NCBI GenBank assembly: GCA_017447875.1
Contig: JAFSMP010000016.1
Coordinates: 1 to 51,142, forward strand
Reading direction: 5' to 3'
Origin: Paludibacteraceae bacterium
GTDB taxonomy: Bacteria; Bacteroidota; Bacteroidia; Bacteroidales; Paludibacteraceae
DNA: 51,142 bases
How positions within the stretch are numbered: position 1 is the stretch's first letter; each line of letters starts with the position of its first letter. Under the pieces are notes generated by a model. It did not search any database. It was not told the DNA's origin and was given only the letters and a program-made list of their open reading frames with translations. Both the position numbers and the translations under genes were made by a program. This document shows, one piece after another, positions 1-51,142 of the stretch.

Positions 1-139
1 ATGTCTAAATTTATAGGAAAGCGACTAAGATATTAGGAATATGTCTGAAATGACAGTAACATGTCTATGAAATTAGGACAAATGTCTACTGACGTAGAAA
101 ACTAACAAAAAAAATGTCTACTAAATTTAGGAAAAGACA
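1..139. repeat. Cluster of TGTCT/AGACA repeats, possible insertion-sequence end
   Basis: The hexamer ATGTCT occurs five times, at 1, 41, 61, 82 and 114, and several copies are followed by a TTAGGA-like block. On the minus strand the last unit begins TGTC at 139 and ends AGACA at 115, so it is bounded by short inverted sequences. Multiple subterminal repeats next to a TG...CA tip are typical of IS21-type ends, but no transposase is visible because the window stops here. The array starts exactly where the specificity-subunit gene loses its homology. An alternative is a simple degenerate repeat array. Confidence 0.45.
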
Positions 140-711
140 TCAAACTCTTTCCAATTAGAATGATCTATTTTTAGGCGGGACATTTCCGTATCTTTTATCG
201 CAGATATAGAACTTTGTACGCATAACTCTACATTGCTCATATAATCCTCCATATATTGCCAATCGGGAGAATCGTCTTTTGAGGGAAGAAGGATAATTGC
301 TTTTGCGTAGTTCTCGTTAGTTACTTTATCTGTATAAGCATATTTCGCCTTAAGCACCATTAAAGCTGATCGTATGAATAAAAGGCGTAGCGTATTTGCC
401 TCGAATTTAGGCTCTAATATTTTGGCGGAGTCTCCTACAACACATTGAGACGTTTGATATCCAACATATCCAGAAGAACCGCTACGTGCGACTGTAAGAC
501 ACTCTCCTTTCGATAAAGTATATTTTTTCGTCACGCAATATTCTTTATCTATATACCCTATACATCCAAATTTCTCTTCACCGCTTTGAATAGCAGGTAG
601 AGACCCCGGATGCTCGTAGATTTCTTGTTTGGTAATACCTTTACCACCGATGATTGTAAATAAATCCCCGACGCGAAATTCTTTCCAAGATGTAGTATCT
701 ATCTTTTTCAT
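127..711 (-). CDS. Truncated specificity (S) subunit of the BcgI-like restriction-modification system
   Basis: This is one target-recognition half of a type I/IIB restriction specificity subunit, which directs a methyltransferase-nuclease to its DNA site. The protein opens with 'SWKEFRVGDLFTIIGG', the usual start of a target-recognition domain, and near its end repeats 'NWKEFDVFS' before an abrupt stop. That second block looks like the first residues of a second recognition domain, so the 194-residue product is probably the first half of a protein of about 340-400 residues. The stop codon lies in the repeat array at 1-139. Its start overlaps the end of the methyltransferase gene by 4 nt (ATGA), so the two are translationally coupled. 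A genuine single-domain subunit acting as a dimer is possible but less likely. Confidence 0.8.
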   Translation of the reverse strand: MKKIDTTSWKEFRVGDLFTIIGGKGITKQEIYEHPGSLPAIQSGEEKFGCIGYIDKEYCVTKKYTLSKGECLTVARSGSSGYVGYQTSQCVVGDSAKILEPKFEANTLRLLFIRSALMVLKAKYAYTDKVTNENYAKAIILLPSKDDSPDWQYMEDYMSNVELCVQSSISAIKDTEMSRLKIDHSNWKEFDVFS

Positions 712-2465
712 TTTGATAGGCTGATTTGGGTGGTGCTACCGTTGTCTGATATTTCGCTACTATAGAGGATTTGCTGCAAGAGTTGTTCGTTAAACTCTTT
801 GACGTCAATACCTAGTTTGAACATCTCGTAGTCCATCATTGTCTTAACGAAATCTTCCTCATAGATCTCGAAGGGCTTTTCGGGCATTTGATATGAGAGG
901 TGTTCAGAGGGTTTGAGCCACTGGATAGTATCGCTTCCTTGCTGCTTTTTTATTATCTCTATCCATTCGTCTTCTATTGCTTGCCAACGGTCACGAATGT
1001 CTTGGCGACCTTGGTTCTTAACGGTCTCCAATCCATCATCAGCGATATAACATGCAAAAATCTCTTTATCGTTCTGTGGTTTTTGTGCTTGGAAAATGAA
1101 GACAGATGTTGTTGTGCCCGTGAAGATCTTTTCCGGAAGTTTAATGATTTTAAGAAGCGTATGTTTCTTGAGCAATTTCTTACCACCGCTCTCTTTCTCT
1201 AATTTCTTATCCGGCATGATGAACGCACAGAGCGTATTCGGTTTCACATGTTCAAGAACATTACTTACTATCTCTATACATCCGTATTTGTGCTCAAATG
1301 GCGGGTTCATCAATACCTTTGTAATGCCTTTGGAAGCTATCCATTTACCTGCTTCTTCTTTCCGGCTATCCAGATTCTCCAAGTTTGTCTTTCCGTCCTT
1401 ATGAATAAGCATGTTTGCACAGGCGAGTGCATAAATCTCCGGATCTTTTTCTATACCGTATAATTGTTTTTGCTTGATGTCTTTCGCCTTGTTCGTATTG
1501 TTACCGCCTGCGTCTTTAATCATATTACACATCGCCTTAACGAGGAAAGCACCGCTACCGCATGCTGCGTCTAATACGATATCATCCTTGTCGATATTGA
1601 TCAAGCGGTACATCAAAGATGTAATATGGTCGGGTGTAAAGACTTGCCCTTGGTCTGATTTTCCCTTATATCGGTTAAACTCATTGAAGAAAATCGCCAT
1701 CACATCCTCTCCTTGCCAGAAATCCGAATTGATATTATCCGATATTTCCGTTACGCATTTTATAAAATCATCTATTGCCTCTTGATCGTCCGTGCTATTC
1801 ATCTTGATGCTTGCATAAACATCTAAAAGGAGATTTAACTTGTTATTCTGTTGAATAGCGTCCGCATACGATTTTGAAAGAGTGTCAATGATCGAATTAC
1901 GGAACGTGTTGTATGTCATGCCGGCATCTAATTTGGCTCCGTATCTTTTCGCGACGAGCGCACAGGCAGTAAAAATCATTCGGTGATTAAGATTCTTTAT
2001 GCCAAAATTGAAATGCAATGAATCATTGATGCGCTTTGTGAGAATATATATCTTTTGTTTGTCGATCGTATTCTGCGCAAACAAGCCTAAGTAGTGCTCT
2101 TTATTATGCAATTCTTTCTCATCGGGCAAAAGTTCACCATTTTTATAAACGAGAATATCTATGCCATTATACAGAATGCCTATCACATCTTTATATTTCG
2201 ATTGAGCGACATCGCAATTTTTGAGCAATTCGTTTATCTGCGGCTGTTTGAGATCGCAGTCCTCTTTCTTGACCTCAAGAATAATGGCGGGGAAAGAGGT
2301 CTCATTGGGCAGATACCATCCGTCGGGGCGATAGTTGGCACCCTCGCCTTTGAAACCTAAAGTCTTGAAAGAAGTAAGTTGTCCGACATCGGACTTGGCG
2401 GATTCTGTATCTTGGAAGCCTAAGATTTTCTTGGCATCATCGCGCACCTGATCCTCCGTTCTCAT
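708..2465 (-). CDS. BcgI-like fused restriction nuclease / N6-adenine DNA methyltransferase
   Basis: This is a combined restriction and modification subunit. The N-terminal domain resembles HsdR_N and has a PD-(D/E)XK signature, P47-D48 followed by E64-V-K66. The middle and C-terminal parts form a gamma-type N6-adenine methyltransferase with the SAM site at residues 299-307 (DAACGSGAF), catalytic NPPF at 387-390 and the upstream GQVFTP block at 273-278. Nuclease and methyltransferase in one chain beside a separate S subunit is the layout of type IIB enzymes such as BcgI; 585 residues is close to that family. The start overlaps the preceding membrane-protein gene by ATGA. No separate HsdR gene is visible. 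Activity depends on the specificity subunit, which looks truncated here. Confidence 0.85.
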   Translation of the reverse strand: MRTEDQVRDDAKKILGFQDTESAKSDVGQLTSFKTLGFKGEGANYRPDGWYLPNETSFPAIILEVKKEDCDLKQPQINELLKNCDVAQSKYKDVIGILYNGIDILVYKNGELLPDEKELHNKEHYLGLFAQNTIDKQKIYILTKRINDSLHFNFGIKNLNHRMIFTACALVAKRYGAKLDAGMTYNTFRNSIIDTLSKSYADAIQQNNKLNLLLDVYASIKMNSTDDQEAIDDFIKCVTEISDNINSDFWQGEDVMAIFFNEFNRYKGKSDQGQVFTPDHITSLMYRLINIDKDDIVLDAACGSGAFLVKAMCNMIKDAGGNNTNKAKDIKQKQLYGIEKDPEIYALACANMLIHKDGKTNLENLDSRKEEAGKWIASKGITKVLMNPPFEHKYGCIEIVSNVLEHVKPNTLCAFIMPDKKLEKESGGKKLLKKHTLLKIIKLPEKIFTGTTTSVFIFQAQKPQNDKEIFACYIADDGLETVKNQGRQDIRDRWQAIEDEWIEIIKKQQGSDTIQWLKPSEHLSYQMPEKPFEIYEEDFVKTMMDYEMFKLGIDVKEFNEQLLQQILYSSEISDNGSTTQISLSK

Positions 2466-2962
2466 GGCTTCCTCTCCTCTTTATCGTTCAACGTTTGCGG
2501 TACACTATGATTCCAACATCCGCTGGCGTCCAAGCAGTGGATGAGGGAGATGGCGTCGGGTTGACCTAACTCGGCGGCACGGAGGAGCATGATCTCTGCC
2601 TCATCGACGGGGACGGTATGGATAGAGTCCGGGAAGTTGGGGTCTTGCACGGAGAGGTACGATGCGACCGCGGTGATATAGAGGGCGGTGGGGTCTTCGT
2701 CTTTGTAAGCGAGCGCTGCGTAGTAGCTGAGGCTATCTCCGTTATAGAAGAGCGACCGGCGGATCTGCACAGGCTGCGGTTCGGAGGGGCGCACGCCTTT
2801 CTTATAGCCGGTAAAGACCACTAAGCCCGCAAAGAGGAGAACGAGCAGACACAAAAACAGACGACACGCACAACAATGCGCACCGTCTGAAACGTTGCAA
2901 TTGGTTTGATTTTTCCCTATGTTACAAAATGCAACATGGGGGGGGGTAAAATTGGATATCAT
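2462..2962 (-). CDS. Unknown single-pass membrane protein at the head of the restriction operon
   Basis: I do not recognise this 166-residue protein. A Cys-rich stretch (residues about 29-38) leads into one strong hydrophobic segment (about 34-53) followed by a basic loop, so the C-terminal 110 residues probably lie outside the cytoplasm. That part contains 'EAEIMLLRAAELGQPDAISL', which resembles a Sel1/TPR-like helical pair. The gene is first in the operon, overlaps the methyltransferase by ATGA and has its own promoter (3018-3048). Codons 6-9 contain nine consecutive C residues; a gain or loss of one base would end translation within about ten codons. The role is unknown; a link to restriction is inferred only from coupling. 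Confidence 0.65.
   Translation of the reverse strand: MISNFTPPHVAFCNIGKNQTNCNVSDGAHCCACRLFLCLLVLLFAGLVVFTGYKKGVRPSEPQPVQIRRSLFYNGDSLSYYAALAYKDEDPTALYITAVASYLSVQDPNFPDSIHTVPVDEAEIMLLRAAELGQPDAISLIHCLDASGCWNHSVPQTLNDKEERKP
2938..2946. repeat. Homopolymer G9 (C9 on the coding strand), possible phase-variation tract
   Basis: Nine consecutive G on the plus strand are nine C in the coding strand of the first gene of the restriction operon, spanning the codons for T-P-P-H. Read directly, a C10 variant would stop after about five more codons and a C8 variant after about seven. Tracts of this length are known slippage sites in other bacteria; whether this one varies is untested. Confidence 0.6.
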
Positions 2963-3017
2963 ATTTTTAATTATGGTTTTTTATCGATTTTTTAATGCTT
3001 TGCACACAAAAAGTGCG

Positions 3018-3048
3018 CAAAATTACAAAGAAAATTTGATATATGCAA
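3018..3048 (-). promoter_or_regulatory. Bacteroidota-type promoter of the restriction operon
   Basis: The minus strand has TTG at 3048-3046, a 20-nt spacer and TAATTTTG at 3025-3018, matching the -33/-7 pattern of the Bacteroidota primary sigma factor. It lies about 55 nt upstream of the membrane-protein start. Confidence 0.7.
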
Positions 3049-3068
3049 GTTTTTTCTATAAAAAAACG

Positions 3069-3104
3069 ATTAGGGATTAGGGAATTAGAGATTAGGGGAT
3101 AGGG
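3069..3104. repeat. Degenerate short tandem repeat (GATTAGG-like, intergenic)
   Basis: Five imperfect copies of a 7-8 nt unit related to GATTAGG lie between two transcription units. It is one member of the short-period repeat family that occurs throughout the window. Confidence 0.7.
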
Positions 3105-3329
3105 CTTACGGCCACAAAATGTGACCGAAATGAAAAGAAAAGAAATTCGCTGCAAAGGTACTGCTTTTCTACGAAACACATAGCCCGTGATGACGGGTCG
3201 TGTGGGGTATAGGATATTATACTGCGCAATAAAACACTGTTTTTATGATGAAATGTGGTTAAAAAATAGAGATTTCAACTATTTATCGGCATATTTTTGC
3301 CTATTTTTAGTTGAAATCTTTAATTTTCC

Positions 3330-3360
3330 TTGCATATTTCATAAATTATTTGTACCTTTG
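3330..3360 (+). promoter_or_regulatory. Bacteroidota-type promoter of the AAA ATPase gene
   Basis: TTG at 3330-3332, a 20-nt spacer and TACCTTTG at 3353-3360. The gene starts 29 nt further on, giving a short leader of about 20 nt. Confidence 0.8.
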
Positions 3361-3389
3361 CAGCGATTTTTGACAAAACCCTTTCAATT

Positions 3390-4814
3390 ATGCTAATCGG
3401 ACGAGAAAGACAACAGCAGGAATTGCTGGAATTGTTAGAGAGAGACGAGTCGCAATTCTGTGCCATCTACGGCAGACGTCGTGTAGGAAAAACGTATTTG
3501 GTGAAGCAGACTTTTCAGAATCAGTTTGCTTTTGTGCACACGGGACTTTGCGAAGCCACAAAAGAAGAACAACTGTGGGAATTCCGAGAGTCTTTGCGCA
3601 GTGCGGGTCTAAAGAAATGCAAGTTGCCGAAAACATGGTTTGAGGCGTTTCACATGCTGCAAGACTATTTGTCCACGCTTCCTCAGGCAAAAAAAATCGT
3701 ATTCATTGATGAATTGCCCTGGTTAGATACGCCGAAGAGCCGCTTCTTACCTGCCTTTGAGCATTTTTGGAACGGTTGGGCGAATATGCGCGATGATATC
3801 TTCTTGATCGTCTGCGGTAGCGCTACTTCGTGGATTTTGGAGAATATCGTCAATAATCATGGCGGGTTGCACAATCGTCTGACGCGTAGGATTCATTTGC
3901 AACCTTTCTCGCTGCACGAATGTGAACGGTACATGCAGTCGAACAACATTCTGCTTTCGCGCAAGGATATGGCCGAGGCATATATGATCATGGGCGGAGT
4001 GCCATATTATTGGAGTTATCTCAGACGAGGCGAATCGCTCAGTCAGAACATTGACCGTATCTTCTTTGCGCAAGATGCACCACTACATGATGAATTCAAA
4101 GCGCTATATAAATCCCTTTTCAAACGCTCGGAAATATATTTACAGATCGTGGAGTCGCTTACTAAAAGGCGTGCAGGTCTGCTGCGGGAAGAGATTCTGC
4201 GAGAGACAGGTTTGGATGACAACGAAGCATTCCAACGTGCGTTGCGGGAATTGGAAGAGTGCAGCTTTATACGCAAATACAATATGTATGAATATAAAGC
4301 CAAAAATGCTTTATACCAGTTGATTGACAACTTCACATTATTCCATTATCAGCATATAGCCGCTAATGTACCGCAAGATGAGCACTATTGGTCAAGCCGA
4401 AGAATGTCCGGAGACTTGGATGCGTGGGCCGGTCTGGCGTTTGAACGCCTTTGCCTATTACATGCACCGCAAATCAAGCATGCGCTAGGAATATCCGGTG
4501 TAGTATGTACTTTCTATTCATGGACCTATAAGCCCGGCAAAGACGAACAAACGGAAGGCTTCCACATAGATATGCTTATTGACCGAGATGACCAAATCAT
4601 CAATATCTGCGAAATGAAATTTACGGAGGACGAATATGTGGTTAAAGCGGATGATGATCGGTTGCTTCGTCGGCGTATCGCACGTTTCATCGCAAAGACT
4701 GAGACAAAAAAGACAATCCACCCTATCCTCATCACCACTTATGGTTTGTCGCGCAACGGATATGCGTCTGTTTACCAACGCACCATTACTTTAGACGACT
4801 TGTTTCATGAATAA
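3390..4814 (+). CDS. Archaeal-type AAA ATPase with nuclease-like C-terminal domain
   Basis: This is a 474-residue ATPase of the ATPase_2/DUF234 type, a family widespread in Bacteroidales whose cellular role is poorly defined. The Walker A motif is 'GRRRVGKTYL' near residue 28 and Walker B is 'KIVFIDELPW' near residue 105, followed by an arginine-rich sensor region (LTRRIHL). After a winged-helix-like middle (residues about 240-320), the C-terminal part has 'FHIDMLIDRDD...NICEMKF', a spacing of D and E-x-K that fits a PD-(D/E)XK nuclease fold. It stands alone between its own promoter and a strong terminator. Such proteins often accompany mobile regions, but nothing here shows a partner. Confidence 0.8.
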   Translation: MLIGRERQQQELLELLERDESQFCAIYGRRRVGKTYLVKQTFQNQFAFVHTGLCEATKEEQLWEFRESLRSAGLKKCKLPKTWFEAFHMLQDYLSTLPQAKKIVFIDELPWLDTPKSRFLPAFEHFWNGWANMRDDIFLIVCGSATSWILENIVNNHGGLHNRLTRRIHLQPFSLHECERYMQSNNILLSRKDMAEAYMIMGGVPYYWSYLRRGESLSQNIDRIFFAQDAPLHDEFKALYKSLFKRSEIYLQIVESLTKRRAGLLREEILRETGLDDNEAFQRALRELEECSFIRKYNMYEYKAKNALYQLIDNFTLFHYQHIAANVPQDEHYWSSRRMSGDLDAWAGLAFERLCLLHAPQIKHALGISGVVCTFYSWTYKPGKDEQTEGFHIDMLIDRDDQIINICEMKFTEDEYVVKADDDRLLRRRIARFIAKTETKKTIHPILITTYGLSRNGYASVYQRTITLDDLFHE

Positions 4815-4815
4815 G

Positions 4816-4846
4816 CAAATGCCGACCTGATGAGGGTCGGCATTTG
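4816..4846. terminator. Bidirectional hairpin between convergent genes
   Basis: A perfect 12-bp stem (CAAATGCCGACC with its complement) and a 7-nt loop start two bases after the ATPase stop codon. The facing gene ends at 4860, so it can serve both. There is no long T run. Confidence 0.7.
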
Positions 4847-4859
4847 TGTGAATAGAAGC

Positions 4860-5081
4860 CTATGCAATCGGAGATCCCATAAATGCGATAGCTCGTTGAA
4901 TGGTACTCTTGGTAACCGCAAAACGGTACGAAATTTCCACGTTACTCATCTCCGGATGAGCCAAATGGAATGCATAATACTCCATCCAGCCAGACAAATG
5001 AGGTGCTAAACCGAATTCACGCTGGAGCATGTTCAACTCTCCGTTTTCATTTTTGCTAAGCAAATATTCATATTTTGTCAT
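4860..5081 (-). CDS. Small HTH-like protein of unknown function
   Basis: This 73-residue protein begins at an ATG at 5081 ('MTKYEYLLSK'). A longer reading frame extends to 5195, but its extra part runs through a palindromic element and a terminator hairpin, so I prefer the internal start. Residues about 45-68 ('MSNVEISYRFAVTKSTIQRA') read like a helix-turn-helix, with the serine/threonine-rich recognition helix of a phage or plasmid regulator. The middle, 'GLAPHLSGWMEYYAFHLAHP', is aromatic-rich. No promoter was identified. The function is unknown; a small DNA-binding protein is the most that can be suggested. Confidence 0.5.
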   Translation of the reverse strand: MTKYEYLLSKNENGELNMLQREFGLAPHLSGWMEYYAFHLAHPEMSNVEISYRFAVTKSTIQRAIAFMGSPIA

Positions 5082-5089
5082 AAAGTACA

Positions 5090-5138
5090 CCGGAAGGCGG
5101 GAATGCTCGGGACAACCTGTCCCTGAGTGTGCCTCCGG
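5090..5138. repeat. Branched palindromic element
   Basis: Nested inverted repeats: an outer CCGG-AGGC/GCCTCCGG pair at 5090-5098 and 5131-5138, and an inner CTCGGGACA/TGTCCC-TGAG hairpin with the loop ACC at 5106-5127. It lies just upstream of the small HTH gene and looks like a repetitive extragenic palindrome or a structured leader. Confidence 0.5.
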
Positions 5139-5149
5139 CATACTTACGG

Positions 5150-5186
5150 AAAAAAGCGACTCACGCTGAACGTGAACCGCTTTTTT
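5150..5186 (-). terminator. Intrinsic terminator downstream of the secreted-protein operon
   Basis: AAAAAAGCG pairs with CGCTTTTTT and TCACG pairs with CGTGA around a 5-nt loop. The minus-strand copy ends in a T6 run. It follows the 932-residue protein gene by about 170 nt; the 172 nt between hold nothing else that I can identify. Confidence 0.75.
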
Positions 5187-5358
5187 GAATAGCAATAAGT
5201 TGTTAGTTTACGAAATGATCAGGTCATTTTTGGCGCTATTGTCCACACCAAATGGTGTGCCTGCTGCACCGCTGGCGCAGAGAACGGATGCAGGATTCAT
5301 GGGAATGGTCTCCACTATCGGAGAGAAATATACTCGTCTCATAACATTTACCATTTTG

Positions 5359-8157
5359 TCATTTACCATTTACTATTTGTCCTATTGCATTATAGGTCTT
5401 CCCGTCACGGATAATGAAGAGCTGACCATTACGGATGACCTTATTGATGATTGGTGATTGGTCATTGGTAATTTGCTCTATGCCTGTCGGACTCTGCGGT
5501 GCGTTGGCATTACCGATACGCAGTTGGCGGCGACCGGGAACATAAGACGGTCCTTGCGGTTCGGAGCTTACTTCGCTCATATCCACATACGCACGGTACT
5601 CACGGATCTTGACATTGCTACCGGCTTTGGTGAACATGTTGTTATAGGTGACATACATACCCGGTGTAATCGCGGTCATGTCGGCATACACGCCATAGAC
5701 GCCGTTTCCGTCATTGCCGGCTGCGGTATAATCGCCACTATAGTTACAAACGAGTTCGCTGCCTTCGGGTACATAGAAATACGGTTGGCCGGCTTCGAGT
5801 GCGCCCACGTGCTCTTGGAGATAGATCTCAGCCGGTTCAGCAGCCGTTCCTCCTGCTTTGTAGAGCATGGTATAGAAGGTTGCACCGGTGTACGAATCAA
5901 TCTGATAGGGGTAGCAGAGCGTATTGAGGTTCATATGCTCGTGGGTACGGGTGTACTGCAGAACCGCCGGTTTCTTGAGGTAGGTCACACGGATAGAATG
6001 GCAATAGAAATCGCCCGGAGTCTGCTGTGCAAACGTTAGTTCCGATTCGCGTACTTCGCCGCAAGACCATGTGGTTTCATTCTTTTGCTCAGATTCTTGC
6101 AAGGTGCTTACTTGTACGTCACTGCTGTTGGTAATGAGCAGATCCAGGAAATTCGTACCTCCGTTCAGGTTGCCTTTCTTATTCCAAACGAAGACTACTT
6201 CGCTGATATACGAATCAGCAGGTACTTCCACTTTGAGGCTGGTGATGCCATATTGCGACTGCATGCGTACACCACGGTTCTCCGAGGCAGGAGAGATGGT
6301 ATTGTTATTGGCATTGGAGAACGAAGCAGTTACTTCGCCCTCGGTGAAGGTCGGGTTCTTTGAAGCCTCAAAGTCCGTAAAGACGAGTCCTTTGACACCT
6401 TCGCCTTCCGCGTCTTCTACCAAAGCCGCTACATTCAGATCTTTGACATCGAGGTACTTGCCGTCGGTTTCGCTCCACCAGAACAGTTTGACAGAAACGG
6501 TTCCTTTCAGACCTTGCAATGCAGCCTCTTCGGAGAGGTTAACAACACGCTTCATATCGGAGGTACCATAAGTATTCGGGCCAACCACATCCAATGTCTT
6601 GATCACTTCGCCGTTGTTGTAGATCTTCACTTGGTAATACGCATCTCCGGCATCCGACAATACGTCCGAGGTGAGCATTTTGAGCGATACCTGTTTACCT
6701 AATTCGGCTGTCATATCGAAACCGTAGTAGCAACGCTCGTCCAGTGCATTCACGTATTCATCTGTAGCATAGATATAGTTGCGGTAGTTAGGGGTACCGT
6801 TGTTTGCATAACATTCCTGCATACCGCCATTATACCAATAGAGTTTGCGACCTTTGTTGGTCAATGAATTCTGCGAACCGAAGTTTTGGGTAACCGTGAT
6901 GCCTTCTACAGAAGGATCCACCAACGCGTCATCGGAAACGGCATAGCCGGAAACTTCCGTATCGGAGGAAGTAGTCACTTCGGTATCCACCGTACGGGTC
7001 AGACCGAACGTCTGCGTACCGTCAGTGATATGCGAAACAATCGCTTTTACCTGCAAGTCTTTGATAGCTACGTACTGCGCGCTGGCGGTGTTCCAGAAGA
7101 ACAGCTTAACGGTAATGGTACCGGTTAAGTCCTGCAAGGACGCATCTTTAGCGATACCTATGCTGCGCTTCATGTCGGAGGTAGTAGCCGTAGCTTCTAC
7201 TTCATCAAAGGTACGAAGCAACACACCGTTATTATAGATTTTCACTACATAGTGCGTATTACTGTTACTTTTCAATACGTCGGAGACAAGACGCTGGAGA
7301 GATAGTTTATAGCCATCTGCTACCGTCAGATCAAAACTGAAATAGATACCATCGTTGAGTTCGGTGAAGACATCCGTTCCTATTTGGTTGCGGTAGTTCT
7401 TGACGCCTTTATCTACATAGCAGTTTTTGCTTGCTGTACCATCGTACCAATAGATAGCACGACCTTTATTGGTCAATACGTTAGCGCTCGGATAGTTCAT
7501 CGCCACGCTGATACCTGCTACCGACGGATCTACCAATACATCTTCTGCTACGGCGTAACCTGAAGCCAGCTCATCACTTGAAATGGAAGTAACGGATGCT
7601 ACCTCGCGGGTCACACCGAAAGCAACAGCCGCAGGGTCATCAGGGAAGGAAATTTCAAAGCCGGCGAAGAAAAAGTCGTTGTTGTAACTCGTCAGGTAAT
7701 ACACTCCGGCTTCATCCAGCGCTACCGTCCAAACTGGCGTGGAGCCAGGTTGTTTGGCATAAGCGGCTTCATCGGTAATCACATTATCCGCCTTGGATAC
7801 ATAGATACCGCGCTCTGCATCGCTAAAGGTGTAGAATGTCACCGAGCAAGGACCGCTAACCTTGAAAGCCAAACGGTCTTGTGCGTTTTTCAAACGGAGC
7901 GAGTTCAGATGAGTTCCGCCGGCAAAGGAAATATTTCCTTTGTTGGTAGCTACCGCGTTGGCTGTCGGAGCAAAGATTTGCCCGTCCGCATAGAGTGTAT
8001 TGGCAACGAGTTTATCAACGCCATTGTTCGTAATGTCATCGGCAATGAATACATAGTCGTAATCGATTGCCACGAGATCGTCCACGGTGGCAGCTTTCGC
8101 CCCCATGCTGCATACTGCCATCAGCAGCCATGCAACTAATTTCAGATAGTTTCTCAT
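5359..8157 (-). CDS. Large secreted surface protein with tandem duplicated domain and shared C-terminal module
   Basis: I do not recognise a catalytic domain in this 932-residue protein. A signal peptide (residues 1-22) is followed by an N-terminal beta-rich domain, then two copies of an approximately 195-residue unit (about 180-374 and 384-580). Each copy carries 'SGYAV...D.LVDPSV.GI', 'LTNKGR..YWY.G' and 'SDMKR', and resembles a carbohydrate-binding or adhesive beta-sandwich. Further beta-rich regions lead to the C-terminal module 'NGQLFIIRDGKTY', shared with two neighbouring products and probably a secretion or anchoring tail. The linker before it ('EQITNDQSPIIN') and the last residues (VNGK) are encoded by short tandem repeats. 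The gene lies 9 nt after the acetylesterase gene, presumably in one operon. Confidence 0.75.
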   Translation of the reverse strand: MRNYLKLVAWLLMAVCSMGAKAATVDDLVAIDYDYVFIADDITNNGVDKLVANTLYADGQIFAPTANAVATNKGNISFAGGTHLNSLRLKNAQDRLAFKVSGPCSVTFYTFSDAERGIYVSKADNVITDEAAYAKQPGSTPVWTVALDEAGVYYLTSYNNDFFFAGFEISFPDDPAAVAFGVTREVASVTSISSDELASGYAVAEDVLVDPSVAGISVAMNYPSANVLTNKGRAIYWYDGTASKNCYVDKGVKNYRNQIGTDVFTELNDGIYFSFDLTVADGYKLSLQRLVSDVLKSNSNTHYVVKIYNNGVLLRTFDEVEATATTSDMKRSIGIAKDASLQDLTGTITVKLFFWNTASAQYVAIKDLQVKAIVSHITDGTQTFGLTRTVDTEVTTSSDTEVSGYAVSDDALVDPSVEGITVTQNFGSQNSLTNKGRKLYWYNGGMQECYANNGTPNYRNYIYATDEYVNALDERCYYGFDMTAELGKQVSLKMLTSDVLSDAGDAYYQVKIYNNGEVIKTLDVVGPNTYGTSDMKRVVNLSEEAALQGLKGTVSVKLFWWSETDGKYLDVKDLNVAALVEDAEGEGVKGLVFTDFEASKNPTFTEGEVTASFSNANNNTISPASENRGVRMQSQYGITSLKVEVPADSYISEVVFVWNKKGNLNGGTNFLDLLITNSSDVQVSTLQESEQKNETTWSCGEVRESELTFAQQTPGDFYCHSIRVTYLKKPAVLQYTRTHEHMNLNTLCYPYQIDSYTGATFYTMLYKAGGTAAEPAEIYLQEHVGALEAGQPYFYVPEGSELVCNYSGDYTAAGNDGNGVYGVYADMTAITPGMYVTYNNMFTKAGSNVKIREYRAYVDMSEVSSEPQGPSYVPGRRQLRIGNANAPQSPTGIEQITNDQSPIINKVIRNGQLFIIRDGKTYNAIGQIVNGK
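5446..5474. repeat. In-frame short tandem repeat encoding the TNDQSPIIN linker
   Basis: The coding strand carries near-copies of AATGACC/AATCACC. The repeat sits precisely between the body of the 932-residue protein and its C-terminal module. A related array (TTTACCAT units) spans its stop codon at about 5347-5382. Confidence 0.75.
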
Positions 8158-8166
8158 GAATAATAG

Positions 8167-10035
8167 TTATTTGATTGGTAATCCCATTATAGTGTAAGTC
8201 TTGCCATCGCGGATGATAAACAGTTGACCATTCTTGATAAACTTTCGGCTATTGGCTTTTAGTTGTTGGCTTTCTATTCCTGTCGGTTGGGTTTCAAACG
8301 CCTGCCCGGAGATGACTACATTGCGCAACGCGATATACTTACCACTTTTAGCATCCGCGTAGTTATGCCAAGGAAGAACGCGCACGTGGAGTGTCTCACC
8401 TGCGGGAATAGTCAAGGTCGGAGTAAAGGCCAGATGTGAAATAGCCAGGTTGGTCATGTTCACTTTCTCTGCAATAGTGTGCACGTTCGTAAAGCCGTCT
8501 CCGAAACCGGTGTTGATATGGTAGCACATGGTAGACGTGCTATGCGCTGTGATATCCATGGAGATACCGGTGATGCGTACTTCGGCAGAAGCCGGAGCCG
8601 TGACCGCAAAATCGAGGTAACGGTTAGCATTCTCATCTATCTCTCCTCCGGGCCATGCGATTTTGGCACCTGTAGCATCGGAGTTATGAAGACGCACCAT
8701 CGTGATGCCCGTCTCATCGCCATCGGTGAAATCGGACTTGGTGTCTGCTGCCATCATATTACTCATGGTGAATGCGGCGCTGATCGGTCCTTCTACGACC
8801 GCAGCAGGAATAGGACGGGCATTAATAGCCCAGGAAGCACTAACCGCTGCACCGCCATCCAACGAGATAGCGTTAGCGCTGACAGGAACAGCTACCACGT
8901 GTTTGCCGGAGGTAACAAAGATCGTGTCGAGTTGTTCGCCACCCGTGGTATAGTTGGCACGGACATACACCTTTTGGAACATCGAACCGCCGTTATAGTT
9001 GGCATTAGCCGTCGATGCATAGTTCTCTTTATCCAATGAGATCTGCAGGTTAGCCGTCGCCGTCAGAGCGACCGTACCGCTTGCCGGCTCCAGACCGTAA
9101 CCGGTGAGCAGGAACTCTTTATTCTGCACCACACCGCAATAGGTATCGCCTATCTCGATAGCATTGGGATTAGCGGAGATGTCAGTCGGGATGGTGATAT
9201 ACTCCGCCAGTACGCCTGCGTTCTTGAGCAGTTGCGCAGCAGCACGTGCGATAAGGTTACCGCCCATCGCATTGGTATGTGTTTTGTCTCCTTCGCAGAA
9301 CAGCAGACTCAGGCATTGTGTCTCTCCGTAGGAGAGATAGAGTTGGCGAGTCTCTTCGGTCAGGTCGATGAACGGCACCTTCTTCTCGGTCGCAACCACC
9401 TTCATTGCCTTCACGTAACTCATCGTGGAGTCACCGGCAGGCAGACTCTGGTTCTCGTAGAGAACACCGTTCTCGATCTTGGAGAACTTATCGCCGAGGT
9501 CGTGCTGACCATTACGGCGGATATCATTACCTTGAAAATACGCACGGCAGATAGGCCCTACCAAGATCGGCGTAACACCCAACGCACGTGCCTCATCGAT
9601 GAAATGACCCAACATCTCACGATAGGTGGTCTGCGGGTTCGTACCGCGTGCATCGGAAGGAGCAGGGAGACCATTGGCTGCACAATAAGCAGCGTACTCC
9701 AAGTTGTCCATACCGTAGGTCACGGTACCTTCGTCGTTATGAGCAAACTGGATGATGAGGTAGTCTCCTTCACTCATCTGGCTCTTAACGGAAGGCCAAT
9801 AAGCAGCTCCGGTGTAGAAGCCACGGGTGTCGGCTCCCGACTTACCACGGTTATTAACTGTGACGAAAGCCGGATCGAAGAACGAACCGAGGTACATACC
9901 CCAGCCTCTCTTATCCGTTGTACTCTCATCATACTCCGCCATCGTTGAATCGCCGATGGTGTGTACTTTGATGGCTCCCTGCATCATCGGCAGGCAAAGC
10001 ATCATAGCTACGAAAATCGATAAGATTTTTTTCAT
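8167..10035 (-). CDS. Secreted CE12-like SGNH acetylesterase (rhamnogalacturonan acetylesterase family)
   Basis: This is a predicted secreted esterase that would remove acetyl groups from pectic polysaccharide. The start is the ATG at 10035, giving a good signal peptide; the frame continues upstream through promoter sequence. The SGNH blocks are all present: nucleophile S30 in GDST, the glycine block 'NNRGKSGAD' (61-69), N100 in 'FAHND', and D250/H253 in 'GDKTHTN'. After residue about 275 come beta-sandwich-like regions of unknown function, then the C-terminal module 'NGQLFIIRDGKTY'. The linker before that module ('SQQLKANSRK') is encoded by short tandem repeats. It is first in an operon with the 932-residue surface protein and divergent from an AraC regulator. 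Confidence 0.85.
   Translation of the reverse strand: MKKILSIFVAMMLCLPMMQGAIKVHTIGDSTMAEYDESTTDKRGWGMYLGSFFDPAFVTVNNRGKSGADTRGFYTGAAYWPSVKSQMSEGDYLIIQFAHNDEGTVTYGMDNLEYAAYCAANGLPAPSDARGTNPQTTYREMLGHFIDEARALGVTPILVGPICRAYFQGNDIRRNGQHDLGDKFSKIENGVLYENQSLPAGDSTMSYVKAMKVVATEKKVPFIDLTEETRQLYLSYGETQCLSLLFCEGDKTHTNAMGGNLIARAAAQLLKNAGVLAEYITIPTDISANPNAIEIGDTYCGVVQNKEFLLTGYGLEPASGTVALTATANLQISLDKENYASTANANYNGGSMFQKVYVRANYTTGGEQLDTIFVTSGKHVVAVPVSANAISLDGGAAVSASWAINARPIPAAVVEGPISAAFTMSNMMAADTKSDFTDGDETGITMVRLHNSDATGAKIAWPGGEIDENANRYLDFAVTAPASAEVRITGISMDITAHSTSTMCYHINTGFGDGFTNVHTIAEKVNMTNLAISHLAFTPTLTIPAGETLHVRVLPWHNYADAKSGKYIALRNVVISGQAFETQPTGIESQQLKANSRKFIKNGQLFIIRDGKTYTIMGLPIK
8246..8272. repeat. In-frame short tandem repeat in the linker of the acetylesterase
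   Basis: Imperfect TTGGCT/TTGTTGGCT units encode the linker just before the C-terminal module, the same position as the repeats in the neighbouring secreted proteins. Confidence 0.6.
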
Positions 10036-10086
10036 GGTGAATAAAAGTATTAAATTGTTAAACTGAAAGTTTTCAAATACGGCGGC

Positions 10087-10121
10087 AAAAGTACAATAAT
10101 TCGCGCATAGGGGCGTACAAA
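10087..10121 (-). promoter_or_regulatory. Possible promoter of the acetylesterase operon
   Basis: TACTTTTG on the minus strand at 10094-10087 fits the -7 element. The nearest TTG (10121-10119) is 24 nt away, longer than the usual 19-21, so the upstream element is uncertain. Confidence 0.45.
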
Positions 10122-10185
10122 AACTCACCAAAGACGTATAAAATAACAAAAAACACACAAATCAATCAATTTTTACACAAAAATA

Positions 10186-10216
10186 TTGGCACATTCAGTT
10201 TTTTTTAGTACCTTTG
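10186..10216 (+). promoter_or_regulatory. Bacteroidota-type promoter of the AraC-family sensor gene
   Basis: TTG at 10186-10188, a 20-nt spacer and TACCTTTG at 10209-10216. The ATG lies only 21 nt beyond the -7 box, so the leader is very short. Confidence 0.8.
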
Positions 10217-10237
10217 CACCCTCAATTGAAAAGAACC

Positions 10238-12574
10238 ATGAGACGCTTAGTTATTATCCTTTCACTTTTCACTTTGCATCTTTCACTTTCCGCTACGGAG
10301 TACCGTTTGCGTTTTTTTGATGATAGGAATGGATTGAGTCATTGGCTCACGTCGCATGTGGTACAAGACTCTACAGGCATGGTGTGGGTAGCTACTTGGA
10401 ACGGTCTGAACCGTTTCGACGGGACTCGTTTTGTAGCATTCAAGACGCGTCCGGGAGATAATATCTCTACTCCATCGGATAAGTTCCGGCATATCAAGTT
10501 GACCAAAGATAACAACCTCTATTGTTTGGTAGAAGACAGTATATTCCTATTTAATACACGCGCGTGTACTTTCGACACGCTCACAGCAGCACAGCGGGCA
10601 GAGGTGCATGAACGGCTTCGTGCGAACCATGACCCCAATTATAGACGTAAGGATCTCACTTTCCAAACCGGTCTTACCCGACTGCAAAACATCCGCTATA
10701 AGTATGTCGATCCGGCGGAGAATGTATGGTTGATAGACGAGCATGGTCTGTATATCGCTACGCCCGTTATACCGCACGGAAAACGGATAGGAGAGGACGA
10801 AGTGCGGTATATAGCCAAACGCTCGAACGGTGAGATCTGGACGGCCCGACGCTATTCGAATCAAGTCACGGTCTATGACAGCACGCTGCATATGATCCGG
10901 ACGGAAGATTTCGGTGCGCCTGTCTATTGTATCCGCGAGACCGAAGACGGACATGTGTGGTTAGGTACCAAACCCGGGGCACTCATCGAGATAGACGGAA
11001 AGCAGCAGCATACTTATCCGAACGTGCGCAACGCGTATGATATCCTGCCGGATGAGCAGGGACTATGGGTCGCTACGTATGGGTTTGGATTGTGGCAGGG
11101 GAAAGACGGTGTTTTTGAGCAAGTACCCGGCACCGAAGGGATGTATATTCGGCGTTTGCTAAAAAGTACGGACGGGACCTTGTTTGCTGCCACTACTACC
11201 GGTTTGCTCGAATTGAGAGATGGACTTATCGCCTTGCACCAACGCGAAACAGGGAATAGTCATTCGCTCAGCAGCAATGCCGTCATGTGTCTTTCGGAGC
11301 ATCAAGGGAAGCTGTTTATCGGTACGGAAGGTGGAGGATTAAGCAGTATTCGGCTGAGCGATATAGAAGCCGGTCAATGGAACTTTGAACACTTGACTAC
11401 CAAGGACGGTTTGGCCAGTGACATCGTCTATGAGATCATGCCGTGGAACGATAGTACACTACTGCTGCAAGGCAATAATGCCTTAAGTCTGCTCCATACG
11501 CATACACCCGGCATCGTCAATTTCGAAAGCGCCTTTTTCAATTATACGGGCAATGAGCACCTTATCTTAGGCGAAGTACCGCCCTTGGATCTTGGCAACG
11601 CACGACTTCTGGTAGCTCCGCACGACGGACTGATGCTGCTGAACCGTGCGGATCTGCAACCTGAGACCAAACCTGTTCGTATAGCGATCAGCGCGCTCCA
11701 ACGTAGCAACGGACCCATGGAGTACGGGGTGGACACGGTAAGCCGGATCGTCCTCTCGCCGAAGGAACGCAGTCTCGGCGTGTGGTTCTCCGCTTTGGAT
11801 TTTAGGAACTGTGGCGCTGTCTTATACCGCTATCGGTTCGATAAAGTAGATGCTCAGGAGGTTCCTTGGAGTGCCGCTTCGTCGGTGGCAGAAATACAAC
11901 TGCCCGACCTGCACCCGGGAGAATATATCCTGGATATTTGCTCCACCAACGCCTACCAACAGTGGCAAAACAACGTGCGCCGCCTTACCATCATCGTCCA
12001 ACCGACCTTCATGGAAAGCGCTCTCGGACAAACACTCGTGCTTTTCGGAGCTTTTGCGGCGCTGCTTACTATCATCATCTCCCTATTGCACATGCGTGCC
12101 CTCAAGAAGAAACGTAAAGAAGCCTTGGAGGCCTATCTCGATGTGCAGGAACGGTTGGTGCAAATGACAAATGACAAATCACCCATCACCAATGGCACTT
12201 ATAAAGTGCCCGAAGTGATGGTTGCCGGTTATCTGAATAAGAACGAGCAGTTCTTGCAGACACTTACTGCGTTCATGGAAACGAATATGGGCAATGTGGA
12301 CATCACTGTCGATGACTTGATAGCAGCTACCGGAATGAGCCGCTCATCGCTTAACCGTAAGATGCATGAGTTATTCAACCTCTCTCCCAAGGACTTCCTG
12401 CAAGAGGCACGCATCAAGCACGCGTGTTCTCTGCTCAAGCAAACAGACCTCTCCGTCAAAGAAATCGCTTACTCCTGCGGTTTCAGTAACCCACATTACT
12501 TTGCTACAAGTTTCAAAGCCACCACAGGTCTCACGCCATCTGAGTATAGAGATGCCAAAAAGTCCCGAAAGTGA
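10238..12574 (+). CDS. Membrane-spanning one-component sensor-regulator (Reg_prop/Y_Y_Y/AraC)
   Basis: This 778-residue transcription factor would sense a periplasmic ligand and bind DNA directly. After a signal peptide come Reg_prop beta-propeller blades (for example 'GLNRFDGTRF', 'LWVATYGFGLW', 'LFIGTEGGGL'), a Y_Y_Y-type domain near residues 510-610 ('RYRFDKVDAQEVPWS'), one membrane helix (about 615-640), a short linker and a C-terminal AraC HTH ('MSRSSLNRKMHELFNLSPKD' and 'EIAYSCGFSNPHYFATSFK'). The histidine kinase and receiver domains of the usual Bacteroidales hybrid two-component sensors are absent. The start is the ATG at 10238; an upstream TTG falls inside the -7 box. The cytoplasmic linker 'QMTNDKSPITN' is encoded by short tandem repeats. 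It probably controls the divergent secreted-protein operon. Confidence 0.85.
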   Translation: MRRLVIILSLFTLHLSLSATEYRLRFFDDRNGLSHWLTSHVVQDSTGMVWVATWNGLNRFDGTRFVAFKTRPGDNISTPSDKFRHIKLTKDNNLYCLVEDSIFLFNTRACTFDTLTAAQRAEVHERLRANHDPNYRRKDLTFQTGLTRLQNIRYKYVDPAENVWLIDEHGLYIATPVIPHGKRIGEDEVRYIAKRSNGEIWTARRYSNQVTVYDSTLHMIRTEDFGAPVYCIRETEDGHVWLGTKPGALIEIDGKQQHTYPNVRNAYDILPDEQGLWVATYGFGLWQGKDGVFEQVPGTEGMYIRRLLKSTDGTLFAATTTGLLELRDGLIALHQRETGNSHSLSSNAVMCLSEHQGKLFIGTEGGGLSSIRLSDIEAGQWNFEHLTTKDGLASDIVYEIMPWNDSTLLLQGNNALSLLHTHTPGIVNFESAFFNYTGNEHLILGEVPPLDLGNARLLVAPHDGLMLLNRADLQPETKPVRIAISALQRSNGPMEYGVDTVSRIVLSPKERSLGVWFSALDFRNCGAVLYRYRFDKVDAQEVPWSAASSVAEIQLPDLHPGEYILDICSTNAYQQWQNNVRRLTIIVQPTFMESALGQTLVLFGAFAALLTIIISLLHMRALKKKRKEALEAYLDVQERLVQMTNDKSPITNGTYKVPEVMVAGYLNKNEQFLQTLTAFMETNMGNVDITVDDLIAATGMSRSSLNRKMHELFNLSPKDFLQEARIKHACSLLKQTDLSVKEIAYSCGFSNPHYFATSFKATTGLTPSEYRDAKKSRK
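10260..10291. repeat. Short tandem repeat in a signal-peptide region
   Basis: TTTCACTTTTCACTTTGCA-like units encode the hydrophobic signal segment 'LSLFTLHLSLS' of the AraC-type regulator. Confidence 0.55.
12161..12195. repeat. In-frame short tandem repeat in the AraC-type regulator
   Basis: AAATGAC units followed by AATCACC/CATCACC units encode 'QMTNDKSPITN', placed between the membrane segment and the DNA-binding domain. Confidence 0.75.
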
Positions 12575-12617
12575 TTCTATGTCATCAAAAAGACCCTAAA
12601 AAGTTGCAATTTCATAT

Positions 12618-12644
12618 AAAAAACGACTTTCTAAAGTCATTTTT
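12618..12644 (+). terminator. Hairpin terminator of the AraC-type regulator gene
   Basis: AAAAA-C-GACTT pairs with AAGTC-A-TTTTT around the loop TCTA, 44 nt after the stop codon and ending in a T run. Confidence 0.6.
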
Positions 12645-12685
12645 GATTCGGATTCCTGTATTAAAGAAACATACTTACAAAAAAT

Positions 12686-12711
12686 CCCCGCGGCTCTCAC
12701 GAGAGGCGGGG
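12686..12711 (-). terminator. GC-rich hairpin terminator downstream of the small membrane-tail gene
   Basis: CCCCGC pairs with GCGGGG and CTCT with AGAG around CACG, with a 2-nt bulge. On the minus strand it is followed by ATTTTTT, 38 nt after the end of the small gene at 12750. Confidence 0.7.
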
Positions 12712-12749
12712 ACAAAAATACAAAATATTATGAAAAAATAGGTCCTTGG

Positions 12750-13049
12750 CTATACGCGACTCTTCCTTCGGCGCAGAAGGACAGATGTCGCATAAGCCAT
12801 CACCATGAGAAGAAGCGGGATGAGGGCATCACCGAGGGGTTGCTGGGTTCCGCCGGCACCCGGAGTGATGATACGCCGCGGGCCACCGGGGCTATACGCG
12901 GGTGAGGACTCTTGTGTGGTATAAGTAGCCTGTCCTTCCGCATTGAGCATCGGATTAGACGAATAAGTACTACCCGAGCCTTGCATCGTGCTCGTGGACT
13001 GGAACGTAGCAATAGGAGCTACAACTGTGTATGATTGATCATAGTTCAT
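12750..13049 (-). CDS. Small protein with C-terminal membrane segment and basic tail
   Basis: This 99-residue protein has a Ser/Thr/Gly-rich N-terminal part without a signal peptide, a Pro/Gly linker, and 'PLGDALIPLLLMVMAYATS' followed by LLRRRKSRV. A conserved-looking P-x-G-D step, one hydrophobic helix and an Arg/Lys tail is the general layout of C-terminal sorting or tail-anchor signals. I cannot assign it to a described family. The gene has a perfect AAGGAGG Shine-Dalgarno 6 nt upstream of its ATG, unusual for this phylum, and follows the broken remnant of a secreted protein by 15 nt. It is followed by a strong terminator. The role is unknown; a surface-protein partner is inferred from context. 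Confidence 0.65.
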   Translation of the reverse strand: MNYDQSYTVVAPIATFQSTSTMQGSGSTYSSNPMLNAEGQATYTTQESSPAYSPGGPRRIITPGAGGTQQPLGDALIPLLLMVMAYATSVLLRRRKSRV

Positions 13050-13055
13050 AGTGTG

Positions 13056-13062
13056 CCTCCTT
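13056..13062 (-). promoter_or_regulatory. Strong Shine-Dalgarno sequence of the small membrane-tail gene
   Basis: AAGGAGG on the minus strand, 6 nt before the ATG at 13049. Most other starts in the window lack such a site. Confidence 0.7.
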
Positions 13063-13064
13063 TC

Positions 13065-13331
13065 TTATTTAACTAACGTTCCGTCCATACTAAACATACG
13101 ACCGTCACGGATGATGTATATATGATTATTCAGAAGAACCTTTGTAACGGTGAGCGGTGAGGGGTGAGCGGTGAGCGGCTCAACATCCGTAGGCGTCTTG
13201 CTGATCGGTGTAGCGCTGATGACGAAGCGAGCCTCGTTATCTCCGGCAGTGCACGTGAATGGATGGAACGATATGCGCCGCATCGGGTACGAAGTCATTG
13301 ACCATCAAAGCTTCAGATGGTGTTCATCCGA
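13065..13331 (-). pseudogene. Remnant C-terminus of a secreted protein with the shared tail module
   Basis: An open frame of 77 residues (13298-13065) contains 'ISFHPFTCTAGDNEARFVIS', the linker 'EPLTAHPSPLTVTK' encoded by short repeats, and 'NNHIYIIRDGRMFSMDGTLV', a diverged copy of the tail found in the two proteins to the left. There is no signal peptide or body domain. Just upstream a different frame reads 'ALMVNDFVPDAAHI', which would continue the same protein after a one-base shift, and an in-frame stop precedes the first ATG. I take this as the end of a decayed secreted protein. A short functional peptide is less likely. Confidence 0.65.
13149..13180. repeat. Short tandem repeat in the linker of the remnant secreted protein
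   Basis: GGTGAGC/GGTGAGGG units encode 'EPLTAHPSPLT' immediately before the C-terminal module. Confidence 0.7.
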
Positions 13332-13393
13332 GCAACTACAACACAGAGGGGTTATTCAAATAACCTCATAGATAACGAAAAAGATTGGTGAAG

Positions 13394-13419
13394 AAAGCCG
13401 GCAGTATCCTGCCGGCTTT
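13394..13419 (-). terminator. Strong intrinsic terminator of the DUF4143 ATPase gene
   Basis: A perfect 11-bp stem (AAAGCCGGCAG/CTGCCGGCTTT) with a 4-nt loop, 17 nt after the ATPase stop. The plus-strand copy is followed by T5, so it can act in both directions. Confidence 0.75.
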
Positions 13420-13435
13420 TTGGATTCGAGGGAAT

Positions 13436-14704
13436 TTACGAAAGTAACCACTCCCAACAAGGGATGACTTCTATCTTGCCATGCACATCGGTGATGGTGT
13501 CCTTGGTGTCGTAGGTAATAATAGTTCGCCGTTTGCACGGAAGAGCGTTAACAATCTTGTTCAATGCGGTCACTTCGCGTTGTTGAGTCGATTCTTCGGA
13601 GAGGTTAAACGCTACTTGTATTGCCCATTCTTCTTCCGGCACATAGAAATCCACTTCCTCTCCGGCATTATAGAAATAGACCGTATCATTCTCCGGGTCG
13701 TGACCGTAACGACGGAAAAGTTCCAAAGCGACCATGTTCTCTAGAAGCGAAGACTCACCATCGAGCAAGAAGAGGTTCAAGAATCCGTTATCAATAAAAT
13801 AGTACTTGCAGATACTCTCTTTCTCCGATAGCGCGCCGGTGATGTTTCGTAGGCGCAGCAGGAACCATGCGTCCTCGGTATGAGTGATATAACTCTGCAC
13901 AGTCGGCACGGAGATCTTGCCATTAATGGTAGAGAGGATATTGCTCATGCGGTTGTAGGAAACAGGTTGTTTTACCGACTCTGCCATCTTCTTGATCAGT
14001 AAACGCAAAGCGGCTACATTACTGATCTTGTTACGCGATACGATGTCGTTCAGATAGATCTTCTGATAGGTGCAGCTGAGGTAATCGCGTTTGATCTTCA
14101 TTCCCACTGATTCCGGCATACCGCCCCAGAAGAAATACTCTCGGTAGTGCTGAAAGAATAACGCTCGACCGGAAGTGGTCAATAATGCTTTCTCATCGTA
14201 CGGCACCTGCATGGCGTTCAAATACTCCTTGAAACTATACGGATAGATGTCCTTGGGGATAAATCGTCCGCCGAGGGTAGTCAGCACTTCTTTGCTCAAC
14301 ATCTTAGCGTTACTGCCAGTGAGACATATATGCGCCTTGCTATCCGTCATACGACGTGCAAACTTCTCCCAGCCGATGATATTTTGCATTTCGTCGAGAA
14401 AGATCTGCGGCTCACATCCATAAATTTCTTGATGGCACTCCAACAAGAGGTTGAAATCCGCAGCGGTGAAGTTATCTATACGCTCGTCCTCGAAATTGAG
14501 ATAGAGGATATCCGCCATAGTGTAGCCGTTTTGAAGCAGTTGCTTAATGATGGCATACATTATATACGATTTGCCGGCACGCCGCACACCGGTGAACACG
14601 TAGTTTACCGACTCATCCAAAGCATACGCACGGGGCAGTACCTCTATTTTTTCCACTAATTGTGCATTGTCCAGAAGGATTTGTTTGAGTAGTTGCTTAT
14701 CCAT
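13436..14704 (-). CDS. AAA ATPase with DUF4143 domain
   Basis: This 422-residue protein belongs to the AAA_14/DUF4143 family, which is abundant and variable in Bacteroidales and has no settled function. Walker A is 'TGVRRAGKSY' near residue 38 and Walker B 'PQIFLDEMQN' near residue 98, with a sensor segment 'HICLTGSNAKML' and the GGMPE block that opens the C-terminal region. The DUF4143 part near residues 310-410 ends with 'EEVDFYVPEEEWAIQVAFNL', resembling a degenerate PD-(D/E)XK core. It has its own promoter (14770-14800) and terminator, so it is monocistronic. A second, unrelated-family ATPase of similar architecture lies at 3390-4814. Confidence 0.85.
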   Translation of the reverse strand: MDKQLLKQILLDNAQLVEKIEVLPRAYALDESVNYVFTGVRRAGKSYIMYAIIKQLLQNGYTMADILYLNFEDERIDNFTAADFNLLLECHQEIYGCEPQIFLDEMQNIIGWEKFARRMTDSKAHICLTGSNAKMLSKEVLTTLGGRFIPKDIYPYSFKEYLNAMQVPYDEKALLTTSGRALFFQHYREYFFWGGMPESVGMKIKRDYLSCTYQKIYLNDIVSRNKISNVAALRLLIKKMAESVKQPVSYNRMSNILSTINGKISVPTVQSYITHTEDAWFLLRLRNITGALSEKESICKYYFIDNGFLNLFLLDGESSLLENMVALELFRRYGHDPENDTVYFYNAGEEVDFYVPEEEWAIQVAFNLSEESTQQREVTALNKIVNALPCKRRTIITYDTKDTITDVHGKIEVIPCWEWLLS

Positions 14705-14769
14705 ATTTATTAAATAATATTTTATAGTTAACTACAATTTTATTAAATGGTATTTTACAAAATCCACTG

Positions 14770-14800
14770 CAAAGGTACTGCTTTTTTTTTATATATGCAA
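14770..14800 (-). promoter_or_regulatory. Bacteroidota-type promoter of the DUF4143 ATPase gene
   Basis: TTG at 14800-14798, a 20-nt spacer containing a long A run on the sense strand, and TACCTTTG at 14777-14770. Confidence 0.8.
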
Positions 14801-14871
14801 GAAAAAAATGCAGATTGTGGGGGAGCAGGCGTAAAAAATTCAAATAAATTTGCTTTTTTTCTTCAAAATTC

Positions 14872-14902
14872 TTGCGTATTCCAAATTTTTGTAGTACTTT
14901 TG
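14872..14902 (+). promoter_or_regulatory. Bacteroidota-type promoter of rsmA-corA
   Basis: TTG at 14872-14874, a 20-nt spacer and TACTTTTG at 14895-14902. It lies inside the upstream extension of the rsmA frame, which supports the later start at 14954. Confidence 0.8.
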
Positions 14903-14953
14903 CAGCCGCAAAAGAAAACGGAGTATCTATTATGGACGATTATCACGCGGAGA

Positions 14954-15733
14954 ATGCAACAAGTACGTGCCAAAAAGTTTTTGGGACAGCACTTTTTGAC
15001 GGACCTCACGGTCGCCCAAAAAATTGCTGATACCATCACCTCGGGTCGAACGATAGAGATCGGTCCGGGTATGGGTGTGTTGACGCAATATCTTCTGAAA
15101 AATCCCAATATCAACTTGACTGCGATAGAGATCGACCGGGAGTCGGTGGCTTATCTGCGTGAATGGTATCCGGAATTGGACCTGGTGGAAGGTGATTTCC
15201 TGAAGCTGGATCTGAATCAATTGATACCGGAAGGTGAGTTCAACGTGATCGGTAATTATCCATACAACATCAGCAGTCAGATTTTCTTTAAGGTACTGGA
15301 ATACAAGGACCGTATTCCGGTGTGTTCGGGAATGATACAGAAGGAGGTTGCGGAGCGGTTGGCTAGTAAACCGGGTAAGAAGGCATATGGGATACTGAGT
15401 GTGCTTTTGCAAGCGTATTATGATATAGAATATCTGTTCACGGTAGATGAACATGTGTTCAACCCGCCGCCTAAAGTGAAGTCCGCGGTGATACGGATGA
15501 CACGGAACAAGCGACGACGGTTGGACTGCGATGAGGCGCTATTTAAGACGATTGTCAAAACTTCATTTAATCAACGCCGAAAGCAAATGCGAAATTCGTT
15601 GAAGGGGTTAGTGGATGAGAGGAATAGTGGATTAGTGGATGAACGACTATCCTGGTTCCTTACCCGAAGGCCGGAACAGTTGTCAGTAGATGAGTTCATC
15701 GAATTAACCAAGTTAATTCAAATTGAAAATTGA
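14954..15733 (+). CDS. rsmA: 16S rRNA (adenine1518/1519-N6)-dimethyltransferase RsmA (KsgA)
   Basis: This enzyme dimethylates two adjacent adenines in helix 45 of 16S rRNA during 30S assembly. The start 'MQQVRAKKFLGQHFL' is the family's usual beginning; the open frame extends 69 codons further but through the promoter. The SAM site is 'TIEIGPGMGVLTQYL', and the catalytic block is 'GNYPYNISSQI' (motif IV, N-x-P-Y). The C-terminal domain has 'TSFNQRRKQMRNSLKGL' and 'KRPEQ'-like 'RRPEQLSVDEFIELT'. Between these the sequence 'GLVDERNSGLVDER' is a direct duplication encoded by a tandem repeat at 15605-15644, not expected in the family. At 259 residues the length is normal. corA follows 19 nt downstream. 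Confidence 0.95.
   Translation: MQQVRAKKFLGQHFLTDLTVAQKIADTITSGRTIEIGPGMGVLTQYLLKNPNINLTAIEIDRESVAYLREWYPELDLVEGDFLKLDLNQLIPEGEFNVIGNYPYNISSQIFFKVLEYKDRIPVCSGMIQKEVAERLASKPGKKAYGILSVLLQAYYDIEYLFTVDEHVFNPPPKVKSAVIRMTRNKRRRLDCDEALFKTIVKTSFNQRRKQMRNSLKGLVDERNSGLVDERLSWFLTRRPEQLSVDEFIELTKLIQIEN
15605..15644. repeat. In-frame tandem repeat in rsmA
   Basis: Two copies of GGNTTAGTGGATGA with a degenerate half copy between them encode 'GLVDERNSGLVDER' in the C-terminal domain of the rRNA methyltransferase. Confidence 0.75.
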
Positions 15734-15752
15734 AAATTTAAAATTGAAAGTT
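15719..15752. repeat. AT-rich short tandem repeat across the rsmA-corA junction
   Basis: AAATTGAAAATTGAAAATT-like units cover the last rsmA codons ('QIEN'), its stop codon and the spacer before corA. Confidence 0.65.
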
Positions 15753-16703
15753 ATGAGCGAAATCAAGATATTCTATAAAGATAAGGAGAAGATCAAGGTA
15801 GCACGCACCATCTCCGCGTTGAAGGAACTGGATAAGAAAGATATTATCTGGATCGACCTGCTGGATGTGAGCGATAAGACGGAGGATACGTTGGAGGGAT
15901 TCCTGAAGATCGATATCCAGGAAGATGAAGAGATGGAGGAGATCGAGCTCTCGAGTCGTTATGTGCAGACGGATGACTCGATTGTGGCGAACTCAAACTT
16001 CCTGAAGAATAACTTCGAGATGGAGCCGGTTAACTTCATTCTGAAGAACGGTATCTTGGTGTCTATCCGCGACCATGAGTTGGACAGTTTCAATGAGACC
16101 TTCAAGAAAATATTCGTGAACACGCGTAATTTCCCGACGGGTTATCACGTGTTGGTTGCGCTGTTTGAGACCCGTGTGGAGAAGGATGCCGACTTGATCG
16201 AGGACACGACGGATATGATCACCGCGCTTTCTCAACAGATCAATGCGGAGTCGGATCACGTAGATGAGGACTTGCTGGTTCAGATCAAGGACCTGCAAGA
16301 AAAAGTGACTATTATCCGACAGAACATTATGGATAAGCAGCGCGTTATCTCGAATATATTAAAGTGCGACTTCTTTCCGGAAGAGCTGTACCCGCGTCTG
16401 ACGATGATTATCAAGGATATCAACTCGCTTTTCGACTACACGCGTTTCGGTTTTGACCGTCTGGACTACCTGCAGGATACCTTCCTCGGTTTGGTAAACA
16501 TTGAGCAGAACAAGATCATCAAGATATTCACGGTCATCAACATCATCTTCCTGCCGCCTACACTGATCGGTAGTTTATACGGAATGAACTTCGACTTTAT
16601 GCCGGAACTTCACTGGCAGTTCGGCTATGCTTGGGCGTTAGGTTTGATGGTGATGAGTGTAGTAGTTATCTTGCTGATATTCAAACTTAAAAAGTGGTTA
16701 TAA
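15753..16703 (+). CDS. corA: CorA-family magnesium/cobalt transporter
   Basis: This is a pentameric inner-membrane channel for Mg2+ and related divalent cations. The ATG at 15753 is chosen over an in-frame TTG at 15723, which lies within rsmA and the repeat array. The long acidic cytoplasmic domain (for example 'DIQEDEEMEEIELSSRYVQT') leads through the extended stalk helix to two C-terminal membrane helices. The signature GMNF sits in 'LIGSLYGMNFDFMPELHW' at the pore mouth, and the basic end KLKKWL is typical. At 316 residues the length is normal. It is second in an operon with rsmA. No magnesium-sensing leader is visible; the spacer is only a repeat. Confidence 0.9.
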   Translation: MSEIKIFYKDKEKIKVARTISALKELDKKDIIWIDLLDVSDKTEDTLEGFLKIDIQEDEEMEEIELSSRYVQTDDSIVANSNFLKNNFEMEPVNFILKNGILVSIRDHELDSFNETFKKIFVNTRNFPTGYHVLVALFETRVEKDADLIEDTTDMITALSQQINAESDHVDEDLLVQIKDLQEKVTIIRQNIMDKQRVISNILKCDFFPEELYPRLTMIIKDINSLFDYTRFGFDRLDYLQDTFLGLVNIEQNKIIKIFTVINIIFLPPTLIGSLYGMNFDFMPELHWQFGYAWALGLMVMSVVVILLIFKLKKWL

Positions 16704-16863
16704 ACAAGTTGTTAACAAGGTATATGTTACACAGAAGAAAACTTGTTCCACGTTGCAGTTATCAAAACAAACTACATTTCGTATTCAATAAAAAAGTGTT
16801 TTAATCCGTTGAAATCGAGAGAAGTTGATGAGTTATTAACAGAATTAACAGGTAATACTATTT

Positions 16864-17841
16864 ATGGATTTAAAAAATAAAGAATATATTGATAAAATAA
16901 AATCTTTAGCGAAGGCGAAGAAGGCTGTTATTTTTGCGCACTATTATACAAGGCCGGAGATACAAGAATGTGCCGATTTTATCGGAGATTCGTTGGCGTT
17001 GGCACAACAGGCTACGCGCGTGGACGCGGATATATTAGTAATGTGCGGTGTGCATTTCATGGGTGAGACGATGAAGATCCTGTGTCCGGATAAGAAAGTG
17101 CTGATACCGGATATGGAGGCAGGGTGTTCGTTGGCGGACTCGTGTAAGGCAGATGAACTCAAAGAGTTAATAATTAAAAATTCAAAATTAAAAATTCAAA
17201 ATTGCGATGCCGGTGAAAAGCCGATCGTAGTATCCTACGTGAACACGAGTGCGGAGGTGAAGGCACTGACGGATGTGGTGGTGACGTCTTCGAACGCCAA
17301 GAAGATAGTAGACCAGTTACCGAAGGACGCCAAGATCATCTTCGGTCCGGATCATAACTTAGGCAGTTATATCAACAGCGTAACGGGACGCAATATGATT
17401 CTTTGGAACGGAGCGTGCCACGTACACAGCCGTTTCAGTTTGGATGCGCTGTTGGCACTGAAAGCTGCCAATCCGGGTGTAGAGGTGTTAGCTCATCCGG
17501 AATGTAAGGCACCTATCTTGGCGCAGAGCGACGTGATCGGTTCGACGAAGGCCTTGCTCGAGCACACGATTAGATCGTCCGCCAAACGCTTTATAATAGC
17601 TACAGAAAGCGGTATTCTGTTTGAGATGAAGCGTGCGTGTCCGGATAAGGAGTTTATTCCGGTTCCACCGGAAGTGACGGAAGGCGTGGGTTGCAGTTGC
17701 AACGAATGCGAGTACATGCGGATGAATACGCTGGAGAAGTTGTATGACTGTCTGCTGAATGAAAGTCCGGAAATGGTGGTACCAAAAGAGACAGCCGCTA
17801 AAGCCGTCTCTTCGATCCAACGGATGCTGGAGATGAGTTGA
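16864..17841 (+). CDS. nadA: Quinolinate synthase NadA
   Basis: NadA condenses iminoaspartate with dihydroxyacetone phosphate to quinolinate in de novo NAD synthesis and carries a [4Fe-4S] cluster. The three expected cysteine ligands are visible in 'MEAGCSLADSC', 'NGACHVH' and 'GVGCSCNECEYM'. The start 'MDLKNKEYIDKIKSLAKAKK' matches the family. Residues about 100-119 ('IIKNSKLKIQN' plus flanks) are an in-frame insertion encoded by a short tandem repeat, in a surface loop before the conserved 'VVSYVNTSAEVKA'. No nadB or nadC is in the window. The 160-nt gap upstream shows no clear promoter. The stop codon abuts the end of the convergent gene with no spacer. Confidence 0.95.
   Translation: MDLKNKEYIDKIKSLAKAKKAVIFAHYYTRPEIQECADFIGDSLALAQQATRVDADILVMCGVHFMGETMKILCPDKKVLIPDMEAGCSLADSCKADELKELIIKNSKLKIQNCDAGEKPIVVSYVNTSAEVKALTDVVVTSSNAKKIVDQLPKDAKIIFGPDHNLGSYINSVTGRNMILWNGACHVHSRFSLDALLALKAANPGVEVLAHPECKAPILAQSDVIGSTKALLEHTIRSSAKRFIIATESGILFEMKRACPDKEFIPVPPEVTEGVGCSCNECEYMRMNTLEKLYDCLLNESPEMVVPKETAAKAVSSIQRMLEMS
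17161..17210. repeat. In-frame AT-rich short tandem repeat in nadA
   Basis: Units of AAAAATTC / AAAATTAA encode 'IIKNSKLKIQN' within quinolinate synthase, where relatives have a shorter loop. The unit resembles the intergenic arrays at 15719, 46566 and 47025. Confidence 0.75.
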
Positions 17842-18420
17842 TTATTTTTTCTTCTTAGGTTTGATCTTCTTACCGAAGTTATAGCCTACGCGCAGAGACG
17901 GTTCGATAGTGACCGTCTCTTTTGCTAAAGACACATAGTAAGCGAGTTGTCCCATAATGTACCAGTTACTCTTGAGCATGCGGCCGAAGCGGACTTCGAG
18001 GGGCAGCACCAGGTCCATATCGACAAAGGCTATACCGGTTGCGGGACAGAAACCGATTAAGAAGGGTTGATTAGTAAGGTAACCAAACTCCATCATGATA
18101 CCCGCCGAGACGGTGACGTCGATGAAATGGTTATCGTACTTATCGAACTTACCGTACAGGTAGGGATGAAACTCCCGCAGAAATCCCGCTCCTCCGCTGA
18201 TATACATACCCATTGCAAAACGATCGTTGATGGGTTTGGCGAAGTCATACCCGATATGTCCGTTCACACCTCCTGCTTTGAGGTCCACCACTTCTAAGGG
18301 TATACCCGGTCCAAAACTCAGACCCTTGATCCATCTATGGTCGCGTTTGATGCTTATCGAATCTTGTGCCAAAACGGCTATGCTGCAGGCTAAAGCCAGT
18401 ATAAAAAAGATCTTTCTCAT
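17842..18420 (-). CDS. Outer-membrane beta-barrel-like protein
   Basis: This 192-residue protein has a signal peptide (MRKIFFILALACSIAVLA) and then repeated strands of alternating hydrophobic residues with many glycines and aromatics ('MGMYISGGAGFLREF', 'IMGQLAYYVSLAKETV', 'PSLRVGYNFGKK'), the pattern of a small 8-10-stranded porin-like barrel. The C-terminus ends in a lysine run (KKIKPKKKK) beyond the last strand. Its start overlaps the stop of the upstream glycoside hydrolase by ATGA, so they are coupled. It converges directly on nadA without a visible terminator. The exact function is unknown; accessory barrel for the surface hydrolase is an inference. Confidence 0.7.
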   Translation of the reverse strand: MRKIFFILALACSIAVLAQDSISIKRDHRWIKGLSFGPGIPLEVVDLKAGGVNGHIGYDFAKPINDRFAMGMYISGGAGFLREFHPYLYGKFDKYDNHFIDVTVSAGIMMEFGYLTNQPFLIGFCPATGIAFVDMDLVLPLEVRFGRMLKSNWYIMGQLAYYVSLAKETVTIEPSLRVGYNFGKKIKPKKKK

Positions 18421-20327
18421 TGTTTGACGATATTCTTATGGTTCAACAAGATGGTTTTTGCTGTGCCTTTTTTGCCGTTGAAATCGAACATAGCCATGGA
18501 GTACCAACCTTTGTAGTCGGGTGCCCAGTATCGGATACCGGCCATCCCGTTGGTCTTACCCCACGCGATGACATCGGTGTAGATATCCGCTTGACCTTGC
18601 GGGGTCTTCTCATAGTCGTCCAGTTGCTTGTTCCATCCCGCAAACGGACCGTCCATCGGACCGGACGGGTACGCAAATTCTCCGATAAATACGGGGATAT
18701 GGCATTTCTTATTGATACGTGTGACGGTCTTGGTGAGCAGCTCTTTCTTATCGAAGGACATAGCGGGTGCAGAGGGATAATAACTGATACCGGCGGTCTC
18801 CATGTCATACCCGTGTGAGGCCATATAGCGGAAGAACGAGGCGCAGGCACGCGGGGTGAAGACCACAGTTGCTATATGCGTGGAGAACTTGACGTTCGAA
18901 GCATCAATACCGGCTTTGCTGTATGCTTTGAGCACCCCTTTTTTGACCGCTGCAAGGGTCTTGGCTTCGTATTTCCATACGTGTTTTTTCAACCACCAGA
19001 CGGAGAACACGGCAGACATATAGCGTTTCATCGCGGATGCACTGCCTAATTTTTTATCCACGGCAGTCTTCTGACCCATTCCTACTCCTGCAAAACCGAA
19101 GTTGGCTTCGTTACCGAGATTCCAGTTCCGCACCGTGACACCGGTTGCGAGGATGGAGTCAGCGACGAACTCACCGTACGCTTCCAGCACCGTGCATATC
19201 TCCGTGAGACTCATGTCCTCCCATTTCTTACCATTCTGCAGGGCGTAGATGGCAGGATATTCCTCGAACCGCGGTGCTTGAATCTTATCCATATCCATGT
19301 AGATATACGCGCCCATGATCTCCGGATTGATCGGCATATTGAGCGACTTGGCGATGCGGCATAACTCCAGGGCTTGGTCGAAGGTGTGCGCATTCGCGTT
19401 CTCATCTTTCTCGCCGTCAACGGTGTTATCCAGCGTGCCGTCTGCGTTGAAGGTGCGGTGCCGTTTGGTAGCGATGCGGACGTACATCTCCGTAGAACCC
19501 AGACTGCGGTAGATGCTCTGTAACTGTTCAGGTGTGGTAGCGGTTTGGTTACCCACCTCGAAGGTGTATCCTTCTTCGAACTGATTAAGGCTGAACGGAC
19601 TCAGGGACAGCGCCACACGGAAAGGTTCGTTCTCGGCCTGCATTGCCTCCACTTTCTTGCGGTCATAGACAAAAGTGACGGTGTCGTCCGTACTGATTAT
19701 CTGCGAGGCCTGCGCACTGATTTCCGTACCGTTGATGATGGCATAACCGATATACTCCATGTTATCACCGGCTTGCAACAGTTCGGTCTTATCCACTTTT
19801 ATCTCACGGTCAGGCTTTTCAGTAAAACCGTAATAATCAATACGATTAGAGTACGATCTTTCTTTACAGAACATCACGAACGATGCGCGTTTACCTTGGT
19901 AGAGCGCCGCAAACAGATGGGTGCCTTTTTCAGCTGCGGTAACCTGAAAACGATGGGTACCGGCTTCCAAATGGATGCCATGTGCGGTCTCGATCATTCC
20001 TCTCACATTGATCATCACCAACTGCACATCACCTTCTTCTTCGATGGTAAGACATATCTCGGTGGTTCCTTCAAACGGGTTGGGCGTGTTCTGATAGATC
20101 TCAATTCCTTTGTCCTGACTGTAATCCGCGATATCCACGGCATTATCCTTGGTGAGCACCGTGTCGGTGTACAGCATCATACCATGCCAACCTTGCGTAT
20201 GGTTGATAATCACCACGCGGTCCAGCTCCACATGATTCCCTTCCGTGTCCTGTGCGGTGAAGGTCACTGTCTGCGCAGACACCCAACAGCAGATAGTCAG
20301 CAGCGAAAAAAGTAAAATTTTTCTCAT
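18417..20327 (-). CDS. Secreted GH-A clan glycoside hydrolase (GH53-like) with internal type IX-like sorting domain
   Basis: This 636-residue protein has a signal peptide (1-18), a type IX secretion sorting-like domain at residues about 77-152, a short beta domain, and a TIM-barrel hydrolase from about 235 to the end. Barrel landmarks are the acid/base 'NWNLGNEANFG' (E407), 'AGISYYPSAPAM' and the nucleophile 'FIGEFAYPSG' (E550), reminiscent of GH53 endo-galactanases, although the GH53 'HYSD' block is missing, so the family is uncertain. The sorting-like domain ('QNTPNPFEGTTEICLTI', 'EAGTHRF', 'GTHLFAALYQGKRAS') normally sits at the C-terminus; here it is N-terminal. The start is the ATG at 20327, 22 nt after the -7 box. 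It is coupled to a barrel protein. Confidence 0.75.
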   Translation of the reverse strand: MRKILLFSLLTICCWVSAQTVTFTAQDTEGNHVELDRVVIINHTQGWHGMMLYTDTVLTKDNAVDIADYSQDKGIEIYQNTPNPFEGTTEICLTIEEEGDVQLVMINVRGMIETAHGIHLEAGTHRFQVTAAEKGTHLFAALYQGKRASFVMFCKERSYSNRIDYYGFTEKPDREIKVDKTELLQAGDNMEYIGYAIINGTEISAQASQIISTDDTVTFVYDRKKVEAMQAENEPFRVALSLSPFSLNQFEEGYTFEVGNQTATTPEQLQSIYRSLGSTEMYVRIATKRHRTFNADGTLDNTVDGEKDENANAHTFDQALELCRIAKSLNMPINPEIMGAYIYMDMDKIQAPRFEEYPAIYALQNGKKWEDMSLTEICTVLEAYGEFVADSILATGVTVRNWNLGNEANFGFAGVGMGQKTAVDKKLGSASAMKRYMSAVFSVWWLKKHVWKYEAKTLAAVKKGVLKAYSKAGIDASNVKFSTHIATVVFTPRACASFFRYMASHGYDMETAGISYYPSAPAMSFDKKELLTKTVTRINKKCHIPVFIGEFAYPSGPMDGPFAGWNKQLDDYEKTPQGQADIYTDVIAWGKTNGMAGIRYWAPDYKGWYSMAMFDFNGKKGTAKTILLNHKNIVKQ

Positions 20328-20348
20328 AAAAGCATTTTTTTGATACTG

Positions 20349-20379
20349 CAAAGGTACTGCTTTTATTTGAAATACGCAA
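20349..20379 (-). promoter_or_regulatory. Bacteroidota-type promoter of the glycoside hydrolase operon
   Basis: TTG at 20379-20377, a 20-nt spacer and TACCTTTG at 20356-20349. It sits between the hydrolase start and the end of the upstream esterase gene. Confidence 0.8.
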
Positions 20380-20395
20380 ATTATCGCTGTTTATT

Positions 20396-21169
20396 TTAGT
20401 CTTTTGGTTGATTTTTTAAGCTATTCTCCAAGAAATCCGACAGGCATAGCCGCCACATGTGCCAGTTATGATTGCCGTGGAAGTGCACGAAGCGGTGGGT
20501 ATAACCGGCACGGGAAATGCGACGGTGAAAACGTTTTCCGCTGGGTGCGAATATATCCTTGGTGCCGACATAAACTGAGTAATGCTGGGTAGAGTCCTTG
20601 GGTAACTGGTCCTTATGCAAGACAGGAGAGAAGAGTCCCACGGTGCGTATCCGGTCCGGACGGAGGTTCGCTACGTTCGCTGCCATTCGGGCCCCGTCAC
20701 TAAGTCCGGCTATCGCACAGTCCGAGACCTGATAGGTAGTATCTATATGGTCGATCAGGTCACTGATGGCATACTCTAACACGTGCTCGTGCGTCAGCTT
20801 GCCGTAGTGCGTCACGCATTTCCACAGGTTACCATGGTCTATTGGTCGCTGCTTGAAAGGCCATTTATTACAGTCCGGCATAATGAGTATCACGGGTTCA
20901 CAACGCCCGGTTGCTATCAACGCTTCTAACGTGTCTATCGCGTCACCTTTGTCCTGCCATGAACCCTCATAGCCGTTGATACCGTGGATGAGATAAAGAC
21001 ATTTACCATTTACCATTTGAGGTGGGATATAAATATCCACCCTTCTCTCTATCTGCTCGTGATGGCTGAACCAGCGGGTATGGATGATGTTATGCCGTAC
21101 GACCGTAGTGTCCGATGAGCGGATGATGAGCGGCAGCAGGCATAGGAGTAATAAGAGGATACGTCGCAT
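20396..21169 (-). CDS. Secreted alpha/beta-hydrolase esterase (putative esterase/CE1-like)
   Basis: This 257-residue hydrolase has a signal peptide (MRRILLLLLCLLPLIIRSS) when read from the ATG at 21169. It shows the fold landmarks of PF00756 esterases: 'CLYLIHGINGYEGSW' (oxyanion region), 'PVILIMPDCN', the nucleophile elbow 'IAGLSDGAR', and the catalytic histidine in 'FHGNHNWHMWR'. Such enzymes act on acetyl or feruloyl esters of polysaccharides, or on other esters. The loop 'PPQMVNGK' is encoded by short tandem repeats. The start lies 80 nt inside the end of the glycosyltransferase gene, an unusually long overlap. It is co-transcribed with that gene and followed by the promoter of the hydrolase operon. 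Confidence 0.75.
   Translation of the reverse strand: MRRILLLLLCLLPLIIRSSDTTVVRHNIIHTRWFSHHEQIERRVDIYIPPQMVNGKCLYLIHGINGYEGSWQDKGDAIDTLEALIATGRCEPVILIMPDCNKWPFKQRPIDHGNLWKCVTHYGKLTHEHVLEYAISDLIDHIDTTYQVSDCAIAGLSDGARMAANVANLRPDRIRTVGLFSPVLHKDQLPKDSTQHYSVYVGTKDIFAPSGKRFHRRISRAGYTHRFVHFHGNHNWHMWRLCLSDFLENSLKNQPKD
21000..21020. repeat. Short tandem repeat within the esterase gene
   Basis: Three CATTTAC/CATTTGA units encode 'QMVNGK', just before the conserved beta strand and HG motif. Confidence 0.6.
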
Positions 21170-22337
21170 GGTTCTTTTCGTAGATGGCTTTTTGGAACAT
21201 GTCAATCAGGGCTTGTGCACAGTTAGCGATCTCATACTGCTTCATTGATTCGGCATAACGGAAACCCATTTCCCAACGCTCTTGCGGGTGGTCGAACCAG
21301 TAGTCGATGCGGTTAGCGAGTGCTTGTGCATCACCGGCAGGATACGTGCTTCGATCGTCCAGCGCGTACGTGGCTGTACCGGATAGTTTGGCGGTTGCAA
21401 TCACCGGCACTACCGCTTGTTGCAAGGCCTCAGTGATACTCATTCCTTCCACCTCCACGAACGCACAGTGCACCGCCAAGTCGGCTTTCGCAGCCAGTTG
21501 CCGCAAGCCTTCCCGGTTGTAAAATCCGACGATAGGTTGATAACCCACTACACCATCTCGATAGAGTTGCTCCGCCATCTTCGTGTACTCGTCCAGTTTC
21601 GGTCCGCGACCGGCTATATGCAGACGAATACGCTTGGCGTACTTGCTGAGGCGGAGTGCCTTGTAGAGCGTAGGTTGATCTTTCTCGATAGCCGTGCGAC
21701 CGATATAGATCAGATCCAACGGGCGGTTCTCATCCAAATAGTCTTCAGGCGGAGTAGTAGGACGGATGCACTTATCCGGAATCACACCGTTAGATAACGT
21801 GAAACACTTGGCTTTTACATGATGGCGCTCCAAGCGTTCCCGCACGTTGTCAGTCGGGCACTGAAGGTAACTATAGTTATCGTAGAACACGCGGCACCAG
21901 TAGCGGTAGAGTGCTTCACAAAACAGGTTACCACCGGTAAATCCGAGACAGTTATATACGATATTCTCCGGGTGTACGTGATACGTGCCCGTGATGGGTT
22001 TGCCGAGTTTGCGTGCCCAGTTCATCGCTGCGTGATGCAAGAAGAAGGTCTCTTCCAGATGAATAACATCCGCCCAACGTACCGCTTCCTCCACCTGTGA
22101 TCCATGCCAATCGGCATACGCGTAACCGAACGAATCCAACATCGGTTGCATCAGCGGAAAATGAAACTTCTCCATCGGATATTCCGGTTGCGGTCCATCG
22201 GAATTCTCGAAGTTTTTACCCGATAATACCCGCACTTCCTGACCGGCAGCACGCAGTGCCTGTACCGTTCTTCTTGCTGACTCATCCAACCCGTTTCCTT
22301 GGCTGAAATAGCTATTCACTACAAATAAAATACGCAT
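21090..22337 (-). CDS. GT4-family glycosyltransferase
   Basis: This GT-B fold transferase of 415 residues probably adds a sugar to a lipid or surface polysaccharide in the cytoplasm. The N-terminal half opens with 'MRILFVVNSYFSQGNGLDES' (acceptor-side glycine loop) and contains 'VIHLEETFFLHHAAMNWAR' and 'GTYHVHPENIV'. The C-terminal donor domain has 'LIYIGRTAIEKDQPTLYKAL', 'LHIAGRGPKL' and the E-x7-E motif 'EVEGMSITEALQQ'. The natural family end would be near 'MFQKAIYEK'; the last 30 residues ('NHATYPLITPMPAAAHHPL...') lie in the overlap with the esterase and may reflect loss of an earlier stop. The acceptor is unknown. It has its own promoter. Confidence 0.85.
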   Translation of the reverse strand: MRILFVVNSYFSQGNGLDESARRTVQALRAAGQEVRVLSGKNFENSDGPQPEYPMEKFHFPLMQPMLDSFGYAYADWHGSQVEEAVRWADVIHLEETFFLHHAAMNWARKLGKPITGTYHVHPENIVYNCLGFTGGNLFCEALYRYWCRVFYDNYSYLQCPTDNVRERLERHHVKAKCFTLSNGVIPDKCIRPTTPPEDYLDENRPLDLIYIGRTAIEKDQPTLYKALRLSKYAKRIRLHIAGRGPKLDEYTKMAEQLYRDGVVGYQPIVGFYNREGLRQLAAKADLAVHCAFVEVEGMSITEALQQAVVPVIATAKLSGTATYALDDRSTYPAGDAQALANRIDYWFDHPQERWEMGFRYAESMKQYEIANCAQALIDMFQKAIYEKNHATYPLITPMPAAAHHPLIGHYGRTA

Positions 22338-22368
22338 ACTTTTACAATCTTTTTTGTTAATTCGACTG

Positions 22369-22399
22369 CAAAAGTACTGCTTTTCTATGAATTGTGCAA
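22369..22399 (-). promoter_or_regulatory. Bacteroidota-type promoter of the glycosyltransferase-esterase operon
   Basis: TTG at 22399-22397, a 20-nt spacer and TACTTTTG at 22376-22369. Confidence 0.75.
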
Positions 22400-22463
22400 A
22401 TGGTTAATATAAATCGTAAATAAAAACCTAAAATACGTCGATAAATATGACGTTTAGTAGTTT

Positions 22464-23243
22464 TTATCTTAAAAATCGTACCATTCTCCATTCGCCGTTA
22501 CAAACGGTTTCGATGGGATGAAGGTTATAGGAAGCGGCAGAATCGACAAGTGCCGGAATGTCGGATTCATAGAATCCGCTGAGCCATAACTGTCCACCGG
22601 GAGCCAGGCAGGCGGCATAAGAGGGCATGTTGGCGAGTAGGATATTACGGTGGATGTTGGCGAGGATAAGGGTGAAAGGTGAAAGGTTATAGGTTAAAGG
22701 ATCCAAGACCGGTCCACAGAGATCTACTTCGATGGATTCGTTATTCAGCGCGGCATTCTCTTTGGCGTTGCTTACACTCTTATCGTCGATATCCAGCGCC
22801 AGCACCGATTCAGCTCCAAGTCGTTTGGCGAAGATAGCCAGCACACCGGTTCCGGTTCCGTGGTCCAAGACGCGCTTGCCATTCAGGTCGGTGGTCATCA
22901 GGGCATCGATCATCATCGACGTCGTCTCATGGTGCCCCGCACCGAAGGCGCAATGCGGGATGATACGCACACCCAGAGGTAATTCCTGCATCGGATGTTC
23001 AGCCTCCCACGTGGCATTCCAGTTCTCATCCGGGCACGGTTCGATGCTCAGCAGTTGAGCCTTCTCCGTGTTCGCAAACAGCGCTTCTATCGCCGATTGA
23101 TTGGCGGTCCATAATTCCGAAGGGATATAGGCATCCTGACCGTCAAAGGTGTCAAAACCTGCGTCAAAAAGCGACTGCACGAACAGATCGTTTTGCCATT
23201 CTTCGTCAAAATGCAGGTCGATATGGGCGACGTGGTATCTCAT
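22464..23243 (-). CDS. prmA: Ribosomal protein L11 methyltransferase PrmA
   Basis: PrmA trimethylates ribosomal protein L11. The N-terminal substrate domain ('MRYHVAHIDLHFDEEWQNDL') is followed by the family landmarks 'IIPHCAFGAGHHETTSMM', the SAM site 'VLDHGTGTGVLAIFAKRLGA', 'VLALDIDD' and the 'LILANIHRNILL' block equivalent to the N-P-P-Y region. Between 'IEVDLCG' and 'LILANI' the sequence 'LDPLTYNLSPFT' is encoded by short repeats and replaces the usual short 'FD' turn. At 259 residues it is a little shorter than proteobacterial versions, as is usual in this phylum. Its ATG is one base after the DUF2851 stop, so the two are coupled. Confidence 0.95.
   Translation of the reverse strand: MRYHVAHIDLHFDEEWQNDLFVQSLFDAGFDTFDGQDAYIPSELWTANQSAIEALFANTEKAQLLSIEPCPDENWNATWEAEHPMQELPLGVRIIPHCAFGAGHHETTSMMIDALMTTDLNGKRVLDHGTGTGVLAIFAKRLGAESVLALDIDDKSVSNAKENAALNNESIEVDLCGPVLDPLTYNLSPFTLILANIHRNILLANMPSYAACLAPGGQLWLSGFYESDIPALVDSAASYNLHPIETVCNGEWRMVRFLR
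22671..22700. repeat. In-frame short tandem repeat in prmA
   Basis: GGTGAAA/GGTTATA/GGTTAAA units encode 'DPLTYNLSPFT', directly before the catalytic-site strand. Confidence 0.7.
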
Positions 23244-23244
23244 G

Positions 23245-24465
23245 TTAGAAGAGTTTTAGTTGGCGGTCCTGGAAGATTTTGTACCCTACTTCGCAGTTAA
23301 TACACTCGTGGTGCTGGCAGTAGTTCTGGTAGAGGTGTAACAGCGCTTGCGTGTCGGCTGCATTGCAGATCGTTTGACCCAACACGCGCCATTGGCGGAT
23401 GATGGTGTTGTTCTCCGCAGTAATACGTTCCATGAGTGCCATTACCGCCTCCGCCTCAGCCGGTTTGTTCTTATGCAACGCGTACGCGTATTTATACGGT
23501 ATCACGGTGTTGATCAACAGAATGTCGATGCTGCTACGGCCCATCTTATCGACGGTAAACAAGGCTTCCAGTTCCTTCAGATCATCCGTATCCAGAATCT
23601 TACTCAGCAGGTTCTCCGATTGGTATAGCAGTAGTGCAAACTGGCGAATACGCAGTTCCGGACTGTTCTGCGGTCGCATACGCGCATGTTTCCATATAGA
23701 AGGGTCCATGGGACTTAATCCGAACTTAGTGTGTAAGAAATCGTATTCTTTCTGCATCGCCGGATCGTCGATCAAACCGGCTTGACCAAGTAGCAATGCG
23801 GTCAGTTGGAACAGGTTGTTGCGGTGTTTCTGCAGATACGAAAGCGGGGTGTTGATGGCCAGTTGTTCGAAAGGCAGACTGTTGGTATGAAAACCGAAGT
23901 TACGTGCCAGCGAGATATACAGCGCATGTTCCCAACTGCCTTTGGTGATCTCCAGCAGCCGCGTGATGGATGCCCGTTTGCATTCCAGGCGTTTACGTAA
24001 CAGGGTGCGTCGCCATCCTTCGGTCAGTAGCTGCGGATCATGGATCAACTGTTCTGCGCAGCCTATCCGACCGATTGCACTGTCCATCTGTTGTGCCGCT
24101 TCGAACAAGGCACTGAGGTAGTCCTTGTCACTCGGATATTGGAGCTCGCACTGCGGGATCAGTTCCCCGCGGGAGTTATAGATGGGTTTGTCGGCCGTCC
24201 GCACCACATGCAGGATGACCGAATCATAGGCCTTATCCAGGTGATGATGATGCTTGGTCCAATCGGATGCATTCACATGAATCTCGATGTTCCCTACCCA
24301 CTCTTTTCCGTCGATGCGTATGTGCGCATGGCTGTAGTCTGGACCGGCATCACGGTTATGCTCCCCCACAGACAGGATCTCTACTTTCCGTCCATCGGTC
24401 GTCTGCTGCTCCAATCCTGCCCACAGACACCGTTCCCATATGTAATGCAGTACTATTTCAGGCAT
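23245..24465 (-). CDS. DUF2851 family protein
   Basis: This 406-residue protein belongs to DUF2851, a Bacteroidota family of unknown function. The diagnostic N-terminal block is clear: 'LHYIWERCLWAGLEQQTTDG', 'SVGEHNRDAGPDYSHAHIRI', 'WVGNIEIHVNASDWTKHHHH' and 'AYDSVILHVVRTADKP'. The pattern of conserved N/D/H/E residues in this block suggests a metal-dependent or nuclease-like active site, which is inference. The C-terminal 250 residues are helical and end in a Cys-rich stretch (CQHHECINCEVGYKIFQ), another family hallmark. It precedes prmA by 1 nt. The 141-nt AT-rich gap upstream has no clear -7/-33 promoter. Confidence 0.85.
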   Translation of the reverse strand: MPEIVLHYIWERCLWAGLEQQTTDGRKVEILSVGEHNRDAGPDYSHAHIRIDGKEWVGNIEIHVNASDWTKHHHHLDKAYDSVILHVVRTADKPIYNSRGELIPQCELQYPSDKDYLSALFEAAQQMDSAIGRIGCAEQLIHDPQLLTEGWRRTLLRKRLECKRASITRLLEITKGSWEHALYISLARNFGFHTNSLPFEQLAINTPLSYLQKHRNNLFQLTALLLGQAGLIDDPAMQKEYDFLHTKFGLSPMDPSIWKHARMRPQNSPELRIRQFALLLYQSENLLSKILDTDDLKELEALFTVDKMGRSSIDILLINTVIPYKYAYALHKNKPAEAEAVMALMERITAENNTIIRQWRVLGQTICNAADTQALLHLYQNYCQHHECINCEVGYKIFQDRQLKLF

Positions 24466-24606
24466 AACTTGCTTTCACTAAAGAAAAATATAATTATTGA
24501 TTTTATTTCATCGAATCTTTATTTCCAAATTGCTCTTATAAATAAATTTAACGATCAATTTTCAAATAAATCTTCCGATTTTTGGCAAAATCTAAATCAA
24601 TAATTA

Positions 24607-25569
24607 TCAAAAATAATCTTCAATTCTCAATACTATCGGTAAATGGTCCGAATAGCCGTTTTGGTAATGAAATCCGTTATATGTTCGTTTGGGTTTGAGT
24701 CCCAAGTATTTCTCATCGGGTTCTTGTATCCATTCCGCGTCATACACCTCTGCCTGCGACACACTGTCGATAGCCGGAGACACATAGAAATGGTCTAAAA
24801 ATGTCCATCGTCCTTGATATTTGTGGGTACCGGATTGGTCATTGGTCATTGGTCGTTTGTCATTGGTCCATTTATCCTTTAATCCTTTCACCTTCAAATC
24901 CCCGCTGTTCATATCCCCCATGACGATGATTTTTGCGTCTGGATAGGTAGCGTACACACTGTCTATTGCCCGTTCCAAGACCTGTTTGGCTGCCTCTCGT
25001 TTCCACTCACTCTCTGCTTTTCCGCCCCGCTGACTCGGTAGATGGCAAACAAAGAAATGAATCGTGTCCTGCTTGTCTATCTGTGCGCAGACATATAGTA
25101 TGTCACGCGTTGTTTGAGGGTTTGACGTAGTTTGAGACAGTTTGACGGGAATGGCTCTCGTTTGTATCGTATCCACCCTACTCTTCTTATACATCAGCGC
25201 CACATCGATCCCTCGTAGGTCGGGACTCTCGTAATGCACGAAATCATACTCATTGCGCCGCAGCGTATAACATAATCGCTTGACACACAGGGCGTTCTCT
25301 ACTTCTTGCAGTCCGACTACATCTACCCCATCCCACTCACCGATGTTCGTCAGCACCCGCGCGATGTTATCCACTTTCTTATAGTACCGCGTGTAACTCC
25401 AATGCCTTTCTCCGTCTGCTGTCCACTCGATATCATCCTTCAGACTATCGTGCGCCGGATGAAACAAGTTCTCGACGTTGTAACTCACAATATGCAAAGG
25501 TGCGGACTTAAGGGACAAATGCCCCGAAAGTCCTGCACATAAAAGCAATATGATGAGTTCACGTTTCAT
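24607..25569 (-). CDS. Secreted endonuclease/exonuclease/phosphatase-fold protein
   Basis: This 320-residue protein has a signal peptide (about 1-22) and the complete EEP active-site series: 'VSYNVENLF', 'GLQEVENALCVKRL', 'VCHLPSQRGG', 'KIIVMGDMNS', 'TFLDHFYVSP' and 'YSDHLPIVL'. It could be an extracytoplasmic nuclease or phosphatase; the substrate is unknown. Between 'GDMNS' and 'GTHKYQGRW' relatives have a short loop, whereas here 'LKVKGLKDKWTNDKRPMTND' (and flanks) is encoded by short tandem repeats. The start overlaps the 4-TM protein gene by ATGA, placing it third in an operon that begins with an ECF sigma factor. Confidence 0.85.
   Translation of the reverse strand: MKRELIILLLCAGLSGHLSLKSAPLHIVSYNVENLFHPAHDSLKDDIEWTADGERHWSYTRYYKKVDNIARVLTNIGEWDGVDVVGLQEVENALCVKRLCYTLRRNEYDFVHYESPDLRGIDVALMYKKSRVDTIQTRAIPVKLSQTTSNPQTTRDILYVCAQIDKQDTIHFFVCHLPSQRGGKAESEWKREAAKQVLERAIDSVYATYPDAKIIVMGDMNSGDLKVKGLKDKWTNDKRPMTNDQSGTHKYQGRWTFLDHFYVSPAIDSVSQAEVYDAEWIQEPDEKYLGLKPKRTYNGFHYQNGYSDHLPIVLRIEDYF
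24834..24895. repeat. In-frame short tandem repeat in the EEP-fold gene
   Basis: ATTGGTC units (coding strand AATGACC) followed by weaker TTTATCC/TTTCACC units encode 'KWTNDKRPMTNDQ' and the residues preceding it, close to the catalytic GDMN motif. Confidence 0.75.
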
Positions 25570-26393
25570 CCTTCCATTTTGCGGATAATCCTATCACATG
25601 TGTGGCGTATATAGAATATTTTACCCCAATCGAGATAACGGACAGCCGTGTATTGCGTCAGCGATGTGAACTGGATGAACTCTGCGGCGGACAGCAATGT
25701 CGGTACGGCAATCAGCACGATCTTCCATCCTAATGTTAGGTCTTCATAGAACTCTAATATAATCGGCATAACGAATGCAATCAGCATCATGATGACAGCA
25801 CAACTGATCATATGTGTCTTTCTCACTTTCCGCATCTGTTCTGTAAGTGTACTGATGTTCTCGCGTATCTTGCCGCGTTTGAGATATCGTATATGGAAGA
25901 CTTGCGTGATGGCAACCGTAATGAAAATGAACGTAATCAGTATATTCAGCACAAGCATCCAACCGGTATAAATGGCTTCTTTTACCCCGTCCATTGCTTT
26001 TTGCCATTTTTCAGGGTCATTTTGCTTTAGCTCTTTCGCCCAATCTATTTTCTCTTGGAAAAACTGACGATCTTTATTTATCTGTTCTAATTTTTCAGGC
26101 GATATTTTGGTACTGTCTATCTTTATTGTCATGTTTTTTTCGCAATATTCCATCACTTGGTCGAAATGATTGAGACTATAGTAATAAAGTCCGTAGAAAC
26201 CGTCAAAAATGACCATTGCCACGATAGCGAGTACCAGCCAGAACACAGATACTGCTTTAATCGAACTTACCCGCATATGCGGAATACGCGCCAGTTGCTT
26301 ATCATCCAATATCGTTTGGTTATCCAGTTTCTGATGTAATAAACCTAATTGTTCCTGCATTTCTTGCAGGTCGTTTGTTATATTCTTTTCCAT
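25566..26393 (-). CDS. Four-helix membrane protein linked to an ECF sigma factor
   Basis: I do not recognise this 275-residue protein. A predicted coiled coil (residues about 8-35) precedes hydrophobic segments near 48-72, 143-165, 195-215 and 222-242; a charged, mostly helical loop of about 65 residues lies between the first two. It begins 3 nt after the stop of an ECF sigma factor and overlaps the EEP gene, so all three are expressed together. Membrane proteins in this position often act as anti-sigma factors, but no known anti-sigma domain (zinc finger, RskA) is visible, so this role is only inferred. Confidence 0.65.
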   Translation of the reverse strand: MEKNITNDLQEMQEQLGLLHQKLDNQTILDDKQLARIPHMRVSSIKAVSVFWLVLAIVAMVIFDGFYGLYYYSLNHFDQVMEYCEKNMTIKIDSTKISPEKLEQINKDRQFFQEKIDWAKELKQNDPEKWQKAMDGVKEAIYTGWMLVLNILITFIFITVAITQVFHIRYLKRGKIRENISTLTEQMRKVRKTHMISCAVIMMLIAFVMPIILEFYEDLTLGWKIVLIAVPTLLSAAEFIQFTSLTQYTAVRYLDWGKIFYIRHTCDRIIRKMEG

Positions 26394-26396
26394 AAT

Positions 26397-26873
26397 TCAA
26401 TGCATTTGTTTGAGTTGTTCTTTGATTCGTACAAGGCGGACGGATACATTCTTTACTGTTATGCCCACTATCTCCGCGATTTCATCATAAGGGAGATTTT
26501 CGAGCCAAAGCAGTACAATAGCTCTGTCCAGATAGTTGAGACGGTTGATTCGCTCATAGAGCTGCTTAATCTGTTTCGTCTCGTTGTCCTTTTCAGCAAA
26601 CAGGTCAATGTCCATTGTCAGACGGAGACCTGTCTCCTGCCGCTTTTTCTTTTTTTCGTAGGCAAGGCACGTATTAAAGGCAATGCGGTATACCCATGTA
26701 CCTGCTTTCGCTTCATGCCGGAAATGGTCCATGCCTTGCCAGAGGTTGATGAGCACATCCTGAAACAGGTCTGCCACCTCCTCTTTGTCATTAGAAAACA
26801 GGAAACATACCGTGTAAATGTTCTTCTTCTGTTCTCTAACCAGAATGTTGAATTGTTTTTCTTTTTCAGTCAT
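26397..26873 (-). CDS. ECF-type RNA polymerase sigma factor
   Basis: This is a 158-residue extracytoplasmic-function sigma factor that recruits RNA polymerase to its own promoter class. Region 2 contains 'EVADLFQDVLINLWQGMDHF' and 'AKAGTWVYRIAFNTCLAYEK', and region 4 the HTH 'YDEIAEIVGITVKNVSVRLV'. There is no signal-sensing extension. The gene is first in an operon with a membrane protein and a secreted EEP protein. No standard TTG-TAnnTTTG promoter is seen in the 74 nt upstream, which would fit autoregulation from an ECF promoter, although that is not shown. Confidence 0.9.
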   Translation of the reverse strand: MTEKEKQFNILVREQKKNIYTVCFLFSNDKEEVADLFQDVLINLWQGMDHFRHEAKAGTWVYRIAFNTCLAYEKKKKRQETGLRLTMDIDLFAEKDNETKQIKQLYERINRLNYLDRAIVLLWLENLPYDEIAEIVGITVKNVSVRLVRIKEQLKQMH

Positions 26874-26947
26874 TGGTGTAAAAGTTTTGATTCACCTCTT
26901 TAGATAACAACAATACCCCAAAAACTACAAAGAATTATGGAAAAATT

Positions 26948-28147
26948 TTATGAAAGCATCATTTGTGCGCGTTTTAACGCCGCAATAAACGCATCTACGT
27001 CCGCTTTATCGTTATACAAACCGAATGAAACCCGCACCGTGCCGGGTACACCGATCGTATCGATGAGCGGTTCCGCACAATGGTGACCGGTTCGTACCGC
27101 CACGCCCTGTTGGTCCAACAACGTACCCACATCAAACGGATGCACCTCACCCACATTAAAACTGATGACGCCTGCTTTGGATTGTCCTGCAGCGTACACG
27201 GTACACCCTAAATCTAATAACTGCTGTTCGCAGTACTCCGTCAACTCCCGTTCGTGGGCTTCGATAGCTTCCCAACCGATCGAATTGATATAGTCAGTAG
27301 CGGTCTTCAGTGCCCAACTGCCCACGAAATTGGGTGTACCGGCTTCGAACTTATACGGCAGTTCATTGTAGGTCGTTCCTTCCCACCGTACATGCTCAAT
27401 CATCTCTCCCCCACCCTCGTGAGGCGGCAGTTTCTCAAGCCATTCCCGTTTGCCGTACAGCACACCGATTCCTGTCGGTCCGTATAGCTTATGTCCGGAG
27501 AAAACCAGAAAATCGCAGTCGAGTGTCTGCACGTTCACCTGCATATGCGGTACACTCTGTGCCCCGTCGATACAAACCGGTATATTGCGTGCATGTGCCA
27601 ATTGGATAATCTCTTCTATGGGTTGAATCGTACCTAACACATTGCTCACATGCGCTACGCTCACCAGTTTCGTCTTATCGCTCAGCATGCCCGCAAACGC
27701 CTCCATATCCAGCGTCAGGTCTGCCCGCAAAGGTATATGCCGCAGCACCGCTTTCTTGCGTGCGCAGAGCATCTGCCACGGCACAATATTCGAGTGGTGC
27801 TCCAATCCGCTGACGATGATCTCATCGCCTTCATAGATATAGGCTTCTCCATAGGAGAAAGCGAGCGCGTTCAGACTATCTGTCGTTCCCTTAGTAAACA
27901 CGATTTCATCGCTGCTCTTCGCCCCGATGAAATTCGCCACAGCTTTCCGTGCATCCTCGTGATGCTGCGTGGCCACCTGACTCAGGTGATGCACACCGCG
28001 GTGGATATTACTATTCCAATGCGTATACGCCTCCACGATCGCGTCAATCACCGGTTGAGGCTTCTGGCTCGTTGCCGCATTATCCAAGTACACCAACTCC
28101 CGTTCGTGCACCTGCTCTTTCAATATCGCAAAATCTTCTCTGTTCAT
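26948..28147 (-). CDS. sufS: SufS-family cysteine desulfurase
   Basis: This PLP enzyme takes sulfur from cysteine for Fe-S cluster assembly. I use the ATG at 28147 ('MNREDFAILKEQVHERELVY'), which overlaps the upstream aminotransferase stop by ATGA; the frame stays open further upstream. Landmarks are 'YLDNAATSQKPQ', 'SGLEHHSNIVPW', 'CIDGAQSVPH', the PLP lysine in 'FSGHKLYGPTGIGVLYGK', 'FEAGTPN' and the persulfide cysteine in 'RTGHHCAEPL'. At 399 residues the length is typical of group II enzymes. The sufBCD genes are not in the window, so it is separated from them here; it is last in a five-gene operon. Confidence 0.9.
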   Translation of the reverse strand: MNREDFAILKEQVHERELVYLDNAATSQKPQPVIDAIVEAYTHWNSNIHRGVHHLSQVATQHHEDARKAVANFIGAKSSDEIVFTKGTTDSLNALAFSYGEAYIYEGDEIIVSGLEHHSNIVPWQMLCARKKAVLRHIPLRADLTLDMEAFAGMLSDKTKLVSVAHVSNVLGTIQPIEEIIQLAHARNIPVCIDGAQSVPHMQVNVQTLDCDFLVFSGHKLYGPTGIGVLYGKREWLEKLPPHEGGGEMIEHVRWEGTTYNELPYKFEAGTPNFVGSWALKTATDYINSIGWEAIEAHERELTEYCEQQLLDLGCTVYAAGQSKAGVISFNVGEVHPFDVGTLLDQQGVAVRTGHHCAEPLIDTIGVPGTVRVSFGLYNDKADVDAFIAALKRAQMMLS

Positions 28148-29310
28148 CGTTCTTGGATAGCTTTTTGGATGCGGCGCATGGCCTCTTCTATCTCCTGCGT
28201 GGAGATGGCGTACGACAGACGGATGCACTCCGGACAACCGAACGCGGAACCGGAGACAACCGCTACGTGTGCCTTGTCCAGCAGCATCGCTGCTACCTCA
28301 TCTCCGGAACCGATTGCACTCACGTCAGGGAAGAGATAGAATGCTCCTTGCGGCGGGGCAAACCGGAATCCCGGAACCGCTGCTGCCAATTCACAGATCA
28401 ACGCTCTGCGGGCCGCAAACACATTTCGCATCTGCTCCACGCACCCCTGCGAACCCGTCAAAGCAGCCTCAGCGGCTTTCTGCGCGATGGTCGTGGCGCA
28501 GGTGAGTTGCTGTCCTTGCAGACGCGTACAGGCCTCTATAATTGCCTTGTTCTTCGTCAGTAACCACCCTATCCGGTAACCCGTCATCGCAAAGGCCTTG
28601 CTCACGCCGTTGATGACGATCAACCGCTCGGCCAGTTCCGGGAAAGCAGCCAGACTCAGTGCCTCGCAGTCATAGGTTAGGCACGAGTATATCTCATCGG
28701 ATAAGATCACCACTTCCGGATAGTCGCGTAGTACGGATACCAGCGCCTCCAGTTGTGCCTGACTATACACCGAACCCGTAGGGTTACTGGGTGAACAGAG
28801 AATGAGCATCCGCGTCTTGTTCGTCAACGCGGCGCGTAACTGTTCCGGCGTTAGGCAGTACCGGTCTTCGAACTGCGTCTGCACAGGTATTACTCGGCCT
28901 TCCGCTAACTTCACCATCTCCGAATAACTCACCCAACTCGGCTGCGGGATGATCACCTCATCTCCGGGATTGACGACCGTCTGGATCGCATTGTAGATCG
29001 CCATTTTCGCACCTACACTCACGATTGTGTCTGCAGCCTCCCATGCTATCTGATTGCCCGCTGCGTGGTTATGATACGCCGCTACCGCTGCACGTAGGGT
29101 TGGCAGACCTGCCACAGGACCGTAATGCGACCAGTGGTTATCTATCGCTTGTTGTGCCGCCTGACGCACATGTTCCGGTGTATCCATGTCGGGTTCACCC
29201 AGCGACATACTGATCACATCAATCCCTGCCGCCTGCATCGCTTTCGCACGTGCCGCCGTCGCCAGACTCTGCGATGCCGCTATGTTCTGTACTCGTTTAG
29301 AAATCTGCAT
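28144..29310 (-). CDS. Class I/II pyridoxal-phosphate aminotransferase (aspartate aminotransferase-like)
   Basis: This 388-residue fold-type I aminotransferase probably uses aspartate or a related amino acid. Landmarks are 'SMSLGEPDMDTPEHVRQA', 'SHYGPVAGLPTLRAAVA', 'PSNPTGSVYSQAQLEAL', 'VILSDEIYSCLTY', the Schiff-base lysine in 'NGVSKAFAMTGYRIGW' and the carboxylate-binding arginine in 'ECIRLSYAIS'. The substrate cannot be fixed from sequence. It starts one base after the gldB stop and overlaps sufS by ATGA, so it is translationally coupled on both sides; the grouping with gldB is probably organisational rather than functional. Confidence 0.9.
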   Translation of the reverse strand: MQISKRVQNIAASQSLATAARAKAMQAAGIDVISMSLGEPDMDTPEHVRQAAQQAIDNHWSHYGPVAGLPTLRAAVAAYHNHAAGNQIAWEAADTIVSVGAKMAIYNAIQTVVNPGDEVIIPQPSWVSYSEMVKLAEGRVIPVQTQFEDRYCLTPEQLRAALTNKTRMLILCSPSNPTGSVYSQAQLEALVSVLRDYPEVVILSDEIYSCLTYDCEALSLAAFPELAERLIVINGVSKAFAMTGYRIGWLLTKNKAIIEACTRLQGQQLTCATTIAQKAAEAALTGSQGCVEQMRNVFAARRALICELAAAVPGFRFAPPQGAFYLFPDVSAIGSGDEVAAMLLDKAHVAVVSGSAFGCPECIRLSYAISTQEIEEAMRRIQKAIQER

Positions 29311-29311
29311 A

Positions 29312-30313
29312 TTATGGTTTATAATAACTATCTTCTAAGATTTTCTGTGCATCGGGTTCTGCCATGAGTTGCTGCAGCGTCACGTTCTCATTATGCTCCA
29401 TGTAACTCTGCGCAATCCGCCAGCCGAGCCATATGCCCAGACGTCCCGGGCTGTCCTGCGATATTTCCGAGGTGAACGGACCGTCATTGAGGTAGTTGGT
29501 CAGCACCAGACTCTCGGTCTTAAACAGGTCCCGCTTATCCATCACCAGATGCCATATCGCCCGTTCGTTTTGTATGCACCAATCCCATTGTGCCTTCGTC
29601 CATCCCATGATCTCATAACCCGGTAGATTATCGAAGATTTGCGCCGTCAGGTACATAATCTTACCGCGGTACAACATCTGGTCCAGCAACCGGCTCTTGG
29701 TGCTGGTATAGGGTAGGGTGCGGAACAAGTACGCACTGATCACATCCACCGGGATACACTCCTTGCGCATCGTCTGTTTCTGGTACTCATACACCACGCG
29801 GTTGTAATACTCGTAGTCGCTACCGAGGTACATATCCCCACCGATACCGATCAGTTCGTCCCCAAAATAGATAGGTGTCTGAAAACCCGAAACGAAGAGA
29901 TAGAGAGTAGGGATTTCCGTCTCCGGATACAAGTATACGATACGTGTAAATGCCTTATTAATAGCCTTTTGTAAGTCGCTAATGTCCGCAAACACCTCCC
30001 GTTCCCGTTGGTTCGTCGCCTTGAACCCGTAGAGCGTATCGTTCAGGAAAGCCGGTAACTGTTGCTCCAGGTACGCTGTGTCTTCCGACGGAATACCCAG
30101 TATATCTTCCACCCAAAGCGGCATAAACACCGGATAGGTCTCGTACAGCACCCGTATATCTTGTTCCACCGTCGCTTCGTGTACGTTCAGCAATGCATTG
30201 TCAAACCGCACGATCTCTATCTGCTGCGGCTCCATTTCCTTTGGGAAATATGTTCTTCCTTTATCACATCCGCAGAGTAAAACAAGACACGCTATGTATA
30301 TATATTTTTTCAT
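29312..30313 (-). CDS. gldB: GldB-like gliding motility/type IX secretion-associated lipoprotein
   Basis: GldB is a lipoprotein needed for gliding in Flavobacterium and conserved in non-gliding Bacteroidales. The N-terminus '[14 protein letters not shown]' is a lipobox with the acylated Cys near residue 16. Family features follow: '[12 protein letters not shown]', '[17 protein letters not shown]', '[20 protein letters not shown]', 'YLGSDYEYY' and near the end '[19 protein letters not shown]'. The fold resembles zinc-peptidase-like DUF2268 proteins but a complete HExxH is not seen. It overlaps lolD by ATGA. Together with gldH at 49291 it supports a lineage with type IX secretion. Confidence 0.85.
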
Positions 30314-30960
30314 TCGATGATACCGTCTTTGATTTCGATGACTCTGTCTGCGATATTCGCCAATTCCTTATCGTGCGTCACGAGTAAGATTGTCTGCCCG
30401 TATTGCGCCCGTAACTTCAGCAGCAACTCGCTCAACTCCTTCTTGTTCTGGGTATCCAGACTACCCGTCGGTTCATCGGCCAGGATGATATCCGGACTCA
30501 TCATCAGTGCTCTTGCGGCCGCTACCCGCTGTTTCTCTCCTCCGGAGAGTTCGTTGGGTTTGTGATCCATGCGGTCACCCAGCCCCAAGTCCTGCAACAG
30601 CTTCTCCGCACGCGGCTTGTATGTGCTCTCCTTCTCCCGTGCGATCATCGCCGGGATACACACGTTCTCCAAGGCTGTAAACTCCGGCAATAACTGATGA
30701 AACTGGAAGATGAATCCGATATGCTTATTCCGAAACGCCGCCAGTTCGCGGTCTTTCATGGTAAACACATCCGTGCCGTCAATCAGCACTTGTCCTTGGG
30801 TAGGTCTGTCGAGTGTCCCGATGATCTGGAGTAGGGTAGTTTTACCTGCTCCGGACTTACCTATAATAGCAAGAATTTCACCCTTTTGAACACTCAGGTT
30901 GACTCCCTTTAGAACTTCCAGTTCGCCGAAAGATTTATATATATTTTTAACCTCGATCAT
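30310..30960 (-). CDS. lolD: LolD-like ABC transporter ATPase
   Basis: This 216-residue ATPase belongs to the LolD/MacB group; LolD powers release of lipoproteins from the inner membrane by LolCE. All motifs are intact: Walker A '[15 protein letters not shown]', Q loop '[18 protein letters not shown]', signature '[15 protein letters not shown]', Walker B '[13 protein letters not shown]' and 'LLVTHD'. The permease partner is not in the window. It sits between an unknown secreted protein and the lipoprotein gldB, overlapping each by ATGA, which fits a role in lipoprotein handling. Confidence 0.85.
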
Positions 30961-32222
30961 TTTTCGATAATCGTATATCCGGTTGTTTCCACATGTTCGA
31001 TAGCCGGGAAGGAGATAGCGTCGTTGACCGGCATATAGACTTGCAGTGCGTAGCCGAAGAGGGAGGTCACGAGTTTCTTATTTGCCAGGTAATGAAACTC
31101 TTCGGAGTCACCTTGCTTGCCCAATTGTTCATTCTCGGCATCCAGTTTTGCCACATGCGCATATATCGGACGCAGTTTCTTATCACCTTCTTGTGCAATC
31201 TTAAGCCATTTGGTTGCCCATCGACGATTCCATTGGTCGATGAGTGCATTCTCTTTCTGCCGCTCTTCAGTGAACCATGCAGGGTAGGGAATATCGCTTT
31301 TTAGGTCCTTAAGGGTCAGATACCATGCGTCAATGCGTTTCCGAAGCGCCTCTTCGATCGCTTCAATCTGCTTGGCCTCAGGACTATTGTTCCACTCTTT
31401 TTCCATCTGTTGGAAAAGCACGGTGTACTCGGGAACACCTCCGGTGTAGATAGTGTTATTACCATACGCATTGATGACTTCGGTCAGGTTTTCCTGCGCT
31501 TTCATCAGTTCCTCGCTGATACGGTCGAAAGCCGGGGTACGCGGGTCATCTGGATGCACATTCGAGTCCCCATACTGCACATTCGCCGCATAGAGACGGT
31601 TGTAGAGATCCGGATGGTTGGATTTGAGGTAAGCCTCTGCTTGTTTCTCGTTCTTCTGCGCCATGTTGATGATCTTGATGTACTCCTGTTTGGACACACC
31701 CCATTTGGCTGCGAAATGTCCTGCCATGACGTCCATCATCTGTGCCTCGGACATGTTCTCCGTGATCTCACCGGACATATAGAGCGCCATCATCTCTTGC
31801 TGCGAAGGCATCAGGCCGGCATCGACGTTACTTTGGTACTGCGCCATGGCTTGCTTATTACTTGCCTGCTGTTTCTTACCTGCGGCTTGCATACGACGAT
31901 CCACATTCATGCCCTCTTTGGCATTTTGTTCCATAGCCGCATACAAGGATTTTTGGTATGGTTCATAGATCGCTCGAATCGCTTTCTCTTTCGCCTCGAT
32001 CGAATAGATCTGTTCCACGGTTGGTACAGCCGGCATCTTAGCTACCAGCTCGGATATATCCTTCGGCGTAGGACCGGCTTTCATGTCCGCAAGATCTGAA
32101 GCGGATGGGGTATAAAAAGCATTAGGCATCCATCCTTGCGTGTAATGCCAATCTTCCTCTTGTGCCATACTCGGCATGGCCAGCACTACCGCTGCCAATG
32201 CCAGGAAAAATGTACGTTTCAT
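30957..32222 (-). CDS. Secreted alpha-helical protein of unknown function
   Basis: I do not recognise this 421-residue protein. It has a clear signal peptide ([20 protein letters not shown], then QEED). The rest is rich in Met, Gln, Lys, Ala and Tyr and appears mostly helical, for example '[20 protein letters not shown]' and '[19 protein letters not shown]'; there are no membrane segments and no obvious repeats. The gene heads a five-gene operon from the promoter at 32268-32298 and overlaps lolD by ATGA. A periplasmic or surface role coupled to lipoprotein export is suggested by context only. Confidence 0.65.
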
Positions 32223-32267
32223 AATTGTAACTATTTAAATTAATGTCTTTCTCGCAATTTTGCGCTG

Positions 32268-32298
32268 CAAAATTACTGCTTTTTTTTGACTTATGCAA
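32268..32298 (-). promoter_or_regulatory. Bacteroidota-type promoter of the lolD-gldB-sufS operon
   Basis: TTG at 32298-32296, a 20-nt spacer with an A-rich sense strand and TAATTTTG at 32275-32268. Confidence 0.8.
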
Positions 32299-32315
32299 GA
32301 AAAATGGTATTTTTT

Positions 32316-33638
32316 CTAATTTTCGTACACGACGAAGCAGAGACAGAGGAGTAGGGCATAGTAGATGAAGACCATGGTCAGGCTGATGGAGACAGGCCAG
32401 GTACTGCCGGGTAAGGACTCGATCCATCCGACCGAATGATTCATCAACCAAGCGAGTGCATAGGTGAGTTTGGAGAATCCGATTCCGATGACCGAACTGC
32501 CTAATACCAGACTTATTAATCCGCAGGGAACCAGCAATATAGCGATGGGTAAGATGATTAGGTTGGTTAGCAGAAAATAGGTGCTCACGTAGCCGAAATA
32601 GTACATCGTGAGGGCGATGGTGCCTAATTGCGCGGCAATAGAGATGATGAGTGTTCCTATGATCCATGAGACTATACGACCGGATTTTCTTTTCCATTTG
32701 GAGCGGTGTATGCATCTCTCGCATTCCTTAGCTAGAACCACTATTGCAGCCGTGGCTGTAAAACTCAACTGAAAGCCTACGCTCCAGAGGTCTAATGGGC
32801 GTGCCAGAAGGATGAGAACGGCTGCTGCAGCGATGCTATTGATGGAGATGCCGTATCGGTAGCACATGCGTCCGATTTCGAAGATCGTCACCATCACTAC
32901 AGCCCGCACGACCGAAGGAGTGAGTCCGGTGAGCCATGCGTACGCCCACATCGCAGCGATGATGATAAGGCTGATGATGCATCTGCCGATTTGATTCTCA
33001 TACATCGGTCGGATGCGACCTCCTAAGGTTAGGAGCATCATCAGAAGGGCGTAGATGATACCGGTATGCAGACCGCTGACGGCCAATACGTGTGCCGCTC
33101 CGGATGCCTGAAAATGTTGCTTGAGAGTAGGGTCCAGATCTTCTTTATAACCCAAGGTAAGGGCTCCTACGGTAGCCAACTCGTCACCGGTTAATCCGGC
33201 AGAGGCTATACGGCGATAGAGTCGTTTTTGCAAGGACTCGGTGTGCGTGGAACAAGGATGAAGGGTATAGCGATAGACGTATGCCGTACCGATGATGCCT
33301 TGTCGTAGCAGGTAACGGCGGTAGTCAAACGCACCTATGGGTTCGGCCTTGCGTATGCGTGTGGTAGCGATGAGGGTGTCTCCTTTGTGAGGGAGCATAC
33401 GTGTACTGTCGCGTTGCACATAGACGTATACGGTGACTCCATAGGTCAACGCTTCATATCGCTCGCATTGCTTGGTGCTCTTGGCTTCGCTGCTGAGCAC
33501 AAATGTATGGACGTAGAGGCTGTCGTACATCGCTTTCTCGGGCGGATAGAAAACGCCGTGACGCTCGCATAACAATATTGCTACCACCAAAGGCAGCAGC
33601 AATACAATCATCGGATATGCACGTATTCGGTCTAACAC
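32316..33638 (-). CDS. comEC: ComEC/Rec2-family membrane protein (competence domain)
   Basis: This protein carries the Competence domain of ComEC/Rec2, the inner-membrane DNA-uptake channel. I take a GTG at 33638 as the start; it overlaps the tsaE stop (GTGTTAG) and gives 'LDRIRAYPMIVLLLPLV' with an immediate membrane helix. An ATG at 33611 is the alternative. The N-terminal extracytoplasmic region has 'GAFDYRRYLLRQGIIGTAYV', and the channel domain begins 'GALTLGYKEDLDPTLKQHFQ', 'GAAHVLAVSGLHTGIIYALL' and 'LTGLTPSVVRAVVMV', all family hallmarks. About eight to ten membrane segments follow. The C-terminal metallo-beta-lactamase domain of long ComEC proteins is absent, as is common in Bacteroidales. 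It is last in the long rod-shape operon. Confidence 0.9.
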   Translation of the reverse strand: MLDRIRAYPMIVLLLPLVVAILLCERHGVFYPPEKAMYDSLYVHTFVLSSEAKSTKQCERYEALTYGVTVYVYVQRDSTRMLPHKGDTLIATTRIRKAEPIGAFDYRRYLLRQGIIGTAYVYRYTLHPCSTHTESLQKRLYRRIASAGLTGDELATVGALTLGYKEDLDPTLKQHFQASGAAHVLAVSGLHTGIIYALLMMLLTLGGRIRPMYENQIGRCIISLIIIAAMWAYAWLTGLTPSVVRAVVMVTIFEIGRMCYRYGISINSIAAAAVLILLARPLDLWSVGFQLSFTATAAIVVLAKECERCIHRSKWKRKSGRIVSWIIGTLIISIAAQLGTIALTMYYFGYVSTYFLLTNLIILPIAILLVPCGLISLVLGSSVIGIGFSKLTYALAWLMNHSVGWIESLPGSTWPVSISLTMVFIYYALLLCLCFVVYEN

Positions 33639-34096
33639 GTCAGTTTTCTGTCTCCGTTCGGTTGGGGTACGATCTTGATCCAGACGGTGTCGTCGGGCAG
33701 GAGGGCTTCGATCATCTCCGGCCATTCGATGAAGCAGTAGTTACCGGAATATAGATACTCCTCTGCTCCGAAGTCGATCGCCTCGCGGATGTCCTTGAGT
33801 CGGTAACAGTCGAAATGGTACACTTCACCGCGGTAGGGTTGTTCCACGTCATACACATTGACGATCGCGAAGGTGGGACTGTTGACGATATCGACCGAAC
33901 CCATCTCTTCCACGAGTTTTTTGATGAAGGTGGTCTTACCGGCTCCCATCGGTCCGTCGAACGCAAAGACGCGATGCGGTTCGTTCGTCTTCAAGATCTC
34001 CAACGCACTCACTGTCTCATTTTTCTCGTTAAGCAACAAAAGGTTGGATTTCTCGTCTAATTTTATCGTATAAGTACTCATATTCTTGCTTTTCAT
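33632..34096 (-). CDS. tsaE: tRNA threonylcarbamoyladenosine biosynthesis ATPase TsaE
   Basis: TsaE is the ATPase of the TsaBDE complex that makes t6A37 in tRNAs reading ANN codons. The P-loop is 'AFDGPMGAGKTTFIKKLVEE', with 'NSPTFAIVNVYD', 'EVYHFDCYRLKD' and 'GNYCFIEWPEMIEALLPDD' following in the family order. At 154 residues the length is normal; an ATG five codons later (34081) is an alternative start. It lies 7 nt after uvrC and overlaps comEC. tsaB and tsaD are not in the window. Confidence 0.95.
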   Translation of the reverse strand: MKSKNMSTYTIKLDEKSNLLLLNEKNETVSALEILKTNEPHRVFAFDGPMGAGKTTFIKKLVEEMGSVDIVNSPTFAIVNVYDVEQPYRGEVYHFDCYRLKDIREAIDFGAEEYLYSGNYCFIEWPEMIEALLPDDTVWIKIVPQPNGDRKLTC

Positions 34097-34103
34097 TCAA
34101 TTC

Positions 34104-35921
34104 TCAGAGCGATATTTTGGCTTGTAATTGCTCGTAAATAGCTGAACCTCTGCGTTTTCCGAGCAATTCTATCCATTCTTCTTTTTTAGCTGCTCCAGCA
34201 CGTTTCACAGAACCGAAATGGGTCAGTATTTTTTGTTTCGTAGCCTCGCCAACTCCCTGAATATCATCGAGTTGACTATGAATCTGCGCCTTACTTCGTT
34301 TGGCTTTATGGTAAGAAATAGCAAATCGGTGCACTTCGTCTTGGATATTCGTCAGCAGACGGAACACTTCGCTTGTGACCGGCATACTGATCTCCATCGG
34401 AGGAAAACCGAAGAGGAGTGTTTGGGTGCGGTGTTTGTCATTTTTCTTCAGTCCGGCGATCGGGATAGAGAGACCAAGCTGATCTTCCACCGCTTCGCGA
34501 ATTGCATGCATCTGTCCGAGACCACCGTCAGCGATGATAAGGTCCGGCATTTGTTCGTTGGAATCGAGCAGATGTTGGTATCTTCTTCGTACCACTTCGC
34601 GCATGGAGGCATAGTCATCTGCTCCTTCTACGGTCTTGATCTCAAAGCGCTTGTAGTCACTCTTACTTGGTTTAGCCATCCGATAGACCACGCATCCGGC
34701 GACGGCATTGGTGCCTTGTATATTGGAGTTATCGAAGCAATCGATCCATCGAGGCAGAGTAGGGAGATTCATCATCTTCTGCATCTCCGTTAGGATGCGC
34801 ACACCGCGTTGCTCGGGATTGAGTTTATCTTCCTGTTTGAGTCGGTCGAGTTTATATTGCCGCACGTTCTGCATAGCGAGGTCGAGTAGTTTTTTTCGGT
34901 CACCACTGAGGGCGATATGTACATGCAGCGTATCATCAAAAACCTCCGGAATGAACGGAACAATCACCTCTTGCGTATGGCTCTCCAACTGCTGCCGGAG
35001 TTCCATCATTCCTAGCGCTAACAGTTCCTCTTTCTCTTCCTCCATCTTACGCCGGTACTCAATCGTCTGACCTTGTACGATGCAGCCGTTATGCACATGC
35101 AGCATGGAGATATATACACGGTCATCTTGCTCGTCATAACCGAAGACGTCCACATCTTTGGCCGTACTATTGGTGATGATGGTCTTGCTCTTGAATTGCT
35201 CTAACAGTTCCAGTTTTCGCTTGAAGTCTGCGGCTTCTTCGAACTTAAGTTCTGCCGATTTCATCAGCATTTCTTCTTCAAGTTGCTTACCGATCTCGTG
35301 TGCGTCACCTTTGATGAGTTTTCGTGCTTGGTCGATCCATTGTTGATAGACCGCTTCACCTTTTCCTTCGCATATACCACAGCAGTTTTTCAGATGGTAC
35401 TTGAGGCATACACGTATCTTCTTTTTCTCGATGGAATCGGTGGTTATTGGGATGTTACAGGTTCGGATGGGATAGAGTTTATGTATGAGTTCGAGTACCA
35501 GATCCACCGTATTGCCGAAACTATACGGTCCGTAGTACTCCCCTGTTTTCTTATTGATGGTGCGGGTCTTGAAGATCCGCGGGTAAGGTTCGCGGGTGAT
35601 ACAGATAGAGGGATAACTCTTTCCGTCCTTGAGTAAGATATTATACCGCGGTTGGTATTGCTTGATGAGGTTATTTTCCAGCAGGAATGCATCTTGCTCA
35701 CTATCCACTACTACATACCGGATGTCGGCTATGTGCGCTACGAGTTGGCGAGTCTTGGAAGAAGGATGCTCTTTGGTGAAATAACTATTGACGCGTCGAT
35801 GCAGATTCTTGGCTTTGCCTACATAGATGATCTGTCCCTCTGCGTCAAAATACTGGTACACACCCGGACTATCCGGAATGCGCTTCAGTAACAGTTTTAT
35901 ATGTTCGGATGTTTTACTCAT
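34104..35921 (-). CDS. uvrC: Excinuclease ABC subunit C
   Basis: UvrC makes the dual incisions of nucleotide excision repair. The N-terminal GIY-YIG nuclease is at residues about 15-95 ('GVYQYFDAEGQIIYVGKAKN'). The Cys-rich segment 'CLKYHLKNCCGICEG' and a UvrB-binding UVR motif near residues 205-240 ('ELKFEEAADFKRKLELLEQF') follow, then the RNase H-like C-terminal nuclease ('WIDCFDNSNIQG', 'LIIADGGLGQMHAI') and a helix-hairpin-helix ('IQGVGEATKQKILTHFGSV'). At 605 residues it is full length. Its ATG overlaps the apt stop by 8 nt. Confidence 0.97.
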   Translation of the reverse strand: MSKTSEHIKLLLKRIPDSPGVYQYFDAEGQIIYVGKAKNLHRRVNSYFTKEHPSSKTRQLVAHIADIRYVVVDSEQDAFLLENNLIKQYQPRYNILLKDGKSYPSICITREPYPRIFKTRTINKKTGEYYGPYSFGNTVDLVLELIHKLYPIRTCNIPITTDSIEKKKIRVCLKYHLKNCCGICEGKGEAVYQQWIDQARKLIKGDAHEIGKQLEEEMLMKSAELKFEEAADFKRKLELLEQFKSKTIITNSTAKDVDVFGYDEQDDRVYISMLHVHNGCIVQGQTIEYRRKMEEEKEELLALGMMELRQQLESHTQEVIVPFIPEVFDDTLHVHIALSGDRKKLLDLAMQNVRQYKLDRLKQEDKLNPEQRGVRILTEMQKMMNLPTLPRWIDCFDNSNIQGTNAVAGCVVYRMAKPSKSDYKRFEIKTVEGADDYASMREVVRRRYQHLLDSNEQMPDLIIADGGLGQMHAIREAVEDQLGLSIPIAGLKKNDKHRTQTLLFGFPPMEISMPVTSEVFRLLTNIQDEVHRFAISYHKAKRSKAQIHSQLDDIQGVGEATKQKILTHFGSVKRAGAAKKEEWIELLGKRRGSAIYEQLQAKISL

Positions 35922-36468
35922 CCACTTCTATACCGAAGAGACAATCTACATGCTCTGCTTTACCTTCCAGATACTTGCGGCCGTTTAGTCCCTCGAGTTC
36001 AATGATGCAGTTGACGTAAATCTTCTTTACACCTAATTTCTTAACCAGATTGATGGCTGCTTCCATGGATCCGCCGGTAGCTAAGATATCATCATGGATG
36101 AGTACGATGTCATCCGGGCGGAGCGCATCTTTGTGAATCTGGATGGTATCATCTCCATATTCTTTGGCGTAGGTGACGGATACCGTCTCTGCTGGCAGTT
36201 TGTTGTGCTTACGGATAGGCACAAATCCTGCTCCTAACTCGATAGCCACAGCCGGAGCAAGAATGAAACCACGGGACTCGATTCCTACGACCTGCGTGAT
36301 ACCTAAGTCTTTGTAATGCTTTACGATCTCATCTCGCATCCAGCGCAAACATTCGGGTTTGGCTAATGCGGTAGTGATGTCTTTGAATTGTATGCCCGGT
36401 ATCGGAAAGTCCGGCACATTACGAATCGCATTTTTTACGTCTTGAGCTGTCATATATATTCCTTTCAT
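35914..36468 (-). CDS. apt: Adenine phosphoribosyltransferase
   Basis: Apt salvages adenine to AMP using PRPP. The family start is visible as 'AIRNVPDFPIPGIQFKDITT', with 'VVGIESRGFILAPAVA' and the PRPP loop 'DDIVLIHDDILATGGSMEAA'. At 184 residues it is slightly long; initiation at the ATG six codons in (36453) would fit the family equally well. Upstream lie a parS-like site and a hairpin, so apt may also have its own transcript, although no standard promoter is seen. It overlaps uvrC by 8 nt. Confidence 0.95.
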   Translation of the reverse strand: MKGIYMTAQDVKNAIRNVPDFPIPGIQFKDITTALAKPECLRWMRDEIVKHYKDLGITQVVGIESRGFILAPAVAIELGAGFVPIRKHNKLPAETVSVTYAKEYGDDTIQIHKDALRPDDIVLIHDDILATGGSMEAAINLVKKLGVKKIYVNCIIELEGLNGRKYLEGKAEHVDCLFGIEVDE

Positions 36469-36491
36469 TTTTCACCATTCACTTTTCTGAT

Positions 36492-36507
36492 AGTTCCACG
36501 TGGAACA
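36492..36507. promoter_or_regulatory. parS: parS-like ParB-binding site
   Basis: The 14-bp palindrome GTTCCACGTGGAAC (36493-36506) is flanked by A on both sides. It matches the widely conserved bacterial parS sequence (TGTTNCACGTGNAACA) in 15 of 16 positions, including the CACGTG core. It lies in the 73-nt gap between apt and mnmG, a gene often found near oriC. No parA/parB genes are in the window. Confidence 0.8.
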
Positions 36508-36514
36508 ATATATA

Positions 36515-36535
36515 TTAGTTTGCTTTGCAAACTAA
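36515..36535 (-). terminator. Small hairpin after mnmG
   Basis: A perfect 9-bp stem (TTAGTTTGC/GCAAACTAA) with a 3-nt loop begins 7 nt after the mnmG stop. There is no T run, so it may attenuate or protect the 3' end rather than terminate fully. Confidence 0.45.
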
Positions 36536-36541
36536 AAGTAC

Positions 36542-38407
36542 TTATCTTCCCATTAAAACCAGCAATACACTGATGTCATTGGGGCTTACACCGGGTATGC
36601 GTTGTGCTTCACCGATGGACTTTGGACGAATGCGGCTGAGCTTCTGTCGGGCTTCGGTACTTAAACTCTGCACTTCGTCGAAATTAAACTGATCGGGTAT
36701 GCGTATCTGGTCCAGACGTTGCAGCTTAGCGGCTTCATTCTTCTCCCGTTTGATATATCCGGCATACTTGATTTGAATCTCGCAACTCTCTGCGCATTCA
36801 TCGGAGATATTTGCTCTTTGTGCTTTGAGTTCGGGTACCACTTCGGCGAGTGCTTTGATGCTTACCTGAGGTCGCAAGATAAGATCGCTGATCTTACATC
36901 CTTCGTGCAGAGGTGTACTTCCGATGGATTCCAACCAACCGTCGATGGTTCCCTTGCGCACCGTAGTGGTATGCATAAAGTCGATGAATGCGGCACAAGT
37001 TGCTTGTTTGCGCGTCCAAAGATCATAGCGATATCGGTCGGCTAGCCCCATCTTGTAGCTGCGAGCAGTGAGCCGTTCGTCGGCATTGTCCTGACGCAAG
37101 AGGATACGGTACTCGGCTCGGGAGGTGAACATACGATAGGGCTCGTCCACTCCTTTATTGACCAAGTCATCAATCAGCACACCGATGTAACTCTCGTCTC
37201 TACCCATGGTGAAGGGCGCACCGCCATGCACATTAATATGGGCATTGACGCCTGCTACCAGACCTTGTCCTGCTGCCTCTTCATAACCGGTGGTTCCATT
37301 GATCTGTCCGGCGAAAAACAGATTTTTAATCTGTTTAGTCTCTAAGGTATGGTGCAGTTGGGTGGGGGCGAAGAAGTCATACTCGATGGCATAACCGGGG
37401 CGATAGAGCACGACGTCTTCCAATCCTTCGATCGTACGGAGTCCGGCTAACTGTACTTGCCACGGCAGAGAACTGGAGAAACCGTTGACGTAATACTCGT
37501 TGCTATCCACTCCTTCGGGTTCGAGGAAGATCTGGTGTGCTTCTTTGTCGGCAAAGGTGACGATCTTCGTTTCGATACTCGGGCAGTAACGCGGACCGAT
37601 ACTGCGTATTTGTCCGTTGAAAAGGGGCGAATCTGCAAGTCCGGCACGTAAGGCTTCGTGGGTGGAAGGATTGGTGTAGGTGATCCAGCAGGGCATCTGT
37701 TTGAGGGAACGTTGCACCGTATCCAGATAACTGAACTGATGCCAATCATTATCTCCGTCTTGCCGTACCAAGCGGTCAAAATGAATAGAGCGAGCATCGA
37801 TGCGTGCAGGCGTACCGGTTTTCATGCGGTCACTTTGGAATCCTAAGGACACCAGCTGTTCGGTCAGACCATGTGAGGCAGGTTCAGAAGTGCGTCCACC
37901 TGGTATCTGGGTCTTCCCGCAGTGCATGAGACCGTTGAGGAAAGTGCCGTTCGTGAGAACGACTGCTTGCGCCTCCATCTCGATACCTAACATCGTCTTG
38001 ACACCGCATATCTTATTATCTTTGATAATAAGCGATGTGACGATATCTTGCCATAGATAGAGGTTATCGGTATGACTCAGCATACGGATCCATTCTTCGA
38101 TAAAGCGTTTGCGGTCACTCTGACTGCGCGGACTCCACATGGCAGGACCTTTGCTTTGATTGAGTATACGGAACTGGATAGCACTGCGGTCGGTGACGAT
38201 ACCCATCTGTCCACCGAGTGCATCTATCTCACGCACGATCTGTCCTTTTGCAATACCTCCTACGGCAGGGTTACAGCTCATCTGCGCGATCTTATTCATA
38301 TCCATGGTGATAAGCAGGGTCTTACTGCCCATTCGGGCAGCTGCACTTGCCGCCTCGCATCCTGCGTGGCCGGCGCCTACTACTATCACATCGTATTTAA
38401 AATCCAT
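36542..38407 (-). CDS. mnmG: tRNA uridine-5-carboxymethylaminomethyl modification enzyme MnmG (GidA)
   Basis: MnmG works with MnmE to modify the wobble uridine of several tRNAs, using FAD. The FAD-binding start is 'DVIVVGAGHAGCEAASAAAR', followed by 'CNPAVGGIAKGQIVREIDAL', 'VLTNGTFLNGLMHCGKTQIP', the second dinucleotide-binding region and 'GTTGYEEAAGQGLVAGVNAH'. The C-terminal helical domain has 'MFTSRAEYRILLRQDNAD' and 'YAGYIKREKNEAAKL'. At 621 residues it is full length. It lies 3 nt downstream of yraN in the rod operon; the neighbouring parS-like site fits its frequent origin-proximal location. Confidence 0.97.
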   Translation of the reverse strand: MDFKYDVIVVGAGHAGCEAASAAARMGSKTLLITMDMNKIAQMSCNPAVGGIAKGQIVREIDALGGQMGIVTDRSAIQFRILNQSKGPAMWSPRSQSDRKRFIEEWIRMLSHTDNLYLWQDIVTSLIIKDNKICGVKTMLGIEMEAQAVVLTNGTFLNGLMHCGKTQIPGGRTSEPASHGLTEQLVSLGFQSDRMKTGTPARIDARSIHFDRLVRQDGDNDWHQFSYLDTVQRSLKQMPCWITYTNPSTHEALRAGLADSPLFNGQIRSIGPRYCPSIETKIVTFADKEAHQIFLEPEGVDSNEYYVNGFSSSLPWQVQLAGLRTIEGLEDVVLYRPGYAIEYDFFAPTQLHHTLETKQIKNLFFAGQINGTTGYEEAAGQGLVAGVNAHINVHGGAPFTMGRDESYIGVLIDDLVNKGVDEPYRMFTSRAEYRILLRQDNADERLTARSYKMGLADRYRYDLWTRKQATCAAFIDFMHTTTVRKGTIDGWLESIGSTPLHEGCKISDLILRPQVSIKALAEVVPELKAQRANISDECAESCEIQIKYAGYIKREKNEAAKLQRLDQIRIPDQFNFDEVQSLSTEARQKLSRIRPKSIGEAQRIPGVSPNDISVLLVLMGR

Positions 38408-38410
38408 ATC

Positions 38411-38860
38411 TTATTTATTACGTATCGTTTTTGTCCGGTGAATCCATTTCCAATGACCGGTATGACTACCGGAAGTGACGGTGCGGTTGGAGGGCGTAAA
38501 CGCATTCTCCCAATGTCCCCGGTACGTGATCTCATTGGTTTGGGCATCCACCAGAATGCCGATAATATCAAATCGCAGCCCTTTCTCTGTTCGTTTTTGT
38601 TTGGCATACGCATTGCCGGCTGCTATCATGCGTCTTTTCTTGTTTTCATCGACATATTCTTCGGGTAACTTATCCCCGAAAGTGGTGGTGCGCGCTTTCA
38701 CTTCGGCAAATACTATCGTCTGTTTATCCTCCGCTATCAGGTCCACTTCCAGATGTCCCATCCGCCAGTTGTGCTCCACTATTTTGAAGCCTTTCTTTTC
38801 CAGCATCTTGGCGGCTTCCGCTTCGCCGATGATTCCTATAGGATCGGTTACAAATGCCAT
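38411..38860 (-). CDS. yraN: YraN/UPF0102 family nuclease-like protein
   Basis: This 149-residue protein belongs to UPF0102, Holliday-junction-resolvase-like proteins of uncertain role. The core is intact: 'GIIGEAEAAKMLEKKGFKI', 'NWRMGHLEVDLIAED' and 'IVFAEVKARTTTFGD', giving the E-x(n)-D-x(n)-E-x-K signature of the fold. The C-terminal 35 residues ('AFTPSNRTVTSGSHTGHWKW' and a basic end) extend beyond the usual family length of about 120. It is 1 nt after rodA and 3 nt before mnmG. Confidence 0.9.
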   Translation of the reverse strand: MAFVTDPIGIIGEAEAAKMLEKKGFKIVEHNWRMGHLEVDLIAEDKQTIVFAEVKARTTTFGDKLPEEYVDENKKRRMIAAGNAYAKQKRTEKGLRFDIIGILVDAQTNEITYRGHWENAFTPSNRTVTSGSHTGHWKWIHRTKTIRNK

Positions 38861-38861
38861 A

Positions 38862-40325
38862 CTAATTCAATTGCTCCATACGGGCTGCATCCAACCGGAG
38901 TAAGATGAACAGCAGTAAAGTGAAACCCCATAATGAACTACCTCCGTAACTGAAGAAAGGCAGCGGAATACCAATGACAGGCAGCAGACCGAGTACCATT
39001 CCGACGTTAATCATCAGATGGAAGAGGAAGATGCTGGCCACGGCATAGGCATAGATACGGGTAGTGACGTTTCGTTGCCGTTCGGCGATGAAGATGAGGC
39101 GCAGAATAAAACACAGGTACAGCAATAAAACTCCGATGGAACCGACAAAACCCCACTCTTCACCGACGGTACAGAAGATGAAGTCGGTATCTTGCTCCGG
39201 CACGAACTGTAATTTCGTCTGGGTGCCGTTCAGGTATCCTTTTCCGAAGAATCGTCCGGAACCGATCGCGATACGTGCCTGGTTGACGTTGTAACCTGCT
39301 CCGGCCGGATCTTCTTTCATACCGAGCAGCACTTCGATACGGATCCGCTGGTGCGGTTGCAGCACTTTATTGAAGACAAAATCGCAAGCATGGGTGTATC
39401 CGATGCAGAAGAGGGTGAAGAACGCCACGATGAGCAGCATATATTTACGCCAAATGAGGCTGATGACGATGTTATAGATCACCAGGGCGACCACTATTCC
39501 TACGGCTATCCAATCGAAGGGCATCTTAAACCAAATATTGATGATGAGGCATATGCCGTATAGGGCGACTACGCTGCCTGTCAGGATCAAGCCTTGCCAG
39601 CGCATATAATGCTCTTTGCATATGAAGTATATCTCCACAGCCGTGAGGATGAGCATACAGGTCAGCATCCCGACACTGCCTGTTCCTAAGGGTAAGGCAA
39701 CTCCTCCGAAGCGGATGCTGATGATGAACAGCGCCACGGCTGCCACACCCATCCATAGCACGTATCCGCTCATTCCTTGGCGGTAGAAGACCAGCAGGAA
39801 GGCGGCAAAGACAAGTGCCGAACCGGTTTCTTTCTGCAGCACCATGATGATGAGTGCCGGTATACCGATGAGGGCAAAAGGCACAATCATATCGCGCCAG
39901 GACTTGATTTTATATTCGTACCGCCCCATATATTTGGCGACCGCAAGTGCCACGATACACTTGGCGAACTCGGCAGGTTGTAAGCTCACCGGACCGAGGG
40001 AAATCCAACTCATGGAGCCTTTGATATCCCGGGCTAGGAAGGGGGTTGCAAGGAGTAACAACAGCATCGCACCGTAGGCGATATAGGCGAGTATGTCATA
40101 GGTCTTGTAGTCGATCAGCAGCAGGATACCGCCCATGACCAATGAACCGAGTAACCAGACGAACTGTTTACCGGCGCGGTTGGAGAAATCGAAGATACTG
40201 GTCTGGTCGAAGGTATAGCTGGCACCATAGATATTGAGCCAGCCGAAGACGGCCAGCATCAGGAACATTCCGATGGTTAACCAATCGACATGTTTGCCTA
40301 TATTACCACTTCTTGACGCTCTCAT
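38862..40325 (-). CDS. rodA: Rod-shape SEDS peptidoglycan glycosyltransferase RodA
   Basis: RodA polymerises lipid II with PBP2 in the elongation complex. It has about ten membrane helices; landmarks are 'GSMSWISLGPVSLQPAEFAK' (with the catalytic-site aspartate region later in the family), 'LQKETGSALVFAAFLLVFY', 'AGYNVNQARIAIGSG', 'FVPEQDTDFIFCTVGEEWGF' and 'GIPLPFFSYGGSSL'. At 487 residues it is longer than proteobacterial RodA because of an extra hydrophobic region in the middle, which is usual in Bacteroidales. The start overlaps the mrdA end by 23 nt. Confidence 0.95.
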   Translation of the reverse strand: MRASRSGNIGKHVDWLTIGMFLMLAVFGWLNIYGASYTFDQTSIFDFSNRAGKQFVWLLGSLVMGGILLLIDYKTYDILAYIAYGAMLLLLLATPFLARDIKGSMSWISLGPVSLQPAEFAKCIVALAVAKYMGRYEYKIKSWRDMIVPFALIGIPALIIMVLQKETGSALVFAAFLLVFYRQGMSGYVLWMGVAAVALFIISIRFGGVALPLGTGSVGMLTCMLILTAVEIYFICKEHYMRWQGLILTGSVVALYGICLIINIWFKMPFDWIAVGIVVALVIYNIVISLIWRKYMLLIVAFFTLFCIGYTHACDFVFNKVLQPHQRIRIEVLLGMKEDPAGAGYNVNQARIAIGSGRFFGKGYLNGTQTKLQFVPEQDTDFIFCTVGEEWGFVGSIGVLLLYLCFILRLIFIAERQRNVTTRIYAYAVASIFLFHLMINVGMVLGLLPVIGIPLPFFSYGGSSLWGFTLLLFILLRLDAARMEQLN

Positions 40326-42141
40326 TGAGTACAGTACTTCCTATTCGTTTGCGTAAGTCTTTGCGTTTGACCTCACCGGTGAGGTATTGCTCGATCATCA
40401 TCGTAGCCACCGGACAAGCCCAGGTGGCACCGAATCCGGCGTTCTCTACTACGACAGCTACGGCTATCTGCGGATCTTCTACCGGCGCAAAACCGATGAA
40501 GATAGCGTGGTCACGTCCATGCGGGTTCTGCACGGTACCGGTCTTACCCGCCATATGCAGGCTATCGACGGCATAGTGCCGTCCGGTTCCGTAGACCATC
40601 ACACGGTTCATTCCCTCCTTGACCACCTCAAAATGCCGCTTCTGGATATCCAGATTATGCCGATGAATCCGCATGGAATCGTGCTTATTGAGGTGCGGTG
40701 TGATGTAATATCCTTCGTTGGCAATCGTTGCCGCCTGGTTCGCCAGTTGAAGAGGGGTAACGAGTATCTCTCCTTGTCCGATACTGAGGGAACGGATCGT
40801 GATCGCTTTCCATCCCGTCTCACCGTAGAACTTATCAAACAGTTTGGTGCTGGGGATACTGCCAGACGACTGCTCGTTGAGATCGGTGTCCGTGAATTTC
40901 TGTCCCAGACCGAAACTCATCACGGCATTGCGCCATAACTCGTAGCGATGCCGGAAATCCTTGTTATCCTTGCCGTATCCGTCTTTCTGCAGCAGGTCAC
41001 GGAAGGCGCACCAGAAATAGGGGTTACAACTCTGCTCGATGGCCCGGTCGAGTGCAACCGGTGAACCATGATGGTGGGTGCATTTGATCGGTGAACTACC
41101 GGGACCGGAACAGGGGTAGAGCGTGTTAGGCGTGATGGCTCCTTGTTCCAAGCAGACGAGTGATTGAATGGTCTTGAAGGTCGATCCGGGCGGGTACATC
41201 GCTTGCGTAGCACGGTTCATGAGCGGTTTGGTAGGGTCATGAAGGAGCGTGTTGTAGTTCTTACTGCGTTCCTTGCCTACCAGTACTTTGGGGTTCCAAG
41301 CGGGGTTGGATACCAATGCCAGTATCTCACCGGTCTTGGGTTCGATCGCCACGGCACTGCCTATCTTACCGGCTAACAGTTCTTCAGCCAGCAGTTGCAG
41401 CCGGATGTCCAGCGTCGTGTGCAGATCCGTTCCTGCCACAGCCGTACGGTCTAACTCGCCGTCCTGGTAACTACCTTTGATACGTCCTCTCACGTCCCGC
41501 ATCAGCACTTCGACCCCCTTCGCTCCGCGTAACTGCTTCTCGTAGGTGCGTTCCAAACCGTCACGTCCGGAATAGTCTCCTCGTGCATAACAGGAGTCGT
41601 GATCCAGGTCGTTCTGGTTCACCTCTCCCACGCTGCCTAACACATGTGCCGCGGCATTATAGGTGTAGTCGCGTAAGGTTCGTTTCTGAATATGTACACC
41701 GGGGAAGAGGAAGAGCGACTCTTGCAGGGTAGCGATATCTTCTTTCTTGAGTTGACTCATGAACACCTGTGGTGTCCAGGTGGAGTACCCTTTGTTCTTA
41801 CGCCGGTCTTTAATCTCCGCGATGCGTTCGTTGAACTCTTCGCGGTCGATCTGCAGACATTGACAGAAAGCAAGCGTATCCCATTCTTTACCCATATCGC
41901 GCATGGTCATGGTGATCTCGTAGATGGGCTGGTTAAAAACCAACAACTCTCCGTTACGGTCGTATATCAGTCCTCGGGAAGGGTAGATGGTCTGCTTGAC
42001 AAGTGCGTTGTTATCCGCCTGATCTTTGGTGGATTGATCGATGATCTGCAGATAGAAAAGTCGTATTATATACGTCAAAACAATCACAACAGCAATGCCG
42101 CTGATGACATATCGACGGTTATAATACTTATCGTTAATCAT
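40303..42141 (-). CDS. mrdA: Penicillin-binding protein 2, elongation transpeptidase
   Basis: PBP2 cross-links peptidoglycan in the elongasome with RodA. A short cytoplasmic N-terminus and one membrane helix (about residues 12-30) lead to the dimerisation domain ('YPSRGLIYDRNGELLVFNQP', 'HVLGSVGEVNQNDL') and the transpeptidase domain. The active site is complete: SxxK in 'MYPPGSTFKTIQS', SxN in 'EQSCNPYF' and KTG in 'HMAGKTGTVQNPHG'. At 612 residues the length is typical. It overlaps mreD by ATGA and rodA by 23 nt, consistent with coordinated production of the pair. Confidence 0.97.
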   Translation of the reverse strand: MINDKYYNRRYVISGIAVVIVLTYIIRLFYLQIIDQSTKDQADNNALVKQTIYPSRGLIYDRNGELLVFNQPIYEITMTMRDMGKEWDTLAFCQCLQIDREEFNERIAEIKDRRKNKGYSTWTPQVFMSQLKKEDIATLQESLFLFPGVHIQKRTLRDYTYNAAAHVLGSVGEVNQNDLDHDSCYARGDYSGRDGLERTYEKQLRGAKGVEVLMRDVRGRIKGSYQDGELDRTAVAGTDLHTTLDIRLQLLAEELLAGKIGSAVAIEPKTGEILALVSNPAWNPKVLVGKERSKNYNTLLHDPTKPLMNRATQAMYPPGSTFKTIQSLVCLEQGAITPNTLYPCSGPGSSPIKCTHHHGSPVALDRAIEQSCNPYFWCAFRDLLQKDGYGKDNKDFRHRYELWRNAVMSFGLGQKFTDTDLNEQSSGSIPSTKLFDKFYGETGWKAITIRSLSIGQGEILVTPLQLANQAATIANEGYYITPHLNKHDSMRIHRHNLDIQKRHFEVVKEGMNRVMVYGTGRHYAVDSLHMAGKTGTVQNPHGRDHAIFIGFAPVEDPQIAVAVVVENAGFGATWACPVATMMIEQYLTGEVKRKDLRKRIGSTVLNESVKKW

Positions 42142-42632
42142 CTGTATCTTAACGTGTTATATCCCAAAACAAGGAGAATGGTGATGACACTGCTGACAAA
42201 GGTCTCCAGTAGTACAAAACCGATATGTGCCCAACTCCAAGCCGCCAGCATAAAGACGGTCAGATGGTGCAGTACAACGAGTATCACCACATATTTGAAC
42301 ATCGCTTCCATACCGATTGCCCGTAAACTGATCTGTTCGTTGAGACGATCTTTGTCATTGACGAGTGCACCGATGAGGTAGGGTCGCACGTACATCAGCA
42401 GGATACACGCCGCCGTATGGACACCGAGACAGTTACAGAAGATATCCATCACCAGTCCTACGGCAGCGCCGATGATCATATCCACGCTGTGCGGCAGGGT
42501 GATCGGCAACATCAGCAGGCAGAGGATGTAGATATAGGGATGGCATGCTCCCCACAGTTGCAGTTGGTTGAAGAGCAGCACCTGCAGCACCATCACGAGG
42601 ATGTAACGTCCTATCTGTTTAGTCCAATCCAT
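42138..42632 (-). CDS. mreD: Rod shape-determining protein MreD
   Basis: MreD is a small inner-membrane component of the rod complex. The 164-residue chain has five to six hydrophobic helices and the family-like start 'IGRYILVMVLQVLLFNQLQL', followed by 'GLVMDIFCNCLGVHTAACIL'. Sequence identity to distant MreD proteins is always low, so the assignment rests mainly on size, topology and its position between mreC and mrdA. It overlaps mreC by 14 nt and mrdA by 4 nt. Confidence 0.9.
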   Translation of the reverse strand: MDWTKQIGRYILVMVLQVLLFNQLQLWGACHPYIYILCLLMLPITLPHSVDMIIGAAVGLVMDIFCNCLGVHTAACILLMYVRPYLIGALVNDKDRLNEQISLRAIGMEAMFKYVVILVVLHHLTVFMLAAWSWAHIGFVLLETFVSSVITILLVLGYNTLRYR

Positions 42633-43401
42633 GTTGCAGTTGTTCCAGTTCTTGTTGATGTGCGTTTTGTACGATCTCCACGTACTTCAAGCGCTTGAAA
42701 TTGGTATTCAGACGAATACGTATCGTATGGAAGGAGTCACCTTCCTTGAGTACGCTGTTTTCCACGATTCCAACGGGAATTCCTTCGGGGAAGACGGGAC
42801 TCAAACCGCTGGTCACGATCGTGTCTCCTTCGTTCACTACCATATGGGTCGCTACGTCTGCCAGCATGGCAAAACGGCTGTCTTTGCCATCCCATTGCAG
42901 CGTACCGATATAATCGTTCTTGGCAAACCGGCAACTGAGGTTGGTGTGCGTATTGATGATGGGTAGCACCACGCTGTAGTTGGGGCCTACGGTTCGGATG
43001 ATTCCGACCACACCGTCGCTGTTGCGCACGCCTTGTCCGCGTACGATACCGTCTTTGCTGCCGCGGTTGATGGTGAGGTAGTTATGTAACTCATCCGTTG
43101 TCATCTGCACCACTTTGGCGGTCTCGTAATGCCAAATCTGCGTGGAGTCTTGGGCGCTTAACGCATTACGCAATGCCGCATTCTCCGCTGCCAGTTGTTC
43201 GTTCTGGCTCCGCAGACTGAAATATCCGCCTATCTCACTCAGTTGCTCGTGTTGCCAGGCGATAAAGGAGTTGGCGGTACTGAATATACTGCTTCGTGGC
43301 GCCGCGTTATGAAGGCTGATCAGCATAAATGCAGCAACTTCCAGGGCGATGAACACGAGGAAGTTGCTATAGCGCAGCAGTATTTTCAGTAGGTTCTGCA
43401 T
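42619..43401 (-). CDS. mreC: Rod shape-determining protein MreC
   Basis: MreC is a bitopic scaffold that links MreB to the periplasmic enzymes. One membrane helix (about residues 12-30) is followed by a coiled coil ('NEQLAAENAALRNALSAQ') and the double beta-barrel domain with 'VVQMTTDELHNYLTINRGSK', 'GIVRGQGVRNSDGVVGIIRT' and 'TIVTSGLSPVFPEGIPVGIV', a well-conserved family block. At 260 residues it is compact. It follows mreB by 13 nt. Confidence 0.95.
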   Translation of the reverse strand: MQNLLKILLRYSNFLVFIALEVAAFMLISLHNAAPRSSIFSTANSFIAWQHEQLSEIGGYFSLRSQNEQLAAENAALRNALSAQDSTQIWHYETAKVVQMTTDELHNYLTINRGSKDGIVRGQGVRNSDGVVGIIRTVGPNYSVVLPIINTHTNLSCRFAKNDYIGTLQWDGKDSRFAMLADVATHMVVNEGDTIVTSGLSPVFPEGIPVGIVENSVLKEGDSFHTIRIRLNTNFKRLKYVEIVQNAHQQELEQLQHGLD

Positions 43402-43414
43402 AAGCCGCTAAGGT

Positions 43415-44434
43415 TTAGCGAAGCAGGAAGCCGAAGTTATTGACGTTCTTCAGCGCCACACCTGTTCCGCGAGCCACCGAGTGCAGCGGATCATCCGCGA
43501 CGTGGAACTGGATGGTGATCTTATCCGTCAGACGACGCGCCAGACCGTGCAGCAACGCACCACCACCGGTGAGGTAGATACCGCGTTTTACGATATCGGA
43601 GTACAACTCAGGCGGCGTGGACTCGAGTGCTTGCAGGATAGCACCTTCGATCTTCGACACACTCTTCTCCAGACAGTGCGCGATCTCCTGGTAACTTACC
43701 GGAACGGACATCGGCAGAGCGGTCACTTTATTCGGGCCTACTACCACGAAATCTTCCGGAGCATCTTCCAGTTCAGGCAGGGCAGAACCGACTTGGATCT
43801 TGATACGCTCTGCGGTCGGCTCGTCGATACGCAGGTTATGCATACGACCCATGTATTCGATGATATCCTGGTTGAAGTCATCACCGGCGATCTTGATGGA
43901 TTTGTTGCTGACGATACCGCCGAGCGAGATCACCGCGATCTCCGTCGTACCACCACCTATATCGACGATCATACAGCCCTCCGGACTCTCTACGTCGATA
44001 CCGATACCGATTGCTGCGGCCATCGGTTCGTAGATCATGTATATATCCCGTCCGCCCGCGTGCTCCGAACTGTCACGCACGGCACGGATCTCCACTTCGG
44101 TCGAACCCGAAGGGATACAAACGACCATACGGATAGAGGGCGAGAAGAGACGTGCCTGCTTCGGAATCATCTTGATCATTCCGCGGATCATCATCTCGCA
44201 GGCATAGAAGTCCGCGATCACACCGTCCCGCAACGGACGCACGGTACGGATCATCGTTCCGCCTTTACCAATCATCTGTTGTGCCTTACGGCCGACAGCT
44301 ACCATCTTGTTGTCTGCCATTGAGATAGCTACGACCGAAGGCTCATCCACCACGATCTCGTCATCGCACATGATGATGGTGTTCGCCGTTCCGAGGTCAA
44401 TAGCGATCTCCTGTGTAAAAGAAAAAAGTCCCAT
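43415..44434 (-). CDS. mreB: Rod shape-determining protein MreB
   Basis: MreB is the bacterial actin that guides lateral wall synthesis. The phosphate-binding loops are intact: 'EIAIDLGTANTIIMCDDEIV' at the N-terminus and 'MIVDIGGGTTEIAVISLGGI' in the middle, with the adenosine motif 'GIYLTGGGALLHGLARRLTD'. 'FSFTQEIAI' at the start provides the membrane-binding hydrophobic residues. At 339 residues the length is normal. It heads the long leftward operon and has its own promoter (44473-44503). Confidence 0.98.
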   Translation of the reverse strand: MGLFSFTQEIAIDLGTANTIIMCDDEIVVDEPSVVAISMADNKMVAVGRKAQQMIGKGGTMIRTVRPLRDGVIADFYACEMMIRGMIKMIPKQARLFSPSIRMVVCIPSGSTEVEIRAVRDSSEHAGGRDIYMIYEPMAAAIGIGIDVESPEGCMIVDIGGGTTEIAVISLGGIVSNKSIKIAGDDFNQDIIEYMGRMHNLRIDEPTAERIKIQVGSALPELEDAPEDFVVVGPNKVTALPMSVPVSYQEIAHCLEKSVSKIEGAILQALESTPPELYSDIVKRGIYLTGGGALLHGLARRLTDKITIQFHVADDPLHSVARGTGVALKNVNNFGFLLR

Positions 44435-44472
44435 ATCTTGTATTGTTTTAGTGCATAATTCGAAAAATTGCG

Positions 44473-44503
44473 CAAAGTTACAACTTTTTTTTCATATATG
44501 CAA
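44473..44503 (-). promoter_or_regulatory. Bacteroidota-type promoter of the mreB operon
   Basis: TTG at 44503-44501, a 20-nt spacer with an A8 run on the sense strand and TAACTTTG at 44480-44473. Confidence 0.85.
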
Positions 44504-44562
44504 GCGCGCGCGAATTTTTTTTATTTTTTTATAAAAAGTGTCAATCGCCGTTTTGGCACAAA

Positions 44563-44597
44563 AAAAGAGTGATGACTTTTTACCGTCATCACCCTCT
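44563..44597 (-). terminator. Intrinsic terminator of tRNA-Asn
   Basis: GTGATGAC/GTCATCAC form an 8-bp stem extended by weaker pairs; the minus-strand copy is followed by a T-rich run. It starts 2 nt after the tRNA 3' end. Confidence 0.8.
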
Positions 44598-44598
44598 G

Positions 44599-44672
44599 CG
44601 CTCCCTCTAGGACTTGAACCTAGGACCCCCTGATTAACAGTCAGATGCTCTAACCGACTGAGCTAAGGAAGC
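44599..44672 (-). tRNA. tRNA-Asn (anticodon GTT)
   Basis: The 74-nt cloverleaf has acceptor strands GCTTCCT and AGGGAGC, discriminator G, D arm GCTC...GAGC, anticodon loop CTGTTAA (anticodon at 44638-44636) and a T arm with GGTTCAAGTCC. CCA is not encoded. It is transcribed alone, with a promoter at 44695-44725 and a terminator directly downstream. Confidence 0.97.
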
Positions 44673-44694
44673 AACTTTTTTTCAAAAGCGGGTG

Positions 44695-44725
44695 CAAAAT
44701 TACAACTTTTTTTTTATATGTGCAA
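44695..44725 (-). promoter_or_regulatory. Bacteroidota-type promoter of tRNA-Asn
   Basis: TTG at 44725-44723, a 20-nt spacer rich in A on the sense strand and TAATTTTG at 44702-44695. Confidence 0.8.
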
Positions 44726-44746
44726 GTTTTTTTGAAAAAAAATTCG

Positions 44747-44754
44747 TATCTTTG
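44747..44754 (+). promoter_or_regulatory. Likely -7 element of the kinase-gldH operon promoter
   Basis: TATCTTTG fits the -7 consensus 49 nt before the kinase ATG. No TTG occurs at the expected distance, so the -33 element is weak. Confidence 0.55.
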
Positions 44755-44802
44755 CAAAGTTTTTTGAAAAATAACCCGTTTTTTGGTGAAAAATAGGAAA
44801 AA

Positions 44803-45807
44803 ATGAAAAAAATTCTTGGTTTAGGTAATGCGCTTACGGACATTTTGCTTCAGGTCAGTGAGGACGATTTGCGTGAACTCGGTTTCCCGAAAGGCAGTAT
44901 GAATCTGATTTCGAGAGATCAGGCGGAGCAGATCCAGTACCGTTTCCTCTCGGTGCGCAGAAAGATGGTGGCCGGTGGTTCGGCATCGAACACGATCAAC
45001 TGCATCGCTTCGCTCGGAGGCAAAGCGGCGTTCATCGGTAAGATCGGTAACGATGAAGTGGGCGATTTCTACCGCGAGGACATGATTAAGAACGGTGTGA
45101 AACCAATCCTGCTGTTGTCGCAGACCTCGATGTCGGGTGTCTCGATCGTGTTGGTGACTCCGGACGGTGAGCGTACGTTTGCTACGTATCTGGGTGCCGC
45201 AGCGGAGTTATGCGCGGACGACATCTCCAAAGATGCGTTCAACGGTTATGACATCTTCCATATCGAAGGCTACCTGGTACAGAACCATGAGTTGCTCGAG
45301 AAATCGCTGCGGCTCGCCAAGGAGTCCGGTTGTATGGTGTCGCTGGATCTGGCTTCGTACAACGTCATTAATGAGAACCATGCTTTCCTCAAGGACCTTG
45401 TCAAGCGGTATGTCGATATCGTCTTTGCCAACGAGGACGAGTCGTTTGCCTACACCCATCTCAACCCCGAAGAGTCCGTGCAGATGATTGCCGAGCAATG
45501 CGACATCGCGGTGGTGAAGGTGGGTAAGAACGGGTCGTATGTGCAGCAGGGAAGCAAGCGGCATCATATAGGTGCGATCACCACCAGTTGTACCGATTCC
45601 ACCGGTGCGGGTGACTATTTCGCAGGCGGATTCTTACATGCCCTCAGTGACGGCTTCGACATCCGCCGTTGCGCCGAGATCGGTACGATCGCTGCCGGAC
45701 GTGTAGTGGAGGTGGTAGGTACCAAACTGAATGAGGATGCGTGGGAGGAGATCCGCCGTATCTGTGCCCTCTACCGCGGGTTTATGCAGAAGTATGATAA
45801 AGAGTAG
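44803..45807 (+). CDS. PfkB-family carbohydrate/nucleoside kinase (adenosine kinase-like)
   Basis: This 334-residue ribokinase-fold enzyme phosphorylates a sugar or nucleoside with ATP. The N-terminal 'GLGNALTDILLQVSEDDLRE' and the motif 'VAGGSASNTINCIASLGGKA' define the substrate site; the C-terminal signature 'CTDSTGAGDYFAGGFLHAL' carries the catalytic Asp and anion hole. The arrangement resembles Bacteroidales adenosine-kinase-like proteins, but the substrate cannot be fixed from sequence. It leads a rightward operon with plsC, a HIT protein, holB, a PSP1 protein and gldH. Confidence 0.9.
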   Translation: MKKILGLGNALTDILLQVSEDDLRELGFPKGSMNLISRDQAEQIQYRFLSVRRKMVAGGSASNTINCIASLGGKAAFIGKIGNDEVGDFYREDMIKNGVKPILLLSQTSMSGVSIVLVTPDGERTFATYLGAAAELCADDISKDAFNGYDIFHIEGYLVQNHELLEKSLRLAKESGCMVSLDLASYNVINENHAFLKDLVKRYVDIVFANEDESFAYTHLNPEESVQMIAEQCDIAVVKVGKNGSYVQQGSKRHHIGAITTSCTDSTGAGDYFAGGFLHALSDGFDIRRCAEIGTIAAGRVVEVVGTKLNEDAWEEIRRICALYRGFMQKYDKE

Positions 45808-45841
45808 AAAGATAAAAGTCGAAAGAAAAAAGCAGGTAGGT

Positions 45842-46567
45842 ATGAAATATATTCTTAGACCGTTTTATTGGTTGTACCAATATCTGATAGCGTGGCCGTT
45901 GCTGCTGGTGTTGACGGCTTTCACAGCCTTCTTCACGATATGCACGGTGCATTGGCGTAATGCGGAGTTCGTGCATAAGGAGCAGCAGTTCTGGTCGCGT
46001 GCGTTCTTCTGGTTAATGTTCCTGCCGGTTTCGGTGGACGGACAAGAGAATATCCAACCCGGACAGAGTTATGTCTTCGTCTCCAACCATCAGTCGATGT
46101 TCGACGTGTGGCTTATCTACGGTTGGTTACCGGTGGTATTCAAATGGCTGATGAAAGCGGAGTTGCGCAAGGTGCCGTTCATCGGTTCGGGTTGCAAGGC
46201 CGCCGGTCATATCTTCATCGAACGCCGGAATGCCAAGGCTGCGTTGGAGAGTATCAAAGAGGTGGAGAAACAGCTCGTCAACGGGGTAAGCACGGTGATT
46301 TTCCCCGAAGGCACCCGTTCTTTGAACGGAGAGACCGGACGTTTCAAACGCGGTGCGTTCCAGATCGCTTTGGACCTGGGCTTGCCGGTGATACCGCTGT
46401 CGCTCGACGGCTGTTTTGAGGTATTACCGAAAGGCAAACCCTTCGTTCACCGCCATCCTGTACACATGCATATCGGTAAACCCATCGACCTTAAGCAGTT
46501 CGAGGATCCCAACGATGCCATCGAAGCTGTCCGTAATGCGGTGATTAATGGCAGAATGAAAAAATAA
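45842..46567 (+). CDS. plsC: 1-acyl-sn-glycerol-3-phosphate acyltransferase PlsC
   Basis: PlsC makes phosphatidic acid from lysophosphatidic acid at the inner membrane. I use the ATG at 45842 ('MKYILRPFYWLYQYLIAWPL'); the open frame runs back into the kinase gene. A membrane segment near residues 12-35 precedes the four acyltransferase motifs: 'VSNHQSMFDVWLI' (H-x4-D), 'GSGCKAAGHIFIERR', 'VIFPEGTRSLNGE' and 'LGLPVIPLSLDG'. At 241 residues the length is normal. It starts 34 nt after the kinase stop. Confidence 0.93.
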   Translation: MKYILRPFYWLYQYLIAWPLLLVLTAFTAFFTICTVHWRNAEFVHKEQQFWSRAFFWLMFLPVSVDGQENIQPGQSYVFVSNHQSMFDVWLIYGWLPVVFKWLMKAELRKVPFIGSGCKAAGHIFIERRNAKAALESIKEVEKQLVNGVSTVIFPEGTRSLNGETGRFKRGAFQIALDLGLPVIPLSLDGCFEVLPKGKPFVHRHPVHMHIGKPIDLKQFEDPNDAIEAVRNAVINGRMKK

Positions 46568-46600
46568 ATCACAAATTACAAATTACAAATCATAAATAAT
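46566..46600. repeat. AT-rich short tandem repeat between plsC and the HIT gene
   Basis: ACAAATT/ACAAATC units fill the spacer between the two genes, the same kind of array as at 15719 and 47025. Confidence 0.65.
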
Positions 46601-46603
46601 ATC

Positions 46604-47041
46604 ATGTATTCCGATCCCAAAGATTGTCTCTATTGCACGAACAATGAGACCTTGCACAATTTGATGATAGAGATCGCGCACTTGCGCGTATCGCGCGCGT
46701 TCTTATTTAAAGAGCAGACTTATCACGGTCGTTGCCTGGTGGCATACGATGAGCACGTGAATGATCTCAATGAACTGAGTGATGAACAGCGTAACCTGTT
46801 CATGGCAGATGTGGCAGATGTGACCCGCGCCATGCAGAAACTGTTCAAACCGGAGAAGATCAATTACGGTGCGTATTCCGATAAGCTGAGTCACCTGCAT
46901 TTTCACTTGGCTCCGAAGTATGTCGATGGTCCGGACTACGGAGGTACGTTCCAGATGAACCCGGGTAAGGTCTATCTGACGGATGCCGAGTATGCCGAGA
47001 TGGTAGACGCACTACGTGCGGAATTAAAAATTAAGAATTAA
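46604..47041 (+). CDS. HIT-family nucleotide hydrolase
   Basis: This 145-residue protein is a histidine-triad hydrolase or transferase acting on nucleoside phosphoramidates or dinucleotides. The triad is 'KLSHLHFHLAPKY' near residue 95. The N-terminus has 'CLYC', a zinc-binding pair seen in some HIT proteins, and 'GRCLVAYDEHVNDLNELSDE' is the usual strand-loop before the helix. Its last codons ('ELKIKN') are encoded by an AT-rich short repeat that continues into the holB start. Confidence 0.9.
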   Translation: MYSDPKDCLYCTNNETLHNLMIEIAHLRVSRAFLFKEQTYHGRCLVAYDEHVNDLNELSDEQRNLFMADVADVTRAMQKLFKPEKINYGAYSDKLSHLHFHLAPKYVDGPDYGGTFQMNPGKVYLTDAEYAEMVDALRAELKIKN

Positions 47042-47055
47042 AAATTAAGAATTGC
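47025..47055. repeat. AT-rich short tandem repeat at the HIT-holB junction
   Basis: GAATTAAAAATTAA units cover the HIT stop codon and the TTG start of holB, so both gene ends are made of repeat sequence. Confidence 0.7.
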
Positions 47056-48209
47056 TTTTTAAGGACATTATAGGACAAGAAGAGGTGAAGCGGCAGTTGT
47101 GCGCTTCGGTGCGTGAGGGACGAATCCCCCATGCGCAACTCTTCACGGGTATATCGGGTATCGGTAAGTTACAACTGGCACTCGCTTATGCCCAGTATCT
47201 CAACTGTCCGAATCGCACGGAGAATGACAGTTGCGGTACCTGTCCGACCTGTCTGCAGTTCGAGCACCTGCAACATCCCGATCTGCATTTCGTCTTCCCG
47301 ATCGTGGGATCGGATGAGACCTGCGATGCGTTCCTGGAGTCCTGGCGGGAGATCATCTTACAAAAACATTATTTTGACCTCGAGGACTGGCATAAAGCGC
47401 TGGGCGTAGAGACCAAGCAGTCGATGATCTATGAGAAAGAGAGCGGGGAGATACTCCGCAAACTCAGTCTTAAGCCGTACGGCAACGGCTATAAGGTGAT
47501 GATCATCTGGCAGCCGGAGAAGATGAATATCACGACTGCGAACAAGTTGCTCAAACTGCTGGAAGAACCGCCCGAGAAGACCGTCTTTTTGCTCGTCTCC
47601 GAACACCCCGAACAACTGCTGGCGACGATCCAATCGCGTGTGCAGACGATCCGTGTGCCGCGTCTGGAGACCGAAACGATCGCTGAGGCGCTACAACAAA
47701 AAGGACTCGATGCCGTTCAGGCACAGGATATCGCCCGGATAGCGAACGGCAGTTACCTGGCAGCACTCAAAAAGTCCGATGAATCCGAAGAGAATCAACA
47801 GGAGTTACGCGATTTCATCGCACTATTTCGGGACGCCTATACGGTGGGTGTACTCAAAGACCCGCAGAAGAAATACGAGTCTCTCAAACGGTTGCGGCAG
47901 TGGAGTCTGGACATGGCGGACAGCAAAGTGGGTAGGGAACGCCAGAAGCATTTTCTGCAATATGCCCAGCAGCAGGTGCGGGAGAATTATATCCGGAATA
48001 TAGGTCAACCGGAACTCAATTATCAAATGGAAGCGGAGCGCGATTTCTCCGTTAAATTCGCGCCTTTTATACATAACGGCAATGTGGAAGGTATCATGAA
48101 CCAACTGGACCTTGCCGAACGACAGATAGAACAGAACGGCAACGCGAAGATGATCTTCTTCGACCTTTGCCTGCAAATGATAGTGCTAATAAAGAAACCG
48201 AAGATATGA
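47052..48209 (+). CDS. holB: DNA polymerase III subunit delta' (clamp-loader component)
   Basis: Delta' is the stator of the sliding-clamp loader. The protein begins 'LFKDIIGQEEVKRQLCASVR', typical of the family, from a TTG codon; a stop lies two codons upstream, so no ATG start is available. The P-loop region reads 'FTGISGIGKLQLALAYAQYL', with Leu where ATP-hydrolysing relatives have Ser/Thr, consistent with delta' being inactive. A four-cysteine zinc module is spelled out in 'CPNRTENDSCGTCPTCLQF'. 'TTANKLLKLLEEPPEKTVFL' and 'QSRVQTIRVPRL' are conserved blocks. At 385 residues the length is normal. It overlaps the PSP1 gene by ATGA. Confidence 0.93.
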   Translation: MLFKDIIGQEEVKRQLCASVREGRIPHAQLFTGISGIGKLQLALAYAQYLNCPNRTENDSCGTCPTCLQFEHLQHPDLHFVFPIVGSDETCDAFLESWREIILQKHYFDLEDWHKALGVETKQSMIYEKESGEILRKLSLKPYGNGYKVMIIWQPEKMNITTANKLLKLLEEPPEKTVFLLVSEHPEQLLATIQSRVQTIRVPRLETETIAEALQQKGLDAVQAQDIARIANGSYLAALKKSDESEENQQELRDFIALFRDAYTVGVLKDPQKKYESLKRLRQWSLDMADSKVGRERQKHFLQYAQQQVRENYIRNIGQPELNYQMEAERDFSVKFAPFIHNGNVEGIMNQLDLAERQIEQNGNAKMIFFDLCLQMIVLIKKPKI

Positions 48210-49294
48210 ATGACAAGAATACATTAAGAGCTGCGGCTACCAAGCGCAACTCCGCGCATATGTTACCGGTGAGTGACTGGCTGAGTGACCTGCCGGAGAA
48301 CACCCGACTGACCGACCTGATCGAGGTGCAGTTCAAGAACACCCGAAAGGGCTATTTCCATAATAGCCAGGGCCTGCCGCTGGAGAAAGGCGTGAAGGTC
48401 GTCGTGGAAGCCAATCCGGGCTATGACCTCGGTGAAGTCGTGCTGACCGGCAAACTGGTCGAACTGCAGATCAAGAAAAACAAGATCGATGCTTCCCGGT
48501 ATGAGATTCGTCAGGTCTTGCGTATCGCTACGGACGAAGACCTGGAGCGTGCCAAACAGGCTCACGCGCGCGAGCAGGAGACGATGATCAAAGCCCGCCA
48601 ACTCGCCAAGTCGCTCGGTCTGGAGATGAAGATAGGTGATGTAGAGTACCAGGGAGACGGTTCCAAGGCGATCTTCTTCTACATCGCAGACGGTCGTGTG
48701 GACTTCCGTCAACTGATCAAGGTCTATGCCGAGACTTTCCGCATACGCGTAGAGATGAAGCAGATCGGTGCTCGTCAGGAAGCAGGACGTATCGGTGGTA
48801 CAGGTCCTTGCGGTCGGGAGTTATGTTGTTCCACATGGATGATCAATTTCTCGTCCGTAGGAACAGGTGCGGCACGTTTGCAGAATATATCGCCGAACCC
48901 GCAGAAACTGGCAGGTATGTGCGCCAAGCTCAAGTGCTGCTTGAACTACGAGGTGCCGGTCTATGAAGATGCCTCGAAGTTATTGCCGAACCGGCATATC
49001 GAGTTGGAGACCAAGGATGCCACGTGGTATTTCTTCTCGTCCGATCCGCTTGCAGGTACGGTCACGTATTCGTCTGATCCGCAACGCGCAGCTAACCTGA
49101 CAACCCTTACGGCCGCTCGTGCCCATGAGATCATTGAGATGAACCGCTTTGGCGAGAAACCCGATACGCTCGAAGGAACCCGTGCGGTATCTACAGAGAT
49201 TGGTTACCAGACCGGTCATGGCGATGTCACGCGTTTTGACCGTAAGAAACAGCATCGCCATAATGACCGCAGAGACAGGAGGGACAGAAGATGA
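48206..49294 (+). CDS. PSP1-domain protein (RicT/YaaT-like)
   Basis: This 362-residue protein has the PSP1 C-terminal domain of Bacillus RicT (YaaT), part of a Fe-S-containing complex affecting RNA processing and development. I use the ATG at 48206, which overlaps the holB stop. The core has 'IEVQFKNTRKGYFHN', 'LGLEMKIGDVEYQGDGSKAI', and the Cys-rich 'IGGTGPCGRELCCSTWM' and 'LAGMCAKLKCCLNYEVPV', likely the cluster ligands. The tail is Arg/His/Asp-rich (KKQHRHNDRRDRRDRR), possibly RNA-binding. Placement between holB and gldH is common in this phylum. Confidence 0.9.
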   Translation: MNDKNTLRAAATKRNSAHMLPVSDWLSDLPENTRLTDLIEVQFKNTRKGYFHNSQGLPLEKGVKVVVEANPGYDLGEVVLTGKLVELQIKKNKIDASRYEIRQVLRIATDEDLERAKQAHAREQETMIKARQLAKSLGLEMKIGDVEYQGDGSKAIFFYIADGRVDFRQLIKVYAETFRIRVEMKQIGARQEAGRIGGTGPCGRELCCSTWMINFSSVGTGAARLQNISPNPQKLAGMCAKLKCCLNYEVPVYEDASKLLPNRHIELETKDATWYFFSSDPLAGTVTYSSDPQRAANLTTLTAARAHEIIEMNRFGEKPDTLEGTRAVSTEIGYQTGHGDVTRFDRKKQHRHNDRRDRRDRR

Positions 49295-49782
49295 AAAAGT
49301 CTTACAGCGATAGCGGTCTTACAGCGAAGCGGTCTTACAGGCTGCTTGCAGCCGGTCTTATATCGTTAGCGGTCTTATTCTCTTCTTGTAGAAACGACAT
49401 CGTATATAGTCATTTTTCTTCGATTCCATCGGAGAAATGGCATATGGATTCGGTGATGCATTTTGACTATACGATCGCGGATAAACAACCCGCATACCGT
49501 ATGTTGATTTACGTGCGTCATACGGAGTGCTATCCCTATCAGAATATGTGGCTCTTTGTGGGCGACAGCCTGCATCGGGACACGATTGAGTTCTATTTGG
49601 CAGACGACCGTGGACAGTGGTTAGGCGACAAACACCACGGTTTCATCGAGATGCCGGTGCTGCTTGAGGACAACTATCATTTTGCGGATACGGGTTCCTA
49701 CTATCTTGATATCACCCACGGCATGCGTGATACCCTTCTTCGTGGTGTCACCGATATCGGTCTCGAGATTCTCAAGCAATAA
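49291..49782 (+). CDS. gldH: Gliding motility lipoprotein GldH
   Basis: GldH is a lipoprotein required for gliding in Flavobacterium and conserved in Bacteroidales. The lipobox is 'LAVLFSSCRND' with the modified Cys near residue 33. Family features are 'VYSHFSSIPSEKWHMDSVM', 'YPYQNMWLFVGDSLHRDT', 'LADDRGQWLGDKHHG', 'GSYYLDITHGMRDTLLRGV' and the end 'DIGLEILKQ'. The signal peptide is unusually long because its DNA contains a tandem repeat (49299-49378). The ATG overlaps the PSP1 stop by 4 nt. It is last in its operon. Confidence 0.9.
   Translation: MKKSYSDSGLTAKRSYRLLAAGLISLAVLFSSCRNDIVYSHFSSIPSEKWHMDSVMHFDYTIADKQPAYRMLIYVRHTECYPYQNMWLFVGDSLHRDTIEFYLADDRGQWLGDKHHGFIEMPVLLEDNYHFADTGSYYLDITHGMRDTLLRGVTDIGLEILKQ
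49299..49378. repeat. Tandem repeat in the gldH signal-peptide region
   Basis: About 15-nt units containing AGCGGTCTTACAGCGA occur three times and decay into two further GCGGTCTTA copies. They encode the basic, serine-rich and hydrophobic part of the signal peptide. Confidence 0.7.
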
Positions 49783-49794
49783 ACCTTATTTTAT

Positions 49795-49824
49795 TTGCAG
49801 GTATCAAAAAAAGCAGTACCTTTG
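49795..49824 (+). promoter_or_regulatory. Bacteroidota-type promoter of the TPR regulator
   Basis: TTG at 49795-49797, a 19-nt spacer and TACCTTTG at 49817-49824, followed 9 nt later by the ATG. Confidence 0.8.
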
Positions 49825-49832
49825 CACGCCCT

Positions 49833-51142
49833 ATGCATAGGAAATATTACATATTACATCTGCTGATGGCATGTGTTTTGACAGCCTGCACACCAGCCGT
49901 GCGTGAGGCGAAATCTGTTGTGGCGCAGGCGGATAGCCTCTGGCATGCCGGTATGCCATGCGGCGATAGTATCGCACTTGCGCAAGCCTTTACTACTCTT
50001 GATACCTATCAGTACCTTTATCCCGATGATTATGCGCATGCGTGCTATCATTACGGTCGTCTGTTGCGCGAGAAAGAGAATCCGGTAGAAGCGATGCAGG
50101 TATTCATCCATGCCACGCACTCGCATACGCGCGACTACCATATCCTCGGACGCGTGTATAGTAATATGGGGGATATATGTCATTTAGCCAATGAATTTGA
50201 CCTTTCTTATGACATGTTCGAACGCTCTGGAGAAATGTATCTACTAAACAAGGATTCCTTACTATATTACTATGATTTGAATAATATGGCGTTTGAGTTG
50301 GCGGAACAAGGAAAGAAAGATGAGACATTAACATTGATAGCTGATATAGAAAATAATACTACAAATGAAGATATCTTAGCAAGAATCTATGAGACAAAGG
50401 CAGAATTGTATTTACAAATACGATGCTTCGATTCTACAATATATTATGCTCAAAAAGTTTTATCAATACCTAACGTTGCGAATATATCGAATATACAACT
50501 TGCTCAAGCCTACTCATTGCTATCCGAGAAAGATTCAGCAATCTATTATGCACAAAAAATAATTAGTAACACTAATAATACAGATAATTTATTTGCATTA
50601 AATAATGCTTTATATATACTCACAAACGATGACAAAACCAAGAATCTTGCTTATGTGCGTGAAAAATTTGCCTTAAGATCAGACATACAAAAATTATTGG
50701 AAATACGCCAAGGTAAGTTGTCCCAAGCCGTACAACTGCTGCAACAGGATTTGAACCGCGAACCCAATATGGCATGGCTTTATGCTGTATGTTTAACTAT
50801 ATTTCTAATTGGATTAAGCATATTTGTTTATACACATCGAAAGCGTAAGTTGCATCAACTCCTTTCTCAACGAATAGAAGATTTGGAAAATAAAAATGAA
50901 AAACGGACGGAAGAAATGCTTACTTTAATTAATGAGCATTGTCGTATATTACGTTCGTCTCCGAATCTTAAAGAGGATTTATGCTGGAAAGATTTCGATA
51001 AGATGTGCGGTATTATCGATAAACAGTTTAACGGATTAGCAACAAAGTTACTTGACAAGCATGTTATTAATGAGACTTCTGTGCGGCTTTGTATACTGAC
51101 TCTTATTGGTGTTGATCGAAAAACTATCTCAAATATACTTCC
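49833..51142 (+). CDS. TPR-membrane-HTH regulatory lipoprotein (partial, runs off the window)
   Basis: This frame stays open from the ATG at 49833 to the window end (436 codons). It begins with a lipoprotein signal ('ILHLLMACVLTAC', Cys at about residue 19), followed by TPR-like helical pairs to about residue 300, one membrane helix ('LYAVCLTIFLIGLSIFVYT', about 312-330), a basic coiled coil ('QRIEDLENKNEKRTEEMLTL') and the start of an HTH-like domain ('VRLCILTLIGVDRKTISNIL'). This is a recognised Bacteroidales architecture for membrane-bound transcription regulators. The first 350 nt share the base composition of the neighbours, while the rest is visibly more A+T-rich. The C-terminus is missing. 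Confidence 0.85.
   Translation, partial: MHRKYYILHLLMACVLTACTPAVREAKSVVAQADSLWHAGMPCGDSIALAQAFTTLDTYQYLYPDDYAHACYHYGRLLREKENPVEAMQVFIHATHSHTRDYHILGRVYSNMGDICHLANEFDLSYDMFERSGEMYLLNKDSLLYYYDLNNMAFELAEQGKKDETLTLIADIENNTTNEDILARIYETKAELYLQIRCFDSTIYYAQKVLSIPNVANISNIQLAQAYSLLSEKDSAIYYAQKIISNTNNTDNLFALNNALYILTNDDKTKNLAYVREKFALRSDIQKLLEIRQGKLSQAVQLLQQDLNREPNMAWLYAVCLTIFLIGLSIFVYTHRKRKLHQLLSQRIEDLENKNEKRTEEMLTLINEHCRILRSSPNLKEDLCWKDFDKMCGIIDKQFNGLATKLLDKHVINETSVRLCILTLIGVDRKTISNIL

Follow-up and report, generated by a model that had tools for sequence, protein, structure and literature searches.

Short dispersed repeats of several genome-specific families lie in frame in conserved proteins of a Paludibacteraceae genome and interchange between its relatives

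Tandem heptamers dispersed through a genome are known from filamentous cyanobacteria as STRR heptanucleotide repeats, and palindromic elements of Rickettsia were reportedly described by Ogata et al. in 2000. Degenerate heptamer arrays of the GGGNATC/GGGGA(C/T)T type occur in Xanthomonas and Nostoc, where their preference for four units is read as a binding or structural need (Rehm et al. 2015, PMC4692102). TAACTGA direct repeats are found in Beggiatoaceae, cyanobacteria and five Bacteroidetes (MacGregor 2015, PMC4679880); that account proposes their spread without a known mechanism and describes near variants as seldom repeated in the main genome studied. The TAACTGA repeats make partly outdated the statement, in a preliminary description of the present DNA, that no named system exists for this phylum. 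A literature search found no account of the phenomenon reported below in Bacteroidales.

We analyzed a window of 51,142 nucleotides from a rumen Paludibacteraceae-type metagenome-assembled genome (MAG; G000), in which at least fifteen short arrays with a period of 6–8 bp had been proposed. TRF lists 14 of the 15 in the window at a score of at least 30, and a stricter scan at lag 7 retains 10 of the 15, compared to 0.0 expected from ten third-order Markov copies. The array proposed at 8246 is supported by neither method, and those at 15605, 49299, 3069 and 10260 also fail the lag-7 scan. Of the proposed range, period 7 stands as dominant, with nothing at lags 4–6 and 8–13; lag 14 (twice 7) gives 5 arrays, lag 15 gives 2 and lag 16 gives 1. 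Periods 8 and 16 belong to separate families, and the longer periods noted for rsmA and gldH are indeed 8 and 16–17 bp by TRF. The arrays are as follows.

3068..3108, no strand: degenerate array of GATTAGG units between genes; TRF score 45 (51 in its lag-15 form), scoring 12 at lag 15 and absent from the lag-7 list.
5345..5378, minus strand: degenerate array of AAATGGT/AAATGAC units at the 3' terminus of ORF 5359-8157; TRF score 38, scoring 12 at lag 15.
5443..5473, minus strand: AATNACC array within ORF 5359-8157, peptide ITNDQSPIIN; TRF and lag scan.
10260..10289, plus strand: weak period-7 array of TTTCACT units within ORF 10214-12574, which encodes an AraC-type hybrid regulator (Pfam), at its hydrophobic N-terminal stretch (LSLFTLHLSLS); TRF score 39, below the lag-7 threshold.
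12161..12193, plus strand: AATNACM array in ORF 10214-12574, peptide MTNDKSPITN; TRF and lag scan.
13148..13178, no strand: intergenic CGGTGAG array; TRF and lag scan.
15605..15640, plus strand: octamer array of the NGGATNAN type in the RsmA loop, peptide GLVDERNSGLVDER; TRF period 8, score 45.
15720..15752, no strand: AATTGAA array at the rsmA-corA boundary; TRF and lag scan.
17167..17203, plus strand: AATTAAA/AATTCAA array in the NadA loop (Pfam NadA), peptide IIKNSKLKIQN; TRF and lag scan.
21000..21018, minus strand: short AAATGGT array in a loop of a putative esterase (Pfam), peptide QMVNGK; TRF and lag scan.
22668..22700, minus strand: CCTTTNA array in the PrmA loop (Pfam PrmA), peptide PLTYNLSPFT; TRF and lag scan.
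24834..24868, minus strand: AATGACC array in an exonuclease/phosphatase-family protein (Pfam); TRF and lag scan.
46566..46601, no strand: AATNACA array flanked by two co-oriented genes; TRF and lag scan.
47022..47053, no strand: AATTAAA/AATTAAG array located where ORF 46604-47041 ends and ORF 47052-48209 (DNA polymerase III delta-type, Pfam DNA_pol3_delta2) begins; TRF and lag scan.
49299..49340, plus strand: 16–17 bp array (GTCTTACAGCGAAGCG) at the start of GldH (Pfam GldH), a member of a separate dispersed family (AGACCGCTTCGCTGTA); TRF.

The 13148..13178 array had been taken as coding, but no ORF of at least 100 aa covers it. At the same distance from nadA as the 15720..15752 array, loci L031, L033, L042 and L066 carry arrays of other units. 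The near-identical peptides pointed out in unrelated proteins (TNDQSPIIN, MTNDKSPITN and PMTNDQSG) are all present and follow from the DNA: seven codons span exactly three heptamers, so each strand encodes one cyclic peptide in any frame.

Beyond the window, 451 kb of G000, in stretches chiefly picked around AATNANN matches so that this family is over-represented, contain 100 period-7 arrays versus 0–12 at lags 3–6 and 8–13. We relied on such lag scans because a reversed-pattern control proved not neutral, matching other heptamer families (314+334 control hits in G012). Two further samples were taken, contiguous and unselected from G134 and mainly from contigs with already known array matches from G050. 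The arrays are direct, non-palindromic repeats whose length peaks near 32 bp (median 32 in all three sets), equally inside and outside ORFs. They are not mostly intergenic overall: 69 of 100 (G000), 38 of 64 (G134) and 24 of 54 (G050) lie inside ORFs, still below the 93–94% expected from the coding share. A preference for four units shows in the AATNACM arrays, 24 of 44 of which have five AAT anchors in a row. One consensus unit is common to both members in 170 array pairs; shuffling the letters within units 200 times gave a mean of 17.7 and no more than 30, which bears out the claim that unit similarity across loci exceeds chance. Pairs sharing a unit occur within genomes 270 times versus 144.6 (sd 11) when genome labels are shuffled; the single family first described is in fact several, each genome with its own dialect. 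Sharing of flanks, which would point to a larger mobile element, was found in only 7 of 4950 (G000), 11 of 2016 (G134) and 7 of 1431 (G050) pairs; the flank matches among those listed are neighbors, paralogs or short stretches.

The units themselves bear on whether such arrays arise locally, a chance seed growing by 7-nt polymerase slippage and decaying by point mutation, with unit likeness reflecting a slippage preference. The dominance of period 7 fits this account, and in other bacteria has been tied to polymerase slippage in a hypothesis of Mrazek, as relayed in PMC4679880 and PMC4692102. Certain arrays also merge into similar native sequence (L056/L057 near TGGTC; the PrmA loop), and unit order is not clearly common to different loci: shared order shows no clear excess over unit-shuffled arrays at 18–24 bp in G000 and G134 (at 21 bp, 23 versus 21.1 and 30 versus 23.8 pairs, respectively), and in G050 it beats all shuffles at 14 bp only (50 versus 33.9, maximum 45). 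For most G000 and G134 arrays this lack of clear shared order also argues against plain recent copying, although donors may have been missed in samples that cover 16–20% of each genome. Length, however, peaks near 32 bp rather than declining from a threshold, and variation is concentrated at set positions of a heptamer with fixed and free letters, as at AATNACM position 4 (T43 G42 C70 A22 in 177 units). There are fewer variable columns than at random (155 versus a mean of 196, with the same direction in G134 and G050), transitions show no excess (71 of 231 unit changes), and neighboring units are no more alike than in within-array shuffles (73 versus 72.0 of 144). Thus, the identical units and stepwise copy number of slippage-type simple repeats are not what these arrays display. 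Considering also the unrelated hairpins that replace arrays and the exact copies of two inserts, both described below, we regard local slippage as rather unlikely, although it is the strongest of the competing accounts.

Comparison with congeners places the arrays in variable loops, located in NadA, PrmA and RsmA by protein alignments and PDB sequence matches and to that extent predicted. At the same sites of NadA, RsmA, PrmA, the exonuclease and the esterase, congeners carry other arrays, unrelated GC-rich hairpins or a plain loop, so the repeats are in frame in unrelated conserved genes and absent from relatives for these five genes, as for the sister loci below. The alignments uphold the preliminary description of degenerate repeats in loops of unrelated conserved proteins, which the wider samples extend genome-wide; neither residues common to distant homologs nor chance-level unit likeness, either of which would have told against it, emerged. 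Hairpins occupy these loops as well as heptamer arrays. The NadA comparison shows 79 of 80 loci (L096 was left out by a length filter), the RsmA loop was located in 61 of 80 loci, and PrmA is represented by 30 loci including its own, from 59 genomes with a match. Of 62 rsmA alleles, 26 were counted as derived, including L089, L092 and L093, which are plain loops with V for I; by eye, the derived alleles number 23 (22 loci and the window). The esterase and exonuclease comparisons comprise 30 loci each, with genome sets of 165 and 74. The esterase loop with the 21000 array equals in length that of some array-free relatives, and the exonuclease/phosphatase-family loop with the 24834 array is 24 bp longer than in the five nearest relatives shown.

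Sister loci that are 87–96% identical display in-frame swaps between repeat families, among them one in the MurD loop with few changes to either side. The sisters are species-level MAGs rather than strains. Between G315 and G316, 400-kb stretches have almost no orthologous overlap, so the comparison rests on four loci (13.9 kb), one reached via nadA and three via a 21-mer repeat, which biases repeat density upward; of their 30 unalike blocks, classed by eye, 13 have a repeat in one or both sisters. The length differences of these 13 are without exception multiples of 3. Two of the 13 are equal-length replacements, as are loops in the NadA and esterase/exonuclease comparisons, and the other events alter length; insertion into genes, as first proposed, therefore describes some events and replacement of existing DNA others. 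A survey of 15 sister pairs, which excluded 59 mildly divergent blocks, blocks longer than 200 columns and those with poor flanks, yielded 32 strongly unalike blocks, of which 16 bear a repeat. Frame is kept in 14 of 16 repeat-bearing versus 9 of 16 repeat-free blocks, counts that repeat some events through shared members (five array/hairpin blocks represent about three events). Much is simply inherited, since array comparisons between sisters reach at least 0.6 identity in 12 of 18 cases and 5 of 15 pairs lack any repeat-bearing block. Two paralogous copies in L167, which suggest rewriting of a resident array, agree in length, in phase and in their AAT anchors, yet by hand count 11 of 32 array positions differ. 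Inspection of sister junctions revealed no target-site duplication or common target motif. Taken together, parts of functioning proteins seem to be exchanged between close relatives like cassettes.

Two inserts have exact copies elsewhere. A 21-mer of the L046 rsmA insert occurs at four exact sites in its own genome, one being rsmA, and at three in the L054 genome, whose rsmA lacks it. A 30-mer of the L068 rsmA insert has five sites in its own genome, two exact (one being rsmA) and the others with 1–2 mismatches, plus three in the L065 genome and two in that of L067, both without it in rsmA. Together with the sister swaps, these possible donor copies back the earlier suggestion of spread within genomes. 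An AGTCGAA element (at most 4 mismatches) is present in 5 copies per 400 kb in G315 and 9 in G316, with ends in phase.

These observations also bear on allele exchange, by which homologous recombination between congeneric species would merely shuffle gene segments carrying old repeats. Import is conceivable between species-level MAGs, the derived rsmA loops have the flanking RLEWFLTRR or close variants in common, and the upstream part of L033 is nearer the plain-loop allele L045 (0.904) than any derived allele. Near-identical rsmA inserts are shared by L031, L082 and L084, whose NadA proteins are 92, 79 and 74% identical to that of the window. Several swaps nevertheless lie between highly identical 60-column flanks (0.97/0.97 in L068/L065 and 0.92/1.00 in L057/L040), others having weaker ones (0.80–0.88 in L037/L085), and the MurD swap is nearly unchanged alongside. 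The L046 and L068 inserts, moreover, recur at further loci of the same genomes. Allele exchange is hence an unlikely explanation.

We give about even weight to the reading that short dispersed repeats are copied between genome sites by a short-patch process and filtered by selection on the peptide. The dispersal, peaked size, concentration of variation at set positions, dialects, in-frame sister interchange and exact copies of two inserts are observed directly. The element would measure about 30–35 bp and usually comprise an anchor and four steps of 7 bp (of 8 bp in a minor class), in several genome-specific families. Copies would be written from one genome site to another by insertion or by replacement of similar length, and a copy already present may have part of its sequence rewritten where it stands. 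Copies would persist where harmless, at gene ends and, when in frame, in permissive loops or N-terminal hydrophobic stretches, and such loops would then turn into sites at which repeat families are exchanged for one another. Short-patch illegitimate recombination is a candidate process for such events. We infer that the copying is short-patch and templated, by microhomology template switching or by illegitimate recombination of this kind. A bolder version, which we put forward only tentatively, is that a specialized short-patch copying activity in these Bacteroidota writes four-step elements of about 31 bp and swaps families at set loops of essential proteins, at a rate sufficient for sister loci 4–10% apart to differ. 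If so, the four-unit preference of G-rich heptamers would reflect the way such elements are copied rather than a role in quadruplexes.

That the four-step form is instead a selected site, retained for protein binding or a DNA structure such as a G-quadruplex, would account for the conserved anchors, free positions and preferred step number. It appears improbable, since the commonest consensus units (AATCACC, AAATCAC, AAAGTCG and AAAAATT) contain no G-tract, the majority of G000 arrays fall within ORFs, units differ among congeners and unrelated hairpins occupy identical sites. Mobility of the REP type, in which REP-associated tyrosine transposases (RAYTs) move the GC-rich hairpins and perhaps the heptamer arrays too, is very doubtful. 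The window's genome, the one in which RAYT genes were sought, encodes two NF047646-related proteins (39.8 and 32.9 bits), both below the curated 80-bit cut-off, and Bacteroidetes possess RAYT subclasses of their own with atypical structures (PMC6006769). One RAYT-like gene, L357, has a hairpin upstream and TGGTCGCG three times downstream, but its flanks hold no heptamer families and TGGTCGCG is not clearly enriched elsewhere. GC hairpins number 38–48 versus 2–4 in Markov sequence in G134, G315 and G316 (both strands counted), yet 4 versus 2, or almost none, in the window's genome despite its arrays; they fit REP sequences in shape only, and the arrays are not palindromic. Assembly artefact is scarcely credible, although all genomes are drafts and mostly MAGs: an ordinary read is longer than an element of about 31 bp, the reading frame and the gene on either side stay intact, and many MAGs independently show variation in these loops.

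Sister genomes supply before-and-after sites that make the mechanism testable. In MurD, RsmA, PrmA, NadA and alanine racemase, the loops of close relatives are filled by differing genomic repeats, with little change in the protein around them, and such variation in core enzymes offers a direct view of protein loops acquiring new sequence. That four steps are preferred even where units lack G-tracts casts doubt on reading similar repeats in other bacteria as quadruplexes and points to a common copying step.

Among known systems, the STRR repeats of filamentous cyanobacteria are likewise tandem dispersed heptamers, a likeness of period only. The GGGNATC/GGGGA(C/T)T repeats resemble the present ones in being degenerate dispersed heptamers with a four-unit preference whose length and sequence vary between close relatives (PMC4692102). 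They differ in being 89–93% intergenic in xanthomonads, compared to 69 of 100 inside ORFs here, and in having a G-rich unit open to a quadruplex reading, whereas here several mostly AT-rich families lack G-tracts and unrelated elements occupy the same protein loops. The TAACTGA repeats are dispersed heptamers in the same phylum, but have one fixed unit, which in the chief genome of that study lies mostly ahead of start codons (PMC4679880). REP/REPIN sequences with their RAYTs (PMC3116915, PMC6006769) are short, dispersed and many-copy, and HUH-type genes exist in the window's genome; unlike REP sequences, the arrays are not palindromic, and the RAYT-like genes here accompany almost no GC hairpins. 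Rickettsia palindromic elements are small repeats lying in frame in unrelated genes (PMC10969869), as here, but they are palindromic and about 150 bp long, whereas the present elements are direct repeats of 30–35 bp whose sister loops hold different families.

We examined the window for short tandem arrays with a step of about 7 bp. TRF recovered 14 of the 15 arrays named in the preliminary description, and a stricter period-match scan gave ten lag-7 segments against 0.0 expected from ten third-order Markov copies, none at lags 4–6 and 8–13, and five, two and one at lags 14, 15 and 16. Alongside a general period of roughly 6–8 bp, longer periods had been proposed for rsmA and gldH; the gldH array does step by 16–17, while the rsmA array steps by 8. 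The array at 13149, listed as coding, lies outside any gene. Array hosts are ordinary proteins by Pfam: NadA, RsmA, PrmA, an exonuclease/phosphatase-family protein, an esterase, an AraC-type hybrid regulator and GldH. Close to the arrays at 3068 and 13148 are two genes that we take to encode AAA-type ATPases (3390-4814 and 13436-14704). A separate dispersed family, with a unit of about AGACCGCTTCGCTGTA and variants, occupies window positions 49299-49340 and other loci of this genome, its core word occurring 12 times in 451 kb; other long units occur in G050, a relative's genome.

The window's genome (G000) is a 2.25-Mb draft of 70 contigs with 76.7% completeness, whose NadA relatives (identity up to 92%) are rumen and gut MAGs labelled Bacteroidales or Paludibacteraceae. 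The window plus 20 further stretches (451 kb) hold 100 lag-7 arrays, a density of roughly one in 4.5 kb, with 12 at lag 8, nine at lag 11 and none at lags 4, 5 and 13. Eighty NadA loci from relatives (543 kb) hold 80 at lag 7, 15 at lag 8, 19 at lag 11 and none at lag 6. Lag-7 arrays number 64 in a contiguous, unselected 400 kb of a second relative, G134, and 54 in 374 kb of G050. A degenerate AAT pattern, variable in unit spelling, is present in 101 of 150 family genomes and 137 of 296 phylum genomes, counts that may include chance hits from AT-rich genomes and whose reversed control is not neutral. Besides arrays, the commonest repeated words in G000, G134 and G050 extend to a TTTGCATATNTCNAAAAAAGCAGTACCTTTGCA-like stretch, presumably a Bacteroidetes promoter.

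Array length is peaked, with a median of 32 bp in three sets; G050 has a median of 34 and a longer tail. Of the 69 arrays inside ORFs, 43 measure 29–35 bp, as do 17 of the 31 others. The main unit family, AATNACM, most often shows five consecutive AAT anchors (24 of 44 arrays), and in 14 copies of the AGTCGAA family, drawn from two genomes, the ends are in phase (30-bp query, up to 4 mismatches permitted). Unit differences within an array are concentrated in few columns (155 versus 196.3 at random, minimum 185 in 200 runs), as in G134 (95 versus 127.3) and G050 (101 versus 142.5). Transitions make up 71 of 231 differences, close to the unbiased expectation of one third, and somewhat more in the two relative sets (90/202 and 79/170). 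In AATNACM, any of the four bases can stand at position 4 and either A or C at position 7; the remaining positions, by which the family was chosen, are 86–98% fixed. The free base is correlated within an array, neighbours being alike in 73 of 144 cases versus 42.4 over all arrays, but any two units of the same array would give 72.0, so no neighbour copying is visible.

Units are also more similar across loci than chance allows (170 same-consensus pairs versus 17.7 expected), and this sharing is genome-specific. Same-unit pairs make up 3.4% within G000, a figure inflated through the choice of stretches, 3.8% within G134, free of such bias, and 1.7% within G050, versus 1.4, 0.4 and 0.75% between these genomes; within-genome pairs total 270 against 144.6 after label shuffling (maximum 188, 300 shuffles).

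Mechanical ORFs wholly contain 69 of the 100 G000 arrays, with 23 at ORF edges and 8 between (38, 17 and 9 in G134; 24, 17 and 13 in G050). Since such ORFs cover 93–94%, arrays are under-represented in coding DNA. Within ORFs, AATNACM arrays lie 31 times in sense and 3 times in antisense; the sense strand encodes NDQSPIT, and the opposite strand is more hydrophobic. Some arrays form N-terminal hydrophobic stretches (FIIHYSFLIAALLHC, CILYSVLCTPL), which we read by eye as signal peptides. Selection on the peptide looks to have acted after array placement.

The arrays had been described as insertions into conserved proteins, and plain-loop relatives indeed exist for NadA, RsmA, PrmA, the exonuclease and the esterase (loop classes assigned by eye). 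Among 79 NadA loci, the loop holds a heptamer array in 7, an unrelated GC-rich hairpin (NSLPFREGSGVG and NSLSCGEGRGEV types) in 4 and another long loop in 6, the remainder being plain and short. The RsmA loop is derived in 22 of 61 loci, with at least 10 different fillings (AGTTGAA, AGTCGAA, AATGGAA, AATGGAC and GGGTTAC arrays, octamers and hairpins among them); PrmA in 29 relatives shows 5 arrays, 4 hairpins, several other inserts and otherwise plain loops; exonuclease and esterase loops carry arrays in several spellings alongside plain ones. Some fillings are as long as array-free loops, which indicates replacement besides insertion. The rsmA inserts of loci L031, L082 and L084, from species distant by NadA, are near-identical, a resemblance that suggests allele transfer.

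Sister genomes G315 and G316 differ by 30 unalike blocks in four locus pairs (13.9 kb; local segments 87–94% identical), in 13 of which one or both sisters carry, by eye, an array, hairpin or GC element. In each of these 13 the length difference is a multiple of three (zero in two of them), and four blocks oppose array and hairpin. The MurD loop has FEPLSNSPHKGEGFRIIDTDN in one sister and FGKLVESQNGTEPVERPIQIIDTDN in the other; further blocks lie in alanine racemase, an ABC ATPase, a THUMP-like protein and a GH130 protein. Across 15 NadA-locus pairs (90–96%), 16 of 32 strongly unalike blocks carry a repeat, 14 of these keeping frame; five, about three distinct events, oppose array and hairpin, and 5 pairs lack repeat-bearing blocks. 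At 18 array sites compared between sisters, with pairs and directions non-independent, identity is 0.72 in array columns versus 0.92 in flanks; six fall under 0.6, and the other 12 are inherited, some changed at free positions.

Fillings recur elsewhere. The 21-mer rsmA insert of locus L046 has four exact places in its own genome; the genome of L054, whose rsmA lacks it, has three. The 30-mer rsmA insert of L068 occurs at five places in its own genome, of which two, rsmA included, match exactly, at three in the genome of L065 and at two in that of L067. A 1-kb query with an AGTCGAA element gave 48 matches in G315 and 46 in G316, most of those listed falling on the element and some on other query parts. 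Stretches L288-L297, from the genomes of L068, L065 and L067, carry a GC element whose ends resemble those of the short hairpin and enclose a longer inner part, GAGTTCTACGACCGTCCACAGGACGCTCGATCGAGC. Stretch L167 contains two arrays, 6.5 kb from each other and in paralogous surroundings, that agree in length, phase and AAT anchors and differ at 11 of 32 positions, none in anchors (counted by hand); their 50-bp flanks show about 7 differences, five adjoining the array, and 2, with divergence further out. This single case may reflect rewriting in place, or independent replacement.

We prefer short-patch templated copying by a putative process, which would be followed by selection on the peptide. 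Some swaps have weaker flanks, which slightly lowers our confidence in the copying, and for most arrays of G000 and G134 no clear sharing of unit order was found, which counts against donor copying. Slippage alone does not explain the peaked size, the position mask, the donor copies or the exchange with hairpins. Movement by REP-type transposition is unsupported for the arrays: both RAYT-like genes of G000 fall below the cut-off, and GC hairpins are almost absent there. The RAYT-like proteins in G000 (L357:496-1608 and L358:1300-2376) have about 360–370 aa, an MPDHIH motif and a long C-terminal extension; downstream of the L357 gene lie three copies of TGGTCGCG.

None of the literature listed by our searches describes an interchange of loops in Bacteroidales. 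Neighbouring systems appear in MacGregor 2015 (PMC4679880) and in the RPE literature (via PMC10969869). In Xanthomonas and Nostoc, according to Rehm et al. 2015 (PMC4692102), degenerate heptamers prefer four units, a preference that those authors tied to quadruplexes; the four-unit preference is common to both systems, whereas the arrays described here are without G-tracts.
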